Of a DNA stretch of 64,000 bases, positions 1 to 64,000 are shown piece by piece (positions within the stretch are counted from its first letter, which is position 1; every line of letters begins with the position of its first letter). The notes below the pieces were generated by a model, which had not been told where the DNA came from, did not search any database, and worked only from the letters and a program-made list of their open reading frames with translations. Source of the DNA: an uncultured Lachnospiraceae bacterium (lineage in GTDB: Bacteria > Bacillota > Clostridia > Lachnospirales > Lachnospiraceae). The translations under genes and the position numbers were made by a program. The stretch lies in the NCBI GenBank assembly GCA_947168905.1, contig CAMVNR010000001.1, positions 1-64,000 of the forward strand, read 5' to 3'.

Positions 1-529
1 AGATGTTGCCAAAGAGATAGGTTGCGCACCTCTTACTATTTCGCGTATGGAGAGCCCACACGGCGGCGGCGAGGACAAGCACGCCCGCCGTTACCGCTGC
101 AGCTGTTTTCAGGCGGCGCCTTCTCGCACGGTCAGGAAGCAGTGCCGTTTCGGATTCCTCCCCGTTCGGGAAAGGTTCCCACGAAAGGATTTCACCGCCC
201 TTTACGGTCAGGATACCTTTTGTCCCGACCTCGTACTGACTGATGCTTTTGAACATGCCGACGATCCCCTCAAACTGCGTATCGTCGTCAAAACGAAATA
301 CTACCTTCCACCGCTCCGCTGCTCCCGGGAGATTGATCGGTGCGTTGGTTTTCGTTACGCCCGACAGTGTCGATCCCAGCGGATTAACAAAATCGGCGTT
401 CTTTACGGAAATGATTTCCGCGGCTCTGGTCTGTTTCTTTTTTCCCCTGTACAGGCTCATATCAACGATTTCCGGCCTTTTTTTCGCCCTCGGTACTTCC
501 TGTACAAATTCCGGATCAACCTGTAACAT
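1..529 (-). CDS. 5' part of unknown single-pass membrane protein (cut by window edge)
   Basis: The gene starts at the ATG at 529, about 7 bases after a GGAGG, and stays open for 176 codons to the left edge, so its C-terminus is missing. Residues 1-40 are polar and basic. Residues 73-117 look like a small beta-rich domain (RWKVVFRFDDDTQFEG, then GTKGILTVKGGEIL), loosely like the small DUF2500-type domains of Firmicutes membrane proteins; this is a tentative family impression. A basic stretch (RARRRRLK, about 134-141) is followed by one hydrophobic segment at about 142-160. The orientation suggests the N-terminal domain is cytosolic and the unseen part outside. I do not recognise a function. 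A good extended -10 promoter lies upstream (586-614), so it is probably its own transcription unit. Confidence 0.7.
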   Translation of the reverse strand, partial: MLQVDPEFVQEVPRAKKRPEIVDMSLYRGKKKQTRAAEIISVKNADFVNPLGSTLSGVTKTNAPINLPGAAERWKVVFRFDDDTQFEGIVGMFKSISQYEVGTKGILTVKGGEILSWEPFPNGEESETALLPDRARRRRLKTAAAVTAGVLVLAAAVWALHTRNSKRCATYLFGNI

Positions 530-585
530 AGAGCACCTCCTAATCATTCATCTGCAAAAACAAATCCATGGATCCTTGTAATGCA

Positions 586-614
586 AATATAGCAAAATAC
601 AAGGATATATGCAA
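586..614 (-). promoter_or_regulatory. sigma-A promoter for the left-edge membrane protein
   Basis: On the minus strand there is a -35 TTGCAT (609-614), a 17-base spacer and a -10 TATATT (586-591). The -10 is directly preceded by TGC, giving an extended -10 element. The predicted start of transcription is about 50 bases before the ATG at 529. Confidence 0.6.
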
Positions 615-694
615 CCGTCAGGACAGAGAAATGTGCCCTGTTATTTCTGCTGCGGCGGAGCTTTACAGAACTCTCTGATTCAATGACAGTGGAT

Positions 695-2104
695 TTATTC
701 TATCGAAGCCGTCACGCCGATAAACACCGGGATCTCGTCCCGCAGAACCAGATAGACAAACGGCCTATCAAGCGTGACGACTTTCCGTACCGTGGGCGCC
801 TGTTCCGCCGCCGCACCGGTCACATTCACGACGGTTGCCGCGGCCGCCTCCGTCCCTTCCCGGCTCAGTTTCAGGAAGGTTTTCTGCCGGATCTCACTTG
901 CTGAAAGCGGGGCGCCGGCCGAGCGGGCCATTTTCGTGAGATCCGCATCATCAGAAAAGAGCTTCCGAATGCCCATCGCTTTCATCGTTTCGGACAGAAG
1001 ATATTCTTCTTCGACGGAGAACTCCGGAATGGTTGTCTGGACTTCCGCACTCTGGATCCGATTCTGCCACAGATTGTTCCAGGATTCTGCGGTAAGAGAC
1101 GCGGCGAATTCATAGATATCCATATCATCATCTAAAGGCAGAAGAGCCGCAAACTGAAATTCACCATGTCGGTACGGCCGCACGACACCGATTGCGGTGT
1201 CATCCTGGAGATAAGTGCTCTCCCAAGACTTCAGCATCGATACCGGCTTTGAACTCCCGTCCGCATTTCGGAAGGATTTCTCGATCACATCATCTTCCCG
1301 GTATTCCTTTTCCCAGACTCCTTTGAAGGCAACAGCGTTCAGAAGGAAGATCATGTCTTCATCTGTCGGCGGACTGTCAAGAATTCCCGGGATCATTCCG
1401 TCCGTATTTTCACTGCACCACTGATTGATTTTCCGGGCCGTCTCATTATCAAAGGGCTCCCCGTAAACCCCGGTGTCATACCAGTCCGCGAGGGTCTGGA
1501 GATACGATTCCTGCATCTCGATTTCACCGGTATCACGGAACCACAGAGAATTTGCGAGCGTCATTTTCTGTTCTGCCGAAACCGGAATCATTCTCTCAAA
1601 TGCATACAGTTCCCTGTTCAGTTCATCAGTTGAAAGCCCCAGAACTTTTTCGAGTTCCGCTTTTGTTTCCCCGTCCGCGCCGTTTGCCGCAAGCGCAAGA
1701 CAATAGTAGGCAGAGAGCGGAGAAACCAGGATATTTCCTTTTCCTGTGCTGTCCGAAACCCTCCGGAACATTTCAAAGGAAAAGTCTGAGCAGGATTCCC
1801 GCAGAGCGTCTGTGACAAGCGGTTCTTCCGTATTTTTCCTGGAATAGCCTGAAAGCAGGTTTACGCTTGCCGTGAACACCGGCTTTGGGGGGGCTTTCGT
1901 CATTTCCGTTGATATCGGGACGGTTTCGCTTCTGATAAACCCTTTCAGAAAGAAAGCCACAGTTCCCACTACGAGAAGGATTCCTGCCGCGACTGCCGCG
2001 AAACGCAGCCATTTCACGCGGTCCGCTGCGGGTGACTTATTCGCATCGGCAATATACTCCTCCCGTATTTCGCCGATGGCCTCATGTAATTTTTCTGACT
2101 TCAT
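695..2104 (-). CDS. Membrane-anchored serpin in the anti-sigma position
   Basis: A 469-residue serpin-family protein. Residues 1-33 are cytosolic (MKSEKLHEAIGEI...), residues 34-54 form one membrane helix, and the serpin fold follows from about residue 100 to the end, so the inhibitor domain should face outside. The hinge of the reactive-centre loop, EGTEAAAATV (from about 416), keeps the small-residue pattern of inhibitory serpins, and the C-terminal RPFVYLV and IPVFIG strands are present. The cleavage site cannot be fixed exactly because the loop is a few residues longer than in alpha-1-antitrypsin; counting from the hinge puts Ala near P1, which would suit an elastase-like target. Its ATG overlaps the stop of the sigma gene (ATGA), so the two are translationally coupled. 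The short cytosolic N-terminus plus helix is the layout seen in many clostridial partners of ECF sigma factors, so it may restrain the sigma factor; that is inference. Confidence 0.9.
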   Translation of the reverse strand: MKSEKLHEAIGEIREEYIADANKSPAADRVKWLRFAAVAAGILLVVGTVAFFLKGFIRSETVPISTEMTKAPPKPVFTASVNLLSGYSRKNTEEPLVTDALRESCSDFSFEMFRRVSDSTGKGNILVSPLSAYYCLALAANGADGETKAELEKVLGLSTDELNRELYAFERMIPVSAEQKMTLANSLWFRDTGEIEMQESYLQTLADWYDTGVYGEPFDNETARKINQWCSENTDGMIPGILDSPPTDEDMIFLLNAVAFKGVWEKEYREDDVIEKSFRNADGSSKPVSMLKSWESTYLQDDTAIGVVRPYRHGEFQFAALLPLDDDMDIYEFAASLTAESWNNLWQNRIQSAEVQTTIPEFSVEEEYLLSETMKAMGIRKLFSDDADLTKMARSAGAPLSASEIRQKTFLKLSREGTEAAAATVVNVTGAAAEQAPTVRKVVTLDRPFVYLVLRDEIPVFIGVTASIE

Positions 2105-2661
2105 ATCCAGATATCCTCCTCTGATAAGCGGACGCGAAGTTTATCCCTTGTCCGCATCAGAATCATTTTGATTTTGCCCTCACTGTAACCGAAGCGTTTT
2201 GATATTTCACTGATGGAATCATAGTACCAGTATCTCCTGAGAAACACCCTGCGTTCCGCGGTTCTAAGTGTTCCGAGGAAATCATCGATGATCCGCGTAA
2301 GTTCCCCGGCTTCCAGCTGTTCGTCCATACGCTGCCCCGATGGTATGCATTCGTCGAGTTCGTCAAAAGCAAGGTTCGGTTTTCCTCCGCCGCGTTTATC
2401 CGCAAGTTGTGCGCGGAGTTTTTTCAGCGACAGCCTCCGGGTGATCTTCCCTAAATAGGCGGAAAAGAGCACGGGACGCTGAGGCGGAATCGTATTCCAT
2501 GCCGCAAGAAGCGTATCATTCACACATTCTTCGGCGTCTTCCCGGTTATGCAGAATATGATCCGAAATGGAATAGCAGAACCATCCGTATTTCGTCTCAG
2601 TCTCCGAAACAGCCGCTTCGTCACGCTGCCAGAACAGTTCTATGATTTGCTGATCCTCCAT
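2101..2661 (-). CDS. ECF-type RNA polymerase sigma factor
   Basis: A 186-residue sigma-70 family protein of ECF size. Region 2 contains the core-binding and -10 reading segment (about residues 10-80, ending in AYLGKITRRLSLKKLR). Region 4 has a helix-turn-helix (SISEISKRFGYSEGKIKMILMR) that would read the -35. The start at 2661 (MEDQQ) is chosen because AAAGGAGGGG lies about 8 bases upstream; an in-frame extension to 2736 has no ribosome site. It overlaps the downstream serpin gene by four bases. It probably forms a signalling unit with that membrane protein. Its target promoters cannot be inferred, and the promoter in front of it looks like ordinary sigma-A rather than an autoregulated ECF site. 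Confidence 0.92.
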   Translation of the reverse strand: MEDQQIIELFWQRDEAAVSETETKYGWFCYSISDHILHNREDAEECVNDTLLAAWNTIPPQRPVLFSAYLGKITRRLSLKKLRAQLADKRGGGKPNLAFDELDECIPSGQRMDEQLEAGELTRIIDDFLGTLRTAERRVFLRRYWYYDSISEISKRFGYSEGKIKMILMRTRDKLRVRLSEEDIWI

Positions 2662-2751
2662 CAGCTGCCCCTCCTTTCCCTGTTGATAAGGCCTTTCACT
2701 TATGATGTACCGTTTTTTTCGATCCGGTAACAGCAAAATTCCTTTTTTTTT

Positions 2752-2779
2752 ATTTTACAGAATTTCTCATAATTTTCAA
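2752..2779 (-). promoter_or_regulatory. sigma-A promoter of the sigma factor-serpin operon
   Basis: -35 TTGAAA (2774-2779), a 16-base spacer and -10 TAAAAT (2752-2757) on the minus strand, about 90 bases before the sigma factor ATG. Both hexamers match five of six consensus bases. Confidence 0.55.
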
Positions 2780-2827
2780 GTATCAGAACGTCTGACGAAA
2801 TCGTGCCTAACGGACGACAAAATGGCA

Positions 2828-2855
2828 CAAAAAGCCCCTGACTCTCATCAAGGGC
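2828..2855 (-). terminator. Intrinsic terminator upstream of the sigma operon
   Basis: On the minus strand GCCCTTGA and TCAGGGGC pair (one G-U) around a 6-base loop and are followed by five T. It would stop transcripts coming from the tRNA side before the sigma-serpin promoter. The rest of the gene-free stretch 2662-3070 holds only this, the promoter at 2752-2779 and the hairpin at 2973-3005; I see no convincing ORF. Confidence 0.6.
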
Positions 2856-2972
2856 GTTCATTTCATATGAAATTTTAATCAATTCTTCCGAACGGGCTCA
2901 ATTAGAAACCTTCCCTGACTACAGAAAAAGAAGATTTTCCGTCTGATCTTACCCTCAAGTAAGAAAAAGTAA

Positions 2973-3005
2973 GAAAATCTCCGGGATGACTTCCGGAGAA
3001 TTTTC
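2973..3005. terminator. Bidirectional terminator-like hairpin after tRNA-Met
   Basis: GAAAATCTCCGG pairs with CCGGAGAATTTTC (one bulged A) around an 8-base loop. A-rich and T-rich arms flank the GC core, so it can act in either direction. On the minus strand it lies about 70 bases beyond the tRNA 3' end. Confidence 0.6.
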
Positions 3006-3070
3006 TCACAAATCTTCAATTTTTGGCTTAAAATAAGGGGTTTACGCACGCCCACGAGGGCATAAAAAAA

Positions 3071-3144
3071 TAGCGAGAGGGGGATTTGAACCCTCGACAC
3101 CGCGGGTATGAACCGCGTGCTCTAGCCAACTGAGCTATCTCGCC
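3071..3144 (-). tRNA. tRNA-Met (anticodon CAU), elongator type
   Basis: A complete 74-base cloverleaf on the minus strand. The acceptor stem is GGCGAGA/TCTCGCT with discriminator A, the D arm contains AGCTCAG, the anticodon stem-loop is CGCGG-TTCATAC-CCGCG, and the T arm is GAGGG-TTCAAAT-CCCCC with one shifted pair. The anticodon CAU could also be a lysidine-modified Ile tRNA, but the G1-U72 start and overall body resemble elongator Met tRNAs of Firmicutes. CCA is not encoded: the 3' A is followed directly by a T run, which may help end transcription. Confidence 0.93.
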
Positions 3145-3158
3145 ATATTGCACTTTTT

Positions 3159-3199
3159 AAGCGCCTTGATATATTAACATATTTCAAGGCGCTTGTCAA
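3159..3199 (-). promoter_or_regulatory. tRNA-Met promoter overlapped by an 11-bp inverted repeat
   Basis: -35 TTGACA (3194-3199, perfect consensus), a 17-base spacer and -10 TAATAT (3171-3176) on the minus strand, about 20 bases before the mature tRNA 5' end. A perfect inverted repeat, AAGCGCCTTGA (3159-3169) and TCAAGGCGCTT (3184-3194), surrounds the -10 and fills part of the spacer. It could be an operator, or a leftover terminator stem of the sucrose-phosphorylase gene that ends at 3229; the missing T run argues against a normal terminator. Confidence 0.65.
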
Positions 3200-3228
3200 T
3201 CAGTTTTTCCGGATTCTCTGAAACTTCT

Positions 3229-4893
3229 TTATTCTGCTTCGATCCTGTAGCTAAGATCCTGAAGATCGGCTGTAAGTACCGCCTTGTGCCCCAGACGTTC
3301 GTGGCAGATTGTGATTTTCGTTCCTTCAAGTTCAAAGCGGATCTCGGCGTCGAAGCCGAAAGCCAGGCAGAGATTGCGGAAGCGGAGCATTTCAAGCTGC
3401 TTCTGCACGACTGGCTCCTGGAGCCTTTCCTCGATATCCTCCGGGCTTAAATTGGTCCGGTTGATCTCCTTGTGTCCGCCGGCGCCTGCGCGTTTGACCG
3501 CTTCGTGATCATTCTTCCCTGCAAAAAGGTCCAGATACCAGACCTGCGGTTTTCCGGGCATAAACAGCTGAAGAGCACGCGCGAGGAGCATCTTTTTGTC
3601 GTCTTCGCCGAGCGCGCTGTAATAGGTGGCGTTCACCTGGTAATACATGTTCTTGTTGCCGTGCAGATCCTTCACATAGCCGCCTCTTCCGACGACGGTG
3701 CGGATCATTTCCTGAATCCTCTCCTCCGGGAGAAGCCCCCGAAGGTCCAGAAGCGGAATACCGTCATGGCAGCCGAGCATGTTGATGGTCCGGATGCCGT
3801 CCCGGATGATTTCATCGGCCCAGGCCTTCAGGTACGAACCGTCCTGATGGTCGATCGCGTCAAGCACCAGCCCCGGAAGGAAGAAGTCGTAGGTCATATA
3901 GCCCTTGTCCGCCAGGACCTTATAGTTCTTTTCGCCGTAGCTCGCGTGGATTTCCGGAAGGAGCTTCAGGCCGTACTTGTCCGCAATGTCCTGCACCTTC
4001 TGAAGGAGCTCCCAGGTGCCGGGCTCATTCAGGAAATTCTTCGCGCCCGGTTCCTTCGGCGCATAGGCAAAGGCGTCCAGACGGACGATCTTTGTCCCGT
4101 AGGAAGCCAGGGTTTTAAGCACATCGTCGTAATATTCCCAGACAAGCGGTGACTTGATATTCAGGTCCATCTGCCCGAGATAGCTGCGGTTTGCCTCCAG
4201 GTATTCGACGGTCTTTTCCCGATAGGCTTCAAAGCCCGTGAAATCGAGCTCCTTTACCTGCTGTCCGTCCGAAACGGCGGCATTCACCTTTTTGGCAAGC
4301 GTATCGGCGGTCATATACTGCATACCCGGGAAAAGTTCCATCAGTACGCCGTAATCCAGTGAGGGGTATTTTACCTCCTGATAGAAAGTGTTCCAGTAGG
4401 GCACATCCCTTCCGTCCGGGAAACGCACCATCAGGATCGGGAGCCCGGGCTTCCGGAAGAACATATCTTTGAGATATTCCGGATCCGGCTGGATATAGCC
4501 CTCTTCGGTCATCTGCCCGCAGCCCTCCCAGAAGCGGTTCCAGTTAATAAAGAAATCCTTGTATTTCGATTCCTCGCCGTTCTTTACGATGTCCTGGAAC
4601 TGTTTTGAAAGGACCGAAATGTGGTTCAGGATGAAGTCGAGCTTCAGATCCATCCCGAGATTTTTCAGATCCTCGATGTCTTCTCTGGAAGCCAGCATTT
4701 CGCTCAGATCGTAACTGATTACCGAAAATCCCCTGTCAAGATCCGTATTAAATACGCTCGGAAGAATATAAAATGAGCTGAATATATCCTTCGCCTCATC
4801 CTTTTTAAGGAATGCCACAATATCCTTCAGGGTTCCGCCGACGCTGTCCGGATAGGCGTTCAGCATCGGTCCGTTGTCAACGTATTTTGCCAT
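3229..4893 (-). CDS. Sucrose-phosphorylase-family glycoside phosphorylase (GH13_18)
   Basis: A 554-residue cytosolic alpha-amylase-fold enzyme. Family members split an alpha-glucosyl bond with phosphate to give glucose 1-phosphate. The nucleophile is Asp273 (VRLDAFAYA), the acid/base Glu314 (LLPEIHASYGE) and the stabiliser His376-Asp377 (GCHDGIP). NHISVLSKQFQD and YYSALGEDD are also typical of the subfamily. It is about 50 residues longer than Bifidobacterium sucrose phosphorylase, mostly because of extra sequence at about 165-250 before the nucleophile. GH13_18 also includes sucrose-6-phosphate, glucosylglycerol and glucosylglycerate phosphorylases, so the acceptor is uncertain. The ribosome site is AAGGGAGAG before ATG 4893. 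The upstream neighbour is a kinase-like gene on the same strand, so a kinase-phosphorylase pair acting on a phosphorylated sugar is possible (inference). Confidence 0.85.
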   Translation of the reverse strand: MAKYVDNGPMLNAYPDSVGGTLKDIVAFLKKDEAKDIFSSFYILPSVFNTDLDRGFSVISYDLSEMLASREDIEDLKNLGMDLKLDFILNHISVLSKQFQDIVKNGEESKYKDFFINWNRFWEGCGQMTEEGYIQPDPEYLKDMFFRKPGLPILMVRFPDGRDVPYWNTFYQEVKYPSLDYGVLMELFPGMQYMTADTLAKKVNAAVSDGQQVKELDFTGFEAYREKTVEYLEANRSYLGQMDLNIKSPLVWEYYDDVLKTLASYGTKIVRLDAFAYAPKEPGAKNFLNEPGTWELLQKVQDIADKYGLKLLPEIHASYGEKNYKVLADKGYMTYDFFLPGLVLDAIDHQDGSYLKAWADEIIRDGIRTINMLGCHDGIPLLDLRGLLPEERIQEMIRTVVGRGGYVKDLHGNKNMYYQVNATYYSALGEDDKKMLLARALQLFMPGKPQVWYLDLFAGKNDHEAVKRAGAGGHKEINRTNLSPEDIEERLQEPVVQKQLEMLRFRNLCLAFGFDAEIRFELEGTKITICHERLGHKAVLTADLQDLSYRIEAE

Positions 4894-5033
4894 GATTCTT
4901 TCTCTCCCTTGCTTTTCTGTGATCCACAGTCATTGAGCTGCGCTGTAATCCCTCAGAATTATCTTTCCTGCTTCCGGAGTATATACACTATTTCCTGCAT
5001 ATGTCTGCAAATGATGGTGAGAACCTCCGGAAC

Positions 5034-5969
5034 TCAGAACTGCCCGTCCATGAGCGCGCTGTAGGATGCAAAATCCAGCAGTTCCCCGTCCTTACTGATA
5101 ATAATTCCGGCTTTGTGTGCCTGATCATGCAGCTTCTTCTGTTCGATGCCGAGCACCATGGTCGTAAAGGCCGAATCGGTCTTGCCGTCCCGGTTTCTCG
5201 CGCGGCGGTGGGCAAGCGTCTCCTCCGGTGTCGAATTCAGGAGAATCGGAATATCGACGCCCTGAAGGAAGTCGCTGTTTCCATGCGTCCATTCGACGAT
5301 CAGTACGTTCACTTCGGAAAAATCAACCCTGCTGTACCAGAGCTCGGTGTCGGTTCTGCCCATTCTCTTCAGGAAGATTTCCTTTTCACCCGCCTTGAAG
5401 GCCGAAAGAATCGCAGAAACCTCGTCAAAATCAATCTCGTTTTTCGTCCCGAGGTAGTCCGTAAGCGCAGCTTTCCCATGGGTCTGGTAGGATAACAGCC
5501 AGGGATATTCCTGAACCTTCTTCGGTTCCGGGTCGAGTTCTTCCTTCTGAAGCTCAATGAGCTTCTGCCCGATTTCATCCGTATAAACGCCGTCCGCAAT
5601 CATTCCCCGGATCCCGGCACAGCGGAAGGCAGAAAGGCGCTCCGCGTCATTGTACATCGGGATTCTGCGCGGGTAATTGTCTCCGGAAAGCACGTAGGTG
5701 CCGATGTTCACACTTCTTAAATAATATCCGAGAACCGATGCGATTTCGGACTTCCCGACGCCTGAGCCGCCGCAGACCGAAATCACCGCTTTTTCCCGTC
5801 CATTCTCGGCAAGCTTCTTAAGAAGCTCCGGGAAAATCTTCTGCGCCTTTTTTACATGGCCTTCGTCGATGCCGATCTTGTCTCCAGGCATATCTCCATG
5901 GGGAATATCGGCAGTGACCTCGGGCAAACAATATCCGTTATCAATCAGACTCTGAATTCTTTCCAGCAT
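5034..5969 (-). CDS. P-loop kinase-like protein, substrate unknown
   Basis: A 312-residue protein with a clear Walker A loop, GGSGVGKSE (67-75, Lys73), preceded by a beta strand (KAVISVC). Further on are VLSGDNYPRR, like the substrate-binding strand of uridine/phosphoribulokinase-type folds; VNVLIVEWTHG, like Walker B; and AHRRARNRDG, like an arginine-rich lid. Automated annotation might call it an adenylylsulfate or uridine kinase, but nothing here fixes the substrate. The start at 5969 is preferred because GGAGG stands about 10 bases upstream; a longer frame to 6107 lacks a site. It lies 140 bases upstream of the GH13_18 phosphorylase gene on the same strand, which suggests a shared sugar pathway. 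A TATAAT-like -10 occurs at 6010-6015, but no well-spaced -35 accompanies it. Confidence 0.7.
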   Translation of the reverse strand: MLERIQSLIDNGYCLPEVTADIPHGDMPGDKIGIDEGHVKKAQKIFPELLKKLAENGREKAVISVCGGSGVGKSEIASVLGYYLRSVNIGTYVLSGDNYPRRIPMYNDAERLSAFRCAGIRGMIADGVYTDEIGQKLIELQKEELDPEPKKVQEYPWLLSYQTHGKAALTDYLGTKNEIDFDEVSAILSAFKAGEKEIFLKRMGRTDTELWYSRVDFSEVNVLIVEWTHGNSDFLQGVDIPILLNSTPEETLAHRRARNRDGKTDSAFTTMVLGIEQKKLHDQAHKAGIIISKDGELLDFASYSALMDGQF

Positions 5970-6213
5970 GTTTCCATCCTCCGTGAAAAACACAGTATTT
6001 TCTAATTTTATTATATCTTTTCCCGGGGGCTTTGCTATCAAAAAAATGTACTGAACTTTCACTAATCTGACAAAATCGCGGGAAGCGCCGAAAGTCCTTC
6101 CTTTCAAAAAGAGATCCGAACAGGCGGAAATCTGTCCCGCTTGTTCGGACCTCCTGTATGAGAAATGTGAAGCATTTCAAATCAGCTGCCGGAGAATACT
6201 CTTTTCCCCGGGT

Positions 6214-7077
6214 TTATTTCCCCATATAGCAGACTGTAAGCGCCCCCGGCCCGGTATGCGCTCCGATAATCGGCGACATTCCCACGCGCCGAACCGGCGC
6301 CCCGGGGTACTTCGCAAGAATCATCCCCGAAAGCGTTTCGGATGAGTCTTCGATGTCGCAGTCCGTAATATAGACAGGATCCGCCGCCTCTTCGTCGTAA
6401 TGCTTCTCGAACTCGGCAAAAAGTGCCTGGATGGCCTGCTTCGTACCGCGCTTTTTATCGGTCACGACCAGTTTTCCGTCGGTATCGATTTTCATTATCG
6501 GGCGCACACTGAGCGCGCTTCCGAGAATCGCTTCCGCGGTACCGATGCGTCCGCCGCGCCGAAGGTACATCAGGTCCTGTACAAAGAACTGATGCTGGAT
6601 GTGATGAGAAGCCTCAACAAGATCCCGGTAATTCTCCTCAATGTCCATTCCCTTTTCCAGGTTTCTTACCGCGCGCTCGGCAAGCACGCCCATTCCGCCC
6701 GTTGCTGCAAGCGTATCGACGGGCAGAATTTTCTTCCCCGGGTATTTTTCCTGCAGTGTAGAGGCGGCAAGACAGGCGGACTGGTAGGTCGAAGACAGGC
6801 CGCTCGACAGGCAGAGGCAGATCAGCTGAGAACCGTTCTTCAGTACTGACTCAAAGAATTCTTCATACTGTGTCGGTGTAATCTGTGTCGTCTGCGTGAG
6901 GTCTCCCTGCCGCTGTCCGTCGTAGAAAAGCTTCAGCGTCCCGCGGTCCTCCGGCTCCCGGCAGACCCGGTTTTCTCCCCGGAGCGTATATTCCATCGGC
7001 AGAAACAGGATCTCATGCTCCCTGATATAATCGGGAAGCAGTTCTCCCGACACGTCCATTAAAATCTTATAATCCAT
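6214..7077 (-). CDS. DegV family fatty-acid-binding protein
   Basis: A 287-residue cytosolic DegV protein. Members bind a fatty acid between two alpha/beta domains, and some (FakB) deliver it to the kinase FakA. Seen here are DLTQTTQITPTQYEEFFE (T-S/T-Q-P-type start of the binding cleft), LCLSSGLSSTYQSA, LPVDTLAATGGMG, FFVQDLMYLRRGGRIG and the C-terminal IIGAHTGPG, all in the usual order and at the usual length. The start at 7077 (MDYKIL) fits the family N-terminus; a GTG further up at 7110 would add an atypical extension. No FakA gene is visible. It has its own promoter (7223-7252). Confidence 0.9.
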   Translation of the reverse strand: MDYKILMDVSGELLPDYIREHEILFLPMEYTLRGENRVCREPEDRGTLKLFYDGQRQGDLTQTTQITPTQYEEFFESVLKNGSQLICLCLSSGLSSTYQSACLAASTLQEKYPGKKILPVDTLAATGGMGVLAERAVRNLEKGMDIEENYRDLVEASHHIQHQFFVQDLMYLRRGGRIGTAEAILGSALSVRPIMKIDTDGKLVVTDKKRGTKQAIQALFAEFEKHYDEEAADPVYITDCDIEDSSETLSGMILAKYPGAPVRRVGMSPIIGAHTGPGALTVCYMGK

Positions 7078-7222
7078 AATACATCCATATCTTCCGGCAG
7101 CCGTATTCACTTTTCATAAGGGATGCAGGGCAGGCGATCTTCCCGCCGCTGCCAGGCCCCGCTTCGTCTATACCGAGGGACTCAATATATGCCCGTCAAT
7201 GCTGCACCATATTTTCCACGTT

Positions 7223-7252
7223 AATATACCATAACACCCGTGTTCTTTGCAA
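7223..7252 (-). promoter_or_regulatory. Extended -10 promoter of the degV-like gene
   Basis: -35 TTGCAA (7247-7252), an 18-base spacer and -10 TATATT (7223-7228) preceded by TGG on the minus strand, about 145 bases before the ATG at 7077. The leader contains no other clear signal. Confidence 0.5.
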
Positions 7253-7319
7253 CAAGAATCTGTTGCTGCAGCAATGCAGCAGAAACACCCTATGACATGG
7301 CCGGCTTTTTCAGCCCGGA

Positions 7320-10217
7320 CTATACTCTTAATGTCAGGAATTGAAGCATGGCCTGCTGCACCTCCGGATCCTGCCCATAGATGCCCTGATTATTCAGGAG
7401 GCAAAGGCTCTTAACGCCTGCACGCGTCAGGGCTTCGAACATGCGAAGGCTCTGTCCCATCGGCACCTGGATGCCGCAGTCAAACATTCCGTGAACGAAG
7501 CAGCAGGGAGCGGAGTCTTTCGTAACATGCGAGACGGAGGAAGCATCCCTGGCAAGTTCAAGGAAGGATTTCCAGGGTTCACGGTCATCGTAAAGGTGCG
7601 TCTTCAGCTCGCCCATTCCTTTTCCAACGCCGGAATAGCCGATCATGCTCGCAAGCGGTGCGAAGGGCCCGTCTCCGTTTGCAACCTTGTCCGGCTGATG
7701 CGGCCACTGCGCCGCCGAGTCCTCGCCGAAGGTCAGAAGGTCCGTCGGCGGGAAGAGCACCACCGCCGCTTTGACGGAGGAATTCACCTGCGTGTTCCCT
7801 CCGATGTCGCCTTCATCAGCCGGATTTCCGTTGGTCGCGGCAATCATGCCGGAAAGATGTCCGCCCATCGATCCGCCGATCACTCCGAACCTCTCCGGAT
7901 CCAGCGAAAGCTCAGAAGCATGCGCCTTCAGATAACGGATGCAGGCCTTCGCGTCGACAGCGCTCGAAGGCCAGATATTCGGCGGCATCAGGCGGTAGTC
8001 AATAGAGGCAAGCGCATAGCCGCACCGAAGAAGCTCCGGTGAAATCGTCTCAAACTGGTGGTTATTTCCGCCGAAGCCGTGGATATGCACGATGCATGGA
8101 TAGCCCGCATCCGGCTTCTTCGTTTCCGGAAGCACCAGGTCAAGATAAAGGTCGAGCGTCGACTGAAGCTCGGGGTTCATTGCAGACGGTGCGCCTTTTG
8201 CCACCGGTACCGTCGCCACATAAATATTCCTGAAGGTCGCAGGAATGGAAGACGCGAAGAGATTTTTCATCAGCTTCTCGCCGCTTCTTATAAACTGTGT
8301 ATCCGCACCCGGAAATTCGAAGCGTTCGGGAAGCGGCGCGGAGGCAGAGAAGCTGAAATTCTTTCCGGAGCCGCCTTCCTTATTGGCTTCAATTGTAAGC
8401 AGCGCTTCCTGATTCTCATATTTCCTGAATGCGGTAAAGCTTTCCGTCACAAAACGCGTTCCGTCCGCATAGGGGTAAACCTGCAGACAGGGGAAGCTTT
8501 GCCAGCCGTTTTCATCTTTCACATAGACTGCCTTCTTGAATGTGCAGACCGTGCGGTTTCCGTCCGTAAACTCGCAGACGTTCGGACGGATCACAGGAAG
8601 CCTTAAAAGGGAAGGCGTCTCTTTGCCGAAGTGGAAGGTCACCTTCACATCCTCCGGCATGCCTTCCGGCTGGTTGAAGCCGTTTCCGCCGCAGTAAAGA
8701 GACAGCACGAGCCGTGAGCCGCGCTTCACAATCCGCGACAGAGCTTCCAGATGGAAGGCAAGCATCGTCGGCTTGTCCGGGGAAAGGGTTACGTCGTCAC
8801 GCACAAGCGAGCTGTGATACGGAATGCCGATCGGGTCGAGGATCGGGTGGCGGCTGATCTTCTGAGATCTGCCGCGGATCATTCCGTCGGTCAGGAAATG
8901 ACAGACGCCGTCCGGGGTTTCCTCCTGCAAAGCCGCCATGAAGATGCCGTCCTTCCATGTGGACGTTACATAGACCTCCGTCACCGGAAAACCAGTCAGT
9001 TCGAGGTCCTTTTCAAGCGGCTCCGACCGGAACAGGACGCACTTTTCGTTTTCTGCCGAAAGGTCCTTCTCGACCCGGCGGTCAAGCCGCCCCATTCCGT
9101 CAAAGATCCGGATGTCGTTTCTGACAGTGTAAGTGATTTCTCCGCTCTCTGCCGCATTCTCAAAGCTGATCCCGCCCGCCGGGGTAAGCACAAGCTCGGG
9201 GTTTGTCTGATCGTCCAGCGGAAAATCCGCCGCATAGTGCCAGGGGTGTTCGTCTCCGATCGTATAGTATTTGACCGGCGGCTCGTCCATAATATCGTTC
9301 GCGATCCCCTTCAGATAATGATCAAAGAACTTCAGGTGCTCGCTCTTCCAGTCGTGCACGCCTTCCGGGAAATCCGACTCCGGACGGTATACCTCCACGT
9401 GCCGCCAGGGGCCGAGGATCAGCTTCCCGCCGAACGCGCGGTACTCAAAGACCTTGTTCGTACAGCCCGGCTCATAAAATGCGCCGTAGGCATAGGAGGC
9501 AGTATGTCCGAAGCGAAGCGTATCCATTTTCTCCCAGAGCGGGATCTCCATGTTCGGCGCGTATCCGATCCTCGGATTCACATCGTCCCGATGCATGTTC
9601 GGCAGGTACTGTTCAAGGAAGTTCATATTGTGATGATGCCCGAGGAGCGCTTCCGCGGCTTCAGTTCCTTCCGGATCATCATCGACCGGAATCCCGATCT
9701 TCTCCTCCGGGTGCGGCATATTCATCGCCGGAATGATCGAGACACCATTCGGATAATTCTGATAATAGAAATCCGCGCTGCAGTCGCAGGGCAGGATGCA
9801 CTTCAGGCTCTTCGGCTGATTCATTGCCGCGAAATGCTGCGAGGCGCCGACATTGGAGCCGCCGTACATCCCGGCATTTCCATTGCACCAGTCCTCTGCC
9901 GCAACGGCGTCAATGACAGCTGCCATGTCCCGTCCGTCAATCGGCGACCAGAAGCCTTCATTTGTACCGTAGGAGGCACCCACTCCGCGCGGCTCCAGCC
10001 GGCAGACGGCGTAACCGTGGGACACAAAAAAGCGGTATTCCTCCAGTTGTTTCTCAAAATGCTCTTTCGCCCTCGGATCCTCGTCATGAGAAACCCTGCG
10101 CGGATTTCTCATGACCTGAAAAATCACCGGAACCTTCTGTTCAGTTTCCGGAAGATACAGGTCAACAGCAAGCTTTGTCCCGTCACAGCCCGGGTAATAT
10201 CTGGAACTTCTTTTCAT
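7320..10217 (-). CDS. CocE/NonD-type hydrolase fused to an Aes/BD-FAE-like alpha/beta hydrolase
   Basis: A 965-residue two-enzyme fusion with no signal peptide. Residues 1-560 are a CocE/X-Pro-dipeptidase-like acyl hydrolase: oxyanion-type LEPRGVGASYG, nucleophile elbow GGSNVG (Ser121), LILGPWRH with the catalytic His, then the beta-jelly-roll C-domain (LVLSLYCGGNGFNQP). The residue usually Asp in a GWYD-type motif appears as Glu (GAFYEP), which is tentative. Residues 680-965 are a second alpha/beta hydrolase like acetyl-esterase/feruloyl-esterase BD-FAE: HIHGFGGN, ASIDYRLMP, GGSMGG (Ser783) and HGMFD (Asp913). At the place where His normally ends the triad the sequence is NNQGIYG (Gln944), so this half may be inactive or use another base. 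The gene starts 38 bases after the frameshifted SGNH gene and ends the OYE-Nif3-SGNH operon. Confidence 0.85.
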   Translation of the reverse strand: MKRSSRYYPGCDGTKLAVDLYLPETEQKVPVIFQVMRNPRRVSHDEDPRAKEHFEKQLEEYRFFVSHGYAVCRLEPRGVGASYGTNEGFWSPIDGRDMAAVIDAVAAEDWCNGNAGMYGGSNVGASQHFAAMNQPKSLKCILPCDCSADFYYQNYPNGVSIIPAMNMPHPEEKIGIPVDDDPEGTEAAEALLGHHHNMNFLEQYLPNMHRDDVNPRIGYAPNMEIPLWEKMDTLRFGHTASYAYGAFYEPGCTNKVFEYRAFGGKLILGPWRHVEVYRPESDFPEGVHDWKSEHLKFFDHYLKGIANDIMDEPPVKYYTIGDEHPWHYAADFPLDDQTNPELVLTPAGGISFENAAESGEITYTVRNDIRIFDGMGRLDRRVEKDLSAENEKCVLFRSEPLEKDLELTGFPVTEVYVTSTWKDGIFMAALQEETPDGVCHFLTDGMIRGRSQKISRHPILDPIGIPYHSSLVRDDVTLSPDKPTMLAFHLEALSRIVKRGSRLVLSLYCGGNGFNQPEGMPEDVKVTFHFGKETPSLLRLPVIRPNVCEFTDGNRTVCTFKKAVYVKDENGWQSFPCLQVYPYADGTRFVTESFTAFRKYENQEALLTIEANKEGGSGKNFSFSASAPLPERFEFPGADTQFIRSGEKLMKNLFASSIPATFRNIYVATVPVAKGAPSAMNPELQSTLDLYLDLVLPETKKPDAGYPCIVHIHGFGGNNHQFETISPELLRCGYALASIDYRLMPPNIWPSSAVDAKACIRYLKAHASELSLDPERFGVIGGSMGGHLSGMIAATNGNPADEGDIGGNTQVNSSVKAAVVLFPPTDLLTFGEDSAAQWPHQPDKVANGDGPFAPLASMIGYSGVGKGMGELKTHLYDDREPWKSFLELARDASSVSHVTKDSAPCCFVHGMFDCGIQVPMGQSLRMFEALTRAGVKSLCLLNNQGIYGQDPEVQQAMLQFLTLRV

Positions 10218-10255
10218 ACTTCGCTTCCTTTTTTAAGTTTTCCTAACCTGTGATT

Positions 10256-11426
10256 CTATGCGAACCACTTCTCAAATATCGCCTGCGCCATCTTCTCGCC
10301 GCCGAAGTAGTTGGGATGCACTCCGTCCCCGAGATGCATGCCTTCCTGCATGAGATGCGGTCTGTCCGGATCGCGCATCAGCACGTCAAGGTCGATCCAG
10401 TCGTCCGCATCCGTCCCCCGGCGGATCATTTCATTATAATCCCATCGGATCGCCTCCGCCTGGTCCCGCCAGTCCATACCGACGCCGCCAAACGGCGAGA
10501 CGGTCGAAACATAAACGCTCTTTTCCCTGACGGATCATTTCCTGAAGACCGGCGAAGACCTTTTCCGGAGTTTCAATCGGCTGCTCCCGAAAAACAATCG
10601 AGTGCGAGCTGTCGTTGACGCCCTCCAGGATGAAAAGAATGTCCGGCGTGAAATCCTGGTAAAGATCCGAAAGCATCCGGTCCTTTCCGGCGCGCCCGAA
10701 CTGATGGCCTTCTCCGGGGAAAAGAGTTGCGGCAGGGAAATCGCGGTTCACCCGGTTTCCGGCAATTCCGCCGTTTGCGACCGTAATCTTCCCGGGGTAC
10801 GCCCGGTACAGCCGTTCCGACAGTGAATCCGCATACGTACCCATTGCAGTTACGGAATCGCCCATGAGACCGAGGACCTGAACGTCTTCGTCCGTGCTCA
10901 CCAGAATCTCGGACAGGCAGACCGTATAGTCCATGCCGTACGGGTCGCCTGCGAGCATCGGCGCGAGTTCCTTCTGATTCGCCGGGAAGGTCCAGTCGTT
11001 TTCGCGGTAATCTTCCTTTTTCTGTGAAGCGTACCAGGTTCTTCTCGCGTAGGAGGTCGAGACCGACCAGAAGCTCGTCTTCTCCCGGAAATACATCTTG
11101 ACAATAAAATCATCCTCCGCGTTCACATCCACATCTGCGGGATCGGAAAAGGGAGCTTCCTTCGCAGGAAGAAGAAGCTCCTCCGAGCCGTTTAGAAGAA
11201 CCGCGAAGGGGCCGCGCTTCTTTCCCGTCACCCGGTTCCTGAGCCAGAAATCCGCATGCGCGACCCGGACCTCCTTCGGGTTGTAATAATTGTTCAGCTT
11301 AAAACGGACCTGATCTCCGGAAAGGTTGTTCCTGAAAACCGCCGTCTGAGAAATATTCTCAAAAGTCACAACCTCATGATTATAATCCACCGCCACATAG
11401 CTGAATGCGGGTGCCCATTTTTTCAT
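10256..11426 (-). pseudogene. SGNH/GDSL esterase with a frameshift near 10515-10535
   Basis: Two frames together make one SGNH hydrolase of about 390 residues. The first (start 11426, GAGGGGAAG ribosome site) carries an N-terminal beta-rich domain of about 180 residues, block I GDSVTAMGTYADS, block II GGIAGNRVN and block III ILEGVND, then loses the frame and ends at 10434 with unrelated sequence. The second frame resumes as SVYVSTVSPFGGVG and carries on to 10256 with block V DGVHPNYFGG, which holds the catalytic Asp and His. Joining needs one extra base skipped, or two missing bases, around the GGGAAAAGAG tract. The intact motifs on both sides suggest a recent mutation or a sequencing error. 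If real, the product lacks its Asp-His and is dead. It sits in an operon with the Nif3-like gene (18 bases upstream) and the CocE fusion. Confidence 0.85.
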
Positions 11427-11444
11427 ACACTCTTCCCCTCTCTC

Positions 11445-12323
11445 TTACAGCTGGTAATTCCACATGTCCTCTGTCGGAACATAAGTCACGGGAAGCTCCG
11501 GTCCGACGAGCTGCTGCACCCATTCCTTCGCGTAGCGCATGCCCATTTCTTCCCAGTTGAAATGTCCGAGCGCGACAACCGCCTTGTTCTGCCCGAGCTC
11601 GACCGCATCGCGCACATAGGAAAGCACCGTCCAGTCGATGGTCTCGCCGGGAAGAATCACGTCGACGCCCTGCTCCTCGAAGTAGCGGATGATCTCCACG
11701 GAATATTCCTTCGGAAGTCCTGCGTGGTTCTTTTCGCTCTTCGGGCCCTGCATCGGGTACAGATGGCCGACGATTGCAAGCTTTCTGACCGGCATATCAG
11801 AAGAAGGGCCGATAAATTTCACACCGTTCATGCCGATCGTCTCCTGAAGCTGTTTCATGAGCTTCCGAAGGGTTGTTTCCTTTTCTTGCGGAAGACTCAC
11901 AATGAAATGCGCGAACATGCCCATCGAGGTATCCACCTCCGCGTACTCTTCCCAGCCAAGGTTTTTCAGCACACCCGTGAAGATGCCGTCCGGCTGATGC
12001 GCATGCAGATGATCGTGGTCGCGCCAGACCGCAATGCCGTGCTCCTGCATGATCCGGGCTTTCTCTTCGTAGACTTCATTCCTGAAATCCTCATTCCAGC
12101 CCGGACGGTCATTCGAGGTATAGTTCGTGGGCTCGTGTACAATAATCAGATTCGCGCCGAGCTCAGCCGCTTTCTTCACGACGTTGACCGTCGCATCCAT
12201 CGCGGTTACAATGCCGGTGCACTCATCCCCGGGATTGCCGCATTTGAATTCGTCACAGCCCGCATAGCGCATGAATTTCGGATGGTATGCGAGCACTTTA
12301 TTGATTACTTCCTGAATGGTCAT
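11445..12323 (-). CDS. Nif3-like dinuclear-metal protein (DUF34 family)
   Basis: A 293-residue Nif3/YbgI-type protein. Members form toroidal hexamers with two metal ions per subunit; their biochemical role is poorly defined. Metal-ligand-type motifs are visible: LIIVHEPTNY near residue 65 and ALGHFNWEEMG near the C-terminus, with WRDHDHLHAH as an unusually His-rich stretch around residue 105. The start at 12323 (MTIQEV) follows GGAGG by 8 bases. The usual housekeeping Nif3 motifs are only loosely kept, and the gene sits between an esterase and an ene-reductase, so this is probably a specialised paralogue acting in the same catabolic operon (inference). Confidence 0.75.
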   Translation of the reverse strand: MTIQEVINKVLAYHPKFMRYAGCDEFKCGNPGDECTGIVTAMDATVNVVKKAAELGANLIIVHEPTNYTSNDRPGWNEDFRNEVYEEKARIMQEHGIAVWRDHDHLHAHQPDGIFTGVLKNLGWEEYAEVDTSMGMFAHFIVSLPQEKETTLRKLMKQLQETIGMNGVKFIGPSSDMPVRKLAIVGHLYPMQGPKSEKNHAGLPKEYSVEIIRYFEEQGVDVILPGETIDWTVLSYVRDAVELGQNKAVVALGHFNWEEMGMRYAKEWVQQLVGPELPVTYVPTEDMWNYQL

Positions 12324-12450
12324 CTGGTCTTCCTCCATGATTCAATTAGTTTTTCAGCTTCTTTTTTGAATATCTGTTACGAATATTTTATTGTCGGAAG
12401 GCGTCCCGGTCTATCAAATATGTATTTGGATTTTACGCTTTTAGTTTTAG

Positions 12451-14493
12451 TCACTGGCAGCACAGATCCCACGCCTCGCGGATCACCGTCATCAGATTGC
12501 CGACTTCATTCGCATCCCCGAGAAGATGCAGCTTTTCTTCAGGAAAGCCGTAATTCAGGAGTCTTTCATAGAGACTGCGGTCCGAAACATATCCGACCGA
12601 CAGAATCACGTTATCCGCCGGGATCTGTTCTTCTTCGCCGTCTTCATGCCGAACACGGACAGCGAGGCCGCCGGATGGGCTCTCGGAGACACCCAGAAGC
12701 GATGTGCCGGTCATAACAGGAATCCTGTAATAGCGAATAATCTCACGCAGCATGTTGGAGTTTGCGGCACACAGCCCCGGAACCTTCAGGATATCCGACT
12801 GCATTTCGACGATGACCGGTTTCTTTTTGTGAAGGACGAGATCATAAGCAATTTCAACCCCCGTAAGACCGCCGCCGATCACCGCAGTCCGCTCTCCTGT
12901 TTTTCCCGGATTCTCCAGATAATCGACAGCCTCCATGACACGCGCGTCTTCAAGTCCCGGGAGCCTTAGCCTGCGCGGTTTCGCACCGGTCGCCAGAATC
13001 ACTTCATCATATTCCGCGAGATCCTCTTCACGAGCTTCCGTATTCAGGCGGACATCGACGGCAAGTTTCTCCATCTGGTACCGGTACCAGGAAAGGAGCA
13101 TCTTGTCCTTTTCCTTAAAATCCGGTGCCGCCGCAGCGATAAACACGCCGCCAAGTTCGCCGCCTTTTTCAAACAGGGTCACGGAATGTCCGCGAAGCGT
13201 AAGGAGACGCGCAGCCTCCATTCCGCCGATTCCGCCGCCGACGACAGCGATCTTCTTCGGAGTTTCCGTCTTGGTCAGGTTCCACTTTGTCTCCTCCATT
13301 GCCTCCGGATTCACGGCACAGTGAGACATCTGGAAGCCGTAACGCCCGGGAGGATTGTCAAGGCTCACGCCGAAGCAGCCGTTATGGCAGGCGATACAGG
13401 GCCGGATATCCTGCTCGCTGCCGAAGCGTGCCTTATTCAGCCATTCAGGATCCGCCAGGAACTGCCGCGCAACGCCGATTCCGTCGATTTCCCCGGCTGC
13501 GATCGCCTGATCCGCAAACGCAGGGTCCTCCATCCTTCCCGCGCAGAATACCGGAATATTTACAAATTTCTTGAGATAGGAAACCTCCGGGAAATTGCAG
13601 TGGAGCGGCATATAGACCGGCGGATGCGCCCACCACCAGGAGTCATAGGATCCATTGTCCGCGTCCAGCGCGTCGGCACCGGCCTCCTGCAGAATCCGTG
13701 CCGCCGAAGGGCTCTCTTCGAGGCTCCGTCCGAATTCCTGATAATCTTCTCCCGGAAGTGCGCCTTCATTAAACCCACGCATCTTGGAGGAAACGCTGTA
13801 GCGGATCATTACCGGAAAGTCCTTCCCGCAGGTTTTTTTGATTTCCTGAATAATCTCCGTCACAAAGCGGAAGCGGTTCTCAAGCGATCCGCCGTATTCG
13901 TCGGTCCGGTGATTGGTATTTTCGATCGAAAACTGGTCGAGAAGATAGCCTTCGTGAATCGCGTGGATCTCCACGCCGTCAATTCCTGCCTGTTTACAGA
14001 GAAGCGCCGATTTTCCAAATGCATCGACAATATCATGGATCTCCTCGCGTGTGAGGCCGCGATGCTTCATTTCCGGAACCCAGACGTTCGGGATTCCGTC
14101 AGAGGGGGCCACGAGAAGCTCATGTTTCATTTCTTCGGACATTTCTCTTCCGATTCCCATGAGCTGCGCACGTCCAAAGCCGGCACCAAGCTGCATGAAA
14201 TAACGGGTTCCGCAGGCGTGAAGCTCGTCCATCAGAGCTTTTACAGGGCCGAGGAATGCTTCTTTTTTCTCGTAAAGATACCCGGCCCCCGTTTTCACGC
14301 CGGTCACGCCGGGGATAATCAGCGCGACACCTCCCCTGGCCCGCTTCAGATAATATTCCCGGATCTTCTCATTAAACTCCCCGTTGAAGCCGAAGAGCCC
14401 CGTGCCGCCCATCGCGGTCAGAATCACCCGGTTTTTCAGCTCGACTCCGCCGATTCTGACCGGCGTGAATAATGCTTCATATCTTTCTTTCAT
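12451..14493 (-). CDS. Old-yellow-enzyme/FAD fusion ene-reductase (2-enoate reductase family)
   Basis: A 680-residue enzyme of the 2,4-dienoyl-CoA/2-enoate reductase, trimethylamine-dehydrogenase-like family. Residues 1-370 form the FMN TIM barrel (LFTPVRIGGVELKNR start, DGVEIHAIHEGYLLDQF, GGSLENRFRF). The 4Fe-4S cysteines are in RPCIACHNGCFG plus SHCAVNPE. Residues 390-680 hold an FAD/NAD(P) module with two Rossmann glycine motifs (VVGGGIGGMEAA and VIGGGLTGVEIA). Such enzymes reduce activated C=C bonds. In a region full of esterases, cinnamate- or enoate-type acids released from esters are a plausible substrate (inference). The start at 14493 gives the family N-terminus, with AAAGGG about 11 bases upstream. 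It heads the operon OYE-Nif3-SGNH-CocE; a gap of about 130 bases after it has no clear terminator. Confidence 0.9.
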   Translation of the reverse strand: MKERYEALFTPVRIGGVELKNRVILTAMGGTGLFGFNGEFNEKIREYYLKRARGGVALIIPGVTGVKTGAGYLYEKKEAFLGPVKALMDELHACGTRYFMQLGAGFGRAQLMGIGREMSEEMKHELLVAPSDGIPNVWVPEMKHRGLTREEIHDIVDAFGKSALLCKQAGIDGVEIHAIHEGYLLDQFSIENTNHRTDEYGGSLENRFRFVTEIIQEIKKTCGKDFPVMIRYSVSSKMRGFNEGALPGEDYQEFGRSLEESPSAARILQEAGADALDADNGSYDSWWWAHPPVYMPLHCNFPEVSYLKKFVNIPVFCAGRMEDPAFADQAIAAGEIDGIGVARQFLADPEWLNKARFGSEQDIRPCIACHNGCFGVSLDNPPGRYGFQMSHCAVNPEAMEETKWNLTKTETPKKIAVVGGGIGGMEAARLLTLRGHSVTLFEKGGELGGVFIAAAAPDFKEKDKMLLSWYRYQMEKLAVDVRLNTEAREEDLAEYDEVILATGAKPRRLRLPGLEDARVMEAVDYLENPGKTGERTAVIGGGLTGVEIAYDLVLHKKKPVIVEMQSDILKVPGLCAANSNMLREIIRYYRIPVMTGTSLLGVSESPSGGLAVRVRHEDGEEEQIPADNVILSVGYVSDRSLYERLLNYGFPEEKLHLLGDANEVGNLMTVIREAWDLCCQ

Positions 14494-14581
14494 GATATAA
14501 AAATCCCTTTCTTGGTACAGTCCTGTATTTTTCATAAATCATACCACAGGCTTTGGCGTCATGTACAGCTTTTTTACAAAA

Positions 14582-14634
14582 AGAAGCGGCCAGAAGGGGC
14601 TCCGGCCGGAATGATTCCGCGGAAGCCCCTCCTG
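14582..14634 (-). terminator. Intrinsic terminator after the esterase gene at 14661
   Basis: On the minus strand AGGAGGGGCTTCCG pairs imperfectly with CGGAGCCCCTTCT, with a second GGAAT/ATTCC pairing inside the loop; TTCTTTTTG follows. It separates the upstream esterase transcript from the OYE operon. Confidence 0.6.
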
Positions 14635-14660
14635 ATTGTTTTATACAGTTGTTCCTCTTT

Positions 14661-15881
14661 TTACGCCTCGTAAATGCTCTCGAAGGTCTCGCGGTTCCTT
14701 CGGAAATGCGAGAAGAATTCGAAGGCCTGGTAGCTCATCTCGGGCGTCGGCCAGTGAGGCATATTCATCGTGCACATCAGTCTCGTACGGACAACGCCAT
14801 CCTCCGAGGGGAAGCTCGCGATATAATGGGTAAGTCCCTGGCGCTTCACAGTTTCGCCGCAGCCCGGCTCAATCGGAATACCCATGTGCAGCTCTTCTTC
14901 CGTGACGTCCGTGCGGCCCTTCATAGCCATCACATCCTCGAAGGCGACTTCTTTGCCGTGGTTGACGCGGATCCAGCTGTTCAGGCCCTCGACGATTGTC
15001 TCCGGTCCGCCGGATCCGAAGAAGCCCTTGTAATCATAGAAGGGGAAGCGGAAGCCGTCCAGGTTGCCATAGATGTTCATAACCGGCATATAGGTGCCGA
15101 GCTCGATTGCGCGCGGCTTGCCATCAAAGGGCTCCTGCGGTTCGGGACCGATCGCGTCCTCGCAGAAGCCGTTGTCCATCGGAGCGCCGCAGGGCGCAAC
15201 CGCCGCGAAGATGTCGGGGCGCTTGTTTCCGAGAAGGTTCGACATGAAGCCGCCGTAGGAGAAGCCGCAAGCGTAGACGCGCTCCGGATCGATTGGGTAG
15301 AGCTCGCAGGCCTTCTTCAGAATTTCTTCAATGACGCTGTCGATCTCGATCGACGGAACAATGACGATCCACTCGCGTTTCGCGGCTTCCTGCACCCAGC
15401 CCCAGCCGTCGATGATCGAGATCGGGTTGAAGCCGCCGTGGAGGACGAAGACGACCGGGTATTTGCGGTCCTTGTTTTCTTCCTTAAATGCGGAAACCGG
15501 GACGAAGGAGTTCCAGCGCTTCGCCAGGTTCTGCGGCGCATCGTAGGGCGTAGGATCATAGCAGTAGCCGGTATCCTTGCCGTACTCCGACCAGCTCATT
15601 ACGTCCTTCTCACCGTGGAATTCCTTGACCATTCCAAGCTTTGCCCAGTAGGCGATGACTTCGGGTGAATGGTCGTCGCGGCTGATCGTCACAGGCTCCA
15701 TCATCTTGCCGACGACGTCCACATAACCGCCGTCCTTTAAAGCCTGCAGATCGACTTTATCATTAAATGTGGTATAGAGATCACGGATTCGGTCGATACG
15801 GCCCATTCCGTCGGTCATGACAAACTGTCTGTCCAGGATAAGATCCCTCGGATCCGGTTTCGGCATTTCTCTTCTTGGCAT
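14661..15881 (-). CDS. PHB-depolymerase/LpqC-like esterase, cytosolic
   Basis: A 406-residue alpha/beta hydrolase with no signal peptide. After about 140 residues of N-terminal sequence comes the core: YPVVFVLHGG (oxyanion loop), then VYACGFSYGGFMSN with the nucleophile Ser in GFSYGG, and NMPHWPTPEMSYQAF near the C-terminus with the likely catalytic His. VMNIYGNLDGF probably supplies the acid. The pattern fits the PHB-depolymerase/feruloyl-esterase group, but the long N-terminus is unusual and the substrate is unknown. The ribosome site AAGGAGGAATCAAAG precedes the ATG. The 255-base gap upstream (15882-16136) has a weak TAAAAT/TTGAAT pair with a 20-base spacer and no ORF. Confidence 0.82.
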   Translation of the reverse strand: MPRREMPKPDPRDLILDRQFVMTDGMGRIDRIRDLYTTFNDKVDLQALKDGGYVDVVGKMMEPVTISRDDHSPEVIAYWAKLGMVKEFHGEKDVMSWSEYGKDTGYCYDPTPYDAPQNLAKRWNSFVPVSAFKEENKDRKYPVVFVLHGGFNPISIIDGWGWVQEAAKREWIVIVPSIEIDSVIEEILKKACELYPIDPERVYACGFSYGGFMSNLLGNKRPDIFAAVAPCGAPMDNGFCEDAIGPEPQEPFDGKPRAIELGTYMPVMNIYGNLDGFRFPFYDYKGFFGSGGPETIVEGLNSWIRVNHGKEVAFEDVMAMKGRTDVTEEELHMGIPIEPGCGETVKRQGLTHYIASFPSEDGVVRTRLMCTMNMPHWPTPEMSYQAFEFFSHFRRNRETFESIYEA

Positions 15882-16136
15882 CTTTGATTCCTCCTTCGAA
15901 AATTCCGCTTATGCGTATTTTACAGCACTGCATCTGTTTTTATGATCCTATTTTATCAAAGACAGGGTCGAAAAAATTCAAGTTATCCATCCACAAGTTA
16001 TAATTCTGTATGCTTCTTGGACGGACGCCGAATGCCGTTCAGTTGACTTTTTTGACAGATGTGAATATATCTGCCATGAACCCCAGACCGGCATGAACAT
16101 GGCATACGTAAGACACGGATTCACCAGTTTATTTCT

Positions 16137-17231
16137 CTAAGGTTCCAGAATCTTGCCAAGAACCGCCGCAAGCTCCCGTCCCATCCGCTCGTGCGTTTTC
16201 AGCGACGGGTGCATATCCGCACCGTAGCCTTCCATCATCATATGCACATGCCCGAATTTGTAGAAGCTGATCCTTTCATCCCCGGTCTCTTCCTGATAGG
16301 CTTTCACGAGGTCGCGGATCTCGTCCAGGAGGTAATAGTCCATCGGCCCGAGCGTGCAGAGAATCCAGGTGTCCGGGCCGTTTAAGCGGCGGACTTCCCT
16401 TAAGAATGCGCCGTAGTGCTCGCGAAAACGCTTTTCCGCCTCCTCCCGGTTCGGAGAAAAGGCCACCTGTGAGGCATCATTTGTCCCGAGATTGATCACA
16501 ACGACATCATTTTTGTGCGTCTTAAAATCCCACTCCGGGTTCGGAAGGCTGCGAAGGTCCGATACCGACCGGTCCGTATAGGCGTACTGCTCTTCCATCG
16601 AAAAATGCGGCGGGCCGAATCCTGCGGGCGCTCCCGCCCAGCCGGCGACCGCGATGCCGGAAGCCGCGACAACGGACCAGTCCGCGCCGATTTCTCTGCA
16701 TGCGCGCGGGCCGTACGCTTCCCAGCCGTTTTCGGTTTCCGGGTCGAAATGCTCCGACGGATCCTTTGCTTCATTGCCGTAGCCGCAGGTGATCGAATCT
16801 CCGACGATCTCAACCATCGGACGCGGCCCGCGTTCCTTCAATGGAAGGATTTCCCCGTCCGTTTCCAGTCCGACGAGGCGGATTTTCCCGCGGGAGTCCT
16901 CTGTCAGCTTGATGACCTGAAGTGTGCACTCCTGCGCATTCTCCTGCTCAAAAAGTGTCACAAGAGCATCCTCTTCTTTGAGCATCATCCGATGAAGCAT
17001 CCGTTCTTCTTCGTCGAAAACCGCGAGGCAGGGGTATTCTACAGGCATGGACGGATCCATCCGGTTGACGTTTCCGACGGCTTCAAAGCGCCCGAGTAGC
17101 TTCTTTCCGGAGAACCTTACATCAAATCCGCAGGTACTCCAGTTGATGTACAGCCCGCCGCGCTCCGGATCCTCGACGGTTCTTCCGCGAAGCCGAAGGA
17201 GCGGCTTCAGTTCTTCATATGTGTAAAACAT
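16137..17231 (-). CDS. CE2-like acetyl esterase (jelly-roll plus SGNH domain)
   Basis: A 364-residue protein with the two-domain layout of carbohydrate esterase family 2. A beta-sandwich occupies about residues 20-135 (INWSTCGFDVRFSG). An SGNH hydrolase follows, with EIVGDSITCGYG (nucleophile Ser, about residue 146), INLGTNDAS (block III) and DMHPSLKTHERMG (Asp and His). CE2 enzymes remove acetyl groups from hemicellulose-type sugars. There is no signal peptide, so it should act on imported oligosaccharides. The start at 17231 follows AAGGGAG; the longer frame to 17297 has no site. It lies 49 bases downstream of the Aes-like esterase gene on the same strand, so the two are probably co-transcribed. 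Confidence 0.88.
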   Translation of the reverse strand: MFYTYEELKPLLRLRGRTVEDPERGGLYINWSTCGFDVRFSGKKLLGRFEAVGNVNRMDPSMPVEYPCLAVFDEEERMLHRMMLKEEDALVTLFEQENAQECTLQVIKLTEDSRGKIRLVGLETDGEILPLKERGPRPMVEIVGDSITCGYGNEAKDPSEHFDPETENGWEAYGPRACREIGADWSVVAASGIAVAGWAGAPAGFGPPHFSMEEQYAYTDRSVSDLRSLPNPEWDFKTHKNDVVVINLGTNDASQVAFSPNREEAEKRFREHYGAFLREVRRLNGPDTWILCTLGPMDYYLLDEIRDLVKAYQEETGDERISFYKFGHVHMMMEGYGADMHPSLKTHERMGRELAAVLGKILEP

Positions 17232-17280
17232 TCGTTTCTCCCTTGATTTAAGCTGACATTTCACTTTTACGTCCGCTTCC

Positions 17281-18273
17281 TTAAATTCCTTGCGCAAGAA
17301 GCCAGTCCGCGCACAGGTCCGCCCATTTTGCGACGTGCGGAAGGTTCATCGCCAGGTCGTTCTCACCGTCCGCAAGCGCCAGCCCGTGTACTCCTTCCGG
17401 GAAGCAGTGCATTTCGAAGGGAACGCCGGCCATGGTCAGCGCGTAGCCTGTCGCAAAGGCGTTTCGCGGGTCATCCGAATTGGTCTGCCAGATGAAGAAA
17501 GGCGGCGTGTCGCAGGTGATATTCGCTTCCGGCGCGAGCTTCAGTCGTTCGCGGCGCGTCACGCCTTCGCCGCTTAAACCGGCATGGCGAAGCTTCTCCT
17601 CCGGATCGCCGAAGGGATTCATAAAGAATCCGCCGGGATAGGCGACCACCGCGAATGCCCCGTAGCCAAGGACCGCCGCGTCCGGCCGCGAGCTTTCGCG
17701 CTCGACGGGGTCCTCGGCGCTTTCGCTTCCGAGATCGTACAGTGTCGCGCAGTTTGCGGAAAGCATTCCGCCCGCCGAGAAGCCCATGCAGGCGATTTTA
17801 TCCGTAATATGCAGTTCATCCTTCCGGCAGCGCAGAATGCGGATCGCGCGCTGCATATCCGCGATCGCGTCAAAACGCGTATACGGGATGAGACGATAGC
17901 TTAAGATGGCCGTATTGAAGCCTCTTTCATGAAAATACCAGGCGATATTCACGCCTTCACAGCCCGTGCGGGTACTGAAGCCGCCGCCGTGCGCCACAAT
18001 GATTGTTCCCCGCGGCTCCTTTTCTTCCGCGCCCTCTGCCGGCACAAAGACCATATAGGGGTTCTCCTGCAGCGGTGTTTTTTCCTTATCATAGCCCGGC
18101 GCACCATCCTCCCAGAGCGTGATCTTTTCAAATGGCGCCATGCAGTCGATCCAGAGCTGCAGATTGCCCTCGATATCAAAGCTTCCGTCGGCTTTTCTGT
18201 GAAATTTGATGTTCCGGATCGCCCGGTGGTTTTCCACCGCATCCTTTAAGAGTTCTATGTTTTTTTCGTACAT
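17281..18273 (-). CDS. Aes/HSL-type acetyl esterase (alpha/beta hydrolase)
   Basis: A 330-residue cytosolic hydrolase of the acetyl-esterase (BD-FAE/HSL-like) group. IIVAHGGGFSTRTG is the HGG oxyanion motif, ILSYRLIPYTRF the following strand, IACMGFSAGGMLS the nucleophile elbow (GFSAGG), QTNSDDP the acid and EGVHGLALAD the His. The start at 18273 (MYEKN) has GGAGG 10 bases upstream; an in-frame ATG at 18333 lacks one. It is the first gene of a pair with the CE2-like esterase. The gap 18274-18565 between this gene and the divergent plus-strand operon carries the promoter of the latter and no ORF I can support. Confidence 0.87.
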   Translation of the reverse strand: MYEKNIELLKDAVENHRAIRNIKFHRKADGSFDIEGNLQLWIDCMAPFEKITLWEDGAPGYDKEKTPLQENPYMVFVPAEGAEEKEPRGTIIVAHGGGFSTRTGCEGVNIAWYFHERGFNTAILSYRLIPYTRFDAIADMQRAIRILRCRKDELHITDKIACMGFSAGGMLSANCATLYDLGSESAEDPVERESSRPDAAVLGYGAFAVVAYPGGFFMNPFGDPEEKLRHAGLSGEGVTRRERLKLAPEANITCDTPPFFIWQTNSDDPRNAFATGYALTMAGVPFEMHCFPEGVHGLALADGENDLAMNLPHVAKWADLCADWLLAQGI

Positions 18274-18525
18274 GATAAGCCTGCCTCCGTATCGTTTTCT
18301 CATCATAATTGTAGCCTCTGGACATTCTTTCATCTATCGATTATGTATCCAGAAATATCAAAAAGCTTTCTCCGGCAGATTCCTTCCCGCGGGAAGCCGG
18401 CCGCAGCACTCTCCTTTCGGGCTTTTTTGAAAAAACATTTTACTTTTTTCGAACAGCTTTCTTTCCGTTTGCTTTTTAAGAAACAACAAAATGGAAAAGC
18501 AAATGTTTTTTGCGCTCCCGTCGGC

Positions 18526-18531
18526 TATAAT
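18526..18531 (+). promoter_or_regulatory. Likely -10 (TATAAT) for the sugar-oxidation operon
   Basis: A perfect TATAAT (18526-18531) lies 35 bases before the Gfo/Idh ATG. No good -35 stands at 16-18 bases; the A/T-rich tract at 18484-18511 may serve, or an activator may be needed. Confidence 0.45.
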
Positions 18532-18565
18532 GGGCTTATCACATAACAGGAGGACTATTTTGATT

Positions 18566-19669
18566 ATGGAAAAACTGAAAATCGGATTTATCGGCTGCGG
18601 CGGCATTGCCTTTGACAAACACTTCCCCGGGATGGCAAGTCAGCGGGACCGGATCGACATGTACGCATTCTGCGACATCATTCCGGAACGTGCGGAGGAA
18701 GCGCGCGCAAAATACGGCTGTGAAGGCGCGAAGGTTTTCACGGATTATCATGAGCTTCTGGCCTGCCCGGAGATTTATGCCGTTCATGTGCTGACTCCGA
18801 ACGTGAAGCACTGCCAGATCTCCTGCGACGCGATGGAGGCCGGCAAACATGTCATCTGCGAGAAGCCGATGGCAGCGACCTATGAAGACGCACTGAAAAT
18901 GTACGAGACGCACCTGCGTACCGGAAAACTTCTCACGATCGGCTATCAGTACCGTCATTTCGACGCCCACAAAGCGATGAAGGAATACGTCGATACCGGC
19001 GCTCTCGGCGAAATCTACTACGCGGAAGCGACGGCCTGGAGAAGAAGAGGCATCCCGACCTGGGGCGTATTCACCAATAAAGCCGAGCAGGGCGGCGGTC
19101 CCTTAATCGACATGGCCACCCATGCACTGGACCTCACTCTCTGGATGATGAACAACTACGAAGTCGCGTCCGTCACCGGCTGCACCTTCGACAAGATCGG
19201 CCCGGTCGCGACCCTCGATGAAATGGGCAATGACTTTGGTCCCTGGGATCCCGCGAAATACGAACTTGAAGATTCCGCATTCGGCTTTGTCCGCATGAAG
19301 AATGGCGCGCTCATCAATATCCGCTGCTCCTGGGCAATGAATATTATTCCGAATGAAGGAATGGTCCGCCTGTGCGGCACACATGGCGGCATCGACGAAA
19401 CCGGCATGCAGGTGACCGCCAACCACGTCCGCGGCAACCGCGCGCAGGATATCAAGGTCAAGACCCGCTCCATGTTCCCGCGCATGATGAATACCATCGA
19501 CCGCAATCCCCAGAAGGATCCGAACCAGATGGAGGCGGAGATCTGGGTCAACGCGCTTCTCGGCGAAGGCGAGCTTTTCGTCACCCCCGAACAGGCCCTG
19601 ACCGTCACCAAGATCCTCGACGCGATCTACAAATCAGCCCAGAGCGGTGAGACCATCTACTTCGACTGA
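18566..19669 (+). CDS. Gfo/Idh/MocA family NAD(P)-dependent sugar dehydrogenase
   Basis: A 368-residue oxidoreductase. The Rossmann motif is IGFIGCGGIAFDKH at residues 5-18; VHVLTPNVKHCQI and HVICEKPMAATYEDA are the conserved strand and the EKP motif with the catalytic Lys; the C-terminal sheet contains GPLIDMATHALDL with the family His. Such enzymes oxidise or reduce a sugar, inositol or amino-sugar hydroxyl with NAD(P). The start at 18566 follows GGAGG; a frame open to 18491 has no site. It is the first gene of a plus-strand set with an AGE-type epimerase, a TIM-barrel isomerase and an aldehyde dehydrogenase. Together these look like an oxidative route for an unusual sugar; the substrate cannot be deduced. 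Confidence 0.9.
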   Translation: MEKLKIGFIGCGGIAFDKHFPGMASQRDRIDMYAFCDIIPERAEEARAKYGCEGAKVFTDYHELLACPEIYAVHVLTPNVKHCQISCDAMEAGKHVICEKPMAATYEDALKMYETHLRTGKLLTIGYQYRHFDAHKAMKEYVDTGALGEIYYAEATAWRRRGIPTWGVFTNKAEQGGGPLIDMATHALDLTLWMMNNYEVASVTGCTFDKIGPVATLDEMGNDFGPWDPAKYELEDSAFGFVRMKNGALINIRCSWAMNIIPNEGMVRLCGTHGGIDETGMQVTANHVRGNRAQDIKVKTRSMFPRMMNTIDRNPQKDPNQMEAEIWVNALLGEGELFVTPEQALTVTKILDAIYKSAQSGETIYFD

Positions 19670-19677
19670 CAGTGAGA

Positions 19678-19724
19678 CAAACACGAACAGCGGGCATGCT
19701 CGCATGCCCGGCTGGCTGTGTTTG
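19678..19724 (+). repeat. Long interrupted hairpin after the Gfo/Idh gene
   Basis: Nested inverted repeats CAAACAC/GTGTTTG (19678-19684/19718-19724), CAG/CTG and CGGGCATG/CATGCCCG (19691-19698/19703-19710) close on a CTCG tetraloop, with gaa and gct internal loops. It begins 8 bases after the stop codon. No T run follows, so it is not a canonical terminator. It is the first of four consecutive hairpins filling 19678-19886. Confidence 0.75.
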
Positions 19725-19732
19725 GCGAACGT

Positions 19733-19784
19733 CCCAAATGAGGAATGAAGCGACACGAAGTGACGCGGGAATTCCGAATTTGGG
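19733..19784 (+). repeat. Structured repeat copy A (52 bases)
   Basis: Pairs CCCAAAT (19733-19739) with ATTTGGG (19778-19784), GGAAT with ATTCC, and GCG.CAC with GTG.CGC around a CGAA-type loop, with GA/GA internal loops between the helices. Copy B at 19834-19886 has the same plan with different base pairs, so structure is kept rather than sequence. Confidence 0.75.
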
Positions 19785-19785
19785 A

Positions 19786-19819
19786 GCGCTGGTAAAGCCG
19801 CGTTCAGCGGCGGCAGCGC
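19786..19819 (+). repeat. Hairpin between the two structured repeats
   Basis: GCGCTG (19786-19791) pairs with CAGCGC (19814-19819), and inside it GCCGC (19797-19801) pairs with GCGGC (19807-19811) around a GTTCA loop. Confidence 0.65.
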
Positions 19820-19833
19820 GGTGTCAGTCGTTC

Positions 19834-19886
19834 CCCAAATGAGGGGCGAAGCAGCATGAAATGATGCGAAAGCCCCGAATTTGAGG
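19834..19886 (+). repeat. Structured repeat copy B (53 bases)
   Basis: Pairs CCCAAAT (19834-19840) with ATTTGAGG, GGGGC with GCCCC, and GCAGCAT with ATGATGC around a GAA-type loop. Compared with copy A, the GGAAT/ATTCC helix has become GGGGC/GCCCC and the inner helix has changed on both sides. The flanking GA dinucleotides are unchanged. It ends about 30 bases before the AGE-family ATG. Confidence 0.75.
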
Positions 19887-19917
19887 CGCGAAATTACAGT
19901 TATTTTTGAGGTGTATT

Positions 19918-21159
19918 ATGTACGAAGAACGTTTAAAAGCCCTCTCGGTCTGGGCCAAAGACCAGCTGACCTCGGTCATCCTGCCCTGGTGGTGCAGTGA
20001 CTATATCATGGATCATGAAAACGGCGGCTTCTACGGCGTAGTGACACTCGACCTTGAAAGAAACAATTCGGAGCCCCGCGGCTTAACGCTTACCGGCCGC
20101 ATGCTCTGGGTCTTCTCGGCTGCTTACCGTCATCTGAAAGGGCAGATCTATGCCGACCGTGCGAAATATACCTTTGAGGAAATGAAATCCCGCTTCTATG
20201 ATCCCGAGTTCGGCGGCGCGTTTACCACGGTTTCAGAGAAAGGCGAAGTGCTGACGACCGACAAGCCCAATTACTGCGAAGCCTTTTTTATCATGGGACT
20301 TGCGGAATACTACCATGCTTTCAGGGATGAGGAAGCCCTTCGGATGGCCATGGACTGCTTCCGCCTGATGGAAGAGAAAGCCAAGACCGCTCCCGGTCTT
20401 TATGCGGGAAATATGACGCGTGACTGGCAGAAATCCGAAGGCTTCGGCTTCGGAAGAAAAGGGATGAAATCTCCTTTCCCGGAAGATGCCGTCATGTTCG
20501 CACACCATCTGTTCCAGGCTTATTTAAGACTCTATCAGGCAACCGGTGACGCAAATGTCAAAAAGGCGCTGATTGAAATGTCCGAGGTGCTTCTCGACAG
20601 ACTCTACGACCCCGAACACCGCGATTTCATGACGATCGTTTCCGCTGACGGCAAGCGCCTCGGCACCAACCAGAGTTTCGGTCACGACTGCGAAATCAGC
20701 TATCTTCTTTGGAATGTCGTACAGCTTGTCGGAGACGAAGCGCTTAAAATCCGTACGGAAAAAGTGCTGAAAGAACTCCTGTATGAAGTCCTTGAGAACG
20801 ATTTTGATCCCTACGGCGCTCTTTATAACGGCGGTGATCTCAGCTCTTCCGAACGTTCCCCTGTCCATGTATGGTGGGCGGAAGCGGAAGGCGTCTCCGC
20901 AATGCTCCTCGGCTATGAGCTGACAAAGGACGAGCGCTTCCTCACTGCCTGCGAGAAACAGGCGAAGATCCTTGACATGTATTTCGTCAACCGCGAACAC
21001 GGCGACTGGTACAACAACGTCCGGATCGACGAAGAAGGCGGAAAAGTTGTGGACGGCATGCACGGCTTCGACAAACTGAATACCGGCAAATGTCCTTTCC
21101 ACAATTCCCAGATGTGTCTGGAGACGATCGCACGCGTCAACAAACTGCTCGGCAGATAA
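19918..21159 (+). CDS. AGE-family epimerase (cellobiose 2-epimerase/mannose isomerase group)
   Basis: A 413-residue (alpha/alpha)6-barrel enzyme of the N-acylglucosamine 2-epimerase superfamily. The catalytic motifs are visible: SFGHDCEISYLLW (His base, about residue 260), VWWAEAEGV, and CPFHNSQMCLE near the C-terminus, where the usual NxRMCLE has Gln for Arg. GGFYGVVTLD and NYCEAFFIMG are also typical. These enzymes isomerise or 2-epimerise glucose, mannose or cellobiose-type sugars through an enediol. The start ATG at 19918 follows a GAGGTG site at close spacing. The gene is separated from the Gfo/Idh gene by the hairpin array and from the next gene by a strong hairpin with a T run. Confidence 0.9.
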   Translation: MYEERLKALSVWAKDQLTSVILPWWCSDYIMDHENGGFYGVVTLDLERNNSEPRGLTLTGRMLWVFSAAYRHLKGQIYADRAKYTFEEMKSRFYDPEFGGAFTTVSEKGEVLTTDKPNYCEAFFIMGLAEYYHAFRDEEALRMAMDCFRLMEEKAKTAPGLYAGNMTRDWQKSEGFGFGRKGMKSPFPEDAVMFAHHLFQAYLRLYQATGDANVKKALIEMSEVLLDRLYDPEHRDFMTIVSADGKRLGTNQSFGHDCEISYLLWNVVQLVGDEALKIRTEKVLKELLYEVLENDFDPYGALYNGGDLSSSERSPVHVWWAEAEGVSAMLLGYELTKDERFLTACEKQAKILDMYFVNREHGDWYNNVRIDEEGGKVVDGMHGFDKLNTGKCPFHNSQMCLETIARVNKLLGR

Positions 21160-21167
21160 TTTTTACC

Positions 21168-21207
21168 GGCGGCGGTCTTTCTCCTCCTTGAGGGCCGCCG
21201 CCTTTTT
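21168..21207 (+). terminator. Intrinsic terminator/attenuator between epimerase and isomerase genes
   Basis: GGCGGCGG (21168-21175) pairs with CCGCCGCC (21195-21202) and is followed by five T. The next gene starts 13 bases later with no promoter visible between, so it probably reduces rather than stops downstream transcription. Confidence 0.75.
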
Positions 21208-21219
21208 GAAAGGAAAATT

Positions 21220-22053
21220 ATGAAAGATATTTATTTAATCACGGCTTCGTTCGTCGGCGAAATCACCCGCGACTTTGAAGGGTATCTGCGCATGACAAAG
21301 AAGGCCGGCTACAAAGGCATTGAAATGTTCCGCTGCCCCTACGATCAGTACGGCCCAAAGGAACTCAGAAAAAGAATCGAGGATTTCGGACTGACTGCGA
21401 TCAGCGCGCATGTTGACACAGAAGAATCCGACAAAATGATCGCTTACCTTCCGGAGACAGGCGTGCAGTTCATGGTAAACCCCGGACTTCGGGTCTCCTC
21501 CCGTGACGAGGCTTACCGGAGCGCCGAGCTTCTGAACGAAATTGGAAAGAAGTGCAAGGCCGCGGGCCTTCGCTACGGCTACCATAACCACAACAACGAT
21601 TTTGACAAGTATGACGGAAAATCCGTCATCGATATTTTCATGGAGAATACCGATCCCGAGTACGTCACCTTCGAAATCGACGCAGCCTGGGCATGGCGCG
21701 CAGGGGTGAACGCCGCGGAATTTATTACGAATCACGCAGGCAGAGTGGATCTTGTGCATGTCAAGGAAACCGCCCGTGTGCTCGGACCGGAAGACGATCT
21801 GTCCCATCTCTTCAAAAACGCGAAGCGGGACGAGAACGGCTTCCCGATCTTCACGGAAGAGATGAAGGAAGCGTTTAAGGAACACCAGAAGATCAACTGC
21901 CGTCTCGGCGAAGGCATTATCAATATGCCCGAGATCAAAAAAGCAGCGGACGCCCAGGGCGTCAAGGCCTACATTGTCGAGCGCGAATACGCGTGGACGG
22001 GCGATCCGTATACGACGATTCTCGATGATTACCAGTACCTGTCGAAACTGTAA
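21220..22053 (+). CDS. Sugar phosphate isomerase/epimerase-like TIM-barrel protein
   Basis: A 277-residue xylose-isomerase-like TIM barrel (AP endonuclease family 2 fold). Metal-ligand positions are recognisable: GIEMFRCPYDQYG, TAISAHVD, YGYHNHNNDF, VTFEIDAAWAWRAG, VDLVHVKE and AYIVEREYAW. Members isomerise or epimerise keto/aldo sugars, inositols or hydroxypyruvate-like compounds using Mn or Mg. The ribosome site AAAGGA precedes the ATG. Eleven bases separate it from the aldehyde dehydrogenase gene, so those two are translationally close. Confidence 0.87.
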   Translation: MKDIYLITASFVGEITRDFEGYLRMTKKAGYKGIEMFRCPYDQYGPKELRKRIEDFGLTAISAHVDTEESDKMIAYLPETGVQFMVNPGLRVSSRDEAYRSAELLNEIGKKCKAAGLRYGYHNHNNDFDKYDGKSVIDIFMENTDPEYVTFEIDAAWAWRAGVNAAEFITNHAGRVDLVHVKETARVLGPEDDLSHLFKNAKRDENGFPIFTEEMKEAFKEHQKINCRLGEGIINMPEIKKAADAQGVKAYIVEREYAWTGDPYTTILDDYQYLSKL

Positions 22054-22064
22054 GGAGGTTATTT

Positions 22065-23498
22065 ATGCAGATGCTTATCAACGGCGTCTTCTGCGACGCC
22101 CAAAACGGCGAGACATTTGATGTCGTCAACCCTGCGACCGGAAAAGTCATCGATACAGTCCCGCAGGGCGGGCTGGAGGACCTGGACCTGGCCATCGGAC
22201 TTGCGGTGCAGGGCCAGAAGGAGTGGAACGCTGTCCCGCTTCACGAGAGGATCCGCATCCTTGAGCGCTACTGCTGCCTGCTCGAGAACCAGGTTGAGGA
22301 AATCGCGGAAGTGATGTGTGAGGAAGGCGGCAAGCCCATTGAACAGTGCCGTACGGAGGTCTACGCAAATGCCGCGATCTTCCGCATTTACAACGCGGCC
22401 GCATACACCTTCTACGGAAAGACGCTCCCCTACAACGGCGAGCCCCGCTCCCAGGGCGACGTGGCGTTCACCATTCACGAGCCGCTGGGCGTTTTCGCGA
22501 ATATTGTTCCCTTCAACTATCCCTGCGAGCTCGCCGCGCATAAGCTTGCGCCGATGCTTGTTACCGGAAATTCCGTCGTCCTGATGCCTTCGTCCAAAAC
22601 CCCCCGCTCTGCGATCATGATCGTCAGGGCGCTTTACGACGCAGGCGTTCCGGCGAAAGCGGTCTGCTGCCTTACCGGCCGCGGTTCCGTAATCGGCGCG
22701 GCAGCCGCAAAAGACCCGCGTGTCGCAGCCGTTTCCTTCACGGGTTCAACGGAAGTCGGCATTTCCCTTGCCGAGTCCTGCGCGAAATCTCTTCGTCCGG
22801 TCTCTCTGGAGCTTGGCGGAAATGACCCGCTGCTGATTTTCGACGATGCGGATTTCGAGAAAGCTCTTGACGAAACCATTGCCGGAAGAATCGGAAATGC
22901 CGGCCAGACCTGCTGTGCCTCCAAGCGCTTCCTCGTGCAGCGCGGCATCTTTGACCGTTTCGCTGCCGCGCTTACGGACAGACTCAGCAAGGTCGTTGTC
23001 GGCGATCCCCATGATCCGAAGACCGAAATGGGCCCCTGCATCCGTGAAGGCGACGCAATCGCAGTTGAAAAGCAGATCAACCGGACACTTGAACAGGGCG
23101 GAAAGCTGCTTCTTGGCGGACACCGCGACGGCGCATTCATCGAACCCACGGTCATCGTCACCCCGAGAGACGCCGACATCGCGAAGGATACCGAATGCTT
23201 CGGCCCGGTCTGGCCGCTGATCCCCTTCGATGATCTTGAAGACGCTCTTGAGATCGCAAACCAGACGAAATACGGTCTTTCTTCCGGCGTAATCACCTCC
23301 GATATGGCAACGGCGATGAAAGCGGCCAACGGACTGCAGGCGGGCGCCTGCATCATCGGCGGATCCGGCAACTACCGTCTCGCTCATCAGCCCTTCGGCG
23401 GATATAAATATTCCGGCGTAGGCCGTGAAGGCGCCGTCATCACCCTGGAGGAAATGACCCAGCAGAAGCTGATTTCCTTCAAGGGGATTCTGAACTGA
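22065..23498 (+). CDS. NAD(P)-dependent aldehyde dehydrogenase
   Basis: A 477-residue ALDH-superfamily enzyme of normal length. The catalytic Cys is in GNAGQTCCASKR, the general-base Glu in SLELGGNDP, the phosphate-binding turn is SFTGSTEVG, and IVPFNYPCELAAHKLAPML forms the cofactor pocket; GPVWPLIPF is a variant of the usual GPV motif. The subfamily is nearest to lactaldehyde/succinate-semialdehyde types, but I cannot assign the aldehyde. A strong AAGGAGG site precedes the ATG. It ends the metabolic part of the plus-strand operon and is followed by a terminator at 23551-23587. Confidence 0.92.
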   Translation: MQMLINGVFCDAQNGETFDVVNPATGKVIDTVPQGGLEDLDLAIGLAVQGQKEWNAVPLHERIRILERYCCLLENQVEEIAEVMCEEGGKPIEQCRTEVYANAAIFRIYNAAAYTFYGKTLPYNGEPRSQGDVAFTIHEPLGVFANIVPFNYPCELAAHKLAPMLVTGNSVVLMPSSKTPRSAIMIVRALYDAGVPAKAVCCLTGRGSVIGAAAAKDPRVAAVSFTGSTEVGISLAESCAKSLRPVSLELGGNDPLLIFDDADFEKALDETIAGRIGNAGQTCCASKRFLVQRGIFDRFAAALTDRLSKVVVGDPHDPKTEMGPCIREGDAIAVEKQINRTLEQGGKLLLGGHRDGAFIEPTVIVTPRDADIAKDTECFGPVWPLIPFDDLEDALEIANQTKYGLSSGVITSDMATAMKAANGLQAGACIIGGSGNYRLAHQPFGGYKYSGVGREGAVITLEEMTQQKLISFKGILN

Positions 23499-23550
23499 TC
23501 TCTTAAACTCTTTTTCGAGGGAAGCAGCATCAAGATTCGAACCAACGATA

Positions 23551-23587
23551 AAATCCCTCCCTTTTTGAAACGTGGGGAGGGATTTTT
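23551..23587 (+). terminator. Intrinsic terminator after the aldehyde dehydrogenase gene
   Basis: AAATCCCTCCC (23551-23561) pairs perfectly with GGGAGGGATTT (23575-23585) around a 13-base loop and runs into further T. The next gene begins 23 bases on, so some readthrough is likely. Confidence 0.8.
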
Positions 23588-23609
23588 CCTGTAATCAGAA
23601 AGGAACATC

Positions 23610-24692
23610 ATGAATCACGCTTATCAATACCCCTATTTTGAAGAATGGCAGGACGGAGAATACCTCTCCGGAAACGCCTGTTTTGATTTTGAAAAGATGA
23701 AGCGCACCGAGGGCGGCCGGCACCTTATGGCCGCGCGCTCTCTCATGAGCCGCTTCAAAGATGTAGATGACAAAGAGCTCCTGAAAATCTGGGAAGACAT
23801 GGGCGTTCGCTGCGAGATCCGTGAGACGAAAGGCCAAAAATGGCTCTGCTTCGTCCCGATCGAGGCTTATGGAGAGACTCAGGAAAAATACCCGGTCATG
23901 ATGATCTTCCGCCCCGTCGGGCTTCTTGCCGAAGCTTTTTATGAATATATGATCGAGCAGGCGGCTCAGGGCGAATTCATCGCGATGATCTACAGCGACG
24001 AAGATCCGGATGTCAATGATGTTTTCGACGATATGCTTCAGGAAGTGCTCCGTGATTTCCCCGCGGATCTGCGCCGCGTTTATACGACCGGCCACTCCCA
24101 CTACGGAGAGCTTGCGATGGAATTCACCCGCCGCTTCCACGAGAAAATCGCCGGCTGCGCACAGCAGGGAGACACCGCAGGCATCATCATGGATTTCTAC
24201 GGGATGACCGGGGAGAAGGTCGAGCTGATGCATTCCTATGACCTGCCGATCATCAATGTGGCGGGCACGACGGAAATGGTCGGGATCTTCCCCGTGAATC
24301 AGGACGCGCCGGGCATTCCGGAGGACTCCTACTTCCGGAAGTCCAAATTCCCGATGACGAAGGCCCGCCGCATCGAAGACTGGCGCCGCCGCCTCTATGC
24401 GATGCGCTGCCCGGTTCCCTCTGAGGAAGAAATCGCCGCTGCCGGCAGGAATAAGGTCGAGCGCGAGCTTGGTTTCCCCTGCGATCATACGGAAATCCTC
24501 TATGCCGAAGGCAGCGAATGCTACATCGGCGATCTTAAAAATGTCGACGGGAAGTACCATTTCCGCACAGTCGCCATCGAGAATATTCCGCATACCACGA
24601 CGCGCATGATGCACGTCCTCGCCTGGTCGTACCTCAGGCGCTTCGAAAAAGACCTGGAAACACAGGAGATTATTGAGAGATACGACATCTGA
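23610..24692 (+). CDS. Unusual alpha/beta-hydrolase-like protein, function unknown
   Basis: A 360-residue cytosolic protein I do not recognise as a named family. It has the order of an esterase: PVMMIFRPVG strand, RVYTTGHSHYGELAMEF as the likely nucleophile elbow, and IENIPHTTTRMMHVLAW near the C-terminus, matching the place and spacing of the catalytic His in the esterases of this window. The elbow reads GHSHYG, with Tyr where the second Gly of GxSxG is normally needed, so activity is doubtful or the geometry differs. QGDTAGIIMDFYGMTGEKVELM may be a lid. The ribosome site AGAAAGGAAC precedes the ATG. It sits after the ALDH terminator and before a strong bidirectional terminator. Confidence 0.6.
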   Translation: MNHAYQYPYFEEWQDGEYLSGNACFDFEKMKRTEGGRHLMAARSLMSRFKDVDDKELLKIWEDMGVRCEIRETKGQKWLCFVPIEAYGETQEKYPVMMIFRPVGLLAEAFYEYMIEQAAQGEFIAMIYSDEDPDVNDVFDDMLQEVLRDFPADLRRVYTTGHSHYGELAMEFTRRFHEKIAGCAQQGDTAGIIMDFYGMTGEKVELMHSYDLPIINVAGTTEMVGIFPVNQDAPGIPEDSYFRKSKFPMTKARRIEDWRRRLYAMRCPVPSEEEIAAAGRNKVERELGFPCDHTEILYAEGSECYIGDLKNVDGKYHFRTVAIENIPHTTTRMMHVLAWSYLRRFEKDLETQEIIERYDI

Positions 24693-24722
24693 TCTTACGT
24701 ACGACCTCCTGCAATAATGCGC

Positions 24723-24773
24723 AAAAAAGCGGACCGCCTGCTGATTATGAAATCGCAGGCGGTCCATTTTTTG
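24723..24773. terminator. Strong bidirectional terminator
   Basis: GGACCGCCTGC (24731-24741) pairs perfectly with GCAGGCGGTCC (24755-24765), with an A run before and a T run after. It separates the plus-strand operon from the minus-strand importer 1 operon that converges on it. Confidence 0.88.
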
Positions 24774-24812
24774 GACTATAGATCACTTCCCTTTTCCAAA
24801 GTCTGTGCTTTC

Positions 24813-26315
24813 TTATCCGATCTTCTGAAGCTTCGACACTTCCTTGTGGCTTAAGGAGAAGACATGGTTGCTGTAGCCTTCCACCGTCAGGCACTCGCCG
24901 TCGAAAATCAGGTCGAAGATCTGCTCGTTGCAGGTCTCGACCATACGAAGCGTCAGCCGAAGAAGCTTGTCTTCCACCCACTCAGCAGACGCGAGCGCGA
25001 TCGAAGCGATACCGTCGACGGTATTTTCCTTTCTCGAGCCGTCCATCGCGGCAAAAAGCTTCTTTTCCGTGCCCTGTGCATCCACGGTTGTCAGTTCCAC
25101 GCCGTGCGAATCGAAGCAGATCCCCAGCTTCACAGCGCCGTCCGTGCGGGCATTTCTCACGAAGAAATTCGCCATCTTGAATGCAAGGTAGCCTTCCTTC
25201 ACCTCGTAGCAGCCGGAAACGGCTTCCTGGCAGGGTGAAACCGGCGAACGCTTCGGCTTCGGAAGCGCCAGCATTTCCATACGGCGGGCGAGGTGCGCGG
25301 AGGCTTCCGGATTCTCGGGAAGCGCGCCTGCATCGGCTGCCGGAAGGCTGTAATACCACTCCCAGATCGTGTCGAGCGCCTTCTGAGGCATCACGCCGCC
25401 CGTAGAGCCGGAAGCATTCTCGGTAATCGCAAGGATCATATTGTACTTCGGGAATACGATCGTGAACTGGCCCATCGCGCCGTCAGCACGGTAGACGCCC
25501 TCCGGACGGCACATCCAGATCTGGAAGCCGTAGCCGACGAAGTTGTCCTCTGCCGGGGGATTGACCGCACGCTCGGTGGCCGATTCATTCTGAAGACTTG
25601 TCGCAAGCTTCACATATTCTTCGCTTAGGATACGCTCGCCTTCCCAGACGCCGCCGTCAGCGTACAGCTTCATCAGACGAAGATTGTCCTCCGTCGTCGC
25701 GTACATGCCGCCGCCGCCCATTTCCATGCCGTCTTCCATGCAGATGCACTTCAGATTCTTCGCATCGATGCCGATCTTGTCGAAAAGCCGCGGGGTCAGG
25801 TAATCAATCAGGCCGAGCCCGGTCTTCTCGCGGACCATTGCGCCAAGAAGCGTAGAGCCGGTGGAATTGTACATGAACGCGGTGCCCGGCTTATGAACCA
25901 CCGGCGTTGCCAGAAACTGGTCGATCCAGTCCGCGCCGCCCATCGGCATCTTCTCCATGCCGCAGCCCATGCACAGGACATCGCGGACCGTCAGAAGCTT
26001 CAGGTTCTCCGAGGGATCCTTCGGTGCGCGGTCCGGGAAAATGTCGATCACGCGCTCGTCCAGCCTCAGAATGCCTTCGGTTACCGCGATACCGACGGCC
26101 GTCGCCGCATAGGTCTTGGTATGGGACTGCAGGCCGTGAATGAGGCCCGGCGCATACGGTGCCCACCAGCCTTCTGCGAAGACCTTCGAGTCACGCATAA
26201 TCATCAGTCCGTGCGGCTCAGTCCAGCCTTCCTCAAACCGGTCCAGAAGCTTTTCAATGGATTCCGACGGAATGCCGACGGATTCCGGTGTACAACGTTC
26301 AAAATCTTTTCGCAT
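24813..26315 (-). CDS. Class-C beta-lactamase-like serine hydrolase with C-terminal domain
   Basis: A 500-residue penicillin-binding-protein-like hydrolase without a signal peptide. The SxxK motif is Ser64-His-Thr-Lys67, the Tyr motif is Y149-N-S, and a C-terminal domain of about 150 residues follows the catalytic fold (from about 350). Cytosolic members of this family are often esterases such as EstB. WWAPYAPG before the SxxK motif, DNLRLMKLYADGG and YGFQIWMC are shared with the enzyme at 42603-44105, so the two are paralogues at two loci. It is the last gene of the importer 1 operon, 21 bases after the ATPase gene, which ties it to handling of the imported compound. Confidence 0.85.
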   Translation of the reverse strand: MRKDFERCTPESVGIPSESIEKLLDRFEEGWTEPHGLMIMRDSKVFAEGWWAPYAPGLIHGLQSHTKTYAATAVGIAVTEGILRLDERVIDIFPDRAPKDPSENLKLLTVRDVLCMGCGMEKMPMGGADWIDQFLATPVVHKPGTAFMYNSTGSTLLGAMVREKTGLGLIDYLTPRLFDKIGIDAKNLKCICMEDGMEMGGGGMYATTEDNLRLMKLYADGGVWEGERILSEEYVKLATSLQNESATERAVNPPAEDNFVGYGFQIWMCRPEGVYRADGAMGQFTIVFPKYNMILAITENASGSTGGVMPQKALDTIWEWYYSLPAADAGALPENPEASAHLARRMEMLALPKPKRSPVSPCQEAVSGCYEVKEGYLAFKMANFFVRNARTDGAVKLGICFDSHGVELTTVDAQGTEKKLFAAMDGSRKENTVDGIASIALASAEWVEDKLLRLTLRMVETCNEQIFDLIFDGECLTVEGYSNHVFSLSHKEVSKLQKIG

Positions 26316-26336
26316 AAATAAAAAGTCTCCTTTCTT

Positions 26337-27530
26337 CTACTGCAGTCTCATTTCGGTTTCTGTATCAAATAAAAATGCCTCTTCCGTTCTCGGCCGGATC
26401 CAGACCTCCTGTCCTTCATGAACCCCTGCCGCCGGATCCTCCGAACGGATCGCCGTGCGGATTTCGCAGCTTTCTCCTTCGACAGGCTCCAGGACAAAGT
26501 GAACTTCTGTCCCCGCGTCTTCCCGCCGAAGAACGGTGCAGAGAATCATTTCCCCCGAATCGGCTCCGGGCTCCCTGAACATTTCAAAATGCACCGGCCG
26601 GAGTCCAAGGATCACCGGGCCACATTTCTTTTCGATCTTCTTCCTGCAGGGGAACTCCTTTCCGAGAACTCTCAGGACGCAGCCGTCTTCGTCTCTCAGA
26701 AGAACCGCATCTCTGAATATATTCATTGCAGGCGCTCCGATCATCGTGCCTGAGGTGATGTTTTCGGGATGACTGTAGATGTCGCCCGGGCTTCCCTCCT
26801 GCACGATCATCCCGTCCTTCATCAATACAAGCTTTGTCGCAAGCGACATCGCCTCGTACATATCGTGAGTGACGTAGATAAAGGTGGTTCCGATTTCCTG
26901 GTGAATCTTCTTCATCAGCACCCTGAGCTTTCTCCTTAAAGGGGTGTCCAGGTTGGAAAAAGGTTCATCCATCAGGAAAATCTTCGGGCGGCGGATCAGC
27001 GCTCTCCCGATGGCCGTACGCTGCATTTCGCCTCCGGAAAGCGTCGCGGGCTTTTCGTCTTTCACGCCCGTAAGCTCCAAAAGCCGGAGCATCAGCTCCA
27101 CCTTCCGATCAAGCTCTTCGCGGGGGAGGTGCAGATTCCTTAAAGGGAACGCAATATTCTGCGCCACTGTGAAATGCGGGTAGAGAGAATATTCCTGGAA
27201 CACCATGGCGACATCCCGCTCCTCCGGAAGCACGCCCTCCATGTCCTCTCCGTCGATCAGAAGCTCTCCGTCCGTCACATCCGTCAGCCCCGCGATCATC
27301 CGAAGCACGGTGCTCTTTCCGCAGCCGGAAGGTCCGTACAGGACGACAAATTCCCCTTCCTCCACCGTCAGGCTGTACTGCTGCACGGCAATCACACCTT
27401 CATTCGACAGATACGGCATGCGGCGCTGCTCCTCAAGCACTTTTTCGGCCTTTTTCCGGTTGAAAAAGTACTTTTTCGGATTGATAAAGGGATATATTTT
27501 TACGATGTTTCTTAATTCAAGCTGCGGCAT
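26337..27530 (-). CDS. MsmX/UgpC-type ABC transporter ATPase
   Basis: A 397-residue sugar-importer ATPase. Walker A is GPSGCGKST, the Q-loop MVFQEYSLYPH, the signature LSGGEMQRTAIGRAL, Walker B IFLMDEP and the H-loop YVTHD; a C-terminal TOBE-like regulatory domain follows (about 270-397). An insertion of about 30 residues near the N-terminus (KKYFFNRKKAEKVLEEQRR, then MPYLSNEG) separates the first strand from Walker A, which is unusual. LplB/LplC-type importers normally borrow a shared MsmX-like ATPase; here one is encoded in the operon. No second ATPase is seen for importer 2, so it may serve both. It lies 5 bases after the YesL gene. Confidence 0.93.
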   Translation of the reverse strand: MPQLELRNIVKIYPFINPKKYFFNRKKAEKVLEEQRRMPYLSNEGVIAVQQYSLTVEEGEFVVLYGPSGCGKSTVLRMIAGLTDVTDGELLIDGEDMEGVLPEERDVAMVFQEYSLYPHFTVAQNIAFPLRNLHLPREELDRKVELMLRLLELTGVKDEKPATLSGGEMQRTAIGRALIRRPKIFLMDEPFSNLDTPLRRKLRVLMKKIHQEIGTTFIYVTHDMYEAMSLATKLVLMKDGMIVQEGSPGDIYSHPENITSGTMIGAPAMNIFRDAVLLRDEDGCVLRVLGKEFPCRKKIEKKCGPVILGLRPVHFEMFREPGADSGEMILCTVLRREDAGTEVHFVLEPVEGESCEIRTAIRSEDPAAGVHEGQEVWIRPRTEEAFLFDTETEMRLQ

Positions 27531-27535
27531 GATCG

Positions 27536-28237
27536 TTATTTCTTAAATAATTCATCCATTTCAAGCGCTGTAAGTTCGCGCTGTTCCTCTTCTTCCCGTC
27601 CCCGGGCCTTGGGCTCCGGTTCCGTATAGCCGTTATCCGAGAGGTATTTCCCGATCATCTTTTCCAGGCTGTTCCGGAAGAGATCCATATAGAGGCCTGG
27701 GAGAACCAAAAGCAGCACCGGATAATAGTCCACGAGGAAAACGATAAGCACCAGAACCGCCATCATGAGAAGGGTTCTGAGTATATTCCGGCTCGAGAAA
27801 TAGGCGGTCATCTGCAGGATCACACCGGTTGTGCCGTCAAACCGGGCAAAAACCACCGGCAGGTATACCGCCAGAGAGAGCCAGATGAATGCGAGCGGAA
27901 TGCCGATGAAGAAGTAAACCATCGCGAAGACATCCGTCCGGAAGTTCATATAGCCGAAATAAAGGTCAAAAAACAGGATTGCGCCGCTTCCTGCGGTAAT
28001 CAGGGATAAAAGTATGCCCTTTTTGAAATTCTCCTTAAAAGCGGCAAAAAAGGCCTTTGTGACGCCGTCTCCCGTCCCGTTCACCACCTTGGTGACCGTG
28101 TAATACATGGCGGAGGTGGAGGTCACAATCGTAAGAACAGGAATACAGCCGATCACCCAGTACAGGCTCACGACAATCAGGTTGGCGATTTTAATCAATA
28201 TCCTGATGATCGGGTTGTTGTACTTGAATGCTCCCAT
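27536..28237 (-). CDS. YesL-family (DUF624) membrane protein
   Basis: A 233-residue integral membrane protein with five or six helices. The start GAFKYNNPIIRILIKIANLI and the short GCIPVLTI loop after helix 1 are typical of DUF624/YesL proteins, which accompany LplB/LplC importers and YesM/YesN regulators in Firmicutes. Their biochemical role is not established. The C-terminus is charged (EEEEQRELTALEMDELFKK) and probably cytosolic. It is positioned between the permease and ATPase genes of importer 1. Confidence 0.88.
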   Translation of the reverse strand: MGAFKYNNPIIRILIKIANLIVVSLYWVIGCIPVLTIVTSTSAMYYTVTKVVNGTGDGVTKAFFAAFKENFKKGILLSLITAGSGAILFFDLYFGYMNFRTDVFAMVYFFIGIPLAFIWLSLAVYLPVVFARFDGTTGVILQMTAYFSSRNILRTLLMMAVLVLIVFLVDYYPVLLLVLPGLYMDLFRNSLEKMIGKYLSDNGYTEPEPKARGREEEEQRELTALEMDELFKK

Positions 28238-28296
28238 GAACTGTACTCCTGTTCAAGTGTTGTTTATCAAAAATAGTGATGCTGCGGGATATAAGC

Positions 28297-29214
28297 TTAT
28301 CCCTTGACGCCGCCGACAACCATGCCCTTGACCAGTTCCTTCTGAATGAAGGGGTAGACAAGGAGGATCGGCAGGATCGCGATCATCGCGATAGCCATTC
28401 TGGCGCCTTCTGTCGGCATCGACATCGTCGCAAGCTGTGCGGATTCCATACCGTAGCTTGAAGACTTCAGGTACTGAATATCGTTCATCAGCTTCATCAG
28501 ATATACCTGTACCGAATACAGCTTCGAATCCGAAATGTAGTACAGACCGTTGGTCCAGTTGTTCCAGTAGCCGAGCGCGGCGAAGAGGCCGATCGTCGTC
28601 ATAACGGGCTTTGAAAGCGGAACCATGATGCCGGTGTAAATCTTCATGTCGTTCGCGCCGTCGATTCTGGCCGCTTCAATAATCGCGTATGGAATATTGG
28701 CCGCATAGTAGTTTCTGACCATCAGGACGTTCATACCGCCCATTAAGAGTCCAGGAACGAGCATTGCCCAGATCGTATTCTTGATCATGAAGACGCGGGT
28801 CCAGACAATGTAGCTGGCCGTTAAACCGCCGTTAAAGAGCAGGGTGAAGAAAAGAATAAACGCGAAGATATTTCTCTGCTTGAAGTCCTGCCGCGACAAC
28901 GGATACGCGAAAAGCGATGTCAGTACCAGGTTGGCTGCCGTGCCCGCGACCGTCGTGAGAATCGTGATCATGTAGCAGCGGCCGATCGTGAGGCGCTTCG
29001 CCCAGAGGTACTGATACGCCGCGAAGGAAATCTCCTTCGGGAAGAACTGATAGCCGTTCTTCGCAAGGGTCGCTTCCGAGGAAATCGAGACCGCAAGCAT
29101 CAGGAAGAAGGGAATGATGCTGTAGATCGCCAGCAGGATCAGAAGCACCATCGCCGTATAGTGGAACCCCTTCTCGGGAATGTGTTTGGATTTTTTAACG
29201 TAAACTTTTTCCAT
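28297..29214 (-). CDS. LplC/YtcP-type sugar ABC permease (importer 1)
   Basis: A 305-residue inner-membrane permease with six helices. The EAA loop that contacts the ATPase is visible (IIEAARIDGANDMKIYTGIMVPLSKPVM), along with the usual N-terminal PFFLMLAVSISSE and the C-terminal VYPFIQKELVKGMVVGGVKG tail, which is characteristic of the YtcP group. It forms the channel with the LplB-like partner encoded 12 bases upstream. The family transports oligosaccharides or modified sugars. Confidence 0.93.
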   Translation of the reverse strand: MEKVYVKKSKHIPEKGFHYTAMVLLILLAIYSIIPFFLMLAVSISSEATLAKNGYQFFPKEISFAAYQYLWAKRLTIGRCYMITILTTVAGTAANLVLTSLFAYPLSRQDFKQRNIFAFILFFTLLFNGGLTASYIVWTRVFMIKNTIWAMLVPGLLMGGMNVLMVRNYYAANIPYAIIEAARIDGANDMKIYTGIMVPLSKPVMTTIGLFAALGYWNNWTNGLYYISDSKLYSVQVYLMKLMNDIQYLKSSSYGMESAQLATMSMPTEGARMAIAMIAILPILLVYPFIQKELVKGMVVGGVKG

Positions 29215-29226
29215 AAGACACCTCCC

Positions 29227-30189
29227 TTAGAACAAAGCCGACTGCGGGTCGATCTTGCGTACAACCAGATTCGAGACAAGCACCAGAATAAATCCGATCA
29301 CCGCCTGGAACACAGAAGCCGCCGACGACATTCCGACGTTGTTCATTTCAATCAGGGCTCTGTAGACGTAGGTATCGATCGTCTGGGTCGTCTTATACAG
29401 AAGACCGTTGTTCAGCGTAACCTGATAGAAAAGACCGAAATCGGAGTTGAAAATTCGTCCGATGGAGAGAAGCAGGAGTAGGATGATCATCGGGCGCAGC
29501 ATCGGAAGCGTGATATAGATAATCTGCTTCATCTTGCCGGCGCCGTCGATTCTCGCCGCCTCATACATGGACTTGTCGATACCGCCGATCGACGCCATAT
29601 AGATAATCGAGCTCTGGCCTGCATTCTGCCAGAAATGGACGATCGTCAGGATGTACGGCCAGTACTGTGCCTTCGTATAGAAGTTGATCTTGGTTCCTTT
29701 GATCTGGTTGAGAAAGCCGTAGTTCGTGCTTAAGAAAGCATACACGATGTAGGAAAGGATAACCGCCGAAATCATCGAGGGGAAACAGATGACCGGCTGG
29801 ATCACCTTCGCGATCTTCCGCTCGGAAATTTCCGCCATGAAAATTGCTATCGTTACGGCGATTACAAGTCCCATCGCAATCCAGACAACATTGTACAGAA
29901 GCGTGTTTCTGATCATCAGATAGGCGTCCTTCGTGGCAAAAAGGAACTCGAAATTCTTCAGACCGACCCAGGGGCTCTTGAATACGCCGACCGAGAAGTT
30001 TACGTTTTTGAACGCAATCAGAATGCCGAACATCGGCAGATAGTTGTTGCAGATCAGATAAATAAAGCCGGGCAGCATCATCAGGTACAGAGGCAGATAG
30101 ACACCGGCCTGAGCCTTAAAGCTTTTTTTGTTTTTCTTAGCCAGCAGTCCGTCGGACGGCGAGACCGCAGGTGTATTATTCTTTGCCAT
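29227..30189 (-). CDS. LplB-type sugar ABC permease (importer 1)
   Basis: A 320-residue permease with six helices and the EAA loop YEAARIDGAGKMKQIIYITLPML. LMMLPGFIYLICNNYLPMFGILIAFKN is the standard LplB start, and DTYVYRALIEMNNVGMSSAASVFQAVIGF the standard end. It is the partner of the LplC-like permease immediately downstream. A perfect hairpin (30230-30256) lies between it and the binding-protein gene. Confidence 0.93.
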   Translation of the reverse strand: MAKNNTPAVSPSDGLLAKKNKKSFKAQAGVYLPLYLMMLPGFIYLICNNYLPMFGILIAFKNVNFSVGVFKSPWVGLKNFEFLFATKDAYLMIRNTLLYNVVWIAMGLVIAVTIAIFMAEISERKIAKVIQPVICFPSMISAVILSYIVYAFLSTNYGFLNQIKGTKINFYTKAQYWPYILTIVHFWQNAGQSSIIYMASIGGIDKSMYEAARIDGAGKMKQIIYITLPMLRPMIILLLLLSIGRIFNSDFGLFYQVTLNNGLLYKTTQTIDTYVYRALIEMNNVGMSSAASVFQAVIGFILVLVSNLVVRKIDPQSALF

Positions 30190-30229
30190 GGCTTTTCCCT
30201 TTCACAAATGAGCTTGTTCTGAATAGGAC

Positions 30230-30256
30230 GGGATGCAGCTTTTTAGGCTGCATCCC
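30230..30256 (-). promoter_or_regulatory. Intercistronic hairpin between binding protein and permease genes
   Basis: GGGATGCAGC and GCTGCATCCC pair perfectly around a 7-base loop in the 92-base gap after the binding-protein stop. No T run follows. Such hairpins usually protect the abundant binding-protein message and reduce downstream expression. Confidence 0.7.
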
Positions 30257-30281
30257 GGAAATTCACTGACTGTACTGAGTC

Positions 30282-31904
30282 TTATTTGTTGTATTCAGCA
30301 AGCCATGCATCCAGCTGAGCCTGGTAGTCGGCAACAATGTCGTCAATGCCGGCGGTCTTCAGATCCGCAAGGAACTGAGGCAGATATTCTTCAGGATCAA
30401 CTTCGCCGTAAACCAGGACGTTGTTGTACTGGTTGACAACGTTCGCAACTGCAGCTACCTGTGTCTGAACGTTCTCGGTAGACGGAGTGAAGCCGAACTG
30501 TCTCGGATACCAGGACTTATCCATCAGGTCCTTCATGAACTGCTTGTCAGACTCGGAGGTGTTGGAATCCATGCCGTAAAGCAGGAACTGGTTGCCGAAT
30601 GCGCCGCAGGTGTAAAGAGCGGTGTAAGGAACCGTGCCCATGTCAAGGCCTTCGGGCCATTCGATGGAGGTGTGGTCTTCGTTCCAGACGTAGGAAACGC
30701 CTTCAAGGCCGTAGATCAGAGCGGAAGCAACAAACTCATCGGTCCAGATGATGTTCATCAGCTTCGCAGCTGCTGCCGGGTTCGGAGAGGTATAAGCGAT
30801 ACCGTATACCAGGCCGTTCGTAGCCATATCGGAGATGCCGATCTGTACGCAGCCGAAGTCGATCGGGTCGCCGTGCGCCTTGGAGTTGTCATCGAACATT
30901 GCGTCGCAGGTTTCGATCGAGTACGCATGGCCCATGATAACGCCCTTCGCAGAGCCGGACAGAACCAGGGTGTCGTGAGACTGGGTGTTGTTGGAGCCTT
31001 CCGGATCGCACCAGCCATTCTGAACCCACTTGTAAGCACGCTCAACGCCTCTCTTGTAAGCGTCGGTAGCATAGTAGTTAACAACTTCCGTGCTGTCGCC
31101 GACAGTCGCGGTGTAGGTGCCGATCTGAGAAGTATGGTCAACAAAGTTTTCAAGAGTAACCAGCTGGTTCGGGAAAACGATGAAGTGCTCATCCGGATAT
31201 TTTTCCTTCAGCGTGGTCAGCGCATCCTCAAGAGAGTCGAGGTCGGTAACCTTGGAAGGATCAATAACGCCGTCTACATAAGCGTGATCATAGAACCACT
31301 TCCAGGAAAGGGACAGTCCCTTGTAGCAGGGGATTGCGTAAATGCTGCCGTTCACGGCGCCGCACAGATCCCAGTCTTCGGGAAGAACGCCCATAGCGCC
31401 TGCAAGCTCGTTGTCCAGATACGGATCAAGGTTGGTCAGATATCCGTTGGCCTGCCAGGTGTTGAAGGGGAACGCAAGGATAATGTCATGAACGGCGCCT
31501 GCAGCGAGGTCCATAGACATATTCGTCTGATAGTCTGCAAGAGAAGCGAAGGTCAGATGCATCTTAACGTCGGTCACGCCAAGGTCATCCTTGATGTGCG
31601 CGTTGATCGCGTCTTCAACCTTCTGAATCTCTTCCTGTGCCGGGATCGGCTGCATCACGGGAAGGATCAGCTCGCAGTAGTAAGCATCATCTTCGCCCGC
31701 GGGAGCCGGGGTTTCGTCGTCAGCTGCGGGAGCAGCGGTCGTGTCATCCGCTGCCGGTGCTGCTGTGGTGTCTTCGCTCTTGTCGTCAGCCTTGGTCGTC
31801 TGAGCTTCCTCTGTGGTGCCTTCAGGCTGCGTCGTGTTCGTACACGCAGCCAGGGACAGAACCATCACAGCTGCGAGAAGAAAAGCGAGAACTTTCTTCA
31901 TCAT
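30282..31904 (-). CDS. Extracellular sugar-binding lipoprotein (importer 1)
   Basis: A 540-residue solute-binding protein of the LplA/extracellular-binding-protein-1 type. The signal peptide ends in the lipobox LSLAAC with lipidated Cys20. A linker of about 50 residues rich in Thr, Asp, Ala and Pro follows, with an internal repeat (DDTTAAPAA twice), then the two-lobed binding domain. Aromatic patches that could stack on sugars are common (YKGLSLSWKWFYDH, DKSWYPRQFGF). It delivers substrate to the two permeases encoded downstream. A 5' leader hairpin and a promoter precede it. Confidence 0.92.
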   Translation of the reverse strand: MMKKVLAFLLAAVMVLSLAACTNTTQPEGTTEEAQTTKADDKSEDTTAAPAADDTTAAPAADDETPAPAGEDDAYYCELILPVMQPIPAQEEIQKVEDAINAHIKDDLGVTDVKMHLTFASLADYQTNMSMDLAAGAVHDIILAFPFNTWQANGYLTNLDPYLDNELAGAMGVLPEDWDLCGAVNGSIYAIPCYKGLSLSWKWFYDHAYVDGVIDPSKVTDLDSLEDALTTLKEKYPDEHFIVFPNQLVTLENFVDHTSQIGTYTATVGDSTEVVNYYATDAYKRGVERAYKWVQNGWCDPEGSNNTQSHDTLVLSGSAKGVIMGHAYSIETCDAMFDDNSKAHGDPIDFGCVQIGISDMATNGLVYGIAYTSPNPAAAAKLMNIIWTDEFVASALIYGLEGVSYVWNEDHTSIEWPEGLDMGTVPYTALYTCGAFGNQFLLYGMDSNTSESDKQFMKDLMDKSWYPRQFGFTPSTENVQTQVAAVANVVNQYNNVLVYGEVDPEEYLPQFLADLKTAGIDDIVADYQAQLDAWLAEYNK

Positions 31905-31927
31905 AAAAGATTCCTCCTTTTAGTGTC

Positions 31928-31948
31928 GGGAGGCACACTAAGCCTCCC
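31928..31948 (-). promoter_or_regulatory. Leader hairpin just before the binding-protein ribosome site
   Basis: GGGAGGC and GCCTCCC pair around a 7-base loop, between the predicted promoter and the AAAGGAGG site of the importer 1 binding protein. It may stabilise the 5' end of the message. Confidence 0.55.
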
Positions 31949-31961
31949 CTTTGATACAAGG

Positions 31962-31967
31962 ATTATG
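31962..31967 (-). promoter_or_regulatory. Probable -10 of the importer 1 operon
   Basis: CATAAT preceded by TGG on the minus strand forms an extended -10; the -35 region (TGCTTA at 17 bases) is weak, as expected if the YesN-like regulator activates it. Confidence 0.4.
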
Positions 31968-32013
31968 CCAGAAACTCCCTGAATAAGCATTTTCTTTCGT
32001 GCATGCCCTTTCC

Positions 32014-32065
32014 AAAAAAACAGCCTGAGGTATCCTTCTTTTACAAAAAAACACCCCAGACTGTT
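32014..32065 (-). terminator. Terminator of the YesM/YesN operon
   Basis: On the minus strand AACAGTCTGGGGT pairs with ACCTCAGGCTGTT (two G-U wobbles) around a 21-base loop and is followed by seven T. It isolates the regulator transcript from importer 1. Confidence 0.75.
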
Positions 32066-32095
32066 GAAATTGTATCTAATTTGAACAGAACGCCT

Positions 32096-32785
32096 TCACT
32101 CCAGATCCCCCCGGATCATTTCAGAAAGGAGGAGCACAGCACAGTCCTTATTCTGCGCGTTTCTGAGAATTCCGGCATAGGCCTCGGTTCCTTCGGGAAG
32201 ATATCCTGCCCTGTCCGCGCCGGAACCCGCCACGATGCGGTACCCGGAGGCAATCCGCTCGCCCTTTTCATTCACGGTATAGACGAGCTTTTCTCCGAGC
32301 TTTTCCGTAAGCTCAGCAGGCAGAATCTCCGAAAGGTCGCAGAACGCGTCCTTTACGGCATAACGTTCAAAATTCTCAGGGTCTGCGATAAACAGGTCAA
32401 GGTCTCCGATTCCAAACAGTGCCGAGAGGACCTGCATCGTCTGGGCGTCCGCCGCCTCATTCCCTTCGATGCCAAGAGACAGGGAGGTATTCAGGTCCGC
32501 ATGCACTTTTTCGGTGTCGTAGCCTGCCCTTAAGAGGCATTCGTCAAAGTAGCTTCCCTCTTCGACGGAAACGGCATTGACCCAGACAATGTAAGCCGCG
32601 ACGTTTTTCTTCGGAACCCGGATCAGAAGCGCCAGAACCGTAAAGATCAGAATAAAGCCGGCGGCTATGATCGGGATCTTGTAATAGTCCCAGACAAACT
32701 GAAGCCGTTTTTTCCCCCGGAGGCGTGAAAAGGTCTCCCGGTCTTTCTTCAGCTGGTCGGTAATAAACCTGATATGCCTGTTCAT
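32096..32785 (-). CDS. Membrane-anchored protein with a binding-protein-like outer domain, regulator operon
   Basis: A 229-residue protein with a basic cytosolic N-terminus (about 1-37), one membrane helix (about 40-60, KIPIIAAGFILIFTVLALLI) and an outer domain of about 165 residues. Part of that domain (DLFIADPENFERYAVKDAFCDLSEIL) reads like a lobe of an extracellular solute-binding protein. I do not recognise a named family. Its ATG overlaps the stop of the YesN-like gene (ATGA), with GGAG 9 bases upstream, so it is coupled to the two-component system and may assist sensing. This role is inference. Confidence 0.75.
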   Translation of the reverse strand: MNRHIRFITDQLKKDRETFSRLRGKKRLQFVWDYYKIPIIAAGFILIFTVLALLIRVPKKNVAAYIVWVNAVSVEEGSYFDECLLRAGYDTEKVHADLNTSLSLGIEGNEAADAQTMQVLSALFGIGDLDLFIADPENFERYAVKDAFCDLSEILPAELTEKLGEKLVYTVNEKGERIASGYRIVAGSGADRAGYLPEGTEAYAGILRNAQNKDCAVLLLSEMIRGDLE

Positions 32786-34344
32786 TTCTGGTTTCTCCAC
32801 TCGGCCGGGCTGAGTCCGCTGATCTTCCGGAATACCGTCGAGAAATAGGAAATATTGTTATAGCCGAGATTGCTGGCAATATCGCTGATATTCTCGTCCG
32901 TTGACAGAAGGAGTCTCTTTGCTTCGCTGATTCTCAGAAGGTTCACGTATTCGCGCATGTTCATTCCGATCTTTTCACGGAACAGTTTGGAAAGGTAATT
33001 GGGCGTCACATACACGATTTCCGCCAGCTGGTCGCGCGAAAGGTCTTCCCGGTAATGCTTCTGGATAAAGTCCTTTACAATCAGAACCGTATCCATGTTG
33101 TGGGCGCTGTCCTCCAGAAGCGCGATGGTAAGATCGTAGAGGACTCCGGCGCATTCCACCAGATCTCCTACTGATTCCTCCGCCTTCCGGCAGGCTTCCA
33201 GCGCTTTCGGATCCTCCACAAGGCGCGAAGCGGGGATTTTATTGTCCGAAAGGAAGCTTCTGCAGACCTCCGTCAGCTGAAGGAGGGAAAGCCGGAGCAT
33301 CCGCTCGCCGTGCCGGCGTTCGAAGGTGATTCGTTCGCCGTATTCCCTGACAGCCGTCACAAAGCGGCTTCTTAACCGGTCCCGGAGCGCCCGGGTCAGA
33401 AGGTCCTCGTCCAGTTTCGGAATATCGTTCCCCTCTTCCCTGAAATCACCGTAGCGGAACACCAGTCCCGGATGCATCCGCATCGCATAAAGCTCGCGGG
33501 AAGCCTCGATATGGTAGGCGGACAGCTCATACAGCGGCAGGCTTTCACGAAGCATGAACACCGGACAGACACCGAAGAAATCCCTGCAGGTGGCTGCCAG
33601 CTCCTGGCAGATTCCGACAAGTTCCGTCATGGTTTTTTCGCTGTCAGAAACAAAACAGTTCAGTTTCTCAAAGCGTTCCCTGGGCTCAAGAAGCGTATAG
33701 GCGTTTCCGATCCGGCCGGTGAGATTCTCCTCGAAGGTCCTGCCGAGCGAGAAGTCCAGCACCTCTCGCTCCCAGCCGGAGCGCACCGCTTCCTGTGTGT
33801 CCGCAAGCGCAGAGATCACATGCCAGCGGCTGTCCGAACGGAACTTCACATTGTTCCGCTGCAGGAAGCTGTCGATTTTTTCCCGGTCCGAGCCGAAATA
33901 CCCGTCACGGATCTCCCGGAAGCTGCTGTTTAAGACGAGATCCTGATCGGCGGTGGATTCGCTGTGCTGTTTCTTCCTGAAGGAACGGATCATATCCGAA
34001 AGTGCCTCGTGCACTTCGCCGAAATCCAGCGGTTTTGTAAGGTAACGGGACGCGCCGTACCGGATCGCTTCCTTCGCGAACTCAAAGCTTTCAAAGCTTG
34101 TAATAAAGGACAGCTCGCAGGGAAGCTCTTCGTTGTAGATAAAGCGCAGAACCTCGAGCCCCGTATTCTTCGGCATTTCAATATCACAGAGGATCAGTTC
34201 CGGAAGTTCCCGCGCAATCATTTCCATTGCCACTTCGCCATTGTATGCCCGGAGTATTTTCCGGATGCCGAGTTCCTGGCAGTCGATCTGGCTCTGAAGC
34301 ACATCGATCGTGGAAATATCATCATCGCAGATGAGAAGCTTCAT
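32782..34344 (-). CDS. YesN-type response regulator with AraC DNA-binding domain
   Basis: A 520-residue regulator. The N-terminal receiver domain has the acidic pocket CDDD (7-10), phospho-acceptor Asp in LILCDIEMP (about 55) and Lys in YLTKPLD (about 106). A long middle region follows, then an AraC-type double helix-turn-helix at about 415-518 (LAEIVYVTPNYLSKLFREKIG, then ISDIASNLGYNNISYFSTVFRK). It would activate genes when phosphorylated by the YesM-like kinase encoded just upstream with a 4-base overlap. The adjacent importer 1 operon is the likely target. Confidence 0.94.
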   Translation of the reverse strand: MKLLICDDDISTIDVLQSQIDCQELGIRKILRAYNGEVAMEMIARELPELILCDIEMPKNTGLEVLRFIYNEELPCELSFITSFESFEFAKEAIRYGASRYLTKPLDFGEVHEALSDMIRSFRKKQHSESTADQDLVLNSSFREIRDGYFGSDREKIDSFLQRNNVKFRSDSRWHVISALADTQEAVRSGWEREVLDFSLGRTFEENLTGRIGNAYTLLEPRERFEKLNCFVSDSEKTMTELVGICQELAATCRDFFGVCPVFMLRESLPLYELSAYHIEASRELYAMRMHPGLVFRYGDFREEGNDIPKLDEDLLTRALRDRLRSRFVTAVREYGERITFERRHGERMLRLSLLQLTEVCRSFLSDNKIPASRLVEDPKALEACRKAEESVGDLVECAGVLYDLTIALLEDSAHNMDTVLIVKDFIQKHYREDLSRDQLAEIVYVTPNYLSKLFREKIGMNMREYVNLLRISEAKRLLLSTDENISDIASNLGYNNISYFSTVFRKISGLSPAEWRNQK

Positions 34345-36080
34345 AGGTTTCTCCTTGCATCATTTTTAGCATCAATTTCCGAGGGAATCAGGATGTCGGC
34401 ACAGGCGCCGCCCTCGGGAAGGTTGGAAAGGACCAGAAGGTCCGCGCGTTTATAGGTCAGACGCAGCGTATGCGCGGCGTTGCTGAGCCCGATATGGTTC
34501 CTTGTGTTGAAGACGAGGTCGGTATCGTTCCGGTTCTCCAGGACTTCTTCGGAATAGCCGGGTCCGTTGTCACTGATCCGTATCCTGCAGCCCTCCGGCA
34601 CCTTCCGGCAGTCGATCGTGATCTTCAGCTCCCGGTACAGATCCATTGCGTGCTTGAAGCTGTTCTCAATAATCGTGAACATGACGAGAAGCGGAATCCG
34701 GGTGTCGCGGGCTTCTTCATCACAGTGAACTTCGGCAGTCACGCTTCCGGGGAAGCGGATCTGCTGCATGGTAATGTAATTCTGGATATGGCTGAGCTCT
34801 TCGCCCACCGTCGTGAAATCGCTCTGCATCTCCAGCATATAGCGCATGTACTTTGCCAGGACAGAGCAATATTTGCGGATATCCTCCTGCCGTCCCTGGT
34901 AGGTCATGTTGCTGATCGTCGTGACCGCGTTCAGGTAGAAATGCGGTTTGATCTGGGCGCGCAGGAGGTGAAGCTTATCTTCCTGCTCCCGCTTCATGCG
35001 TTCATACTGTTCCTTCTGGGCTTCCTCGATCCGCCCGGACATTTCATTGAAGCTGTCGGTCAGCTCCTGGAACTCCCGGTTCTCCGGCTCCGTTTCAATC
35101 CGGTAGCCGTAATTGCCCTGCCGGACTTCGGAGAGTGCTCCCATGACGTTTCGCGTCGGCCGGATAATGTCCCGGTTCATAAAGGCCATGAACAGAAGCA
35201 GCAGCCCAAGGCTTAAGAGACTGAAGCTCATCAGGAGAAATACGCTGTTCCATGAGATCCGCTGCTGCAGCGTCGCCCGGTCGACCGACAGGATGAACTC
35301 TCCCGCGAGAAGGTCCATTTCCGCGCGGCTGGAGAGAAAGCGCCGGCTCTCTTTAAAATGTCCGCTCTCATCCACCAGACCTTCGTCTTCGCTGTCATAG
35401 GACTGGCAGAAGAATACCTGCTCCGCCGTTTCGATCATCTGTACCGGCGCCTCTCCGACAACCGGCGTAATGGACTCAATCGGATAGTGCGTAAGCGCGG
35501 TCCCGGCTGTCAGAATGTATTTCCCGAGGACGACAGTTTTAATCAGATAGGCCTCGTCGTCCTTCTTCGCGATATCCCAGGCAGGGTCGCGGAAGCTTCT
35601 CGAGTTCCCCGGGATATACGCCGCGGTCATTCTCTTCAGCCCGGAGACCCGGATGCTCGGGACCAGGCTGTTCGCGTTAAACAGATACAGGTCCGACTCG
35701 CTGTCCATCAGGCAGAAAAAGTCGATCCGGGGATTGGAGATCATCTTGTTGGACATGGTCTCATAGATGTCGCTTTTCAGTGTCGCCTTCATCATCTCCG
35801 AGCCGGTGCGGAGCTCCGTTTTGCTGTATATCATAATCAGAATCTCGTGCAGGCTCTCATTGATCGATTCGAGTTCGGTGTCGACAGTGCGCACCCAGAT
35901 CCGGGCGGCGTTGTCGTTTTCATCGGCTGCCTGACGCTGAAGCGCCTTGATATACGTCAGATTCATATAAATCTGAAGCGCCAGATTCACCGCGAAAATC
36001 AGCACAAGGAATAAAAGCGCCGTTCTGATCCAGGACCGCCGCGGTTTCTTTCTGTTCGTACTGTTTTTCGCGTCTCCCAT
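34341..36080 (-). CDS. YesM-type sensor histidine kinase
   Basis: A 579-residue membrane kinase. One helix near residues 16-38 and a second near 275-300 enclose an outer sensor domain of about 230 residues; a HAMP linker follows (RPTRNVMGALSEVRQGNYGYRI). The His_kinase domain of PF06580 type has the phospho-His in RAQIKPHFYLNAV, and the ATPase domain has IIENSFKHAM (N box) and RISDNGPGYS (G1). This class senses external carbohydrates or their binding proteins. It overlaps the response regulator gene by four bases and lies 50 bases after the SASA esterase gene. Confidence 0.94.
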   Translation of the reverse strand: MGDAKNSTNRKKPRRSWIRTALLFLVLIFAVNLALQIYMNLTYIKALQRQAADENDNAARIWVRTVDTELESINESLHEILIMIYSKTELRTGSEMMKATLKSDIYETMSNKMISNPRIDFFCLMDSESDLYLFNANSLVPSIRVSGLKRMTAAYIPGNSRSFRDPAWDIAKKDDEAYLIKTVVLGKYILTAGTALTHYPIESITPVVGEAPVQMIETAEQVFFCQSYDSEDEGLVDESGHFKESRRFLSSRAEMDLLAGEFILSVDRATLQQRISWNSVFLLMSFSLLSLGLLLLFMAFMNRDIIRPTRNVMGALSEVRQGNYGYRIETEPENREFQELTDSFNEMSGRIEEAQKEQYERMKREQEDKLHLLRAQIKPHFYLNAVTTISNMTYQGRQEDIRKYCSVLAKYMRYMLEMQSDFTTVGEELSHIQNYITMQQIRFPGSVTAEVHCDEEARDTRIPLLVMFTIIENSFKHAMDLYRELKITIDCRKVPEGCRIRISDNGPGYSEEVLENRNDTDLVFNTRNHIGLSNAAHTLRLTYKRADLLVLSNLPEGGACADILIPSEIDAKNDARRNL

Positions 36081-36130
36081 GACTATTTATTTTCCTCGCT
36101 CCGATTTTATGGTTCCGGTCTCAATGTGCT

Positions 36131-37684
36131 TCAGACGGCCGGGGTATGGAAGGGGAAGACCGGAAGGCCCTCGGTATCAAACAGGAAGCCCCGGCAGTAA
36201 TTTTTCTCCGCGTACGATATGGTCACTTCTCCGGCGGTTTCAAATGCGCTGTCACGAAGGACCAGCTCGCTGCCTTCAACAAGCACCTCCGGCTGTACTT
36301 CTTTTCCGTCCGCGATAACAGTCAGACTGCCTTCTGAATCCTCAATGCCGCGGTTAATGACGAGACCCTCGGCAGCGTTCAGGAAGCGGATCCTGACACA
36401 GTCTCCTTTTCTTTCTGCCGATTCGAATTCCGGGGAATCCGCCTTGATGTCTTTACCGTAAATATACTTCAGCGCGAGACGCGAAAGACGTTCGCCCGCC
36501 TTTCTTTTATCACGGAAATGAATGTTGATGTCATCTCCGAGGTCCATAATGCACACATCCTTCGCCTTCGGCATCGAAAGCGAGCTTTCATGCTGCAGAG
36601 AGCGGATCAGCGGATACTTCTTCGCTGCGGTTTGTCCTCTCCCGCCGAAGGGCGCAAGGTCCACCTGATAGAAAGGAAGCTCCTCGTCCCACAGCTTCCG
36701 CCAGGAACGGATCACCGCTTTCATCGATTCGCCGTAAAATTCCTGCCAGCCGCGGTAGTCGTCATCCTCTCCCTGGTACCATATAAAGCCTGCCAGCGCA
36801 TAGGGCGCGATTTTTTGAAGCATTGTCTCATAGAGTCCCGCGGGGCGGATCGCCGCGCGCGGTCCCGGAACATAGGGAGAATAGACGGGCATCGGCATCG
36901 GCACCGGGTTTTTCTCCATCATTTCGGCAAACTCCTTCAAACCGATCCCCATCATGAAATTGTCCATACGGGCCTTCATTTCCGGCGGCGCGGGGGGAAC
37001 CGGCTTTTCGGAAGCCTCGAAATATTCCCGGAGGTTCAGCTTACACAGCACATCCTCATACCAGTCGAGAACCGGCTTCATCTCAGGCGTATTCTGGATT
37101 TCCTCCATGGAAGCCCAGGCGGCGGCAGGGGTTCCGCCCCAGTTGCAGGCGATCATTCCGACCGGAACGCCGAGCTCTTTTCTCAGGATTTTTGCCATGT
37201 AAAGAGGGATGGCTCCAAACTGCGCCCTGTTTTCACGGCTGTCCCATCTGCGCCAGAAGCCCCACTCGGAGCAGTCCGTTAAGTTCTCTGCGCCGTCAAA
37301 ATTCAGCTGCGGCGCAGTGTACATCCGAAGCAGCGGGTCCTCTTCTGTAAGGTACTCCTCTTCGGCACCGACATCGTATTTCAGCAGGAACTCCATGTTG
37401 GACTGTCCGCCGCACAAAAACACTTCTCCGACCGCGCAGTCCGTGAAACAGATTTTCTCTCCGGTCGCCTTCGACTCCGCCGAGAACGAAATCTTCTCAG
37501 TCGCTTTAATCGGCGGAAATTCAGCCCTGAAAAGCCCCTGTTCGCTGCACACGGTCTCCACAAAAAGTTCGCCGATACGTACAGTTATCCGGTCCTTTTT
37601 CACGCTTTTCCCCCAGACAGGAAGCTTCTTTCCCTGCTGAAGCACCATTCCTTCACCGAAAATCCGCGGAAGTTCCAGTTTCAT
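36131..37684 (-). CDS. Sialate O-acetylesterase-like (SASA/SGNH) esterase
   Basis: A 517-residue enzyme of the SASA family (PF03629 type). It has an N-terminal jelly-roll (IFGEGMVLQQGKKLPVWG), nucleophile Ser in VFLCGGQSNMEF, ACNWGGTPAAAW, FIWYQGEDD (usually WYQGE) and DDINIHFRDKRKAGERL with the catalytic His, then a C-terminal beta domain. These enzymes remove acetyl groups from sialic acid or hemicellulose sugars. No signal peptide is visible. The start at 37684 follows AAAGGAGAG. It heads the operon with the YesM/YesN genes, so an esterase and its sensor system are expressed together. Confidence 0.9.
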   Translation of the reverse strand: MKLELPRIFGEGMVLQQGKKLPVWGKSVKKDRITVRIGELFVETVCSEQGLFRAEFPPIKATEKISFSAESKATGEKICFTDCAVGEVFLCGGQSNMEFLLKYDVGAEEEYLTEEDPLLRMYTAPQLNFDGAENLTDCSEWGFWRRWDSRENRAQFGAIPLYMAKILRKELGVPVGMIACNWGGTPAAAWASMEEIQNTPEMKPVLDWYEDVLCKLNLREYFEASEKPVPPAPPEMKARMDNFMMGIGLKEFAEMMEKNPVPMPMPVYSPYVPGPRAAIRPAGLYETMLQKIAPYALAGFIWYQGEDDDYRGWQEFYGESMKAVIRSWRKLWDEELPFYQVDLAPFGGRGQTAAKKYPLIRSLQHESSLSMPKAKDVCIMDLGDDINIHFRDKRKAGERLSRLALKYIYGKDIKADSPEFESAERKGDCVRIRFLNAAEGLVINRGIEDSEGSLTVIADGKEVQPEVLVEGSELVLRDSAFETAGEVTISYAEKNYCRGFLFDTEGLPVFPFHTPAV

Positions 37685-37745
37685 TGCTCTCTCCTTTATC
37701 ATTCAGTTTCTCATGCAAAAGCGCAGGCTTCTCCTGCCCCATTTT

Positions 37746-37774
37746 ATTTTATCCGTTCCGGGCCGGATGATCAA
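37746..37774 (-). promoter_or_regulatory. sigma-A promoter of the SASA esterase-YesM-YesN operon
   Basis: -35 TTGATC (37769-37774), a 17-base spacer and -10 TAAAAT (37746-37751), about 60 bases before the ATG. The gap 37685-38078 also holds the divergent promoter at 37926-37934 and nothing else I can support. Confidence 0.6.
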
Positions 37775-37925
37775 TAGAAAAAAACCGGGAATCATAAAAA
37801 AATGTATATGCGAAGCTGGCGGGACAGCCGCTCTGGCGCCTCCGAATTCTGACGGAATCCGTAAAGATTAAGTTAAAAATTTCAAATACCGTGTACTTTT
37901 TCCCAAGTATTCCGCCCGGGAAGCA

Positions 37926-37934
37926 TGCTATACT
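37926..37934 (+). promoter_or_regulatory. Extended -10 promoter of the lone hydrolase gene
   Basis: TGC-TATACT on the plus strand with no good -35, as is usual for extended -10 promoters. Transcription would begin near 37941, giving a leader of about 140 bases. Confidence 0.5.
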
Positions 37935-38078
37935 TATCATATGTACAGCGTAATGCATCCGGCAGCGGTCGTTACGCGGATGCTTCTTTTTTCACAGCGC
38001 CGATATATGAAAAGCATGGTATCAACCGGCGGCAGGAGCACTGGAAACTGCCATAATAACAAAGGGAGGAAGAGCTTA

Positions 38079-39152
38079 ATGGACGACAATGTAAAGAAGA
38101 AATACGAGGAAATGCGAAAGGCCATGCTGGCCTTCAACAAAGAATTCGGCGGAGAAATCAACAAGGCCATCCCGAAGTATGAGGACCCGACGCGTTATCC
38201 CGTCGACAAGCTGGTGGAGCTTTTCAAATTCCAGTGGAAGTTCCGCGAACCGGGACATACGCAGGAGGAAAAGGACGCGCTGAAAAAGGAATTTGCCGCA
38301 ATGCGCGACGCGATCGAACTTCTTCCGGACGCTCCGGAGCGCGTCTATCTCTATAAAGAAGGCAGCATACCCTCCGAAACCGTATACACCGACAACTCGG
38401 AGCACCAGTATGATCATGAGCCGGATTTCAGGCCGTACTACCTGGAAATGCTGATTCCGGAGGATAAAGAACCGATCGGCGGGATCGTGCTTGTAGCCGG
38501 CGGCTCCCACGGCGCGGGAACCATGAATGAGTGCTACGAAGTCGGCCTCGAATTCAACGAACTCGGCTACCAGTGCTTCATCCTGCAGTGCCGCCCGAAT
38601 ATGTGCCCCTGGTCAAGGCTGGAAACCGCAGCAGACGCTTCCCGCTGCTTCCGGCTGATCCGGAAAAACGCCGAAAAATACCGTCTGAAGAAGGACCGCC
38701 TCGCCTACGCCGGGTTCAGCAACGGCGGTGTCACGGGCGACGCCTGCATCGAATTCTTCTCGGAAGGCCAGAAAATTCAGGATTATTTCCCGGATTATGT
38801 GCCTGACGAAGCCGACGCAGAGTACGGCGCCGAAAACGCCTATCTCTGTGTCTACGGCGCGCGCCACCTCGGCACCGAGCTTTCCCGTCCGGACTTTAAG
38901 TACCCGCCGACCTTCTTCGCGATCGGCCGGAAGGACTTCGGCTGCATCGCAAACATGAACGGACTCCTGCCCTGGCTTCTTGAGAAGGAAGTTCCGGTGG
39001 AAATCCATACCTTCGCCGGCCATCCGCACGGCTACGCGGGCTGGAAGATCATCGACGGAAAGGGCGACTACAATTTCGACCTCTGGATTACGCACGCAGA
39101 CGTATTCTTAAGAGATCTTTTTGTCGGCTACGATCCGAAGCTCTTCGGATAA
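38079..39152 (+). CDS. Alpha/beta hydrolase, cytosolic, substrate unknown
   Basis: A 357-residue esterase-like protein flanked by a divergent minus-strand operon and a convergent one. About 120 N-terminal residues, helical and charged, precede the hydrolase core: GGIVLVAGGSHGAG (oxyanion loop), RLAYAGFSNGGVTGDA (nucleophile Ser in GFSNGG), AIGRKDFG (acid) and FAGHPHGYAGW (catalytic His). No signal peptide. The start at 38079 (MDDNVK) has GGAGG 9 bases upstream; longer frames back to 37941 lack one. It ends at a strong bidirectional terminator and is a single-gene unit. Confidence 0.8.
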   Translation: MDDNVKKKYEEMRKAMLAFNKEFGGEINKAIPKYEDPTRYPVDKLVELFKFQWKFREPGHTQEEKDALKKEFAAMRDAIELLPDAPERVYLYKEGSIPSETVYTDNSEHQYDHEPDFRPYYLEMLIPEDKEPIGGIVLVAGGSHGAGTMNECYEVGLEFNELGYQCFILQCRPNMCPWSRLETAADASRCFRLIRKNAEKYRLKKDRLAYAGFSNGGVTGDACIEFFSEGQKIQDYFPDYVPDEADAEYGAENAYLCVYGARHLGTELSRPDFKYPPTFFAIGRKDFGCIANMNGLLPWLLEKEVPVEIHTFAGHPHGYAGWKIIDGKGDYNFDLWITHADVFLRDLFVGYDPKLFG

Positions 39153-39176
39153 TGTTTTCCCGAATACTTCGGCGTG

Positions 39177-39210
39177 AAAAATCCCCGGGGAATCTTTCCC
39201 GGGGATTTTT
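39177..39210. terminator. Bidirectional terminator between converging units
   Basis: A 13-bp perfect stem, AAAAATCCCCGGG (39177-39189) with CCCGGGGATTTTT (39198-39210), loop of 8. It serves the plus-strand hydrolase and the end of the long minus-strand cluster. Confidence 0.88.
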
Positions 39211-39257
39211 CTGCGATCGGGACCGGCTTTTCTTAAGCGTCCGTCAGGCAAACGCTT

Positions 39258-41627
39258 TTACAGACCGAGCTGTGTCAGCATTTCCTTCATTTTCGCCGTC
39301 CAGACGTCATGTCCTTTCTTATTCAGGTGAATCCGGTCGATCCGGTACAGCGCCGGGTTGAAATACCTGCCGTCCGAGGTCCTTAAGCTTTCCGGCCCCT
39401 CATCCGTCAGCATCTCATCCGTCGCGTCCATAAAATACATCCTGTCGGTGGATTCGCACATTTCCTTCAGAAGCTCGTTGGTCTTCACCGTCGCGTCCCA
39501 GAACTGCGTCCGTCCGGGAAGCGGGAGGCCGGAGCAGACAATGAGCTTCGTTTCAGGCATATTATCCAGGAAGAGACTGTACATTTTCTTCTTGTTCTCC
39601 AGAATGGTCTCAAGGGGAATTCCGGAAGCGATATCATTCGAGCCCGTCTGGAAGAATACTGCAGCCGGCCGGTAAGGATACAGAAGCCGCGGCGCGTAGA
39701 GGATCATGTCGTCATCGATGCACCCGCCCATTCCGTGGTTCTGGGCTCTCCAGGGCTTCATGTCCTCCTCAAGGGAATACCAGAAGGTGATATTCGAGGG
39801 CCCGTAGAAGATGATGCTGCCCGGGTTCACCGGATACTGCTCCTCGATCATGCGGACAACACTTTCCTGTTCGGAAGGATCCCTTGTCCACCGGTAGCGC
39901 GGGCCGTCGGGATCAATATCGACGCCGAACTCCCGGACCTCCTGACGGTTTTTCCGGCGGAATTTCCCGCCCGCGATCATGAGGTCAATGAGCAGCTCCG
40001 TACGGTTCTCGTCCGTGATCAGGGACGACAGCGGCATTTTCTTCTCTTCATCCGAAAGCGCCGTAAAGTGTTTCCCGATTGCCTCGGAGAAATACGGCAT
40101 TCCGGCAAAGATGCCCACCGGGAAGGAGAGATGCGAAAGATCGCCGAAGGTTTGATAAACCCCGGAAAGCTTCTCAATCTCCGGCACATGGCGCTCTTCC
40201 ATCCGGAAATCGTCCGCTTCCCGGATCGACATCGTCAAGGGACTCTCCTTCGTAAACGGCGTCCACACAGGGAGCCCTTCGCCGTTCGGGTTTCCGGTTT
40301 TCGCAAAATTCGTCCAGATCTTCATCATCCGGCGGCTGAGCGCCTCTTCCTTCTCGCCCACCTCCCGGTGAAACTTTGAGAGTGTGTGGAATACGAAGAA
40401 CTGGTCGTCCCCGTGCGAGGCAAAGCCGGAATGCGGCATCGGATGGTCAAAGCTTGCCAGATAGACCGGTTTTTTCGGCTGCCCGGCCTGAAGCTCTGCC
40501 CAGGCAAGCTGTGCCGCCTTCATTTCATAAACCTCGCACCACTCGGCATATTTCATCGCCTCTTCATCCGTCGAAGGGTCCACCGTCGATCCGAAAATCT
40601 GCGTCCGTTCGCCGAAGACGTGATCGTTGAAATTCTCTACGGTAACCTTTTCTTTGACCGGCCAGCGGATTTCATTCGCCGTCGTTGAGAGAATGTAATC
40701 AAGATCCGCCTGTTCCCCGCGACGGACCATCTCATCCATTTCCGCGGGCAGCGCCCAGCCGTCTCCCGTGATATTGAACTGTTTGCGGAAGGATTCATAC
40801 AGGGCCTCAAGCTCAGATGCGGGAATCTGCCGCATTTCTTCCATGCTGTTCTTCCCGCAGTACCGGACGAATTCTTCGCCGCGCTTCTTCAGCGCGTGGT
40901 ATTCGAGGCTGTAGTTTGGATTGAGTCCGCCGGCGCTGTGGATAATCACATGCTGCACGAGCCCCGAGGAAAGCGGCGAGCAGGCAATGCCCTGGCAGGA
41001 CCTTCCGCCGCCGGAACAGCCGAAGATCGTCACATTGTCCGGATCACCGCCAAACGCCGCAATATTCTCCTTCACCCACCTCAGGGACAGGATCTGGTCC
41101 TGCAGGCCGTAGTTTCCCGAAGAATGGTGCTCATTCTCCTCCTCGAGCGCTGCATGTCCGAAATATCCGAAAACGCCCGTCCGGTAGTTGACCGTCACGA
41201 GGACAACACCGTACCGGCACAGCGTCTCGCCGTCGAAAATAATATCGTCCGAGGTCCCGCCCTGTAAGCCCCCGCCGTAGAACCAGACCATAACAGGAAG
41301 GCGCTCGTCCCCGCTGGCGGCCGGTGTCCAGACATTTAGGGAAAGGCAGTCCTCCGACATGCGAAGCGGTCTTGGCGGAACAGGGTTCTCTTTCAGCATT
41401 TTCTGGAAATACGGGCTGTCTGTATTGTCCCGCTGGAAGCAGCTGAAGCCAAAATCACTGCATTCTCTTACGCCCTCCCAGCCTTCCGCAGGGACCGGCG
41501 CATGCCAGCGAAGCTCTTTTTCGGCAGGCTTTGCATACGGAATTCCGAGAAAGCTTGTGATTCCGGGGGCGTTCGTTTCCTGGCCGCGGACCCGACCGGT
41601 CAGGATCGTTGTCTCAAGTATTGCCAT
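39258..41627 (-). CDS. Type-B carboxylesterase fused to an SGNH hydrolase
   Basis: A 789-residue bifunctional protein without a signal peptide. Residues 1-480 are a type-B carboxylesterase: EDCLSLNVW, VWFYGGGLQGG (oxyanion), nucleophile elbow FGCSGGG (Ser205; the usual GESAGG is changed on both sides of the Ser) and SHGDDQFFVF with the His. Residues about 575-789 are an SGNH domain: IIFYGPSNITFW (block I, GPSN in place of GDS), FFQTGSNDIASG (block III) and DRIHLNKKGHDVW (Asp and His). The fusion suggests two different ester bonds on one substrate. The start at 41627 follows AAAGGAG. It is the last gene of the minus-strand cluster before the terminator at 39177-39210. Confidence 0.88.
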   Translation of the reverse strand: MAILETTILTGRVRGQETNAPGITSFLGIPYAKPAEKELRWHAPVPAEGWEGVRECSDFGFSCFQRDNTDSPYFQKMLKENPVPPRPLRMSEDCLSLNVWTPAASGDERLPVMVWFYGGGLQGGTSDDIIFDGETLCRYGVVLVTVNYRTGVFGYFGHAALEEENEHHSSGNYGLQDQILSLRWVKENIAAFGGDPDNVTIFGCSGGGRSCQGIACSPLSSGLVQHVIIHSAGGLNPNYSLEYHALKKRGEEFVRYCGKNSMEEMRQIPASELEALYESFRKQFNITGDGWALPAEMDEMVRRGEQADLDYILSTTANEIRWPVKEKVTVENFNDHVFGERTQIFGSTVDPSTDEEAMKYAEWCEVYEMKAAQLAWAELQAGQPKKPVYLASFDHPMPHSGFASHGDDQFFVFHTLSKFHREVGEKEEALSRRMMKIWTNFAKTGNPNGEGLPVWTPFTKESPLTMSIREADDFRMEERHVPEIEKLSGVYQTFGDLSHLSFPVGIFAGMPYFSEAIGKHFTALSDEEKKMPLSSLITDENRTELLIDLMIAGGKFRRKNRQEVREFGVDIDPDGPRYRWTRDPSEQESVVRMIEEQYPVNPGSIIFYGPSNITFWYSLEEDMKPWRAQNHGMGGCIDDDMILYAPRLLYPYRPAAVFFQTGSNDIASGIPLETILENKKKMYSLFLDNMPETKLIVCSGLPLPGRTQFWDATVKTNELLKEMCESTDRMYFMDATDEMLTDEGPESLRTSDGRYFNPALYRIDRIHLNKKGHDVWTAKMKEMLTQLGL

Positions 41628-41658
41628 TGGTTTTCTCCTTTGATCTATAAACACGAAG

Positions 41659-41697
41659 CGGCGCCTGCAGCATCCGCATGAAATGCTCCAGGCGCCG
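41659..41697 (-). terminator. Strong hairpin between two esterase genes
   Basis: CGGCGCCTG (41659-41667) pairs with CAGGCGCCG (41689-41697), extended by an AGCAT/ATGCT inner helix. It lies just after the stop of the esterase at 41706. Only a weak T-rich tail follows on the minus strand, so it may be leaky. Confidence 0.55.
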
Positions 41698-41705
41698 TTA
41701 TTCTA

Positions 41706-42494
41706 TCAGGACAGCGCCCACACAATCGCAGGCTCCAGCCATTCGTTCCAGAATTTCCAGTTGTGAATCCCGGGCGAAGTGTGGAATTCATGCTTTACGC
41801 CCTGTTCTGTAAGGAAGGCGTCAAGTGCCCGGTTCGCTTCAATCAGGAAGTCTTCCGAGCCGCAGGCGAGGAAGAACTCCGGAAGCGGCCGTCCCGCTAA
41901 GATACGCTTCTTCACGAGGACTTCGGGACTTGCTTCTGTTTCAGGCGCATTCTTAAGATCTCCGAAAATGTGCTCGTAGTACGCCCGGTTTGCCACCTTA
42001 TTCCCCTCGTCCGTAATCTCCGGAAGGCCGTTCACAATCAGTGCGCTCGAAAGCCCGATCACCTTTTTGTAGCTGTCAAACTGCAGACCGGTATGAATTG
42101 CGCCGAAGCCGCCCATCGATAAACCGCCGATGATGCAGTTTTCGGGTGAAACGTCGAGCCCGAATGCGCGGGAAGCGTAGGCAAGAAGCTCCTTCCCGAC
42201 ATAGCTTGCGTACTGCTCGCCGGTGCCCTCAAGATCCAGGTAGAAGCTGTTTCGGCCGTTCGGCATCAGCACCGCCAGATTGTATTCCTGGGAAAGCTCG
42301 CGGATGCGGGATCCGGTCACCCAGTCCGCCGCGTTTCCGCTGTAGCCGTGCAGCAGCACCAGGACCTTCGCAGGACGCTTATAGTGCTCGTTCATCTCCG
42401 CCATAAACGGCGGGACGTCATTCGGCAGGACCGCATAGAGTTCTGTCTGCCCCGAAAGGGACTGAGAATAAAAATCAACATGTACCAGTGCCAT
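41706..42494 (-). CDS. PF00756-type esterase (tributyrin/feruloyl esterase group)
   Basis: A 262-residue cytosolic esterase. VLVLLHGYSGNAADW gives the oxyanion region, CIIGGLSMGGFGAIH the nucleophile Ser (GLSMGG), LACGSEDFL the Asp and TSPGIHNWKFWNEWL the His. Size and motifs match small Firmicutes acyl esterases of the esterase-D/tributyrin-esterase type. The start at 42494 follows GGAGG. It resembles the esterase at 58909-59718 in order and length, so the two are probably paralogues at opposite ends of the cluster. The 108-base gap upstream contains a TTGACA but no matching -10. Confidence 0.9.
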   Translation of the reverse strand: MALVHVDFYSQSLSGQTELYAVLPNDVPPFMAEMNEHYKRPAKVLVLLHGYSGNAADWVTGSRIRELSQEYNLAVLMPNGRNSFYLDLEGTGEQYASYVGKELLAYASRAFGLDVSPENCIIGGLSMGGFGAIHTGLQFDSYKKVIGLSSALIVNGLPEITDEGNKVANRAYYEHIFGDLKNAPETEASPEVLVKKRILAGRPLPEFFLACGSEDFLIEANRALDAFLTEQGVKHEFHTSPGIHNWKFWNEWLEPAIVWALS

Positions 42495-42602
42495 GGCATA
42501 TCCTCCTGTGTAAATGTTCTGTTCTGTGCGAAACACATTTCGTTTGTCAAATACGTCCGAAAAAGAGAACGCGGTCCTTCGCTGTCTGTAAGGGGAGCGC
42601 GG

Positions 42603-44105
42603 TCAGATTCTCAGGCACTTTGTCTCAGCGGTCACGACCGGCTGTCCGGGAAGTCCGCCTTTTACCTGCAGGACGGTGCAGCCGTCCCCGGAGAAAATGA
42701 AGCGGGTTTCGCGCTTCGAGTTGTTTTCCGGCCAGAGCTCCTCTAAAAGGAAGGTATCGTCCGATTCCCAGACGCCGTTTGCGAAACATTTTTCCGCGAA
42801 CTGCCAGGGGGAGCGGAAGCGGTTATAGCGGCGGGAGCCGTCCAGGGCAAACTCCACCGATAACGAAGTGTGGTCTGTGCTTTCCCAGAGGATTTCACCC
42901 TCCATCTCCGAGAACCGGATCGTAAAGCGCTCTGCCGGGTTTGCTTCGGGCGCATACATGCCGAGGCAATAGATGTCAAAGCTTCCCGACTCCACCTTGT
43001 AAGTCCCGGAGGCTGTCTCCTTCGAAGCCGCGTAGGGGCGGAACGAAGGCGCGGCGATCGCAAGACGCTTCAGCCGGTACTGAAGCTTCTTCTGCATCGC
43101 CTTCACCTCTTCAGTCTCCTCGATCGGAGCGTCCAAGACGCCCGGAAGCAGGAGCTCCCACAGCTTCGAGATGACCTTATTCGGCTCGGCGGAATTCTGG
43201 TTCATGGATACGATCATATCCTTGTCCGGAATCACAATCGAGAACTGGCCCGCTGCGCCGTCGGCGCGGTACGCGCCGGGATACGCGCACATCCACATCT
43301 GGTAGCCGTAGCCTGCGCAGCCTTCGAGATCGCCGCGTGCGCGCGCTCCGGTGTTTTCGTTGTCGATCTGCTTTGTCGTTGCAAGCTTTACATACTCTTC
43401 CGGGATCAGGCGCTCGCCGCCTGCGACTCCGCCGTCCTTGTAGAGCTTCATCAGCCGCAGGTTGTCCTCTGTCGAACTGACCGTCCGCCAGGCCCACATG
43501 TCCTGTCCGTCCGGCGCGATTCCGTGGAACACATTCTTCCCGTTGATGCCGATCTTCGGGAAGAGCTTCTCCTCCAGGTATTCGTACACCGTTTTCCCGG
43601 TCAGCTTTTCAATTACTTTGCCGAGGAAGGTGGAGCCGACGCTGTTGTACCAGAAATTCGTGCCCGGGCGGAATTTTAAGGGAGTGGCGATAAAGTTCTG
43701 CACCCAGTTTCCTTCCATCGTCGGGAACTCGCACATCCCCGAGCCCATCGTGAGCACATGGCGGATCGTCAGCTCCTCAAAATACGGCGAGGGGTTTTCC
43801 GGCACGAATTCAGGGAAAATATCATTTAAATGCGTGTCAAGCGTAAGAAGCCCTTCCTGGATCGCAATGGCGATCGCCGTGCCCATATAGGTTTTCGTAA
43901 GCGACGCGCACATGTGCGGAATGCCCGGCGCATAGGGTGCCCACCAGCCCTCCGCCGCGATTTTGTCATGACGCATGATCATGAAGCCGTGCATCTCTGT
44001 GAGATCCGTTTCCACAGCGTCAAGGAAATTCCAGACAGCCTCCGAGCGGATGCCCAGAGCCTCCGGGGATACGCGTTCAAATTCTTTACGGATGAATTTT
44101 TCCAT
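42603..44105 (-). CDS. Class-C beta-lactamase-like serine hydrolase (paralogue of 24813-26315)
   Basis: A 500-residue cytosolic serine hydrolase. SxxK is Ser68-Leu-Thr-Lys71, the Tyr motif is Y153-N-S, and a C-terminal domain follows from about residue 340. It shares EGWWAPYAPG, TKTY, DNLRLMKLYKDGG, YGYQMWMC and YRADGAAGQF with the last gene of the importer 1 operon. This indicates duplication and links the two importer loci functionally. The start at 44105 (MEKFIR) follows AGAGGGG. It lies 25 bases after the MFS gene and is probably co-transcribed with it. Confidence 0.86.
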   Translation of the reverse strand: MEKFIRKEFERVSPEALGIRSEAVWNFLDAVETDLTEMHGFMIMRHDKIAAEGWWAPYAPGIPHMCASLTKTYMGTAIAIAIQEGLLTLDTHLNDIFPEFVPENPSPYFEELTIRHVLTMGSGMCEFPTMEGNWVQNFIATPLKFRPGTNFWYNSVGSTFLGKVIEKLTGKTVYEYLEEKLFPKIGINGKNVFHGIAPDGQDMWAWRTVSSTEDNLRLMKLYKDGGVAGGERLIPEEYVKLATTKQIDNENTGARARGDLEGCAGYGYQMWMCAYPGAYRADGAAGQFSIVIPDKDMIVSMNQNSAEPNKVISKLWELLLPGVLDAPIEETEEVKAMQKKLQYRLKRLAIAAPSFRPYAASKETASGTYKVESGSFDIYCLGMYAPEANPAERFTIRFSEMEGEILWESTDHTSLSVEFALDGSRRYNRFRSPWQFAEKCFANGVWESDDTFLLEELWPENNSKRETRFIFSGDGCTVLQVKGGLPGQPVVTAETKCLRI

Positions 44106-44130
44106 TTTACCCCTCTTTCTATGAATAGAC

Positions 44131-45339
44131 TTATTTCTGAACTGCTGCTGTTTTCTTCCTGTCAATCAGAAGCTGAATTCCGAGAAGCAGGAGACCGCCG
44201 ACTGCAAGCACTCCGCCGAATCCGCAGAACATTCCCTGATAGCCGAACTCCTTGACAAAGAAGCTTCCGATGATCGGCGCGACCGCGTTTCCGACATTCT
44301 GTCCGATCATGACGGTCGAGGAAGCCACCCCGGAACGCTCCTTCGGGAGCTTTTTAACGGAATACGCCTGAATCGACGGCTGTCCGTTGCCCTGGCCAAG
44401 CGCCTTGAACACCGCTGCGGCGAGCATCATCCCAAGCGTCGACCCGATACCGACGAAGATCATCCCGAGCGCTGCGAAAACAAACGAAGGAATCAGGATG
44501 ACAAAGACGCCCTTCTTATCCAGAAGCTTGCCCGTAAACGGACGAATGACGATCAGGAAGATCGAATAGACCGTGAAGAAGACCGAAATATTCGCGATCT
44601 GCCGCTCATCCGCGATGATCGCAAGGTAGGTGCTGACCATGCCGTTTCCGGCGCTGAAAAGCGCTGCCATCAGCATGAAGCAGGTAAGCTCCGCCGCATA
44701 CAGATTCCGGAAGGAGAACTTTTTCTTCCCGGCACCGGCTGCGGGCTCCGGCTTCACATAGTGAAGCGGCAGAATGCAGGCGATGCAGACCAGCGGGAAG
44801 ATGCCCGCAATGAGGAATGTCAGCTGGAAGGAGCTGACTTCCACAAGCTTCAGGCCGATCGAGGGTCCCAAGGCCTGCGCTACAATCTGCGCAAGAGAAA
44901 TGAATCCGAGGCCTTCACCGGTCCTTTCCTTCGCGATAAAGGACGAAGCAAAGGCGATGTTGGTCACGCTGCAGACCGAGAAGAAAATCCCCGTCAAAAG
45001 CCGCATGATGATCAAAAGCGGAATATTCGTACAGACAGAATGCAGTACGAGGCAGATGCCGTAGCCCAGGTTTCCGAAGACCAGAATCCACTTCCGGCTG
45101 ATCTTGTCCGCAAGCATTCCCGCGAAGGGGCAGACGACCAGGGATACGAGAGACATCAAGCCTGCGACCGTCGAGGCAAGCGTCAGATCCGCCCCCAGCG
45201 AAAGCGCGTATTTCGCGACGAGCGGAACCGTCATCATACCCGCTACGCCGTTTAAAAGTGACATTGTTATCAGTAAAATAAATGTACCGTTCCAGAGCGG
45301 GACCTTTTTCCCCGCACCTGCTGCCGGCTGTGTGCTCAT
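44131..45339 (-). CDS. MFS transporter
   Basis: A 402-residue membrane protein with twelve predicted helices. The motif after helix 2 is GMLADKISRKWILVFGN (MFS motif A variant of GxLaDrxGrr), and the central loop between the halves carries KPEPAAGAGKKKFS. It most resembles drug/metabolite efflux or sugar-type MFS proteins, and direction cannot be told. Both the N-terminus (TQPAAGAGKK) and the central loop carry the same short PAAGAGKK peptide, an odd internal repeat. In this cluster it could export released acids or import a small substrate (inference). It follows the pseudo-esterase gene by 12 bases. Confidence 0.88.
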   Translation of the reverse strand: MSTQPAAGAGKKVPLWNGTFILLITMSLLNGVAGMMTVPLVAKYALSLGADLTLASTVAGLMSLVSLVVCPFAGMLADKISRKWILVFGNLGYGICLVLHSVCTNIPLLIIMRLLTGIFFSVCSVTNIAFASSFIAKERTGEGLGFISLAQIVAQALGPSIGLKLVEVSSFQLTFLIAGIFPLVCIACILPLHYVKPEPAAGAGKKKFSFRNLYAAELTCFMLMAALFSAGNGMVSTYLAIIADERQIANISVFFTVYSIFLIVIRPFTGKLLDKKGVFVILIPSFVFAALGMIFVGIGSTLGMMLAAAVFKALGQGNGQPSIQAYSVKKLPKERSGVASSTVMIGQNVGNAVAPIIGSFFVKEFGYQGMFCGFGGVLAVGGLLLLGIQLLIDRKKTAAVQK

Positions 45340-45351
45340 TCTTTTTCCCCC

Positions 45352-46215
45352 TTACAGCGCTTTTCTCTTCAGCGGAAGCATTTCGTCCAGCGCTTTCTGC
45401 AGATACTCGTTCCAGAGCTTAAAATCATGGTCGCCGCCCTCCACGAGAATAAATTCCAGGTTCAGCGGAAGCCTGCGCATTGCCTCAACATCCGCCTCGA
45501 CACGCTTGCGGATAAATTCCTCCGAGCCGAGAACAATCGTAAAATCAGGCATCCTGGTTCCGTTTTTCAGGTGACGCTCCGTCACGGCGCGAAGGTCGTA
45601 TTCGGAGCCGATAATCTCCTCCGACGGTCCGAAAGAAGTCCGGTACAGCGGGAACTGGTATTTGAAATGGTCGCTCTCGAGTTCCTCCGCGAGCGTTTCC
45701 GGACAGAAGGTCATTCCGATGCCGCCCGACATGTCGATACACGCCGCATACTTTTCCGGATGGTTGACCGCCATGCCAAGCGCCGCATTTCCGCCCATCG
45801 CGAAGCCCATGATAAAGTTGTCCTCACGCGCGGGCGACGACGGGAACAGGGTCTGAATCACCACCGGAAGCTCCTCGCAGACAAAATCCATATAACGGAC
45901 GCCGTAATGCGTGTTGATACCGAAGCTGTTCGTAATATCCGGCGTCACAAGCATCACATGATTCCGCTCTGCCGCCTCCTCGACATTGGAATAGCGGTAC
46001 GGAAGGGTGTCGTCATCCCCGCCGCCGTGGATCAGGTAAACCGTCTGGAATTTCATCCCTGTGCGGTACACCGCCTTTTCGTCCCTTCGGTCGACCGGAT
46101 TCGCATTTCCATGGAAGAAATCCGTTTCACAGCGGTAGTTGTTGGTCGGAATAACCACCGTCACGTCCACATAATGTCCGAGAAGCTCGGAGCGGTAATT
46201 GAATCTCAGTTTCAT
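45352..46215 (-). CDS. PF00756-type esterase homologue lacking the catalytic Ser
   Basis: A 287-residue protein of the putative-esterase fold. TVYLIHGGGDDD is the oxyanion region, VLGSEEFI the acid position and VEGGDHDFKLWNEYL the His, but the nucleophile elbow reads FIMGFAMGG with Ala139 (GCG codon) where family members have Ser (GLSMGG). One base change (TCG to GCG) would account for it. The rest of the fold is intact and the frame open. It is therefore probably a non-catalytic binding or regulatory homologue, or a recently inactivated enzyme. It has its own extended -10 promoter and GGGAGG site, and it precedes the MFS gene. Confidence 0.85.
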   Translation of the reverse strand: MKLRFNYRSELLGHYVDVTVVIPTNNYRCETDFFHGNANPVDRRDEKAVYRTGMKFQTVYLIHGGGDDDTLPYRYSNVEEAAERNHVMLVTPDITNSFGINTHYGVRYMDFVCEELPVVIQTLFPSSPAREDNFIMGFAMGGNAALGMAVNHPEKYAACIDMSGGIGMTFCPETLAEELESDHFKYQFPLYRTSFGPSEEIIGSEYDLRAVTERHLKNGTRMPDFTIVLGSEEFIRKRVEADVEAMRRLPLNLEFILVEGGDHDFKLWNEYLQKALDEMLPLKRKAL

Positions 46216-46247
46216 TTACATTCCTCCCGTAAGTATGATTTGAAGCC

Positions 46248-46256
46248 ATTATAGCA
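46248..46256 (-). promoter_or_regulatory. Internal extended -10 promoter before the pseudo-esterase gene
   Basis: TGC-TATAAT (perfect -10 at 46248-46253) on the minus strand, 33 bases before the ATG at 46215. No -35 is apparent. It would make 46215 to 39258 a separate transcription unit inside the long minus-strand cluster. Confidence 0.6.
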
Positions 46257-46323
46257 TCGGTCTTTTAGGGCACGATCCGCGTTTTTTGATCAGTCCCTGT
46301 CAAAAAGCCGATCTTTCTTCAGT

Positions 46324-47193
46324 TTATGACAGCACCAGTGTTTCGCCGGGACGGACTGTATAGATATTGTTAAAGCCCCTTCTGAAGCTCACCGCAAACG
46401 CCGTCGGATTATAGACCATCTCGCCCTCGGCGCCGTATTCGAGCGCGCGGAACGCGTTCACATAATCCACGATTTCAATGTTGGTCGCGAACCAGATGCC
46501 TTCGCGGTGCGCATCCATAAACTGCAGAAGCTCTTCGATTTTCTCCCAGGTTCCGTCCTTTTCGAATTCATAGGAATGGCCCCAGACATAGAAGAGCTTT
46601 TTCATAAAGCCGAAGCCGCCGTTTCCGCAGAAATCCTCCGCAAGTGAAAGAAGCTTCTCGTCATTGTGGTGCGCCGTGCCCTTCCACTCCATAAAGTCCT
46701 GCGGAATGTCAAACTTCCCGGTCGTGTCCACGACACGGGCGTAATGGTAACCGGCGTCTCTTAAGACCTGCTTGACCTTCTCATTATACTGTCCGAAGGG
46801 ATAGGCATAGCCCCGGACCATTTTCCCCGTGATCCGCTCCAGATTGGCGCGGTCTTCGATCGTCTCATACAGAAGATGTGCCGTTCCGACCCCTGTCGGG
46901 CTGGCATGGGTGAGACCGTGGCCGGCAATCTCATGACCGGCATAAAGGAGCGGCACTTCCGCTTCGTCCACTACGCTGATGTCGAGATCCGGGAAAGGTC
47001 CCGACTGATTTTTTCTCTCCAGGCCGAAGAAGCCGGAATTCAGATTGAATGTCGCTTTTATATGATAGCGGTTCAGAAGCTCGATGAAGCGCCGGTCATG
47101 AACCGTCCCGTCGTCATAGCTCATCGTAAAGGCCTTCGTATTCCCGCCCGGGAATATGATATCGTCAAGAAAACCGCTTGTCCTCTGTTTCAT
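46324..47193 (-). CDS. Polysaccharide deacetylase-like (NodB/CE4) protein
   Basis: A 289-residue NodB-fold protein with no signal peptide. Motif 1 is MSYDDGTVHD (catalytic and metal Asp pair), motif 2 HGLTH (metal His pair) and motif 3 YAYPFGQYN (R/Y-x-P-x-G type). The N-terminal ATFNLNSGFF strand and C-terminal NIEIVDYVNA are as expected. CE4 enzymes remove N- or O-acetyl groups with a divalent metal. A cytosolic location is unusual for the family but matches every other esterase here. It follows the CE1-like gene after a gap holding a strong A/T hairpin. Confidence 0.86.
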   Translation of the reverse strand: MKQRTSGFLDDIIFPGGNTKAFTMSYDDGTVHDRRFIELLNRYHIKATFNLNSGFFGLERKNQSGPFPDLDISVVDEAEVPLLYAGHEIAGHGLTHASPTGVGTAHLLYETIEDRANLERITGKMVRGYAYPFGQYNEKVKQVLRDAGYHYARVVDTTGKFDIPQDFMEWKGTAHHNDEKLLSLAEDFCGNGGFGFMKKLFYVWGHSYEFEKDGTWEKIEELLQFMDAHREGIWFATNIEIVDYVNAFRALEYGAEGEMVYNPTAFAVSFRRGFNNIYTVRPGETLVLS

Positions 47194-47212
47194 CTGCTGC
47201 CTCCATATCAGG

Positions 47213-47246
47213 GCGCGAAAAAAGGGATGCCTCCATTTTTTCGCGC
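47213..47246 (-). promoter_or_regulatory. Intercistronic hairpin between CE1-like and deacetylase genes
   Basis: GCGCGAAAAAA (47213-47223) pairs perfectly with TTTTTTCGCGC (47236-47246) around a 12-base loop. There is no trailing T run beyond the arm. It sits about 30 bases after the CE1-like stop and could act as an attenuator or message stabiliser. Confidence 0.55.
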
Positions 47247-47277
47247 AGCTTCTCTCTTTTCTCTCAAAAACCGCCCG

Positions 47278-48147
47278 TCAGAACAGGTAGGGCAGGTAGT
47301 TCCAGACGTGATGGTACACCTCCTCATAGGCGTGCACCGCGTCTTCCTTGACCTCAAAATGCAGATTGCCCTTTTCGGGATCTTCGGAATACTCGAAGTA
47401 TTCCGGATATTTTTCCTTCATCGCCTGAAGCTGCGGGTCAAGGTTGTCAAAGCCCGCATCCTTCGAGCCGGTTCCGACGAAAAGCCGGAAGTCGTTCTTT
47501 GTAAAGCCGAGCGATTTTACCTTCTCCGCGAGAATATCCGCGGTCCGATCCGGCGCAAGCCTTCCGCCCATCGGCTGCACTGCCCAGCAGTCGCCGGACA
47601 TCGGAATGAAGTCCGCTACAATGTCAAGATGGGAAAGGAACACATACCAGGTGGTCGCGCCGCCCATCGAGAAGCCGCCGAATGCGCGGTGCTTCCGGGA
47701 CGCCTTCAGGCTTTCTTCCGTCACATTGCGTTCGGCATAGGTGTGATAGCGGCTTTCAATCAGCGGTACGAGATCTTCAGTGAATTCCTGCTGGAAGTGC
47801 TTCACGTTACTATCTTCCCAGGAGGCGTCGATTCCCTGAATCCTGGCCTGGGAGGGCGTCAGACTGTAGAAGGTCGGGAACACCACGATAAAGGGCTCGG
47901 CGAGCTTCTCATTGAAGGCGCGGTCCAGCGCGTTCTTGATCTGCGAGCAGTCGGTCCAGGCGTCCGGATTTCCGCCGCCGCCGTGCATCAGGTAAAGAAT
48001 ATTATAGGGCTTTGTATCGTCATAGCCATAGGGCAGGTAGACGAGCGCATATTTATACCAGGGCGTCCCCCCGAGATCCTTCGTCATATAATCGACCCGG
48101 ACGAGGCGTCCTCTGTAGTCCACATCCTTCCAGACATGAAGATTCAT
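47278..48147 (-). CDS. CE1/PF00756 feruloyl-esterase-like enzyme
   Basis: A 289-residue cytosolic esterase like the feruloyl-esterase domains of XynZ/XynY and the related DUF3327-type group. ALVYLPYGYDD, NILYLMHGGGGNPDAW (oxyanion), AFGGFSMGGATTW (Ser in GFSMGG), FVGTGSKDAGF (Asp) and the His in HAYEEVYHHVWNYL are all present. Three ATG codons occur in a row; the third (48147) has the best spacing to GGAGG, and the first is only one base from it. It starts 13 bases after the end of esterase-stalk paralogue 1. Confidence 0.9.
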   Translation of the reverse strand: MNLHVWKDVDYRGRLVRVDYMTKDLGGTPWYKYALVYLPYGYDDTKPYNILYLMHGGGGNPDAWTDCSQIKNALDRAFNEKLAEPFIVVFPTFYSLTPSQARIQGIDASWEDSNVKHFQQEFTEDLVPLIESRYHTYAERNVTEESLKASRKHRAFGGFSMGGATTWYVFLSHLDIVADFIPMSGDCWAVQPMGGRLAPDRTADILAEKVKSLGFTKNDFRLFVGTGSKDAGFDNLDPQLQAMKEKYPEYFEYSEDPEKGNLHFEVKEDAVHAYEEVYHHVWNYLPYLF

Positions 48148-48160
48148 CATCATCCCTCCT

Positions 48161-49681
48161 TCATTTCTTCTTTACAAAACTTCCGATAAAGGAATAATCC
48201 TCAGGCATCACGGTTCCTTTGAAAATATCCTTGATGAGGTCCGCCATGAAGCAGGAAAGCTCCGCGAAATGATCCGTCACATAGACCACCTCATTGCAGA
48301 CCGATACATGCAGGTTATAAAGGAAGCGGCAGAACCATTCGACGGAGACGAGAAGCTCGTTTTCCCGGTGCAGGGCTTCGCAGTACATCTGCCGCATCGT
48401 GTCGTCGACCACGCAGGCAATCGAGCCCCGCGCAAACTGCAGTTCTCTTCCGTCCGGAAGGGTCATTTCGGCGCTCAGTCTGTCCTCGGACGGGCGGTAT
48501 TTCGCGCCGAACATTTCCGCGAGGAACGAAAGAGGCACACAGAGATAGTCTCCGCGTACGATCTTTCCGCCGTTTAAGCCGTGATATTTCAGTTTCTGCC
48601 ACTGCACAGGGGAGGCTTTAAGCTCCCGTACGCTGTTCTTAAACCAGACCTTCGGAACACCGGCCGTGAAAGCCGCCGCGAAAGCGTCGCCTTTCCTTTT
48701 GAGGATTCCCTCGCCCGAGATGACCGTTCCATCCGGGTTTTTACGCACGCCCGAGAAGAGGTAATCCCAGTACAGAAAAGCCTCATCCAGCGTCTGTCCG
48801 TGGTCGCGGTTCTTGATGTCCACATAGACAAGGTCCGCTTTTTTGCCTTTGAAGAAAGCGAAATTGTCCTCTCCGACAATCGAAATCTCCGGAACTTCGG
48901 CGCATTCATTCACCTTCATCCAGTAGGCGCGCGACATTTTATTCGCGGTGAATTCGTCATATACCTTTCCCGGAGGAAGTCCGTTCACCTCCGGCCGGGA
49001 CTCCCAGATCGCCATCGGCCCGCCGAAGTTTAAAACTTCTCCGTCTTCCGTGAAAAGCTTGTCGGGCTGCGTCGGTCCGCCGGAGCCGGCGGCGCCGGCG
49101 AGCATGTGCCCGTAATACTTGCAGAACTGCTGGGTCATGAGATTGCCCATCGACATGCCCTGCATGAAGATGCGGCCGGGATCGATATTGTAATCCGCCT
49201 GCATTTTCTCAATCAGGCCCTTCACCATGTTCAGGTCGTGGTTTTCCCGGTAATCCGCAGGGGCGAGTGCGATCGGCAGTCCCTCGACGTCCTCTTCGGA
49301 AAGACCGTCGAACACGCCCTCTACAGTCCACATTCTGGCCTTGTGCGCATCCGGGAAAGCGCAGATGAAGCCCTCGCGGTCCGCAACGTAACACCAGGAG
49401 GTGTAGATGCTGTGGCCCCATCCGGTCATTAAGCCTCCGTGCAGCCCGATAATGAGCGGCACCGGCTTCGAGCCGTCGTACTTTTCAGGGACGTAGACAT
49501 AATACCGATCCGTCAGTCCGTCCGCAAGCACTGCCGTACATTCTTTAAGACGCGCGGGATACGGGCGGGAATTGTTGCCGTTCTCGTTGACGACAATGTC
49601 GGAGCCCCGGATGGATTCCGGCAGGTAGTCCCGGTTATCGTCATCCGGTGTCCCAGGAAGCAGCTTTAAAACCGTTTTCAT
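48161..49681 (-). CDS. Esterase-stalk paralogue 1 (PHB-depolymerase-like plus CuAO-N-like domain)
   Basis: A 506-residue cytosolic protein and one of five close paralogues. It opens with the conserved signature PGTPDDDNRDYLP and GSDIVVNENGNNS. The alpha/beta hydrolase core spans about 55-310: PLIIGLHGGLMTGWG (oxyanion), FMQGMSMGNLMT (Ser177) and IKNRDHGQTLDEA (His294), as in PHB depolymerase/LpqC-like esterases. The C-terminal part (about 375-500) resembles a copper-amine-oxidase-N (stalk) domain: VPLSFLAEMFGAKY, LPDGRELQFARGS, LLVSVEWFCRFL and VVYVTDH. Stalk domains are normally outside the cell, yet no signal peptide is present. The start at 49681 has AAAGGGGAT upstream. It is separated from paralogue 2 by a serine hydrolase gene. 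Confidence 0.82.
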   Translation of the reverse strand: MKTVLKLLPGTPDDDNRDYLPESIRGSDIVVNENGNNSRPYPARLKECTAVLADGLTDRYYVYVPEKYDGSKPVPLIIGLHGGLMTGWGHSIYTSWCYVADREGFICAFPDAHKARMWTVEGVFDGLSEEDVEGLPIALAPADYRENHDLNMVKGLIEKMQADYNIDPGRIFMQGMSMGNLMTQQFCKYYGHMLAGAAGSGGPTQPDKLFTEDGEVLNFGGPMAIWESRPEVNGLPPGKVYDEFTANKMSRAYWMKVNECAEVPEISIVGEDNFAFFKGKKADLVYVDIKNRDHGQTLDEAFLYWDYLFSGVRKNPDGTVISGEGILKRKGDAFAAAFTAGVPKVWFKNSVRELKASPVQWQKLKYHGLNGGKIVRGDYLCVPLSFLAEMFGAKYRPSEDRLSAEMTLPDGRELQFARGSIACVVDDTMRQMYCEALHRENELLVSVEWFCRFLYNLHVSVCNEVVYVTDHFAELSCFMADLIKDIFKGTVMPEDYSFIGSFVKKK

Positions 49682-49694
49682 ACCCTGATCCCCT

Positions 49695-50864
49695 TTATTC
49701 TTCCGAAAGCGCCTCATATACGAGGTCTCTCAGCGTCGGATGAATTTCTGCATAGGATTTGATCATTCCGAGCACCTGCTGGCCGTAGTAGATCGAAATA
49801 TGGTTAAAGGGATCGATCAGGGCGTATGCGCCGGCTGCGCCGTCCCAGCCGAATTCGCCGACCGGAGACTTCGCTCCCTCCGGGCCGATATAGACGCGCA
49901 TGCCAAGGCCGTAGCCGTAGCCAATGCGCATTCCCTGCTGGAACTCAAGCACCTGCTCCGGGGTCAGCCTGTTTTTCGTAAATTCAAGGACGGATTCTTC
50001 CTTCAGGATTCTGTTCCCGGTCGCGCCGACACCGCCGCAGGCGAGGGCATCGAGAAGCTTGCTGTACTCGTCGACCGAAGTCGTTACGCCCGCGCCGCCG
50101 CTCTCGTAATTCTCCGACAGCCGGAACGCGTTTCCTTCCTGGCGCGTCATCTCCTGCGTGACCATGTTAAGACTGTACTGCGCCGCCAGCCGGTAGGCTT
50201 CGGACTTCGGCACCTGGTACCAGATTTCCTTCATCCCGAGGGGTTCAAAGATATTCTTCTTCATATATTCGCCGAAGGTCATCCCTGAGACGACCTCGAC
50301 AACTCCCGCCAGCACGTCATGCGCCAGAGAGTACATATAATGAGTATTCGGCTCGTAGAGGAGGGGAGTCTTTGCAATCGCCTTCATAAATTCGCGCGTC
50401 GACCCCTGACGGTTGGTCTTCTCCTGAAGTTCCCTGATCGGCTCGGAATTGATATCATAGCCAAGTCCGGCGGTCATGGACATCAGATTCCAGATTTTGA
50501 TCGGATTGACGGCCTTTTTCGTCGCGGTTTCCCTCGTCGGCATCACCATCGGCCAGCCGAATTTGAAGTCCGGATCATAGTACATTTCCGCAAATTCCGG
50601 CAGGAATTTCGTCAGCTCGTCATCGAGGCTGATTTCGCCCCGCTCCACAAGCTGCATCACGGCGGTCATCGTCGCGATTTTCGACATCGAGTAAATATCA
50701 TACAGATCCGTCTGGGAAACCGGTTTCGTTTTCGCGTAGTCATTGTATCCGGTCATATGCCTGTAAATCGTTTCATGGTCCTTCTGGACCTTGCAGTCGA
50801 CGGCGGGAACGCCGTACTTTTCCTCAAGGGAATCAAGGTATACGGTTACTTTTTCAAAATTCAT
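49695..50864 (-). CDS. EstB-like serine hydrolase (class-C beta-lactamase fold)
   Basis: A 389-residue hydrolase. The SxxK motif is Ser59-Met-Ser-Lys62 (IYSMSK), the Tyr motif is YSLAHD, and the third motif region reads GEFGWDGAAG, the usual WGG/HTG equivalent of esterase-type members. No signal peptide. It is shorter than the other two serine hydrolases in the window and belongs to a different subgroup, closer to EstB/PBP4* esterases. The start at 50864 follows GGAGGTG. It has its own promoter (50886-50914) and interrupts the array of esterase-stalk genes between paralogues 1 and 2. Confidence 0.88.
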   Translation of the reverse strand: MNFEKVTVYLDSLEEKYGVPAVDCKVQKDHETIYRHMTGYNDYAKTKPVSQTDLYDIYSMSKIATMTAVMQLVERGEISLDDELTKFLPEFAEMYYDPDFKFGWPMVMPTRETATKKAVNPIKIWNLMSMTAGLGYDINSEPIRELQEKTNRQGSTREFMKAIAKTPLLYEPNTHYMYSLAHDVLAGVVEVVSGMTFGEYMKKNIFEPLGMKEIWYQVPKSEAYRLAAQYSLNMVTQEMTRQEGNAFRLSENYESGGAGVTTSVDEYSKLLDALACGGVGATGNRILKEESVLEFTKNRLTPEQVLEFQQGMRIGYGYGLGMRVYIGPEGAKSPVGEFGWDGAAGAYALIDPFNHISIYYGQQVLGMIKSYAEIHPTLRDLVYEALSEE

Positions 50865-50885
50865 GCGAGTCACCTCCATGGTTAA

Positions 50886-50914
50886 AGCATAGCTTCTTTA
50901 TGTGAAATTGTCTA
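50886..50914 (-). promoter_or_regulatory. Internal promoter before the EstB-like gene
   Basis: -35 TAGACA (50909-50914), a 17-base spacer and -10 TATGCT (50886-50891) on the minus strand. A weak GACTGT/ACAGTC hairpin followed by TTTTT lies just upstream, after paralogue 2, suggesting a transcript boundary inside the array. Confidence 0.5.
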
Positions 50915-50980
50915 TGAAAAACATTCGAATCATTTATAAAAATCTCGTGACTGTCTTTTCTTCCTAATACAGTCCGGATT

Positions 50981-52510
50981 TCAGCGGCACATGCCGATCG
51001 CTTCGTAGTCCGGGTATTCTCCGCCGTTTTCCAGCGCTTCCGTCAGGATGTCCGCCATGTACAGTGACAGTTCGTTAAAATGATCCGTCGCGTACAGGAC
51101 GCCGCCGCATTCGGAAACATGGAGGTTAAACAGATACCGCAGGAACCAGGCCACCGGGACCAGAAGCTCGCACTCGCGATACAGCGCTTCGCAGTACATG
51201 GAACGCAGGTCCGAATCGATCATGCAGGCGATCGAGCCTTCCGCGAACTGCAGTACTCTTCCGTCCGGAAGCGTCATGCGCACCATACGGTTATCGCGCT
51301 GTGATTCGTACTTTGCCCCGAACGCCTCCGAAAGATACGAGAGCGGAACCATGAGGTATTCGCCGCGGACCTTCGCATCGCCGTCGAGCCCGTGGTATTT
51401 CAGCTTCTGCCATAGGAGCGCCTTCGCGGGCATCGGCTCGATCCGGTTATTATGCCAGGCGTTCCTCTTCCCTTCCGCAAAAGCCAGCGAGAAAGCGTCG
51501 CCCTTACGCGTGCGATTGCTTTCCAGCCGTTCAATCGTGCCGTCTTCATTTCTCCGAAGTCCGGAGAAGAAATAGTTCCAGACAAGCGCCGCATCGTCGA
51601 AGGTCTGCCCGTGGTCGCGGTTCTTGATGTCCAGATACACGACGTCGCCCTTTTCCCCTTTGTAGAAGGCGAAATTGTTCTCGCCGACGATACTGATCTG
51701 CGGCACCGGATCACAGCCGTCCAGCTTCATCCAGTAGTACTTGTTCATGCGGTTCACATACTTCTGAAGCTCCGTGTCCTCCGGAACATTGTTTCTCTCC
51801 GGCCGGCTCTGCCATACCGGGACCGGGCCGGCGGTGTTTTTGATGTTCCCCTCTTGATCATACAGGACAGAGAGGAAGGTCGCGCAGGCCGAGCCCGCGG
51901 CGCCGGCTAAGATATAGCCCTTGTGGCGCGCAAACATGGCAGTCATCATATTGCCCATCGACATGCCCTGCATATAAATGCGGCCGCGGTCAATGTTGTA
52001 CTTTTCTGAGAGCCGTTCGATGAGCGCGCAGGTGAAATTGATGTCCCGGTTTTCCCGGATATCCTCCGGTGAAGCGTCGAGGTTCGGAGGAATGTTCTCG
52101 GAGCCTTCGCCGCTCTCCTTCTCGTCATACAACCATTTGCCCCATTCATCCGCCCAGAGGCGGTTCTTCGAAGCGTCCGGGAAGACCGCGATAAAGCCGT
52201 GCTGCTCGGCCATCAGCGACCAGGAGGTGTAAATGCACTGGCCCCAGCCGGTCATTAAGCCCCCGTGCATCGAAATCACGAGGGGTGTTTTCTTCTCAGG
52301 GTCGTAGCTTTCCGGAACATATTCGTACCAGGTGCCGGGATGCCCGTCATGAAGAAGGTCCTCGTGATGCTCCGTAAGCCGCTCCGGGTAAGGCTGGGAA
52401 TTATTGCCGTTCTCATTGACAACGATATCCGAGCCCTTGATTTTTTCCGGCAGGTAATCCCGGTTGTCATCGTCCGGCGTACCGGGAAGAAGGATCCATT
52501 CGTTATTCAA
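50981..52510 (-). CDS. Esterase-stalk paralogue 2, TTG start
   Basis: A 509-residue paralogue with the same two domains. The best start is TTG at 52510 (NNEWILLPGTP...), 8 bases after GGAGGTG; it gives an N-terminus that lines up with the other copies. The first eight bases lie inside the end of paralogue 3, so translation is coupled. The frame stays open to 52588, but that extension is only the overlapping coding sequence of paralogue 3. Motifs: LVISMHGGLMTGWGQ, YMQGMSMGNMMT (Ser nucleophile), IKNRDHGQTFDDA (His); stalk-like part VPLSYLSEAFGAKY, LPDGRVLQFAEGS, LLVPVAWFLRYLF, VLYATDH. No signal peptide. Confidence 0.82.
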   Translation of the reverse strand: MNNEWILLPGTPDDDNRDYLPEKIKGSDIVVNENGNNSQPYPERLTEHHEDLLHDGHPGTWYEYVPESYDPEKKTPLVISMHGGLMTGWGQCIYTSWSLMAEQHGFIAVFPDASKNRLWADEWGKWLYDEKESGEGSENIPPNLDASPEDIRENRDINFTCALIERLSEKYNIDRGRIYMQGMSMGNMMTAMFARHKGYILAGAAGSACATFLSVLYDQEGNIKNTAGPVPVWQSRPERNNVPEDTELQKYVNRMNKYYWMKLDGCDPVPQISIVGENNFAFYKGEKGDVVYLDIKNRDHGQTFDDAALVWNYFFSGLRRNEDGTIERLESNRTRKGDAFSLAFAEGKRNAWHNNRIEPMPAKALLWQKLKYHGLDGDAKVRGEYLMVPLSYLSEAFGAKYESQRDNRMVRMTLPDGRVLQFAEGSIACMIDSDLRSMYCEALYRECELLVPVAWFLRYLFNLHVSECGGVLYATDHFNELSLYMADILTEALENGGEYPDYEAIGMCR

Positions 52511-54041
52511 AGTCCTCACCTCCAAGCCAGTTGATTTTCCGTGCGCGAGCGAAGTCTTCCGGCACTGCGCGGTCCATGAGAAGATCAAGAATCAGGTCCG
52601 CGAGGAAGTACGAAAGCTCTGCGTGGTGGTCGGTCACATAGATCATGTCATGACATTCCGAGACGCAATATCCGAAAAGATACCGCATAAACCACTCGGC
52701 GGAAACCAAAAGTTCTCCGTTCCTGTGAATCGCCTCGACGTACATCTGGCGCATAGAGTCATTGATGAAGCAGCCGATGGAGCCTCTGGCAAACTGCAGT
52801 TTCCTGCCGTCCGGAAGGATGACGTCCGCGTGAAGGCCGTCTTCCTGGGATGTGTACTTCGCGCCGACAGCCGCCGCGAGATCCTTTACCGCGACCATCA
52901 GATATTCGCCCCGGACCTTCTGTCCGCCCTCCAGACCGTGGTATTTCAGCTTCTGCCATTTTACAGGCGCCTCAGAAAGCCTGACGATTCGCTGATCTGC
53001 CCAGGCCTTGTCCGCACCCGCGGCAAAGGCGAAGGAAACGCGGTCTCCCTTCCTTTCGGTAATGCTGCCCTCGTCGACGATCGTACCGTCCGGAAGCCGC
53101 CGGAGTCCCGAGAGGAAATAGTCCCACTGCAGGAAAGCTTCATCGAGATTCTGGCCGTGATCCCGGTTCTTGACGTCCATGAAGACAAGCGGTGCTTTTT
53201 TGCCCTTGTAGAAAGCGAAATTATCTTCGCCGATCACGCTGATCTCCGGGACCGGATCCACTTCGTTGATTTTCATCCAGTAGACCCGGTTATATCGGTC
53301 GATATCCGCTTCTTTCGGGAAATCACGCATCCCGAAGCCGTTGTTTTCGGGCCGGGTCTGCCAGATTCCCAGGGGTCCGCCCTGGTTCATGAGCTTTCCT
53401 TCCTCGTCAAAGAGCAGGGAAAGACTTCCCGGGCCGGCGGATCCGGCCGCGCCTGCGAGAATATTTCCATAATAACGCGAGAAGAGCGCAGTCATCATAT
53501 TTCCGGCCGACATGCCCTGCATGAAGATCCGGCCTTCGTCGATATTGTATTTCTCTTTCAGAAGCCCGAGAAGCGCAAGGACAAAATTGCAGTCCCTGTG
53601 ATCCTCAATCCTTTCAGTCGGGTCCGGAAGCGGCAGCCCCGCCACCTGTTTATTATACTCGCTCTCCAGTGACGGCATCTGCTCCCAGAAACGCTTGTTG
53701 TGCGCGTCGGGGAAGACGACAATAATGCCGTCCCGGTCCGCCACATAACTCCAGGAGGTGTAAATGCACTGGCCCCAGCCCGACATAATTCCGCCGTGCA
53801 TCGAGAAGACGAGCGGCGTTTTCTTCGAAGGATCATAGCTTTCCGGGACATATTCATACCAGCTGTCCTCTCCCTGCCCCGGAACAAGCTCCGCATGAAA
53901 CTCCTTCAGGCGCTCGGGATAGGGCTGGGAATTATTTCCGTTCTCATTGACGACAATGTCGGAGCCCTTGATGCGCTGCGGCAGATAGTCGCGGTTGTCA
54001 TCGTCCGGCGTACCGGGTCTAAGGTAAAGTTCACGATTCAT
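52503..54041 (-). CDS. Esterase-stalk paralogue 3
   Basis: A 512-residue paralogue. The N-terminal signature PGTPDDDNRDYLP and GSDIVVNENGNNSQPYP is perfect. Hydrolase motifs are LVFSMHGGIMSGWGQ, FMQGMSAGNMMT (Ala for Met after the nucleophile Ser) and VKNRDHGQNLDEA. The C-terminal stalk-like part reads VAVKDLAAAVGAKY, LPDGRKLQFARGS, LLVSAEWFMRYLF and MIYVTDHHAEL. The end of the gene contains the ribosome site and start codon of paralogue 2. An attenuator-like hairpin precedes it (54064-54104). No signal peptide. Confidence 0.82.
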   Translation of the reverse strand: MNRELYLRPGTPDDDNRDYLPQRIKGSDIVVNENGNNSQPYPERLKEFHAELVPGQGEDSWYEYVPESYDPSKKTPLVFSMHGGIMSGWGQCIYTSWSYVADRDGIIVVFPDAHNKRFWEQMPSLESEYNKQVAGLPLPDPTERIEDHRDCNFVLALLGLLKEKYNIDEGRIFMQGMSAGNMMTALFSRYYGNILAGAAGSAGPGSLSLLFDEEGKLMNQGGPLGIWQTRPENNGFGMRDFPKEADIDRYNRVYWMKINEVDPVPEISVIGEDNFAFYKGKKAPLVFMDVKNRDHGQNLDEAFLQWDYFLSGLRRLPDGTIVDEGSITERKGDRVSFAFAAGADKAWADQRIVRLSEAPVKWQKLKYHGLEGGQKVRGEYLMVAVKDLAAAVGAKYTSQEDGLHADVILPDGRKLQFARGSIGCFINDSMRQMYVEAIHRNGELLVSAEWFMRYLFGYCVSECHDMIYVTDHHAELSYFLADLILDLLMDRAVPEDFARARKINWLGGEDFE

Positions 54042-54063
54042 AAGCTTTTCTCCTAAGTAAAAG

Positions 54064-54104
54064 GCTTTCCCGGGCCGGGACGTGGGTTCCAGACCCGGGA
54101 AAGC
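54064..54104 (-). terminator. Attenuator-like hairpin between paralogues 4 and 3
   Basis: GCTTTCCCGGG (54064-54074) pairs perfectly with CCCGGGAAAGC (54094-54104), and a CTTTTA tract follows on the minus strand just before the ribosome site of paralogue 3. It would lower expression of the downstream copies. Confidence 0.6.
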
Positions 54105-54121
54105 AAAAGTGCCATATACTG

Positions 54122-55606
54122 TTACTGTTCGAGAATGTCCTCAATGAGCGCTGCCGTATGCACTGCAAGCTCAATGTAGTGGTCGGTGATATACAGAACA
54201 CCGCGGTTTTCGGAGGTGAAGCACTTCATGAGCCTGTGGAAGAACCATTCGACCGGAAGGCAAAGAGCGCCGTCCCGGATCACAGCCTCGCAGTCCATCG
54301 AATAAATCTTGTTGTCGATCACGCAGCCGATCGAGCCCTGCGCAAACTCCACAACGCGCTTATCCGGAAGCACGAGAACCGCCGTGCGTCCGTCCGCAGC
54401 CATATCGCACTCCGCGCCGATGGCCTGCGCGAGGAAGGAAACCGGAGCGTAGAAGTATTCGCCGCGTACCAGTTCTCCGCCGTCGAGACCGTGGTATTTC
54501 AGCTTCTGGTGCTTAAAGGCCGGAACCTGAAGCCGTACAGGCTTCGAATTCACCAGCGCATTTTCCTTGCCGAGGGCAAGCGCGATGCCGAAGCTGTCGC
54601 CCTTTCTCGGAAGCTTTGTGCCGCCCTGTACGATCTCTCCGTTTTCGTCCCGGCGGATTCCGCTGAAGCAGTAATCCCAGACGAGCTCCGCGTCATCGAG
54701 CGTCTGGCCGTGGTCGCGGTTTTTGATCACGCGCAGCGTGAAATTCGCCTTCTTGCCGGTATAGAAGAAATAGTTGTCCTCGCCCTCGAGCATGATCTCG
54801 GGAAGAGCGGTGCAGTCATTGACGGAAGTCCAGTAGTGAACCGCGTTTTTAACGCCTTCAATGTCTTCACGGGAGCGGTCGGGGTTCTTGTCGAAGCCAT
54901 TGAATTCGGGCATGCTGATAAAGCCCGAAATCGGTCCGTGCTCCGAAGGATCCGCGTTCTTCACGCCGCGGGGAGCCCCTGAAGGTGCGCCGGCGGTCGC
55001 AAAGCCCGCAAACTTCTCGCCAAAATAGTGCACCATCATTGATGTCATCATGCCGCCCATCGACATGCCCTGCACAAAAATGCGGCCCGGATCGATATTG
55101 AAACGAGACTTGCAGTTTTCAATCAGTGCGAGCACCTGGCCGCAGTCCGGGCCGTCCACGAAGGAATCCTGGATCTTCGGAAGCGGCATGCCGCCGGGGC
55201 CTTCCTTAAGCTCCGTACCATCCGCGAACTTCGGCCGGCCTTCCCAGACATTCCAGAACTTGTGCTCATGCGCGTTGGGGAAGACGACGATAAAGCCTTC
55301 GCGGTCTGCGACATAGGTCCAGGAGGTGTAAATGCACTGGCCCCAGCCCGACATTAAGCCGCCGTGAAGCGCTACGACAAGCGGTGTCTTCTTCTCAGGG
55401 TCATACGTGTCCGGGACATATTCGAACCAGGTGTCCTCTTCGTCTCCGAAAAGGATTTCGTGCTTTTCCACGAGGTTCTTCGGATGCGGCTGGGAGTTGT
55501 TGCCGTTCTCATTGACAACGATATCGCTGCCGAAAATTGATTCGGGCAGGTAGTCGCGGTTCGCATCGTCCGGTGTGCCCGGGCGCAGGAAAATCTTACC
55601 TTCCAT
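54122..55606 (-). CDS. Esterase-stalk paralogue 4
   Basis: A 494-residue member and the most divergent of the five. PGTPDDANRDYLP has Ala for the third Asp, the nucleophile elbow is FVQGMSMGGMMT (Gly where the others have Asn), and the middle region lacks the WESRPE-type segment in favour of FISMPEFNGFDKNPD. The His motif IKNRDHGQTLDDA is unchanged. The stalk-like part is APVSFLAQAIGAEC, LPDKRVVEFAQGS, LCLPVEWFFHRLM and VLYITDH. It may have a different substrate. The ATG follows AGGAGAAAACATC. No signal peptide. Confidence 0.82.
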   Translation of the reverse strand: MEGKIFLRPGTPDDANRDYLPESIFGSDIVVNENGNNSQPHPKNLVEKHEILFGDEEDTWFEYVPDTYDPEKKTPLVVALHGGLMSGWGQCIYTSWTYVADREGFIVVFPNAHEHKFWNVWEGRPKFADGTELKEGPGGMPLPKIQDSFVDGPDCGQVLALIENCKSRFNIDPGRIFVQGMSMGGMMTSMMVHYFGEKFAGFATAGAPSGAPRGVKNADPSEHGPISGFISMPEFNGFDKNPDRSREDIEGVKNAVHYWTSVNDCTALPEIMLEGEDNYFFYTGKKANFTLRVIKNRDHGQTLDDAELVWDYCFSGIRRDENGEIVQGGTKLPRKGDSFGIALALGKENALVNSKPVRLQVPAFKHQKLKYHGLDGGELVRGEYFYAPVSFLAQAIGAECDMAADGRTAVLVLPDKRVVEFAQGSIGCVIDNKIYSMDCEAVIRDGALCLPVEWFFHRLMKCFTSENRGVLYITDHYIELAVHTAALIEDILEQ

Positions 55607-55630
55607 GATGTTTTCTCCTCTTTCTCAAAT

Positions 55631-57187
55631 TTATTTTGCTGCAATCGGCGGCAGGTCATCGCTCGTGAAGTATTTCTGTCTTTCCATGATTTCCTGCTCC
55701 GTGAACTCCAGTTCATAGCGGCCGTTCAGAAGGTCCTTCAGAAGGTCCGCCGTAAAATAGGACAGCTCCGCCCAGTGGTCGGTCACATAGGCCGCCCCGT
55801 TATGGACGCTGACATTCCAGTTGAAGAAGCAGCGCGAGAACCACTCGAGGCTCAGCATCAAAACGCCGTCCCTTTCGATGCATTCGACATACATCTGGCG
55901 CATCGTATCTCCGATCATGCAGCCGATGACGCCTCTCGCGAACTGCAGCCGCCGTCCGTCCGGGAGACGGATTACGCCGCTTAGGCCCTCCTCCGAGGTC
56001 TCATAGCTTCCGCCCGCGATTTTTGCAAGCGCCTCCGCCGGAACCATCAGATACTCGCCCCGGACCTTCGCACCGCCGTTTAAGCCGTGGTATTTCAGTT
56101 TCTGCCAGAAAAGCGGCGCATGGGAAAGCGGCAGGATTTCACCGTTATAAAGCATGCTCGGCGCGCCCTCTGCAAAAGCTGCCTGAAAATCATCCCGCTT
56201 TAAGGGGAGTCTTGTCGGTCCCTGTTCAATCGTTCCGTCGGCTTTTCTTCGTAAGCCCGAGAAGAAGTAATCCCAGTACAGGAACGCTTCGTCCAGCTTC
56301 TGGCCGTGGTCACGGTTTTTGATGTCGTGGAAGACGAGGTTCGCCTTCTTTCCGTGGTAGAAGGCGAAATTGTCCTCGCCGACAATGGAAATCTCGGGAA
56401 CCGGGCAGGCTTCGTTGATCTTCAGCCAGTACCAGCGGCCCATCTTGAAATTCAGCGCTTCCCCTTCGTAGTCGCCTTCGAACTGGTTATGCTCGGGGCG
56501 CGCCTGCCAGACTGCGACGGGTCCTGCGGCGTTTCGGATCGTCCCGTCCTTCTCGAATAATGCGCAGGGCCAGGTCTGCGCGCCGGCACCCGCAGCCCCC
56601 GCGAGGAGATTTCCATAGTAACGCGAGAACTGGTGCGTCATGAGGTTGCCCATGGACATGCCCTGCATGAAAATGCGCTCGGGGTCGATATTGTATTTCT
56701 CCTGCATCGCACGGATCAGCGCGAGAAGCAGGTTCAGATCGTGATTCTCCCGGAAATCCGCCGGGGCATGTTTCACCCGGATGCCGTCGATCTCGGTCGG
56801 ACCGCCGGACTCATACATGCCCTCGACCTGCCAGAAACGAAGCTCGGACGCTGTCGGGAAGACCGCGATCAGTCCTTCCCTGTCCGCAACCAGCGGCCAG
56901 GAGTTGTAGCAGCACTGCCCCCAGCCGGTCATCAGCCCTCCGTGAAGGGAAATCACGAGCGGCACCTTTTTCGAGCCGTCATAGCTTTCGGGGACATATT
57001 CGTACCAGGTATCTTCCTTCCCGTCCCCGACGATATCGCCGTGGAATTCCTGCAGTCTTTCCGGGCAGGGGATGGAATTGTTGCCGTTCTCATTGACAGT
57101 GATGTCCGAACGGTAGAGGTATTCGGGAAGATAATGTCTGTTGTCATCGTCCGGGCGTCCCGGACGGATTACCGGCTGGATATTCAT
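55631..57187 (-). CDS. Esterase-stalk paralogue 5
   Basis: A 518-residue member with PGRPDDDNRHYLP and SDITVNENGNNSIP at the N-terminus. Hydrolase motifs: LVISLHGGLMTGWGQ, FMQGMSMGNLMTHQF (Ser) and IKNRDHGQKLDEA (His). Stalk-like part: VPAEALAKIAGGSY, LPDGRRLQFARGV, LMLSLEWFSRCFF and AAYVTDHWAEL, then a longer tail of about 25 residues. It is the first copy to be transcribed, 107 bases after the type-B carboxylesterase, in the operon that begins with importer 2. No signal peptide. Confidence 0.82.
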   Translation of the reverse strand: MNIQPVIRPGRPDDDNRHYLPEYLYRSDITVNENGNNSIPCPERLQEFHGDIVGDGKEDTWYEYVPESYDGSKKVPLVISLHGGLMTGWGQCCYNSWPLVADREGLIAVFPTASELRFWQVEGMYESGGPTEIDGIRVKHAPADFRENHDLNLLLALIRAMQEKYNIDPERIFMQGMSMGNLMTHQFSRYYGNLLAGAAGAGAQTWPCALFEKDGTIRNAAGPVAVWQARPEHNQFEGDYEGEALNFKMGRWYWLKINEACPVPEISIVGEDNFAFYHGKKANLVFHDIKNRDHGQKLDEAFLYWDYFFSGLRRKADGTIEQGPTRLPLKRDDFQAAFAEGAPSMLYNGEILPLSHAPLFWQKLKYHGLNGGAKVRGEYLMVPAEALAKIAGGSYETSEEGLSGVIRLPDGRRLQFARGVIGCMIGDTMRQMYVECIERDGVLMLSLEWFSRCFFNWNVSVHNGAAYVTDHWAELSYFTADLLKDLLNGRYELEFTEQEIMERQKYFTSDDLPPIAAK

Positions 57188-57294
57188 TCTCTTAAGTCCT
57201 TTCTCCGGATCATTCGAGCCCGGATCCCTGCCCGTTTCTTTTACGCTTTTCGCGGAGGATTTCCTCCCGGCGCCCGCCGTATACGACGGTTTCT

Positions 57295-58842
57295 TCAGAA
57301 CCTTCGCGGCTTCGGATTTCCGTGCACCTTCACATAATCGTAAATGTATTGATATTTTTCGAATTCACTTTCCGGGAACATGGAGATTTCGTTCCCGAGC
57401 GTCACGACATCGAAATCCTTCTCATAGGACTTCCATTCGGGAAGCCCTTCACCGTTCGGATCGCCGGATGCGGCGTAATTTGCCCAGTAGCCCTGGATCA
57501 CATCCATAAAACGGTAATCTTCTTCAACCCACTTATAGTCGAGGAAGGGGTTGTAGGAGCCCTTGTCCACACGCCCGAAAAGATAGGGCATTTCCGCACA
57601 GTGAGGGCAGCCGTCCCGGTGTCCTCTTTCGTCCTCGTTTTCCTTATTCATGTGCCAGATGAAAGCTTTCCTTCCGTACTCTTTGCAGAGCTGCCCGATC
57701 CGGATCGCACCGGCGAGCATGAAATCGGACATAATCGTCGTCAGCATTTTCGCGGCCTCGGAGGGCGTTCCCGCGGGATACCAGGCCTTCATCTTCTCTG
57801 CGTTGTCCGGGAAAGTTTCTTCAATGTACTGATTGTACACGTCTAAAGAGACCCCGTTCGGCGCAGCGGGAAATTCCTGCGCGCAGGATCCCATCATCAC
57901 TTCGAAGTCGTTGAATTTCCCGGCATCCATCCACTTTTCGTAGTCTTCGGGGAGCAGTTTTCCGTCGATACAGAAGGAGAATCCGCTGAAATAGTCGGTA
58001 TTCGCGTTATACAGATCAAAGAGCTCCCAGGCGTCCATCTTCCGAAGGTCGGCGATCGACTCGACACCGATTTTCTTCATGAAATCCACGCCCTTCTGCT
58101 CCATGACTTCCCGCGGCTGGGGCTTCATAAAGCCCCAGTATACGACGCCGCTTTCAATCGAAACGCGTTTTACGAGGCCCTTCATGAGGGGAGATGCGAG
58201 CAGGATTCCTGTCGATCTCGCGCCGCCGGACTGTCCGGCGACCGTGATATTGTCCGGGTCCCCGCCGAATACGGCGATATTTTTCTTAATCCATTCGCAG
58301 GCCTTCACCATGTCGAAGAACGCATAGTTTCCGGAGCTTCCGTTTCCCTCTTCCGTGAGGTCCGGGTGCGCGAAGAAGCCGTAGAAACCGAGCCGGTAAT
58401 TAATCGTCACGACAACGAGATCCTTCCGCTTTGCGAGGCCTTCGCCCGCGCAGACGCATTCAACGCCGGAGCCCGCGATCATTCCGCCGCCGTGAATCCA
58501 TACAAATACAGGAAGCCTGTCTTCCGCGCTCTTCGCAGGGGACCAGACATTCAGATACAGGCAGTCTTCCTGATACTGCGACGGCATCAGAAGCTGTGGA
58601 ATTCCGTGTACGTTTGCGACGAGGTTTTCCTCTTCCTGAACGGGCTGGATCGCGCCAGGCCCGTACTGGGTGGCTCTTCTCACCCCGCGCCAGGTATAGG
58701 GATCCTGCGGATGGCGGAAGCGAAGCTCTCCGACCGGCGGAGCCGCGTAGGGAATCCCCTTAAATACCTTCAGATTTTCATCAATATATCCCTGAAGCCA
58801 GCCCTCGCTGACTTTTACTTTCGCATTTTCAAAATCACTCAT
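57295..58842 (-). CDS. Type-B carboxylesterase, cytosolic
   Basis: A 515-residue carboxylesterase (PF00135 type). VFKGIPYAAPPVGELRF, EDCLYLNVW, VWIHGGGMIAGSG (oxyanion), VAGQSGGARSTG (nucleophile Ser; GQSGGA in place of GESAGG) and GCPHCAEMPYLFG (His) are in the normal order and at the normal length. Such enzymes have a deep gorge that accepts acyl or aryl esters. No signal peptide. It lies 66 bases after the PF00756 esterase at 58909 and shares the importer 2 operon. Its type-B module resembles the first half of the fusion protein at 39258-41627. Confidence 0.9.
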   Translation of the reverse strand: MSDFENAKVKVSEGWLQGYIDENLKVFKGIPYAAPPVGELRFRHPQDPYTWRGVRRATQYGPGAIQPVQEEENLVANVHGIPQLLMPSQYQEDCLYLNVWSPAKSAEDRLPVFVWIHGGGMIAGSGVECVCAGEGLAKRKDLVVVTINYRLGFYGFFAHPDLTEEGNGSSGNYAFFDMVKACEWIKKNIAVFGGDPDNITVAGQSGGARSTGILLASPLMKGLVKRVSIESGVVYWGFMKPQPREVMEQKGVDFMKKIGVESIADLRKMDAWELFDLYNANTDYFSGFSFCIDGKLLPEDYEKWMDAGKFNDFEVMMGSCAQEFPAAPNGVSLDVYNQYIEETFPDNAEKMKAWYPAGTPSEAAKMLTTIMSDFMLAGAIRIGQLCKEYGRKAFIWHMNKENEDERGHRDGCPHCAEMPYLFGRVDKGSYNPFLDYKWVEEDYRFMDVIQGYWANYAASGDPNGEGLPEWKSYEKDFDVVTLGNEISMFPESEFEKYQYIYDYVKVHGNPKPRRF

Positions 58843-58908
58843 CTTCTGCTGTCCTTTTTTCGCTCACTCCGTTTCCTCCCCGTGAAAAAAGCTGATAAAC
58901 TGCCTTTT

Positions 58909-59718
58909 TCAGGGCTTTCCCGCTAAAAGGAAACGGATGCATTCTTCAAAATGGTCCCGCCAGGCTGTAAAGTCATGCGGTCCTTCGACTTCATGATACT
59001 CCATCGGCGCTTCCTGTTCCCGAAGGAACTCAACGAAAGCCCGGTCTCTTTCCAGCAGGAAATCCTGCTTTCCGCAGATAATATATAAAGGCGTCAGCCT
59101 TTCGCCGTTTTTCTTCAGTTCCTTCAGAAGATAACGCGGGTTATTCACGCTTGTCCCGATCTTCTTCGGATCGCCGAAGGTCTGCCGGTAATAGTAATAA
59201 TCCGCCATCGGATTCCTGTCCTCCGGCGTCATGTTTTCCATCCCGTCCGTCAGGATCGCCGGAGACATCGCAAAGGCGCGCTCGAATTTCTCCGGATAGT
59301 AATAGGCTGCGCGGATCGCGCCGAAGCCGCCCATCGAACATCCGCCGACGAAATTATGCTCTCTCTCGAGAGGAAGACCGAGCGAGCGATGCAGGTACTC
59401 CGGTAGCTCTTCAAAGATATAGGAACCGAAACGGTTTGTATTGGCCTCCCCGTCCACATAAAAGCTTAAATCCCCGTAAGGCATGACAATCGCGATATTG
59501 TAGCGCTCGGAGAAATCCCGCACATAGGTCATATTGGCCCATTCCGAATTGTCGTTGCTGTAGCCGTGGAGAAGATACAGCACCTTCATCGGGCGCTCGT
59601 AATGCTCGATCCCTGCCCGCAGCTTCTCGTATTCATTCTTGTCATTCGGCAGTTCGACTTTAACGTTGGAAACTCTGGAATTGACTTCGGAACGAAAAGA
59701 TATGTCATAAAAAGCCAT
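58909..59718 (-). CDS. PF00756-type esterase, first gene after importer 2
   Basis: A 269-residue cytosolic esterase. VLYLLHGYSNDNSEW (oxyanion), FVGGCSMGGFGAIR (nucleophile Ser in GCSMGG; Cys precedes it), IICGKQDFL (Asp) and VEGPHDFTAWRDH (His). It is similar in size and order to the enzyme at 41706-42494. It follows the binding-protein gene after a hairpin of eleven base pairs, so it should be made at a lower level from the same transcript. Its position suggests it acts early on the imported compound (inference). Confidence 0.9.
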   Translation of the reverse strand: MAFYDISFRSEVNSRVSNVKVELPNDKNEYEKLRAGIEHYERPMKVLYLLHGYSNDNSEWANMTYVRDFSERYNIAIVMPYGDLSFYVDGEANTNRFGSYIFEELPEYLHRSLGLPLEREHNFVGGCSMGGFGAIRAAYYYPEKFERAFAMSPAILTDGMENMTPEDRNPMADYYYYRQTFGDPKKIGTSVNNPRYLLKELKKNGERLTPLYIICGKQDFLLERDRAFVEFLREQEAPMEYHEVEGPHDFTAWRDHFEECIRFLLAGKP

Positions 59719-59750
59719 GAAAAAGCCCCTTTAAAAGCCTTCTTTATGAA

Positions 59751-59779
59751 GGAAACGCTGAATTTTCATCAGCGTTTCC
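59751..59779 (-). promoter_or_regulatory. Intercistronic hairpin after the importer 2 binding protein
   Basis: GGAAACGCTGA (59751-59761) and TCAGCGTTTCC (59769-59779) pair perfectly around a 7-base loop, with no T run. It is the counterpart of the hairpin at 30230-30256 after the importer 1 binding protein. Confidence 0.7.
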
Positions 59780-59819
59780 TCCGTGCTTTACCCGTTCTTT
59801 TTACGGATAACTATCTTTC

Positions 59820-61397
59820 TTATTTCGATGCAAGCCATGCATCAAGCTGTTTCTGCTTCTCGGCGATGATTTCGTCAATGCCGGCGTTTTTCAGCTCCTG
59901 CTGGAACACAGGAAGCACTTCGTCGATATCAACTTCGCCGTTCATGATCGGATTGTAATACTGTGCAATGACGTTTGCGCAGGCTGCGTACTGGTCCGCT
60001 ACCGGAGACAGGTCGCAGGTGAAGCCGAGCGCCTTCGAGGGAATTGCAGCGGCATTGTCGGCAACCATAAGATCATTTGCTTCCTTCAGCTGGTAATCCC
60101 AGGTCGGAGCAAGGAAGTCGTTGGGGTTCACATAGGAGTAGCCTACCGACCATCCTGCGGAGGTCGCGTCGGTTGCGCCGTTGACGTAGCAGGCCTGGCC
60201 GTCGTCGTTGATGCCGTAGGTGAGACCCAGAACGCCGTCGGTGAAGATCGTAGCGATTTCAGGGTCGGTGTACAGGCAGTTCAGTACACGCATCGCGGCT
60301 TCCTTATCCTTGCAGAAGGAGGTTACATGCCACAGGTAGGTGTTGATGTTGCCGGTGGTGAGAAGTCTCTCGCCGATCTCGCAGCCGGTGATGTTTGCGC
60401 CGTACTGCTGGGAAGCGTTGGCTTCGTGAATGGTATTGGTCATGTTGTAGCCGTAGCCGGGCGTACCGTAAGTGATTCTGGTCTGGAAAGACAGCAGGGT
60501 CGGGCTCTGGTTCGACATGGCATCCGGAGAGATGATTTCTTTTTCCTTCCAGATCTTAACGTTCTCAAGGAAGTTTAAGAAATAATCGGATTCATAGTAG
60601 TTTTCGACTGTGGTACTGTTGACGGGATCCATCAGGCAGCCAAGGTAATTGGTATCGCCGAGGTAGTCGATGCTCTTCGGTACCCAGTAGGGTTCAGTTG
60701 CGCCGGGGATGAAGTACTTGTCGGGGTTGTTCTCTTTCATAACGACAAGCGCTTTGGTCAGATCGTCAACGGTATGAACCTGGGAAAGGTCAACGCCTTC
60801 AGCAACTTCTTCGGTGCAAAGGTAGATGTTCGGAGAAGACCATGCGGTGAAGCTCGGAATTCCGTAGAGCGTTCCGTTGATGCGGCCGCAGTCCAGAACT
60901 TCCTGATAAGGTGCGTACAGTTCTTTGATGCCCTGTCCGGAAGTCTCCAGAAGCTCATCCAGAGGAGCAAGCTGGCCATTGGCAACCAGCTGGCCGAGAG
61001 ATGTGTACCAGAAGGAGCTCAGGATATCCAGAGAATCCTCGCCGCCCGTTAAGAGCAGGTTCAGCTGTGTCACCATATCACCGAAAGGAACCCAAACGAA
61101 TTCGACTTCAGCCTGTGCCTTTTCGCGCAGCTTTTCGTTTAAGGCAGCCTCAACCTCTGCCGCATGTGTCGGCGGCTCGCCGGTGAAGGTGCTCATGTTC
61201 ATACGAAGCTTCGGATAGCTTCCGTCGGATTCCGGAGCCGGAGTCGCATCATCTGCTTTTTCTGTGCCGGCTTCCTGGGTGCCCGCTTCCTCAGTCTTCG
61301 GTGCTTCGGTGGTGGTGTCGTTTCCGGCCGGCTTTGTGCAGGCTGCAAGAGACAGAACCATTACAAGCGCAAGAACGAGTGCCAGTAATTTCTTCAT
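59820..61397 (-). CDS. Extracellular sugar-binding lipoprotein (importer 2)
   Basis: A 525-residue binding protein. The signal peptide ends in LSLAAC with lipidated Cys20, nearly identical to that of importer 1, and is followed by a Thr/Glu/Ala-rich linker of about 40 residues and the two-lobed domain (PKLRMNMSTFTGEPPT start, ELKNAGIDEIIAEKQKQLDAWLAS end). The C-terminal tail closely matches that of the importer 1 protein (AGIDDIVADYQAQLDAWL). Gene order differs from importer 1: here the binding protein comes last, after both permeases. Confidence 0.92.
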   Translation of the reverse strand: MKKLLALVLALVMVLSLAACTKPAGNDTTTEAPKTEEAGTQEAGTEKADDATPAPESDGSYPKLRMNMSTFTGEPPTHAAEVEAALNEKLREKAQAEVEFVWVPFGDMVTQLNLLLTGGEDSLDILSSFWYTSLGQLVANGQLAPLDELLETSGQGIKELYAPYQEVLDCGRINGTLYGIPSFTAWSSPNIYLCTEEVAEGVDLSQVHTVDDLTKALVVMKENNPDKYFIPGATEPYWVPKSIDYLGDTNYLGCLMDPVNSTTVENYYESDYFLNFLENVKIWKEKEIISPDAMSNQSPTLLSFQTRITYGTPGYGYNMTNTIHEANASQQYGANITGCEIGERLLTTGNINTYLWHVTSFCKDKEAAMRVLNCLYTDPEIATIFTDGVLGLTYGINDDGQACYVNGATDATSAGWSVGYSYVNPNDFLAPTWDYQLKEANDLMVADNAAAIPSKALGFTCDLSPVADQYAACANVIAQYYNPIMNGEVDIDEVLPVFQQELKNAGIDEIIAEKQKQLDAWLASK

Positions 61398-61520
61398 TTA
61401 AATTTCCTCCTTTTAATTGTCTTGACTGACAATATCACTATATCAGAAAGGGATTGAATAAACCGTCGAATTTCTGACGCCGGGTGTAATAATTCTGATT
61501 AAAGCCCGGCCCGAAAAACC

Positions 61521-62408
61521 TTATCCCTTTACAGATCCTAAGGTAACGCCCTTGACAAAGGACTTCTGGAAGAACGGATACACGATCAGCACCGGCAGTA
61601 CGCCGACAACCGCAAGCGCCATCCGGATACCGACCGACGGGATCTGCGATGCGTCGACATTGATGCCCTTCGACACCTGCTGCTGCAGCACGGTAATGCT
61701 GTCGAGAACGCGCTTCATGTAGTTCTGGATGCCCAGAAGGTCGGTTCTCTTCTGAATGTAGTAAACACCGTTGGTCCAGTTGTTCCAGTAAGCGATGAAG
61801 GTCATCAGGCCAAGCGTGCCCATAATCGGCTTGCAGAGCGGGATAACGATGCGGATCAGGCAGGTCAGTTCGCTCGCGCCGTCAATCCGGCCGGCTTCGA
61901 TGATTTCATCGGAGATATTCGAAGTAATATAGGTACGCATCATGATGACGTGGAAGGCGTTCATCAGCATGCTCGGAATGATCATTCCCCACAGGGTGTC
62001 CTTGATGTTTAAAAGTCTCGTATACACGATGTAGGTCGGAACAAGGCCGCCGTTGAAGAGCATCGTGAAGAAAAGGAAAAAGGAAATGATATTCCTTCCC
62101 GGAAGGTCTTTCCTCGAGAGCGGATAAGCGTAAAAGGTCGTCATCACAAGAGAGGTGGTCACGCCGATTGCCGCAATGATGACGCTCATCAGGTAGGCGC
62201 GCGCCACGCCGTCCGATACCGCTGCGAGATATCTGTACGTGTCAAAGGTAATCTGTTTCGGAATCAGTGAATAACCCGAATCAAGGAGCACCGACTCCGG
62301 CGTGAAGGAGCTCGCGATCAGAAGCCAGAACGGAATGATGCAGGCTACGATCAGGAGAAACACGAAGACATACTGAACTACGATAAACGCTTTATTATTT
62401 GTAATCAT
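61521..62408 (-). CDS. LplC/YtcP-type sugar ABC permease (importer 2)
   Basis: A 295-residue permease with six helices, the EAA loop IIEAGRIDGASELTCLIRIVIPLCKPIM and the C-terminal VYPFFQKSFVKGVTLGSVKG tail typical of the group. It pairs with the LplB-like protein encoded 18 bases upstream. The AGR in place of AAR in the EAA loop is a small departure from importer 1. The 123-base gap to the binding-protein gene has no strong hairpin. Confidence 0.93.
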   Translation of the reverse strand: MITNNKAFIVVQYVFVFLLIVACIIPFWLLIASSFTPESVLLDSGYSLIPKQITFDTYRYLAAVSDGVARAYLMSVIIAAIGVTTSLVMTTFYAYPLSRKDLPGRNIISFFLFFTMLFNGGLVPTYIVYTRLLNIKDTLWGMIIPSMLMNAFHVIMMRTYITSNISDEIIEAGRIDGASELTCLIRIVIPLCKPIMGTLGLMTFIAYWNNWTNGVYYIQKRTDLLGIQNYMKRVLDSITVLQQQVSKGINVDASQIPSVGIRMALAVVGVLPVLIVYPFFQKSFVKGVTLGSVKG

Positions 62409-62426
62409 CTTCTTTCCTCCCTCCTC

Positions 62427-63350
62427 TTAGAACAGTGCGCTGTCCTTATCGATCTTCGAAACGATCGCGTTGGACGTTACCACAAGGATAAATCCGAGAA
62501 CCGACTGGAAGAATCCTGCAGCCGAAGAACGGCCGATATTATTCTGTTCCAGAAGAGCGCGGAACACAAAGGTGTCAATGGTCTGCGTTGTCTTGTACAG
62601 AAGGCCGGAATGCATCGGGACCTGGTAGAAAAGGCCGAAGTCCGAATAGCAGATACGGCCGATCGCAAGGATCAGCAGGATGATGATCGTGCCTTTCATG
62701 CAGGGAAGCGTAACGTGGCGGATCTGTTTCCAGGTGCCTGCGCCGTCCACGACAGCCGCTTCATAGAAGGTCTTGTCGATACCAATCAGCGTTGAATAAT
62801 ACAGGATTGAGGAATAGCCGAAGCTCATCCACAGGTAAACGATCGTCAGAATGAAGGGCCATGGCTTCGGCTCGTTGTACCAGTTGATGCCTTTGCCGCC
62901 GAGCGGCTTGATGATCGTATTATTGATAAAGCCGTTCGTGGGATTCAGGAACGCATATACGATGTAGGTTACGATAATGATGGATAAAAGATACGGAACA
63001 AGAATGATCACCTGGCTGAAATTCTTGAAATACTTGTTTTTGATCGTATCCATCGCAATTGCCGTCACAAAGCCCAGCAGGTTTCCGAGAATAATAAACA
63101 CCACGTTATAAAGGATGGTATTCCGGAACATGATAAACGCGTCGTTTGTGGCAAACAGATAGGTAAAATTGGAAAGTCCTGTCCAGGGACTCTTCAGGAT
63201 GCCGATCGAGTAATCCACCTTTTTAAAAGCAATCAAAAGTCCGAACAGCGGAATGTAATTGTTGATGATCAGGTAGACGGTTCCCGGAATCAGCATCAGA
63301 TACAGCGGCCAGTATCTCAGGACACGCTTCAGCGATTTCTTTTTCTTCAT
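62427..63350 (-). CDS. LplB-type sugar ABC permease (importer 2)
   Basis: A 307-residue permease. It has the standard start (LMLIPGTVYLIINNYIPLFGLLIAFKK), six helices, the EAA loop YEAAVVDGAGTWKQIRHVTLPCM and the standard end (DTFVFRALLEQNNIGRSSAAGFFQSVLGF). First gene of the importer 2 operon, with a good sigma-A promoter about 90 bases upstream. No ATPase gene is near, as is usual for this family; the ATPase at 26337 is the obvious candidate. Confidence 0.93.
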   Translation of the reverse strand: MKKKKSLKRVLRYWPLYLMLIPGTVYLIINNYIPLFGLLIAFKKVDYSIGILKSPWTGLSNFTYLFATNDAFIMFRNTILYNVVFIILGNLLGFVTAIAMDTIKNKYFKNFSQVIILVPYLLSIIIVTYIVYAFLNPTNGFINNTIIKPLGGKGINWYNEPKPWPFILTIVYLWMSFGYSSILYYSTLIGIDKTFYEAAVVDGAGTWKQIRHVTLPCMKGTIIILLILAIGRICYSDFGLFYQVPMHSGLLYKTTQTIDTFVFRALLEQNNIGRSSAAGFFQSVLGFILVVTSNAIVSKIDKDSALF

Positions 63351-63442
63351 CTTTTCACCTCTTCATGAACAGTAGACAGCTGCGGCAGCCGCCGCGGCAA
63401 CTTTCACTTATGTTCAGATTGTACAAAAAACACGCTTCTTCT

Positions 63443-63471
63443 TCTATAAAGTTTCTGTTATCGAATGTCAA
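63443..63471 (-). promoter_or_regulatory. sigma-A promoter of the importer 2-esterase operon
   Basis: -35 TTGACA (63466-63471, perfect), a 17-base spacer and -10 TATAGA (63443-63448) on the minus strand. It drives the permease genes and potentially the esterase genes down to about 51 kb, where an internal boundary is predicted. Confidence 0.65.
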
Positions 63472-63496
63472 AAGTCTGATACTGAATAATACTGCT

Positions 63497-63525
63497 TTGC
63501 TTTTGCGGAAGAAATGTTGTAAAAT
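63497..63525 (+). promoter_or_regulatory. Divergent promoter of the right-edge sensor gene
   Basis: -35 TTGCTT (63497-63502), a 17-base spacer and -10 TAAAAT (63520-63525) on the plus strand, about 54 bases before the ATG at 63579. Its -35 lies 26 bases from the -35 of the importer 2 promoter, so one regulator could control both. Confidence 0.55.
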
Positions 63526-63578
63526 AAAAAAAAGTCCCCGCCCGCACGCTAACGCGGCAGAAAAACGCAGGTATTGCT

Positions 63579-64000
63579 ATGAAAAAAGAGTATTCCATCC
63601 GCAGACTGTTTTTTATTATTATCTTTGTCACGCTGCTGCTGCTTTCCACAACAGCCGCGGCATACTGCGTCTATTCCTTCTCCTCCTATTCCAATCAGCT
63701 TCTGGAAAAGAACGCGCTGAACCTGACAAAGTACGCGGACAATCTGGAGCAGGAGCTGAACCATGTCCAGGAGAACTTAAGAAGCCTGGCCTATACAGAC
63801 CCCCATTTCACACAGCTGACCTTCTCAAGCTACCCGGATTCCAGGCTCATCCCGATCCGTTACTCCGTTCAGGAGTACATCCGCACCTTCACCCCCGTAT
63901 ACAGCATCACACTGCTTTACGAAAAGCGGGATCAGCGTCTGTTTTTCTATCACGGAAGCGCGCTTTTCACCAATAACGATTATTTTCTCAATGAGCGCCG
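63579..64000 (+). CDS. N-terminal part of a membrane sensor, probably a YesM-type histidine kinase (cut by window edge)
   Basis: An ATG at 63579 opens 140 codons that run off the right edge. It begins with a basic stretch (KKEYSIRR), then one membrane helix at about 9-31 (LFFIIIFVTLLLLSTTAAAYCVY type), then an outer domain with coiled-coil-like sequence (NLEQELNHVQENLRSLAYTD), as in the Cache-type sensor regions of YesM kinases. AraC-type regulators with a membrane sensor begin the same way, so the class is not certain. It is divergent from the importer 2 operon, which makes it the likely sensor for that importer. The ribosome site is weak. Confidence 0.7.
   Translation, partial: MKKEYSIRRLFFIIIFVTLLLLSTTAAAYCVYSFSSYSNQLLEKNALNLTKYADNLEQELNHVQENLRSLAYTDPHFTQLTFSSYPDSRLIPIRYSVQEYIRTFTPVYSITLLYEKRDQRLFFYHGSALFTNNDYFLNER

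What the first reader, a model, noticed from the sequence alone, without database searches (positions are those of the whole stretch)
695..2661. A serpin occupies the place of an anti-sigma factor
The sigma gene overlaps a gene whose product has a short cytosolic N-terminus, one membrane helix and a full serpin with an inhibitory-type hinge outside. Known ECF systems use a membrane anti-sigma factor in this place, often cleaved by proteases. Inference: protease attack on the serpin loop could be the signal, or the serpin could guard the cell while its N-terminus holds the sigma factor.
Basis: partly seen in the sequence, partly recalled or inferred. Interest (0 to 1): 0.7.

Follow-up and report, generated by a model that had tools for sequence, protein, structure and literature searches.

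The report
Anti-sigma factor with a serpin sensor
A gut-type bacterium carries a membrane protein that joins a gene-switch holder (an anti-sigma factor) inside the cell to a protease-trapping serpin outside it, and many related bacteria have made the same join, so the cell may feel a protease attack through the trap that stops it.

Summary
Window 2101-2661(-) encodes an ECF-type sigma factor whose stop overlaps by four bases (ATGA) the start of 695-2104(-): about 33 cytosolic residues, one membrane helix, a linker and a complete serpin (Pfam E 1e-76) with a canonical inhibitory hinge, GTEAAAAT. The N-terminal module is a general anti-sigma scaffold: all seven copies found in this genome lie directly after paralogous sigma genes, and only this one is known to carry a serpin. 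The closest sigma orthologues (65% and 62% identity) keep the overlap, N-terminus, helix and promoter region but have other, serpin-less ectodomains, so the serpin was swapped into an existing system. It is not a one-off: 24 of 170 serpin frames from relatives (window included) are such fusions directly after a sigma gene, as are 57 of 88 in named-genome loci (a search biased towards them), on several different anti-sigma N-termini. I found no paper describing it in the held library. Best reading: a membrane anti-sigma factor using a serpin as sensor and inhibitor, analogous to RsiV, which senses and inhibits lysozyme. Protease sensing itself is inferred, not shown.

The parts
2101..2661 (-). 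ECF-type sigma factor gene, 186 aa; regions 2 and 4 only
   Evidence: Sigma70_r2 and r4 over Pfam cut-offs, TIGR02937 over cut-off
2101..2104 (-). ATGA overlap: serpin-gene start with sigma stop (translational coupling likely, inferred)
   Evidence: same -4 gap at 13 of 25 class A pairs and at L261/L262
695..2104 (-). anti-sigma-serpin fusion gene, 469 aa
2006..2104 (-). residues 1-33: cytosolic anti-sigma module, two short helices in the model (low pLDDT, about 50)
1937..2005 (-). residues 34-56: membrane helix
1796..1936 (-). residues 57-103: low-confidence linker outside the membrane
713..1795 (-). residues 104-464: serpin domain
785..862 (-). residues 415-440: hinge REGTEAAAAT and reactive centre loop
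2694..2732 (-). ECF-like promoter candidate TGTTACC-N13-CGGT-...-GTGAAA upstream of the sigma gene
   Evidence: weak in the trained model for this copy (p 0.043, at another placement)

Best explanation
The 695-2104 gene encodes a membrane anti-sigma factor whose ectodomain is a working serpin. At rest, residues 1-33 hold the co-encoded ECF sigma factor at the membrane (inferred from architecture and homology). Sigma then transcribes its own operon and so makes more serpin (supported by promoter motifs only). The protein is thus sensor and inhibitor in one, as RsiV is for lysozyme.
For: Shown: sigma plus overlapping N-in membrane serpin. N-terminal module tied to sigma: 7 of 7 copies in the own genome; an HMM trained only on serpin fusions finds 25 of 26 partner genes at genus sigma loci, although 25 of those 26 partners have no serpin. 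Domain swap: sigma orthologues at 65% and 62% identity keep the N-terminus (blastp E 8e-11, 1e-7) but not the serpin. Recurrence: 24 of 27 long-N-in serpins in the family sample lie directly after a sigma gene, against 1 of about 143 other serpin frames. Hinge small residues kept in 19 of 23 fusions. Conserved promoter-like site before the sigma gene: 12 of 20 held-out loci above the 95% null level; a pattern with 3 places in the own genome, 2 of them at sigma operons. One M50 protease in the genome. Precedent: RsiV, receptor and inhibitor of lysozyme (PMC5014341, passages).
Against: No binding, inhibition or signalling was measured. The N-terminal module has no Pfam or PDB match, so anti-sigma activity rests on gene order and architecture. 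Most fusions (18 of 23) have Val or Cys at P14 instead of Thr or Ser, and one (L132) has a broken hinge, so not all need be inhibitors; the window copy does have Thr. M50 proteases are near universal (14 of 14 controls). The signal-peptidase-like Ala-Tyr-Ala seen after the helix in many fusions is absent here. The promoter evidence for the window copy is weak.
Confidence: 0.55

Rival explanations
1. Regulated guard: the protein is an anti-sigma factor, but the serpin is cargo that protects the cell surface; the signal that frees sigma is something else (envelope stress, site-1 protease activity), and the serpin is simply produced by the sigma operon.
For: In about ten loci the serpin is a separate secreted or lipoprotein gene, third after sigma and a short anti-sigma-like gene, so serpins can be products of such operons without being the sensor domain. 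L016/L070 has sigma, secreted serpin, then a fused serpin.
Against: The serpin occupies exactly the place that other ectodomains take in paralogues and orthologues, which is the usual place of a sensor; repeated joining to different anti-sigma N-termini is more than operon membership needs.
Confidence: 0.27
2. Substrate sensor: the serpin fold is used as a cleavable bait or ligand binder and does not inhibit (as in non-inhibitory serpins); cleavage of the loop alone gives the signal.
For: P14 is Val or Cys and P9 often Tyr or Phe in most fusions, and L132 has a broken hinge.
Against: The window copy and L046, L090, L092, L101 have the canonical P14 Thr hinge; 19 of 23 fusions pass a loose inhibitory rule.
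Confidence: 0.13
3. Accident: the N-terminus is a plain signal anchor and the sigma neighbour is coincidental or an assembly join.
For: The genome is a 154-contig assembly.
Against: Same architecture in many genomes, often the same 4-base overlap, and orthologues that keep the N-terminus.
Confidence: 0.02

Closest known systems
RsiV / sigma-V (Bacillus, Clostridioides): lysozyme receptor and inhibitor
   Same: ECF sigma with a membrane anti-sigma partner whose ectodomain binds and inhibits the attacking enzyme (PMC5014341, passages read)
   Different: Ectodomain is a serpin, not the RsiV fold; target would be a serine protease; N-terminal module has no Pfam hit
RsgI / sigma-I of cellulolytic Clostridia
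   Same: One anti-sigma scaffold carrying interchangeable sensor domains in one genome (PMC3413522 and PMC3990059, passages read)
   Different: Sigma here is ECF-like with regions 2 and 4; N-terminus has no hit to a known anti-sigma domain; serpin instead of carbohydrate-binding or glycosidase domains
[quoted passage not shown]
   Same: Two helices in a short cytosolic part (PMC7406223, passages read; model helices 4-11 and 16-20)
   Different: No sequence relation found (nothing convincing in PDB); mode of binding untested
Bacterial serpins: tengpin, siropins, miropin, PinA
   Same: Same serpin fold, tengpin nearest in PDB
   Different: No sigma partner mentioned in the passages I saw on bacterial serpins

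Membership tests
Serpin (PF00079) | Full-length serpin domain above the curated cut-off | tested here: met
   258.8 bits against 27; profile 2-366 of 370
Serpin (PF00079) | Inhibitory hinge (P15 Gly, P14 Thr/Ser, P12-P9 small) | tested here: met
   GTEAAAAT; consensus recalled
Serpin (PF00079) | Covalent inhibition of a protease | not testable with these tools
   needs purified protein
ECF sigma/anti-sigma pair | Sigma with regions 2 and 4 only | tested here: met
ECF sigma/anti-sigma pair | Co-encoded partner with cytosolic N-terminus and membrane helix | tested here: met
ECF sigma/anti-sigma pair | N-terminal module conserved with sigma across genomes | tested here: met
ECF sigma/anti-sigma pair | Partner binds and inhibits the sigma factor | not testable with these tools
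ECF sigma/anti-sigma pair | Autoregulated ECF promoter | tested here: inconclusive
   group motif supported; window copy weak there, pattern rare in the genome
Class I anti-sigma domain | Cytosolic domain of at least 50 residues (selection limit used in PMC7406223) | tested here: not met
   about 33 residues
RsiV family | RsiV-type ectodomain | tested here: not met
   only PF00079 found at E 1
RsgI family | RsgI N-terminal anti-sigma domain | tested here: not met
   no Pfam hit in residues 1-103 at E 1

The most novel reading that the evidence does not exclude
A suicide inhibitor used as its own gauge: each trapped protease uses up one anti-sigma molecule, freeing one sigma that orders replacement serpin, so the cell meters extracellular protease attack stoichiometrically. 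Gut Clostridia would have built this repeatedly by plugging serpins into different anti-sigma scaffolds.
Probability: 0.35. Interest if true: 0.9.

Novelty: new variant of a known kind. Interest (0 to 1): 0.74.

Why it matters
It would be the first transmembrane signalling route known to me in which a serpin is a bacterial receptor, and a second case, after RsiV and lysozyme, of an inhibitor of an attacking enzyme doubling as the anti-sigma sensor. A protease-sensing switch in Lachnospiraceae and Oscillospiraceae would link host or microbial protease levels in the gut to bacterial gene control. It gives bacterial serpins a directly testable regulator, and points to a widespread modular anti-sigma family that has no Pfam model.

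Tried and rejected
Rejected: assembly artefact (recurrence); plain signal anchor (module tied to sigma); class I anti-sigma domain (too short); RsgI or RsiV membership. An N-terminal profile against PDB gave nothing below E 0.2. The first genome-wide promoter pattern was written wrongly and found nothing, not even the window site; it was rewritten after seeing the window sequence, so the window hit is circular and only its rarity and the paralogue hit carry weight. The promoter model places its best window match (p 0.043) at a different spot from the one I prefer.

The signal-peptidase idea: [AVSTIL]YA shortly before the A-x-YP serpin extension in 24 of 68 fusions against 2 of 48 free serpins (p 4e-5; 77 fused and 166 free were examined, the rest lack the extension), but a looser xxA motif is 58 of 68 against 33 of 48, the test was chosen after looking, rows are related, and the window protein lacks it. 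Kept as a lead only.

The serpin tree (FastTree, 159 rows of at least 300 aa) needs at least 19 changes of the label 'fused' (8 forced by supported branches; shuffled mean 21.7, 13 of 500 shuffles as low). It may mix gains and losses, and long branches are flagged, so the number of separate origins is not settled.

Counts: the 170 'unique' serpin frames still hold at least one protein twice (L016_2 and L070_2). Eleven frames under 300 aa were dropped before the tree. In one search I examined 27 of the 71 sigma matches (the eight of the own genome were examined); L285 was left out as a weak match and L278 ends at a contig edge.

Full report
What is there. On the minus strand of the window an ECF-type sigma gene (2101-2661, 186 aa) is followed, with a four-base ATGA overlap, by a 469-residue open frame (695-2104). 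Pfam finds only a serpin in it, residues 104-464, E 1.2e-76. Before the serpin lie about 33 polar residues, a hydrophobic helix and a linker. The AF2 model (21 aligned fusions, mean pLDDT 80) gives two short helices at 4-11 and 16-20 (low confidence), a helix 27-56, a confident serpin body and an unordered reactive loop at 427-440; the best fold match is tengpin. The hinge is REGTEAAAAT. A tRNA-Met gene lies upstream of the pair at 3070-3145 on the same strand.

The N-terminus is a general anti-sigma scaffold. The own genome has eight matches to this sigma factor, seven of them (itself included) at 40% identity or more. The gene after each of the seven begins with the same kind of module (one, L036, is cut by a contig end and was recognised only). 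A profile of N-terminus and helix (alignment A2) finds 16 places at E up to 0.1 in the own genome: the 7 that include the cytosolic part are exactly the seven sigma partners, and the other 9 align from column 15 or later, mostly the helix. An HMM of the 32-residue cytosolic part, built only from 19 serpin fusions, found among 3699 frames at E below 0.1 only fusions and non-serpin proteins of loci that hold a sigma gene. In the genus, 27 sigma loci were examined: 26 have a readable downstream gene, 25 of these match that HMM at E 0.0011 or better, L274 does not (0.45), and 1 of 26 carries a serpin (L273, the same gene as L081). None of 10 genus partners tested had a Pfam domain over its cut-off, nor had five own-genome partners.

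The serpin was swapped in. The two nearest sigma orthologues (65% in G013, 62% in G004) overlap by the same four bases a partner whose first 76 or so, or 58, residues match the start of the window protein (blastp E 8e-11 and 1e-7), after which no further credible match is found and no serpin. They also keep the promoter region; G013 keeps GTGAAAGGCCTTATCAA exactly. The nearest serpin relatives of the window domain are two serpins of the same genus, L010 (a lipoprotein by its start) and L073 (start unreadable), with 99% local support.

It recurs. Serpins occur in 32 of 61 genomes of the relatives search and 91 of 250 family genomes. Of 170 serpin frames from these searches, 25 start within -60 to +120 bases of a sigma stop; 24 of those have a long cytosolic N-terminus and a helix, one (L016) a signal peptide. 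Three further long-N serpins were not directly after a sigma gene: two are later serpins of a sigma locus, one (L153) lies near a contig start. The other serpins are mainly lipoproteins, or have signal peptides, or lack a helix. A scan of named genomes with four close fusions gave 80 loci with 88 serpin frames; 57 are directly after a sigma gene, all with an N-in helix by script label or by my reading of the listed N-termini (the 4 labelled 'lipo' by the script included); 31 are not. That scan used a linker motif and a serpin motif of one type and so favours it. Record titles include Lachnospiraceae, Oscillospiraceae, Acetatifactor, Blautia, Ruminococcus and Butyricicoccus. The contig of L181, labelled Lachnospiraceae, has the length of the contig of L125, a genome of the window's family, so the window is probably Lachnospiraceae (inference).

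More than one scaffold is used. Besides the main module there are fusions whose N-terminus is of another type: RYK..NEGIHAPEE-like after more distant sigma factors (clear in L241, L246, L247, L253, L255; L244, L248, L249, L258 have similarly low sigma scores but their N-termini were cut from the listing), and L046, L101/L132 and L145/L153. On the serpin tree the fused state needs at least 19 changes, 8 of them forced by supported branches. I read this as repeated exchange, without a settled count. A second arrangement, sigma - short anti-sigma-like gene - separate serpin, is seen at about ten loci (L085, L065, L098, L054, L058, L099, L063, L130, L143, L151; for several of these the middle gene was recognised only by its helix and position).

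Output. A three-block promoter model (TGTcACAT, TTGCGACT, ATAGGTGAA) trained on 42 named loci scores 12 of 20 held-out fused loci above the 95% level of shuffles and 9 above the 99% level; 3 of 6 own-genome paralogues exceed 95% and none 99%. The window scores p 0.043 at a placement I do not prefer; a hand-written pattern fits TGTTACC-N13-CGGT-...-GTGAAA at 2694-2732 and occurs at only 3 places in the genome, two being sigma operons, with none for the reversed pattern. If right, this sigma factor mainly drives its own operon and so its own serpin.

Mechanism. Shown: the pair, its anatomy, its conservation and the domain swap. Inferred: binding of sigma by residues 1-33, release by proteolysis, protease sensing by the loop. 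The closest precedent is RsiV, which binds and inhibits lysozyme and on binding is cut by signal peptidase and then RasP (PMC5014341, passages). The genome has an M50 protease, which is near universal. Many fusions of the other serpin type have Ala-Tyr-Ala after the helix, as a signal peptidase might like; the window protein has not. Hinges: the window, L046, L090, L092 and L101 have Thr at P14; the other 18 of 23 have Val or Cys at P14 and mostly Tyr or Phe at P9; 19 of 23 pass a loose inhibitory rule against 114 of 119 unlinked serpins, so fused serpins are slightly less orthodox.

Literature. Ten searches of the held open library (two of them on anti-sigma factors without the word serpin) gave listings with no paper on a sigma-serpin pair; the candidate papers opened (passages only) do not describe one in the passages shown. 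The large ECF reclassification paper was not held, and subscription papers and preprints were not searched, so absence from print is not established.

Verdict. Real, recurrent and well explained as an anti-sigma factor with a serpin ectodomain; a new variant of a known kind. The sensing step is the open and testable question.

Noticed in passing
L090 (G077:C153), 1660-2163 -: The regulator next to one serpin fusion is an XRE-type HTH joined to sigma region 4 without a region 2 hit, yet its partner keeps the usual anti-sigma N-terminus.
   Followed up: partly
L002 (G000:C21 end), 1498-2243 -: Second serpin of the own genome: a lipoprotein start close to only the C-terminal half of a serpin; truncated gene or misassembly.
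   Followed up: partly
L158 (G126:C51): Five serpin genes in tandem on one strand.
   Followed up: no
L039 (G000:C54), partner of a paralogous sigma: Anti-sigma ectodomain with a run of Ala/Glu/Lys-rich repeats (AAEKAAED-like), perhaps a coiled stalk.
   Followed up: no
window 2-547 -: Partial gene after the serpin gene at the contig start, no Pfam family over cut-off; possible third gene of the operon.
   Followed up: no
L085, L065, L098, L054, L058, L099, L063, L130, L143, L151: Sigma, short anti-sigma-like gene and separate serpin as consecutive genes.
   Followed up: partly

Follow-up and report, generated by a model that had tools for sequence, protein, structure and literature searches.

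The one-strand gene cluster at 39258-63350 probably serves, with real room for doubt, to break down small glycosides that carry many acyl groups, judging from its gene content and the neighborhoods of its homologues. Acylated small alpha-glucosides are our best reading of the substrate; sucrose esters would be the most likely food because related loci add a sucrose-phosphorylase-like enzyme. Coordinates refer to the window, the whole 64,000-nucleotide stretch analyzed here (the start of contig CAMVNR010000001.1 of an uncultured Lachnospiraceae bacterium, a rumen-type gut organism, GCA_947168905.1), or, beyond its end, to that contig.

Gene content of the locus

Open reading frame (ORF) calling and Pfam/NCBIfam scans delineated 18 genes, all on the minus strand, comprising 14 hydrolase-fold genes, 1 MFS transporter, and 1 ABC importer of two permeases and a lipoprotein (Table 1). 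This matches exactly what had been described from the sequence alone, including the absence of glycoside hydrolases: the same scans found neither a glycosidase nor a lyase encoded in 39258-63350. From 63350 down to 39258, the order of transcription is PermA307, PermB295, SBP525, CE1_269, COE515, PHB_E, PHB_D, PHB_C, PHB_B, BLac394, PHB_A, CE1_291, CE4_289, CE1_287, MFS402, BLac520, CE1_276, and COE_SGNH798. Gaps between genes are all ≤123 nt, three of them being overlaps. A promoter scan gave a signal no better than that of shuffled sequence, and terminator-like sites showed a mild excess with no tie to gene ends.

Table 1. Features of the locus, its flanks, and the same contig
Feature	Coordinates	Strand	Family or remark
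GH13_18 enzyme	3229..4893	-	Only GH13_18 detected in the genome; KNMYYQ loop A; no demonstrated link to locus
BLac500, serine-beta-lactamase-fold protein	24813..26315	-	PF00144
ABC ATPase, UgpC-like, beside second importer	26337..27530	-	321.6 bits, below cut-off of 432
Second importer permease pair	29227-30189 and 28297-29214	-	
SBP540, second solute-binding lipoprotein	30282..31904	-	PF12010
Second AraC-type response regulator	32782..34344	-	
Second histidine kinase	34341..36080	-	Homologue adjoins PHB copy in locus L080
SASA/CE6-like acetylesterase, flanking	36131..37702	-	
BD-FAE-like alpha/beta hydrolase, flanking	37941..39152	+	Membership uncertain; 20.1 bits, below cut-off of 26.8
COE_SGNH798, fused type-B carboxylesterase and SGNH/GDSL hydrolase	39258..41654	-	PF00135 + GDSL; 798 aa
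CE1_276, CE1-type esterase	41706..42536	-	PF00756, GLSMG
BLac520, serine-beta-lactamase-fold protein	42603..44165	-	PF00144, SLTK; TTG start unsure
MFS402, MFS transporter	44131..45339	-	PF07690
CE1_287, CE1-fold protein without nucleophile	45352..46215	-	GFAMG, Ala139
CE4_289, CE4-type deacetylase	46324..47193	-	PF01522
CE1_291, CE1-type esterase	47278..48153	-	PF00756, GFSMG
PHB_A, PHB-depolymerase-like esterase	48161..49717	-	518 aa
BLac394, serine-beta-lactamase-fold esterase	49695..50879	-	PF00144, SMSK
PHB_B, PHB-depolymerase-like esterase	50981..52588	-	TTG start unsure; real start probably near 52510
PHB_C, PHB-depolymerase-like esterase	52503..54041	-	512 aa
PHB_D, PHB-depolymerase-like esterase	54122..55606	-	494 aa
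PHB_E, PHB-depolymerase-like esterase	55631..57187	-	518 aa; catalytic domain ~42-317, extra C-terminal domain
COE515, type-B carboxylesterase	57295..58842	-	PF00135
CE1_269, CE1-type esterase	58909..59718	-	PF00756, GCSMG
SBP525, solute-binding lipoprotein	59820..61397	-	PF01547 + PF12010; lipoprotein-like N terminus
PermB295, ABC importer permease B	61521..62408	-	PF00528
PermA307, ABC importer permease A	62427..63350	-	PF00528
Sensor histidine kinase, divergent to operon	63579..64000, to contig 65294	+	
Sixth PHB-like copy	contig 66912-68447	-	Outside window

Family scans placed the hydrolases in PF00756 (CE1), PF00135, SGNH/GDSL, CE4 (PF01522), PF00144, and a PHB-depolymerase-like group. 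All 14 folds were confirmed, but not every one can be called an esterase, as the sequence-only reading had it: at the nucleophile position of GxSxG, CE1_287 carries Ala instead of Ser, as do all orthologues examined. In this it differs from the FphF/EstA-type esterases (PDB 6vh9, 4rgy, and 2uz0), whose fold it shares. Against the class C beta-lactamase model NF033085 (cut-off 415), BLac520 and BLac394 scored only 17.8 and 52.7.

The PHB-like proteins had no or weak Pfam matches and were placed by NCBIfam NF050058/TIGR01840 and an AlphaFold model. Their alpha/beta-hydrolase domain (residues 42 to 317), with GxSxG and a catalytic His, resembles PHB depolymerase-family and CE1 acetylxylan and feruloyl esterases (PDB 8daj, 9j07, and 8iy8; Z 22-24.5), from which they differ in an extra C-terminal domain and in occurring as six divergent copies. 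Five of these lie within the locus, as had been noted, but a sixth follows beyond the window. The triad Ser and His are retained in all six, which fall in separate clades and therefore diverged long ago, suggesting different specificities. Unlike the PHB depolymerase family, the locus copies have no signal peptide and score below both family cut-offs (TIGR01840/NF050058; 52.4 against 107.85 and 76.1 against 150). The family-level similarity and the fold match to 8daj would also suit enzymes that degrade hydroxyalkanoate oligomers or other polyesters, like true PHB depolymerases, a role that we find scarcely credible given the low scores, the lack of secretion, and a setting of sugar importer and sugar phosphorylase.

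Cellular location of the hydrolases and the importer

The maximum 15-residue Kyte-Doolittle (KD) value at the N terminus was ≤0.95 in the 14 hydrolases, compared with 3.05 in SBP525. By this hydrophobicity test, used in place of SignalP, none of the 14 has an N-terminal hydrophobic segment, consistent with the earlier observation that they lack signal peptides. Nor are such segments the rule among relatives: N-terminal KD exceeded 2.0 in 1/113 PHB-like, 1/86 CE1, 0/26 BLac, and 0/14 CE4 proteins but in 29/33 solute-binding proteins. A cytosolic location is thereby supported for the predicted hydrolases.

SBP525, PermA307, and PermB295 make up a PF12010 lipoprotein with two PF00528 permeases, the arrangement of CUT1 importers of the LplABC type. 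Like LplABC/YtePQR-type systems, which share the MsmX ATPase, the importer has no ATPase of its own, but here it is a locus-specific subtype tied to esterases. The missing ATPase had been singled out; indeed no ATPase gene lies in the locus, but this is ordinary for such an importer because the genome carries a stand-alone UgpC/MsmX-type ATPase on another contig (C24; 488 bits, over the curated cut-off).

Conservation and flanking genes

Two species of the same genus carry the locus, with most genes at 71-93% identity. The ~500-aa PHB-depolymerase-like family turned up in 62 named loci distributed over Lachnospiraceae, Gemmiger, Paenibacillaceae, Anaerolineae, and further groups, where the same importer and additional esterases usually accompany it. 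The cluster is thus no peculiarity of a single genome and is kept across species, genera, and phyla; cultured carriers include Mediterraneibacter massiliensis and a soil Paenibacillus. Among the 52 long PHB-family loci of relatives, which are partly kin by descent or transfer so that counts are not independent, 45 have CE1 genes, 38 a homologue of PermA307 or PermB295 (≥45% identity), 33 a PF00144 (BLac) homologue (≥40% identity), 26 an MFS homologue, and 13 a CE4 homologue; the median locus holds 7 hydrolase genes.

The excess of esterases over glycosidases, all of them cytosolic, had been considered unusual. The combination of esterase families does recur in relatives, but against a background of genus-wide and genome-wide carboxylesterase expansion: PF00135 reaches 20 or more genes per genome across the genus, compared with 0-1 in other genera, and further esterase clusters lie on other contigs of this genome. 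The locus could accordingly be a loose set of esterases that built up in an esterase-rich genus and detoxify or scavenge plant esters in a general way, without forming one pathway. We regard this as decidedly unlikely, since the same combination occurs with the same importer in other genera and phyla, the spacing is tight and operon-like, and the PF00135 expansion was not seen in the other Lachnospiraceae genera sampled.

The locus continues past 63350, where its boundary had been drawn. A divergent histidine kinase, an AraC-type response regulator, and the sixth PHB-like copy come next, in that order (contig 63579-68447), and the kinase-regulator pair is kept in genome G004 and in 23/52 relatives' loci. 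On the other side, a second importer set occupies 26337-36080, and the neighboring ATPase is possibly its partner. The minus-strand ORF at 23595-24767 has no family match, lies opposite another ORF, and was not counted among the parts.

A GH13_18 phosphorylase in related loci

One sugar-core enzyme recurs in relatives, a GH13_18 phosphorylase whose gene lies within 10 kb in 34/62 loci and whose clade is present in 23/29 PHB-carrying genomes searched (counts by tblastn). Typically the gene begins 10-129 nt after PermB, whose homologue is directly upstream in many relatives, and ends 12-147 nt before an esterase; elsewhere it follows a PHB gene by 0-24 nt. In Anaerolineae-type loci, a SASA/CE6-like homologue is directly 3' of it.

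Gut Lachnospiraceae possess Gram-positive polysaccharide utilization loci, such as the Roseburia loci for acetylated mannan and xylan. The present locus shares with these an ABC importer with a solute-binding lipoprotein, regulators, and several esterases on one strand. It has their transport and regulatory elements but not their polysaccharide-degrading glycosidase or lyase, and its fourteen hydrolase-fold genes, without signal peptides, outnumber all else. Glycosidases elsewhere in the genome might nevertheless complete a system for uptake and de-esterification of acetylated or feruloylated hemicellulose or pectin oligosaccharides: PF12010/LplABC-type importers take up plant oligosaccharides, the structures closest to the PHB-like fold belong to acetylxylan and feruloyl esterases, and CE2/CE4/CE6-like genes are nearby. 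We consider this explanation unlikely. The leftover genes of relatives' loci form a mixed set, and no glycosidase recurred among the 107 leftover neighbor proteins (Pfam; a single GH42 in the 25 commonest families listed). Moreover, the sugar enzyme that does recur is a sucrose phosphorylase relative, a family with, to our knowledge, no action on hemicellulose.

Like known sucrose phosphorylases and sucrose 6F-phosphate phosphorylases of GH13_18 (PMC7178133, PMC6720575), the relatives' enzyme passes TIGR03852 (599 bits; cut-off 334) and aligns over its full length with solved members. It is set apart from known sucrose phosphorylases by its own loop A, its esterase/importer context, and its absence from the window's genus. 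Loop A reads K-x-A/F-R/K-x-Y-Q, which matches no characterized GH13_18 signature, neither KXXYYQ of sucrose 6F-phosphate phosphorylase nor N(L/V)D(I/L/V)YQ of sucrose phosphorylase (PMC7178133); without the latter motif, the substrate need not be sucrose. Glucosylglycerol phosphorylase also belongs to GH13_18 (PMC7178133), raising the idea that the substrates are glycolipids such as alpha-glucosyl-diacylglycerol, deacylated to alpha-glucosylglycerol for the phosphorylase. The VGAIYQ signature of glucosylglycerol phosphorylase is absent from the relatives' loop A, and removing two acyl groups should not take up to fourteen hydrolases. ABC importers, moreover, do not typically carry long-chain glycolipids, and we hold this alternative to be very improbable.

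The relatives' clade has moderate support in the tree (87/75). It was not seen in 392 genomes of the order, where hits were ≤53% identical and canonical wherever the motif was readable; the single hit among 250 Lachnospiraceae that fits the clade by score and place came from a PHB genome. Nor was it found in the window's genome (G000), both sister species, or at least 3 other PHB genomes. The enzyme at 3229-4893 was rejected as a member: it is far from the esterases, its loop A (KNMYYQ) follows the KXXYYQ motif of strict sucrose 6F-phosphate phosphorylases (PMC7178133), and its nearest solved structure is 6S9U (573 bits), placing it with the IcSPP-like enzymes of that type. Further GH13_18 genes in the relatives' genomes, 40-50% identical, were likewise rejected as system parts: most have canonical motifs and ordinary sucrose contexts, although CE1, CE2, BLac, or MATE homologues neighbor a few of them. 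In these genomes, canonical sucrose phosphorylases lie mostly in nonesterase contexts.

Proposed pathway and implications

Import of intact esterified small sugars with cytosolic deacylation, as first proposed from the sequence, is partly supported and still fits best with the lack of signal peptides, a locus-specific importer kept with the esterases, and a GH13_18 gene that in many relatives separates the importer from the esterases; the nucleophile-less CE1_287 and the absence of the GH13_18 clade from the window's genus and at least 3 other PHB genomes count against it. In such a pathway, the PF12010-type lipoprotein and permeases, energized by a shared MsmX-like ATPase, would import the intact ester. 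A battery of six PHB-like, CE1, type-B carboxylesterase, beta-lactamase-fold, and SGNH enzymes, mostly intact, plus the CE4 deacetylase, probably cytosolic by their N termini, would then strip different acyl groups from different positions. Gene context in relatives suggests that the freed alpha-glucoside core, for which sucrose, free or still partly acylated, is the likeliest candidate, may be split by the dedicated GH13_18 enzyme. We would guess that the MFS transporter exports the released acids, and the divergent two-component system probably senses the substrate.

Acylated sucroses and phenylpropanoid esters of sucrose are plant products, and many of these compounds are defensive or bioactive. 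The literature searched held nothing relevant on bacterial use of acyl-sucroses or sucrose esters and assigned no acylsucrose breakdown genes to rumen, gut, or soil microbes. We tentatively suggest, as a possibility short of probable, that this is the first bacterial locus recognized as dedicated to acyl-sucroses from plants, or to polyacylated alpha-glucosides like them, combining intact import, regioselective cytosolic deacylation by several enzymes, cleavage by a GH13_18 enzyme of new specificity, and a conserved nucleophile-less CE1 as a binding or nonhydrolytic partner. If so, importer, esterases, and sugar step would all be named at once, and the PHB-like esterases would be a marker gene family for metagenomes. 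The locus would also provide a set of natural, possibly regioselective deacylases, and would open to biochemistry a conserved "dead" esterase along with an uncharacterized clade within GH13_18.

Gene content and extent of the locus

The window covers bases 1 to 64,000 of a 68,506-base contig, which belongs to a 2.63-Mb genome that is 95% complete. Based on Pfam, NCBIfam, and structural matches, the locus encodes two permeases, a PF12010 solute-binding lipoprotein, and an MFS transporter. Its other fourteen products, exactly the number counted in the sequence-only reading, are hydrolase-fold proteins and belong to PF00756/CE1 (four), PF00135 (two, one of them carrying a fused SGNH domain), PF00144 (two), CE4 (one), and a PHB-depolymerase-like (PHB-like) group (five). 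That reading had ended the locus at 63350, but past this position we found a divergently oriented histidine kinase and AraC-type response regulator (HK/RR) and, near the contig end, a sixth PHB-like copy. In Lachnospiraceae bacterium NK3A20 (L080), homologs of a second importer set in the window accompany a PHB copy, suggesting that the full system may exceed 24 kb. The importer indeed has no ATPase in the locus, as had been pointed out, but this is an ordinary feature: such importers are commonly served by a shared MsmX-like ATPase, and one scoring over the cutoff is encoded on contig C24 of the same genome. A second candidate ATPase adjoins the second importer.

The earlier claim that the hydrolases lack signal peptides held up in a hydrophobicity test (not SignalP), which detected no hydrophobic N-terminal segment in any of the fourteen. 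Among relatives, such a segment occurred in 1 of 113 PHB-like, 1 of 86 CE1, 0 of 26 PF00144, and 0 of 14 CE4 proteins; the positive control worked, with 29 of 33 solute-binding proteins having a hydrophobic N terminus.

The window also encodes other hydrolases, a serpin, and a flavoenzyme. The last is a possible ene-reductase that could act on cinnamic acids freed from phenylpropanoid esters.

Features of the window, with positions and supporting matches
Positions	Strand	Feature	Details
695-2104		Serpin in a gut bacterium	PF00079, 259 bits; membrane-like N-terminal segment
3229-4893		GH13_18 protein	Closest to I. coccineus SPP 6S9U (573 bits); KNMYYQ in loop A (KXXYYQ signature); TIGR03852 score 324, just under the cutoff of 334.4
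7320-18333	-	Further hydrolases	CocE/NonD-like (965 aa), GDSL (330 aa), S9-like (406 aa), CE2-like (386 aa), lp_1002 arylesterase-like (350 aa)
12451-14535		Old-yellow-enzyme/BaiCD-like Fe-S flavoenzyme	393.5 bits to BaiCD versus cutoff of 825
24813-36080		Second importer set	Own two-component system, ATPase, PF00144 protein
39258-63350	-	Locus	Eighteen consecutive genes; gaps of ≤123 nt, three overlaps (ORF analysis)
45352-46215	-	CE1_287	PF00756; Ala at nucleophile Ser position

Conservation of the locus

Gene order had been proposed as a check, and the cluster proved to be conserved beyond one genome. Two species of the same genus carry it, one in near-identical order spread over several contigs (G004) and one rearranged (G012); the two carriers are RUG11805 and RGIG2826 (goat omasum). 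The PHB family occurs in 6 of 397 genomes of a family-wide sample, and we collected 62 loci carrying it from Lachnospiraceae, Butyrivibrio, Gemmiger, Mediterraneibacter, Herbinix, Paenibacillus, Cohnella, Anaerolineae, and others. The 52 loci of at least 12 kb have a median of seven hydrolase genes and include a CE1 gene (45/52), importer permeases at ≥45% identity (38), two or more PHB copies (36), a PF00144 gene (33), MFS (26), an HK/RR pair (23), and CE4 (13). Their leftover genes are an unrelated mixture, and no recurring glycosidase family was found among 107 leftover neighbor proteins.

Many better genomes of this genus encode from 13 to at least 20 type-B carboxylesterases, versus 0 to 1 in other sampled genera. 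The genome studied here has about 20 PF00135 genes in 2.6 Mb, compared with 0 to 1 in the other Lachnospiraceae genera sampled, and further esterase clusters on contigs C7, C5, C103, C73, and C81. Recurrence in other lineages argues that the locus is a unit, more than a slice of a genome rich in esterases.

PHB-like esterases and a CE1 protein lacking the nucleophile

The AlphaFold model of the PHB-like protein (pLDDT, 93) matched acetylxylan esterase B (Z, 24.5), a promiscuous PHB depolymerase (Z, 23.6 to 23.9), and feruloyl esterases (Z, about 22) over residues 42 to 317 in a fold search. Ser178 and His294 do not vary among 71 sequences, and all six copies keep both motifs; the C-terminal part of two copies resembles PF07833. 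The other five copies are 47 to 58% identical to copy E, and each of the six is placed separately in the tree, beside relatives that belong to other species or genera. This placement indicates old paralogs rather than fresh tandem duplicates, which is compatible with, though no proof of, copies that differ in specificity.

Some related loci (L065:7536-9194, L067, L072, L105, and L109) encode a second PHB-depolymerase-like family of about 550 aa with an extra N-terminal half, which has no member in the window locus. A 372-aa alpha/beta hydrolase (cl10; weakly PF00326/PETase-like; L072:14078-15196) occurs in 24 of the 52 long loci and was not detected in the window locus.

CE1_287 is modeled with an FphF/EstA-like fold (pLDDT, 91.5). 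Its alanine, the MGG after it, and His263 show no variation in 20 sequences (orthologs 42 to 85% identical) from Lachnospiraceae, Gemmiger, Paenibacillus, and Anaerobacterium. Family-wide, all nine genomes with this type (>370 bits) have the alanine, and the next-best matches (<203 bits) have serine in every one checked. The PHB family is present in 5 of these 9 genomes versus 1 of 388 others (Fisher, 9e-9, if both 397-genome samples are identical). CE1_287 may be a binding or regulatory pseudo-enzyme or, alternatively, a user of another chemistry. All orthologs examined, from several families, carry the alanine (L108, L095, L086, and others; A5), and they are retained beside apparently active esterases.

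A distinct GH13_18 clade in related loci

The one recurring sugar enzyme of related loci without a counterpart in the window locus is a sucrose-phosphorylase-like GH13_18 protein, found within 10 kb in 34 of 62 loci (in one, L104, a canonical sucrose phosphorylase by motif). Chance would give fewer than 1 in 62 (Poisson; about two genes per 3.5-Mb genome), a guide only, as the loci are not independent. The gene usually lies 10 to 129 nt after PermB and 12 to 147 nt before an esterase; in Paenibacillus oralis, another Paenibacillaceae genome, and Anaerobacterium, it directly follows a PHB gene (0 to 24 nt). Clade members occur in 23 of 29 PHB-carrying genomes, once with the reading frame broken. 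Proteins of any kind above the TIGR03852 cutoff are found in 24 of these 29 versus 23 of 250 Lachnospiraceae (Fisher, 4e-17, with groups that differ in taxonomy). Where the PHB-carrying genomes also encode canonical sucrose phosphorylases, those genes mostly have different neighborhoods.

The clade scores 599 bits against TIGR03852 (cutoff, 334), and most members have the acceptor loop K-x-(A/F)-(R/K)-x-Y-Q or a near variant. This loop differs from those of sucrose phosphorylase [N(L/V)D(I/L/V)YQ], sucrose 6F-phosphate phosphorylase (GFDVHQ or KXXYYQ), and glucosylglycerol phosphorylase (VGAIYQ) (PMC7178133, PMC6720575). The clade (39 rows) also falls apart from characterized GH13_18 groups in the tree, with moderate support (87/75). 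Based on the GH13_18 data in related loci, the substrate core is probably an alpha-glucoside, with sucrose the obvious candidate.

The sole GH13_18 match in the window's genome lies on the same contig, >34 kb from the locus, and the enzyme of the sister genome G456 (RGIG2826), encoded elsewhere, is 50% identical and falls outside the clade. For this genus, a sucrose core would thus be an extrapolation from relatives. The locus is of the carbohydrate-utilization kind, yet it lacks the glycosidases that define a polysaccharide utilization locus; we infer that it serves import and regioselective, cytosolic deacylation of substrates with a sucrose-like core.

Follow-up and report, generated by a model that had tools for sequence, protein, structure and literature searches.

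A row of homologous genes in an uncultured Lachnospiraceae bacterium, each joining an esterase-like part to what reads like a stalk domain, raises the question of what such a fusion does and on which substrate. The DNA analysed (the window) is a stretch of 64,000 nucleotides, and the five homologous minus-strand open reading frames that an earlier note had placed at 48161-57187 were found there. The name E500 is given here to the copies of this esterase with a C-terminal stalk-type domain (c1-c6).

Copies and domain architecture of E500

The window copies, all on the minus strand, are c1 (48161..49717, a predicted CE1-like esterase with a C-terminal stalk-type domain, for which ATG 49681 is a possible alternative start), c2 (50981..52510), c3 (52503..54041, the copy used for the structure model), c4 (54122..55606, the most divergent) and c5 (55631..57187, a further esterase-stalk paralogue). 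For c2 the likely start codon is TTG 52510, preceded by a GGAGG sequence, rather than 52588, giving an 8-nt overlap with c3. Copies c2-c5 are 46-56% identical to c1, with 141 invariant columns in the five-copy comparison. The row of five stood up to analysis; its description as an uninterrupted tandem of five did not, as a beta-lactamase-family (PF00144) serine hydrolase of the family-VIII-esterase type (49695..50879, minus strand) separates c1 from c2, and the total is six, with c6 at contig positions 66912-68447, just past the window end. The GMSxG elbow and the NRDHGQ histidine motif were found in all five window copies and are also present in c6. The proposed common N-terminal signature, PGTPDDDNRDYLP, is exact in c1-c3 and slightly altered in c4 (PDDANRDYLP) and c5 (PGRPDDDNRHYLP). 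The suggestion that c4 has a changed elbow was not upheld: GMSMG is identical in c1, c2, c4 and c5 and the following residue alone differs (G versus N). With Ser, Glu and His all intact, c4 was ruled out as a catalytic variant.

The c3 model (pLDDT 90.6) had as its best solved match the Aspergillus enzyme AoAXEB (Z 25.2, 2.4 Å, 242 residues), followed by PHB depolymerase and feruloyl esterases. The N-terminal part of E500 is thus, as modelled, an alpha/beta-hydrolase serine esterase with a CE1-like fold. Residues 42-318 share this fold with CE1-type and PHB depolymerase esterases (8daj, 9j07, 8iy8 and 3wyd; Z 19-25), together with the GxSxG nucleophile and the histidine. Unlike those enzymes, E500 carries a strongly conserved N-terminal segment (10-41), a stalk-type C-terminal domain and a predicted Glu acid, is without a signal segment and scores below the curated NCBIfam cut-offs. 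Ser178 (GMSxG) and His295 (RDHG) are invariant in 45 of 45 aligned family members, and both are intact in all six copies of the window genome. Position 232, at the strand end where the usual acid stands, is Glu in 43 of the 45 and Asp in two; from motif and strand position we infer Glu232 as the catalytic acid. The best of the five copies reached 67.6 bits for TIGR01840 (cut-off 107.85) and 92.2 bits for NF050058 (cut-off 150). For PF10503 Esterase_PHB (gathering cut-off 23), scores were 21.7 for c2, 22.4 for c4 and 27.5 for c6, with no match in c1, c3 or c5; at E <= 1e-3 this profile matched 20 of the 45 aligned members.

The earlier note had also proposed a separate C-terminal domain of the copper-amine-oxidase-N type, and fold comparison favours it. 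The C-terminal domain of c3 (52506..53039, minus strand), modelled alone, matched domain D1 (the stalk) of E. coli copper amine oxidase with Z 10.2 over 77 residues at 2.6 Å. The D1 matches overall gave Z of about 10 (2.2-2.6 Å, 76-78 residues), against Z 4.9 for the next unrelated chain, and Foldseek ranks 1-18 were all E. coli copper amine oxidase (best E 3.9e-3). A sequence search of the domain against solved structures gave nothing convincing; fold comparison alone matched. At E <= 1e-3, PF07833 Cu_amine_oxidN1 matched five places in the window genome, all of them E500 copies, with c5 unmatched, and 19 of the 45 aligned members; in single-protein scans it matched c2, c4 and c6 alone, and just c4, the top scorer, exceeded the curated cut-off, which it did in both the genome search and the single-protein scan, the remaining copies being borderline or unmatched. 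As modelled, the C-terminal part of E500 has the fold of the copper-amine-oxidase stalk domain D1. It differs from that domain in being fused to an esterase, in its predicted cytosolic location and in family-specific invariants such as KYHG (366-369). No paper on an esterase-stalk fusion was found in the open-licence literature, and within that scope no characterized enzyme of this layout turned up, as had been supposed.

The claim that all copies are cytosolic was supported by a hydropathy scan. An 11-residue hydrophobic stretch (mean > 1.6) upstream of the motif was detected in just one of 101 family sequences, versus 17 of 20 solute-binding-protein controls; three of the 104 family sequences, without the regex motif, were left out. 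The E500 proteins are accordingly predicted to be cytosolic, without a signal peptide.

Gene neighbourhood, ancestry and GH13_18 linkage

The surrounding island, unseen in the earlier note, points to a function. The window copies c1-c5 lie in a same-strand run of 18 genes that extends from 63350 down to 39258 with gaps of at most 123 nt. Upstream of c5 are ABC permeases A (62427..63350) and B (61521..62408), the DUF3502-type solute-binding lipoprotein (SBP) of an ABC importer (59820..61397), a PF00756 esterase (58909..59718) and a carboxylesterase (PF00135; 57295..58842), the last two by profile match. The permeases are 73% (A) and 60% (B) identical, and the lipoprotein 50% identical, to those of the island at locus L027. 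Downstream of c1, after 7 nt, follow a PF00756 esterase (47278..48153), a polysaccharide-deacetylase-family protein (PF01522; 46324..47193), a second PF00756 esterase (45352..46215; profile match), an MFS transporter (44131..45339), a beta-lactamase-family serine hydrolase (42603..44165), a third PF00756 esterase (41706..42536) and, as the last gene of the run, a 798-residue carboxylesterase and GDSL acylhydrolase fusion (39258..41654). All are on the minus strand. Promoter-like sites showed no excess (12 observed versus 12.0 in shuffles).

The E500 family is rare: one scan of GTDB species genomes yielded 43 loci, in Bacillota, Chloroflexota and Actinomycetota. In a quick tree (111 rows; support by SH-aLRT only, with several long branches, c6 included), each window copy was joined by supported branches to copies of other genomes. 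The copies thus fall into separate old orthologous groups, and recent tandem amplification was ruled out. The idea that five tandem copies imply diversification is better restated: the paralogues are ancient, and other genomes have orthologues of them. Distant relatives of about 550 residues, 22-27% identical and of different layout, occur at L019, L020, L040, L041 and L055; they served as outgroup only.

Besides E500, the islands encode further esterases, an ABC-type importer and regulators of the YesMN type. Across the 43 loci, PF00756-type esterases were counted in 26, permeases in 24, a kinase in 20, beta-lactamase-family proteins in 20 and an SBP in 18. A GH13_18 enzyme was present in 20 loci, or 24 when four found solely by follow-up blast are added. 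In Lachnospiraceae NK3A20, which like Herbinix hemicellulosilytica is a cultured carrier, every island part lies within about 30 kb, and at L024 up to ten esterase-type genes occupy a locus of ~22 kb. Glycoside hydrolases were absent from all 20 neighbours scanned singly and from the listed families (25 of 117) matching at least two of 77 neighbours, a scan in which single-member Pfam matches fall outside the listing, so that a rare glycoside hydrolase may escape.

The linked GH13_18 clade, defined at >=60% identity, was present in 29 of 38 E500-positive genomes, while among 149 other family genomes and 398 phylum genomes it occurred in none, the genomes counted not being independent samples. 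It was missing from nine of the 38; any GH13_18 was found in 37 of them versus 17 of the 149. The association also appeared within genera. E500 and the linked clade occurred in the same two of 49 genomes in the genus of G177, and in the genus of G170 the clade occurred in five of 58 genomes, all five among the six with E500. All seven genomes of the two genera with the clade thus have E500 (7/7 versus 1/100).

Loop A fingerprints of GH13_18 sucrose phosphorylase and its relatives are described in PMC7178133 and PMC6720575. The relatives' island enzymes, such as the one at L027:15850-17310, resemble solved sucrose phosphorylases (7qqj), aligning nearly end to end (E about 1e-151); unlike GH13_18 sucrose phosphorylase, the linked clade is without the loop A motif N(L/V)D(I/L/V)YQ, so that its acceptor may not be fructose. 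Of 20 parsed island enzymes, 19 lacked this motif (18 of 18 of the linked clade, and L021), and it was kept in eight of nine parsed enzymes of E500-negative relatives (nine of the 15 loci L059-L073, six that failed the pattern being dropped), L062 being the exception. Loop A of the island clade matched no published fingerprint, except KFQYYQ of L033, which fits the strict sucrose-6F-phosphate phosphorylase (SPP) type, KXXYYQ. L048 has an NLDIYQ enzyme (the sucrose-phosphorylase motif) beside E500 and the same transporter (84% for permease A, 72% for permease B and 62% for the SBP, relative to L027).

The linked clade is absent from the window's own genome (95% complete). The sole GH13_18 enzyme detected there (3229..4893, minus strand) has, like that of L021, a KNMYYQ-type loop A, which fits the strict-SPP pattern, and its best solved match was IcSPP (6s9u, E 5.6e-171). 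A distance of 34 kb separates it from the esterase run, which leaves its connection to the run putative.

Proposed pathway and alternatives

On the favoured reading, the island would bring an acylated alpha-glucoside, probably esters of sucrose, into the cell for deacylation in the cytosol and subsequent phosphorolysis, a scheme that we consider about evenly balanced between right and wrong. The DUF3502 SBP and two permeases, under YesMN-type two-component control, would take up a small acylated sugar, the direction of transport being presumed. Several E500 paralogues and the PF00756, PF00144, PF00135 and PF01522 esterases would then strip the acyl groups, each probably specialized for one position or one kind of acyl group. 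A GH13_18 phosphorylase would split the alpha-glucoside thus released, in all likelihood sucrose or something closely analogous, to give glucose 1-phosphate. This last step is drawn from the relatives' islands; the window genome has just the distant SPP-type gene, so that for this genome the sugar core is putative. A precedent for imported, cytosolically de-esterified sugars is the Xua system of Ruminiclostridium cellulolyticum (XuaH, XuaJ), which likewise combines an importer, a two-component system and cytosolic esterases acting on imported acylated sugars (PMC11127375). Xua itself pairs two esterases with four glycosyl hydrolases that act on arabinoxylodextrins; E500 islands differ in having a phosphorylase of GH13_18 together with as many as ten esterase-type genes, and backbone glycosyl hydrolases were not found among the neighbours covered by the two scans above.

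The same pathway might act on an alpha-glucoside core other than sucrose, such as an acylated glucosyl-polyol or a sugar with an acidic group recognized through the altered loop A. The loss of the sucrose-phosphorylase motif in 19 of 20 island enzymes, against its retention in eight of nine E500-negative relatives, speaks for such a core, as do the glycerol- and glycerate-specific GH13_18 members described in PMC7178133; we nevertheless regard it as somewhat unlikely, since L048 pairs the same transporter with NLDIYQ while L021 and the window have KNMYYQ, both sucrose-related motifs. Cytosolic de-esterification of imported hemicellulose oligosaccharides (acetylated or feruloylated xylo- or manno-oligosaccharides) would accord with the nearest folds, acetyl xylan and feruloyl esterases, and with the esterases, importer and two-component system of Xua (PMC11127375). 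It appears unlikely, because no backbone glycoside hydrolase recurs nearby among the families listed and the recurring sugar enzyme is GH13_18.

A broad cluster for scavenging or detoxification (of xenobiotics or esters of plant phenolics), not built around any one sugar core and with the phosphorylase as a passenger, was judged improbable: many unrelated esterase families adjoin in the window, and MFS and MATE transporters lie near several islands, but E500 and the GH13_18 clade occur together within genera (7/7 versus 1/100), and this, along with the conservation of a sugar-type importer and of YesMN regulators, argues against it. That these are intracellular or secreted PHB depolymerases is scarcely credible; the weak NF050058, TIGR01840 and PF10503 matches would fit, yet all NCBIfam matches are below curated cut-offs, a signal-like segment occurs in just one of 101 sequences and the island content is unrelated to PHB. 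PHB depolymerase proper was rejected on the scores and the island content.

Returning to sucrose esters, the islands may, on a tentative reading that is less likely than not, form a bacterial pathway devoted to acylated sucrose (sucrose polyesters): an importer, position-specific cytosolic esterases of the new esterase-stalk architecture and a GH13_18 clade of new specificity, transferred between phyla as a unit. A bacterial route for acylated sucrose was not found in the open-licence literature.

Sugar esters from plants and food reach gut and rumen bacteria. The findings suggest that a gut or rumen bacterium with an E500 row lives on ester-covered sugars, probably sucrose. An odd domain fusion thereby becomes a testable pathway, in which E500 would put the copper-amine-oxidase stalk fold to use in the cytosol and the linked GH13_18 clade offers an undescribed acceptor-loop motif. 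As paralogous carbohydrate esterases, the E500 copies may provide a ready toolkit for removing acyl groups regioselectively.

Architecture and predicted fold of the E500 copies

Five paralogous ORFs of 494–535 aa were found at 48161-57187 on the reverse strand (46–56% identity to copy 1). They belong to the family termed E500, an esterase joined to a stalk-type C-terminal domain. The earlier note had described five tandem paralogues; the five ORFs (c1–c5) stand, and the array is interrupted by a beta-lactamase-family gene between c1 and c2 and continued past the window by a sixth copy (contig 66912-68447). The contig stops shortly after copy 6, at 68506, so that the surrounding gene island is possibly cut. 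The likeliest start of c2 is a TTG at 52510 with GGAGG ahead of it.

Copy 3 was modelled with AlphaFold2 from an alignment with 44 relatives (pLDDT 90.6). Residues 42–318 matched acetyl xylan esterase B from Aspergillus oryzae best (Z 25.2, 2.4 Å, 242 residues), followed by a PHB depolymerase and feruloyl esterases. The C-terminal part, modelled alone (pLDDT 90.7), resembled domain D1, the 'stalk' domain, of Escherichia coli copper amine oxidase (Z 10.2, 2.6 Å, 77 residues), and rows 1–18 of a Foldseek search were all this enzyme (best E 3.9e-3). The closest unrelated chain reached Z 4.9. The fold comparison as a whole thus favours the separate stalk-like domain on which the earlier note had staked its proposal.

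Ser178 and His295 were invariant in 45/45 family members; the catalytic acid is likely Glu232 (Asp in two of the 45), assigned from motif and strand position only. Equivalents of all three residues are kept in the six copies of this genome. The N-terminal segment 10–41 was the most conserved part (10/32 columns invariant, compared with 34/293 in the catalytic part and 10/156 in the C-terminal part). A search for a signal-like segment across the family found none in 100 of 101 sequences.

In a single scan across the species genomes of GTDB, 43 E500 loci were identified, distributed over Lachnospiraceae, Oscillospiraceae, Paenibacillaceae, Anaerolineae and Actinomycetota; divergent members are missed because the query consisted of two N-terminal peptide patterns. 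E500 occurs rarely: the only positive genome among 150 of the bacterial family, and again among 398 of the phylum, was that of the window itself. In a quick tree (111 rows, most branches starred) the window copies split into separate groups with copies from other species. Chloroflexota hold both c1-type and c2-type copies, which argues for old paralogues that have either moved as a group or been retained side by side.

Gene run and island composition

Copies c1–c5 are part of a run of 18 same-strand genes (63350 to 39258, gaps of at most 123 nt). The run also contains importer genes for a solute-binding protein (SBP; 59820-61397, reverse strand) and permeases (61521-63350, reverse strand), six PF00135/PF00756/PF01522-type genes, two beta-lactamase-family genes, an MFS transporter and a carboxylesterase–GDSL fusion (39258-41654, reverse strand; one 798-aa ORF, PF00135 plus GDSL acylhydrolase). 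The transporter at 59820-63350 is of the island kind (permease A 73% against the island of the relative's locus L027). A second DUF3502-type SBP with permeases (28297-31904, reverse strand), adjoining a YesMN-type pair (32782-36080), is less like the island importer (permeases 44–53%, SBP 29%). Apart from the six copies, 15 esterase/acylhydrolase-type genes exceeded a curated cut-off over the contig stretch from 7.3 to 68.4 kb, some of the families counted (e.g. PF00326, PF02129) including peptidases too. One 965-aa ORF (7320-10217, reverse strand) combines an X-Pro dipeptidyl-peptidase/S15-type domain with a BD-FAE esterase domain.

Clustering of ORFs over the 43 loci, counted by locus, gave a PF00756-type esterase (26/43), two permeases (24/43 each), a histidine kinase (20/43), a response regulator (19/43), GH13_18 (20/43), a beta-lactamase-family protein (20/43), a DUF3502-type SBP (18/43), a 373-aa hydrolase (14/43), MFS (13/43), polysaccharide deacetylase (7/43) and carboxylesterase (6/43). 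GH13_18 was missed by clustering in four more loci, two of these cut by the locus end. All island parts lie on one contig in isolate NK3A20 (about 51–81 kb). No recurring glycoside hydrolases were found among the island neighbours (20 scanned singly; 77 scanned, among families listed with at least two matches). The same islands contain proteins of about 550 aa (L019:7536-9194, L020:16404-18080, L040:5644-7299, L041:8333-9970, L055:15398-17059) in which a PHB-depolymerase-type domain is preceded by an extra hydrolase-like N-terminal region of about 250 residues; those of L019 and L041 carry the usual acid motif, GTRD, and a stalk domain search of that from L055 gave no match.

Linkage to GH13_18

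The 38 E500-positive genomes were drawn from 40 loci, of which 39 lay in genomes covered by the search, one genome carrying two; L034, L045 and L050 fall outside the 40, their records belonging to genomes already represented. Searched with the L027 enzyme (L027:15850-17310), 37/38 contained a GH13_18 and 29/38 one at least 60% identical to the query (the linked clade). Among other family genomes any GH13_18 was present in 17/149 and the linked clade in 0/149 (best 54%), and none of 398 phylum genomes reached 60% (best 57%). Fisher p-values for the association (about 1e-26 and 1e-24) are illustrative only because the genomes are kin, and contrasts within genera are cleaner evidence. In the genus of Actinomyces ruminicola E500 and the linked clade occur in the same 2/49 genomes; in that of Mediterraneibacter massiliensis the linked clade occurs in 5/58 and E500 in 6/58, all five being among the six. 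Genome G661 of the latter genus, without a locus in the first scan, carries both on a single contig, separated by about 5 kb. In the remaining E500 genome, G180 (locus L048), a canonical-motif sucrose phosphorylase (NLDIYQ; L048:3578-5026) occupies the usual place of the divergent enzyme, next to the same importer.

Loop A has been published as the specificity fingerprint of GH13_18 (PMC7178133, PMC6720575). The sucrose-phosphorylase motif was absent from loop A in 18/18 parsed linked-clade enzymes and retained in 8/9 parsed E500-negative relatives. The linked clade is absent from the window's own genome, whose only detected GH13_18 (3229-4893) is of the strict sucrose-6F-phosphate type and lies 34 kb from the 18-gene run; a serpin gene (695-2104, reverse strand; PF00079, E 1.2e-76) adjoins it. 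The E500-positive genomes of L015, L022, L052 and L056 also lack the linked clade and have only a long strict-SPP-like enzyme (35–38% to the L027 query, open frames of 567–620 aa).

Proposed pathway

The importer would take up a small acylated alpha-glucoside, cytosolic esterases would strip its acyl groups and GH13_18 would phosphorolyse the freed alpha-glucoside to glucose 1-phosphate. This scheme is suggested by the occurrence of an importer, cytosolic esterases and one phosphorylase without recurring glycoside hydrolases. The large number of esterases agrees with a substrate that bears several acyl groups. A like logic is followed by the Xua system of R. cellulolyticum (PMC11127375), with hydrolases where E500 islands have a phosphorylase. 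Three GH13_18 types were found in E500 islands or genomes; a sucrose core is favoured because two of them bear sucrose-related loop motifs, and caution is needed because the third has an altered loop A. The chances of the pathway acting on acyl-sucrose appear about even. The esterase architecture of E500 is real and conserved, has apparently not been described before, and lies in a recurring island that is putatively devoted to acyl-sugar catabolism; E500 quite probably removes ester groups in the cytosol from an imported acylated sugar of some kind.
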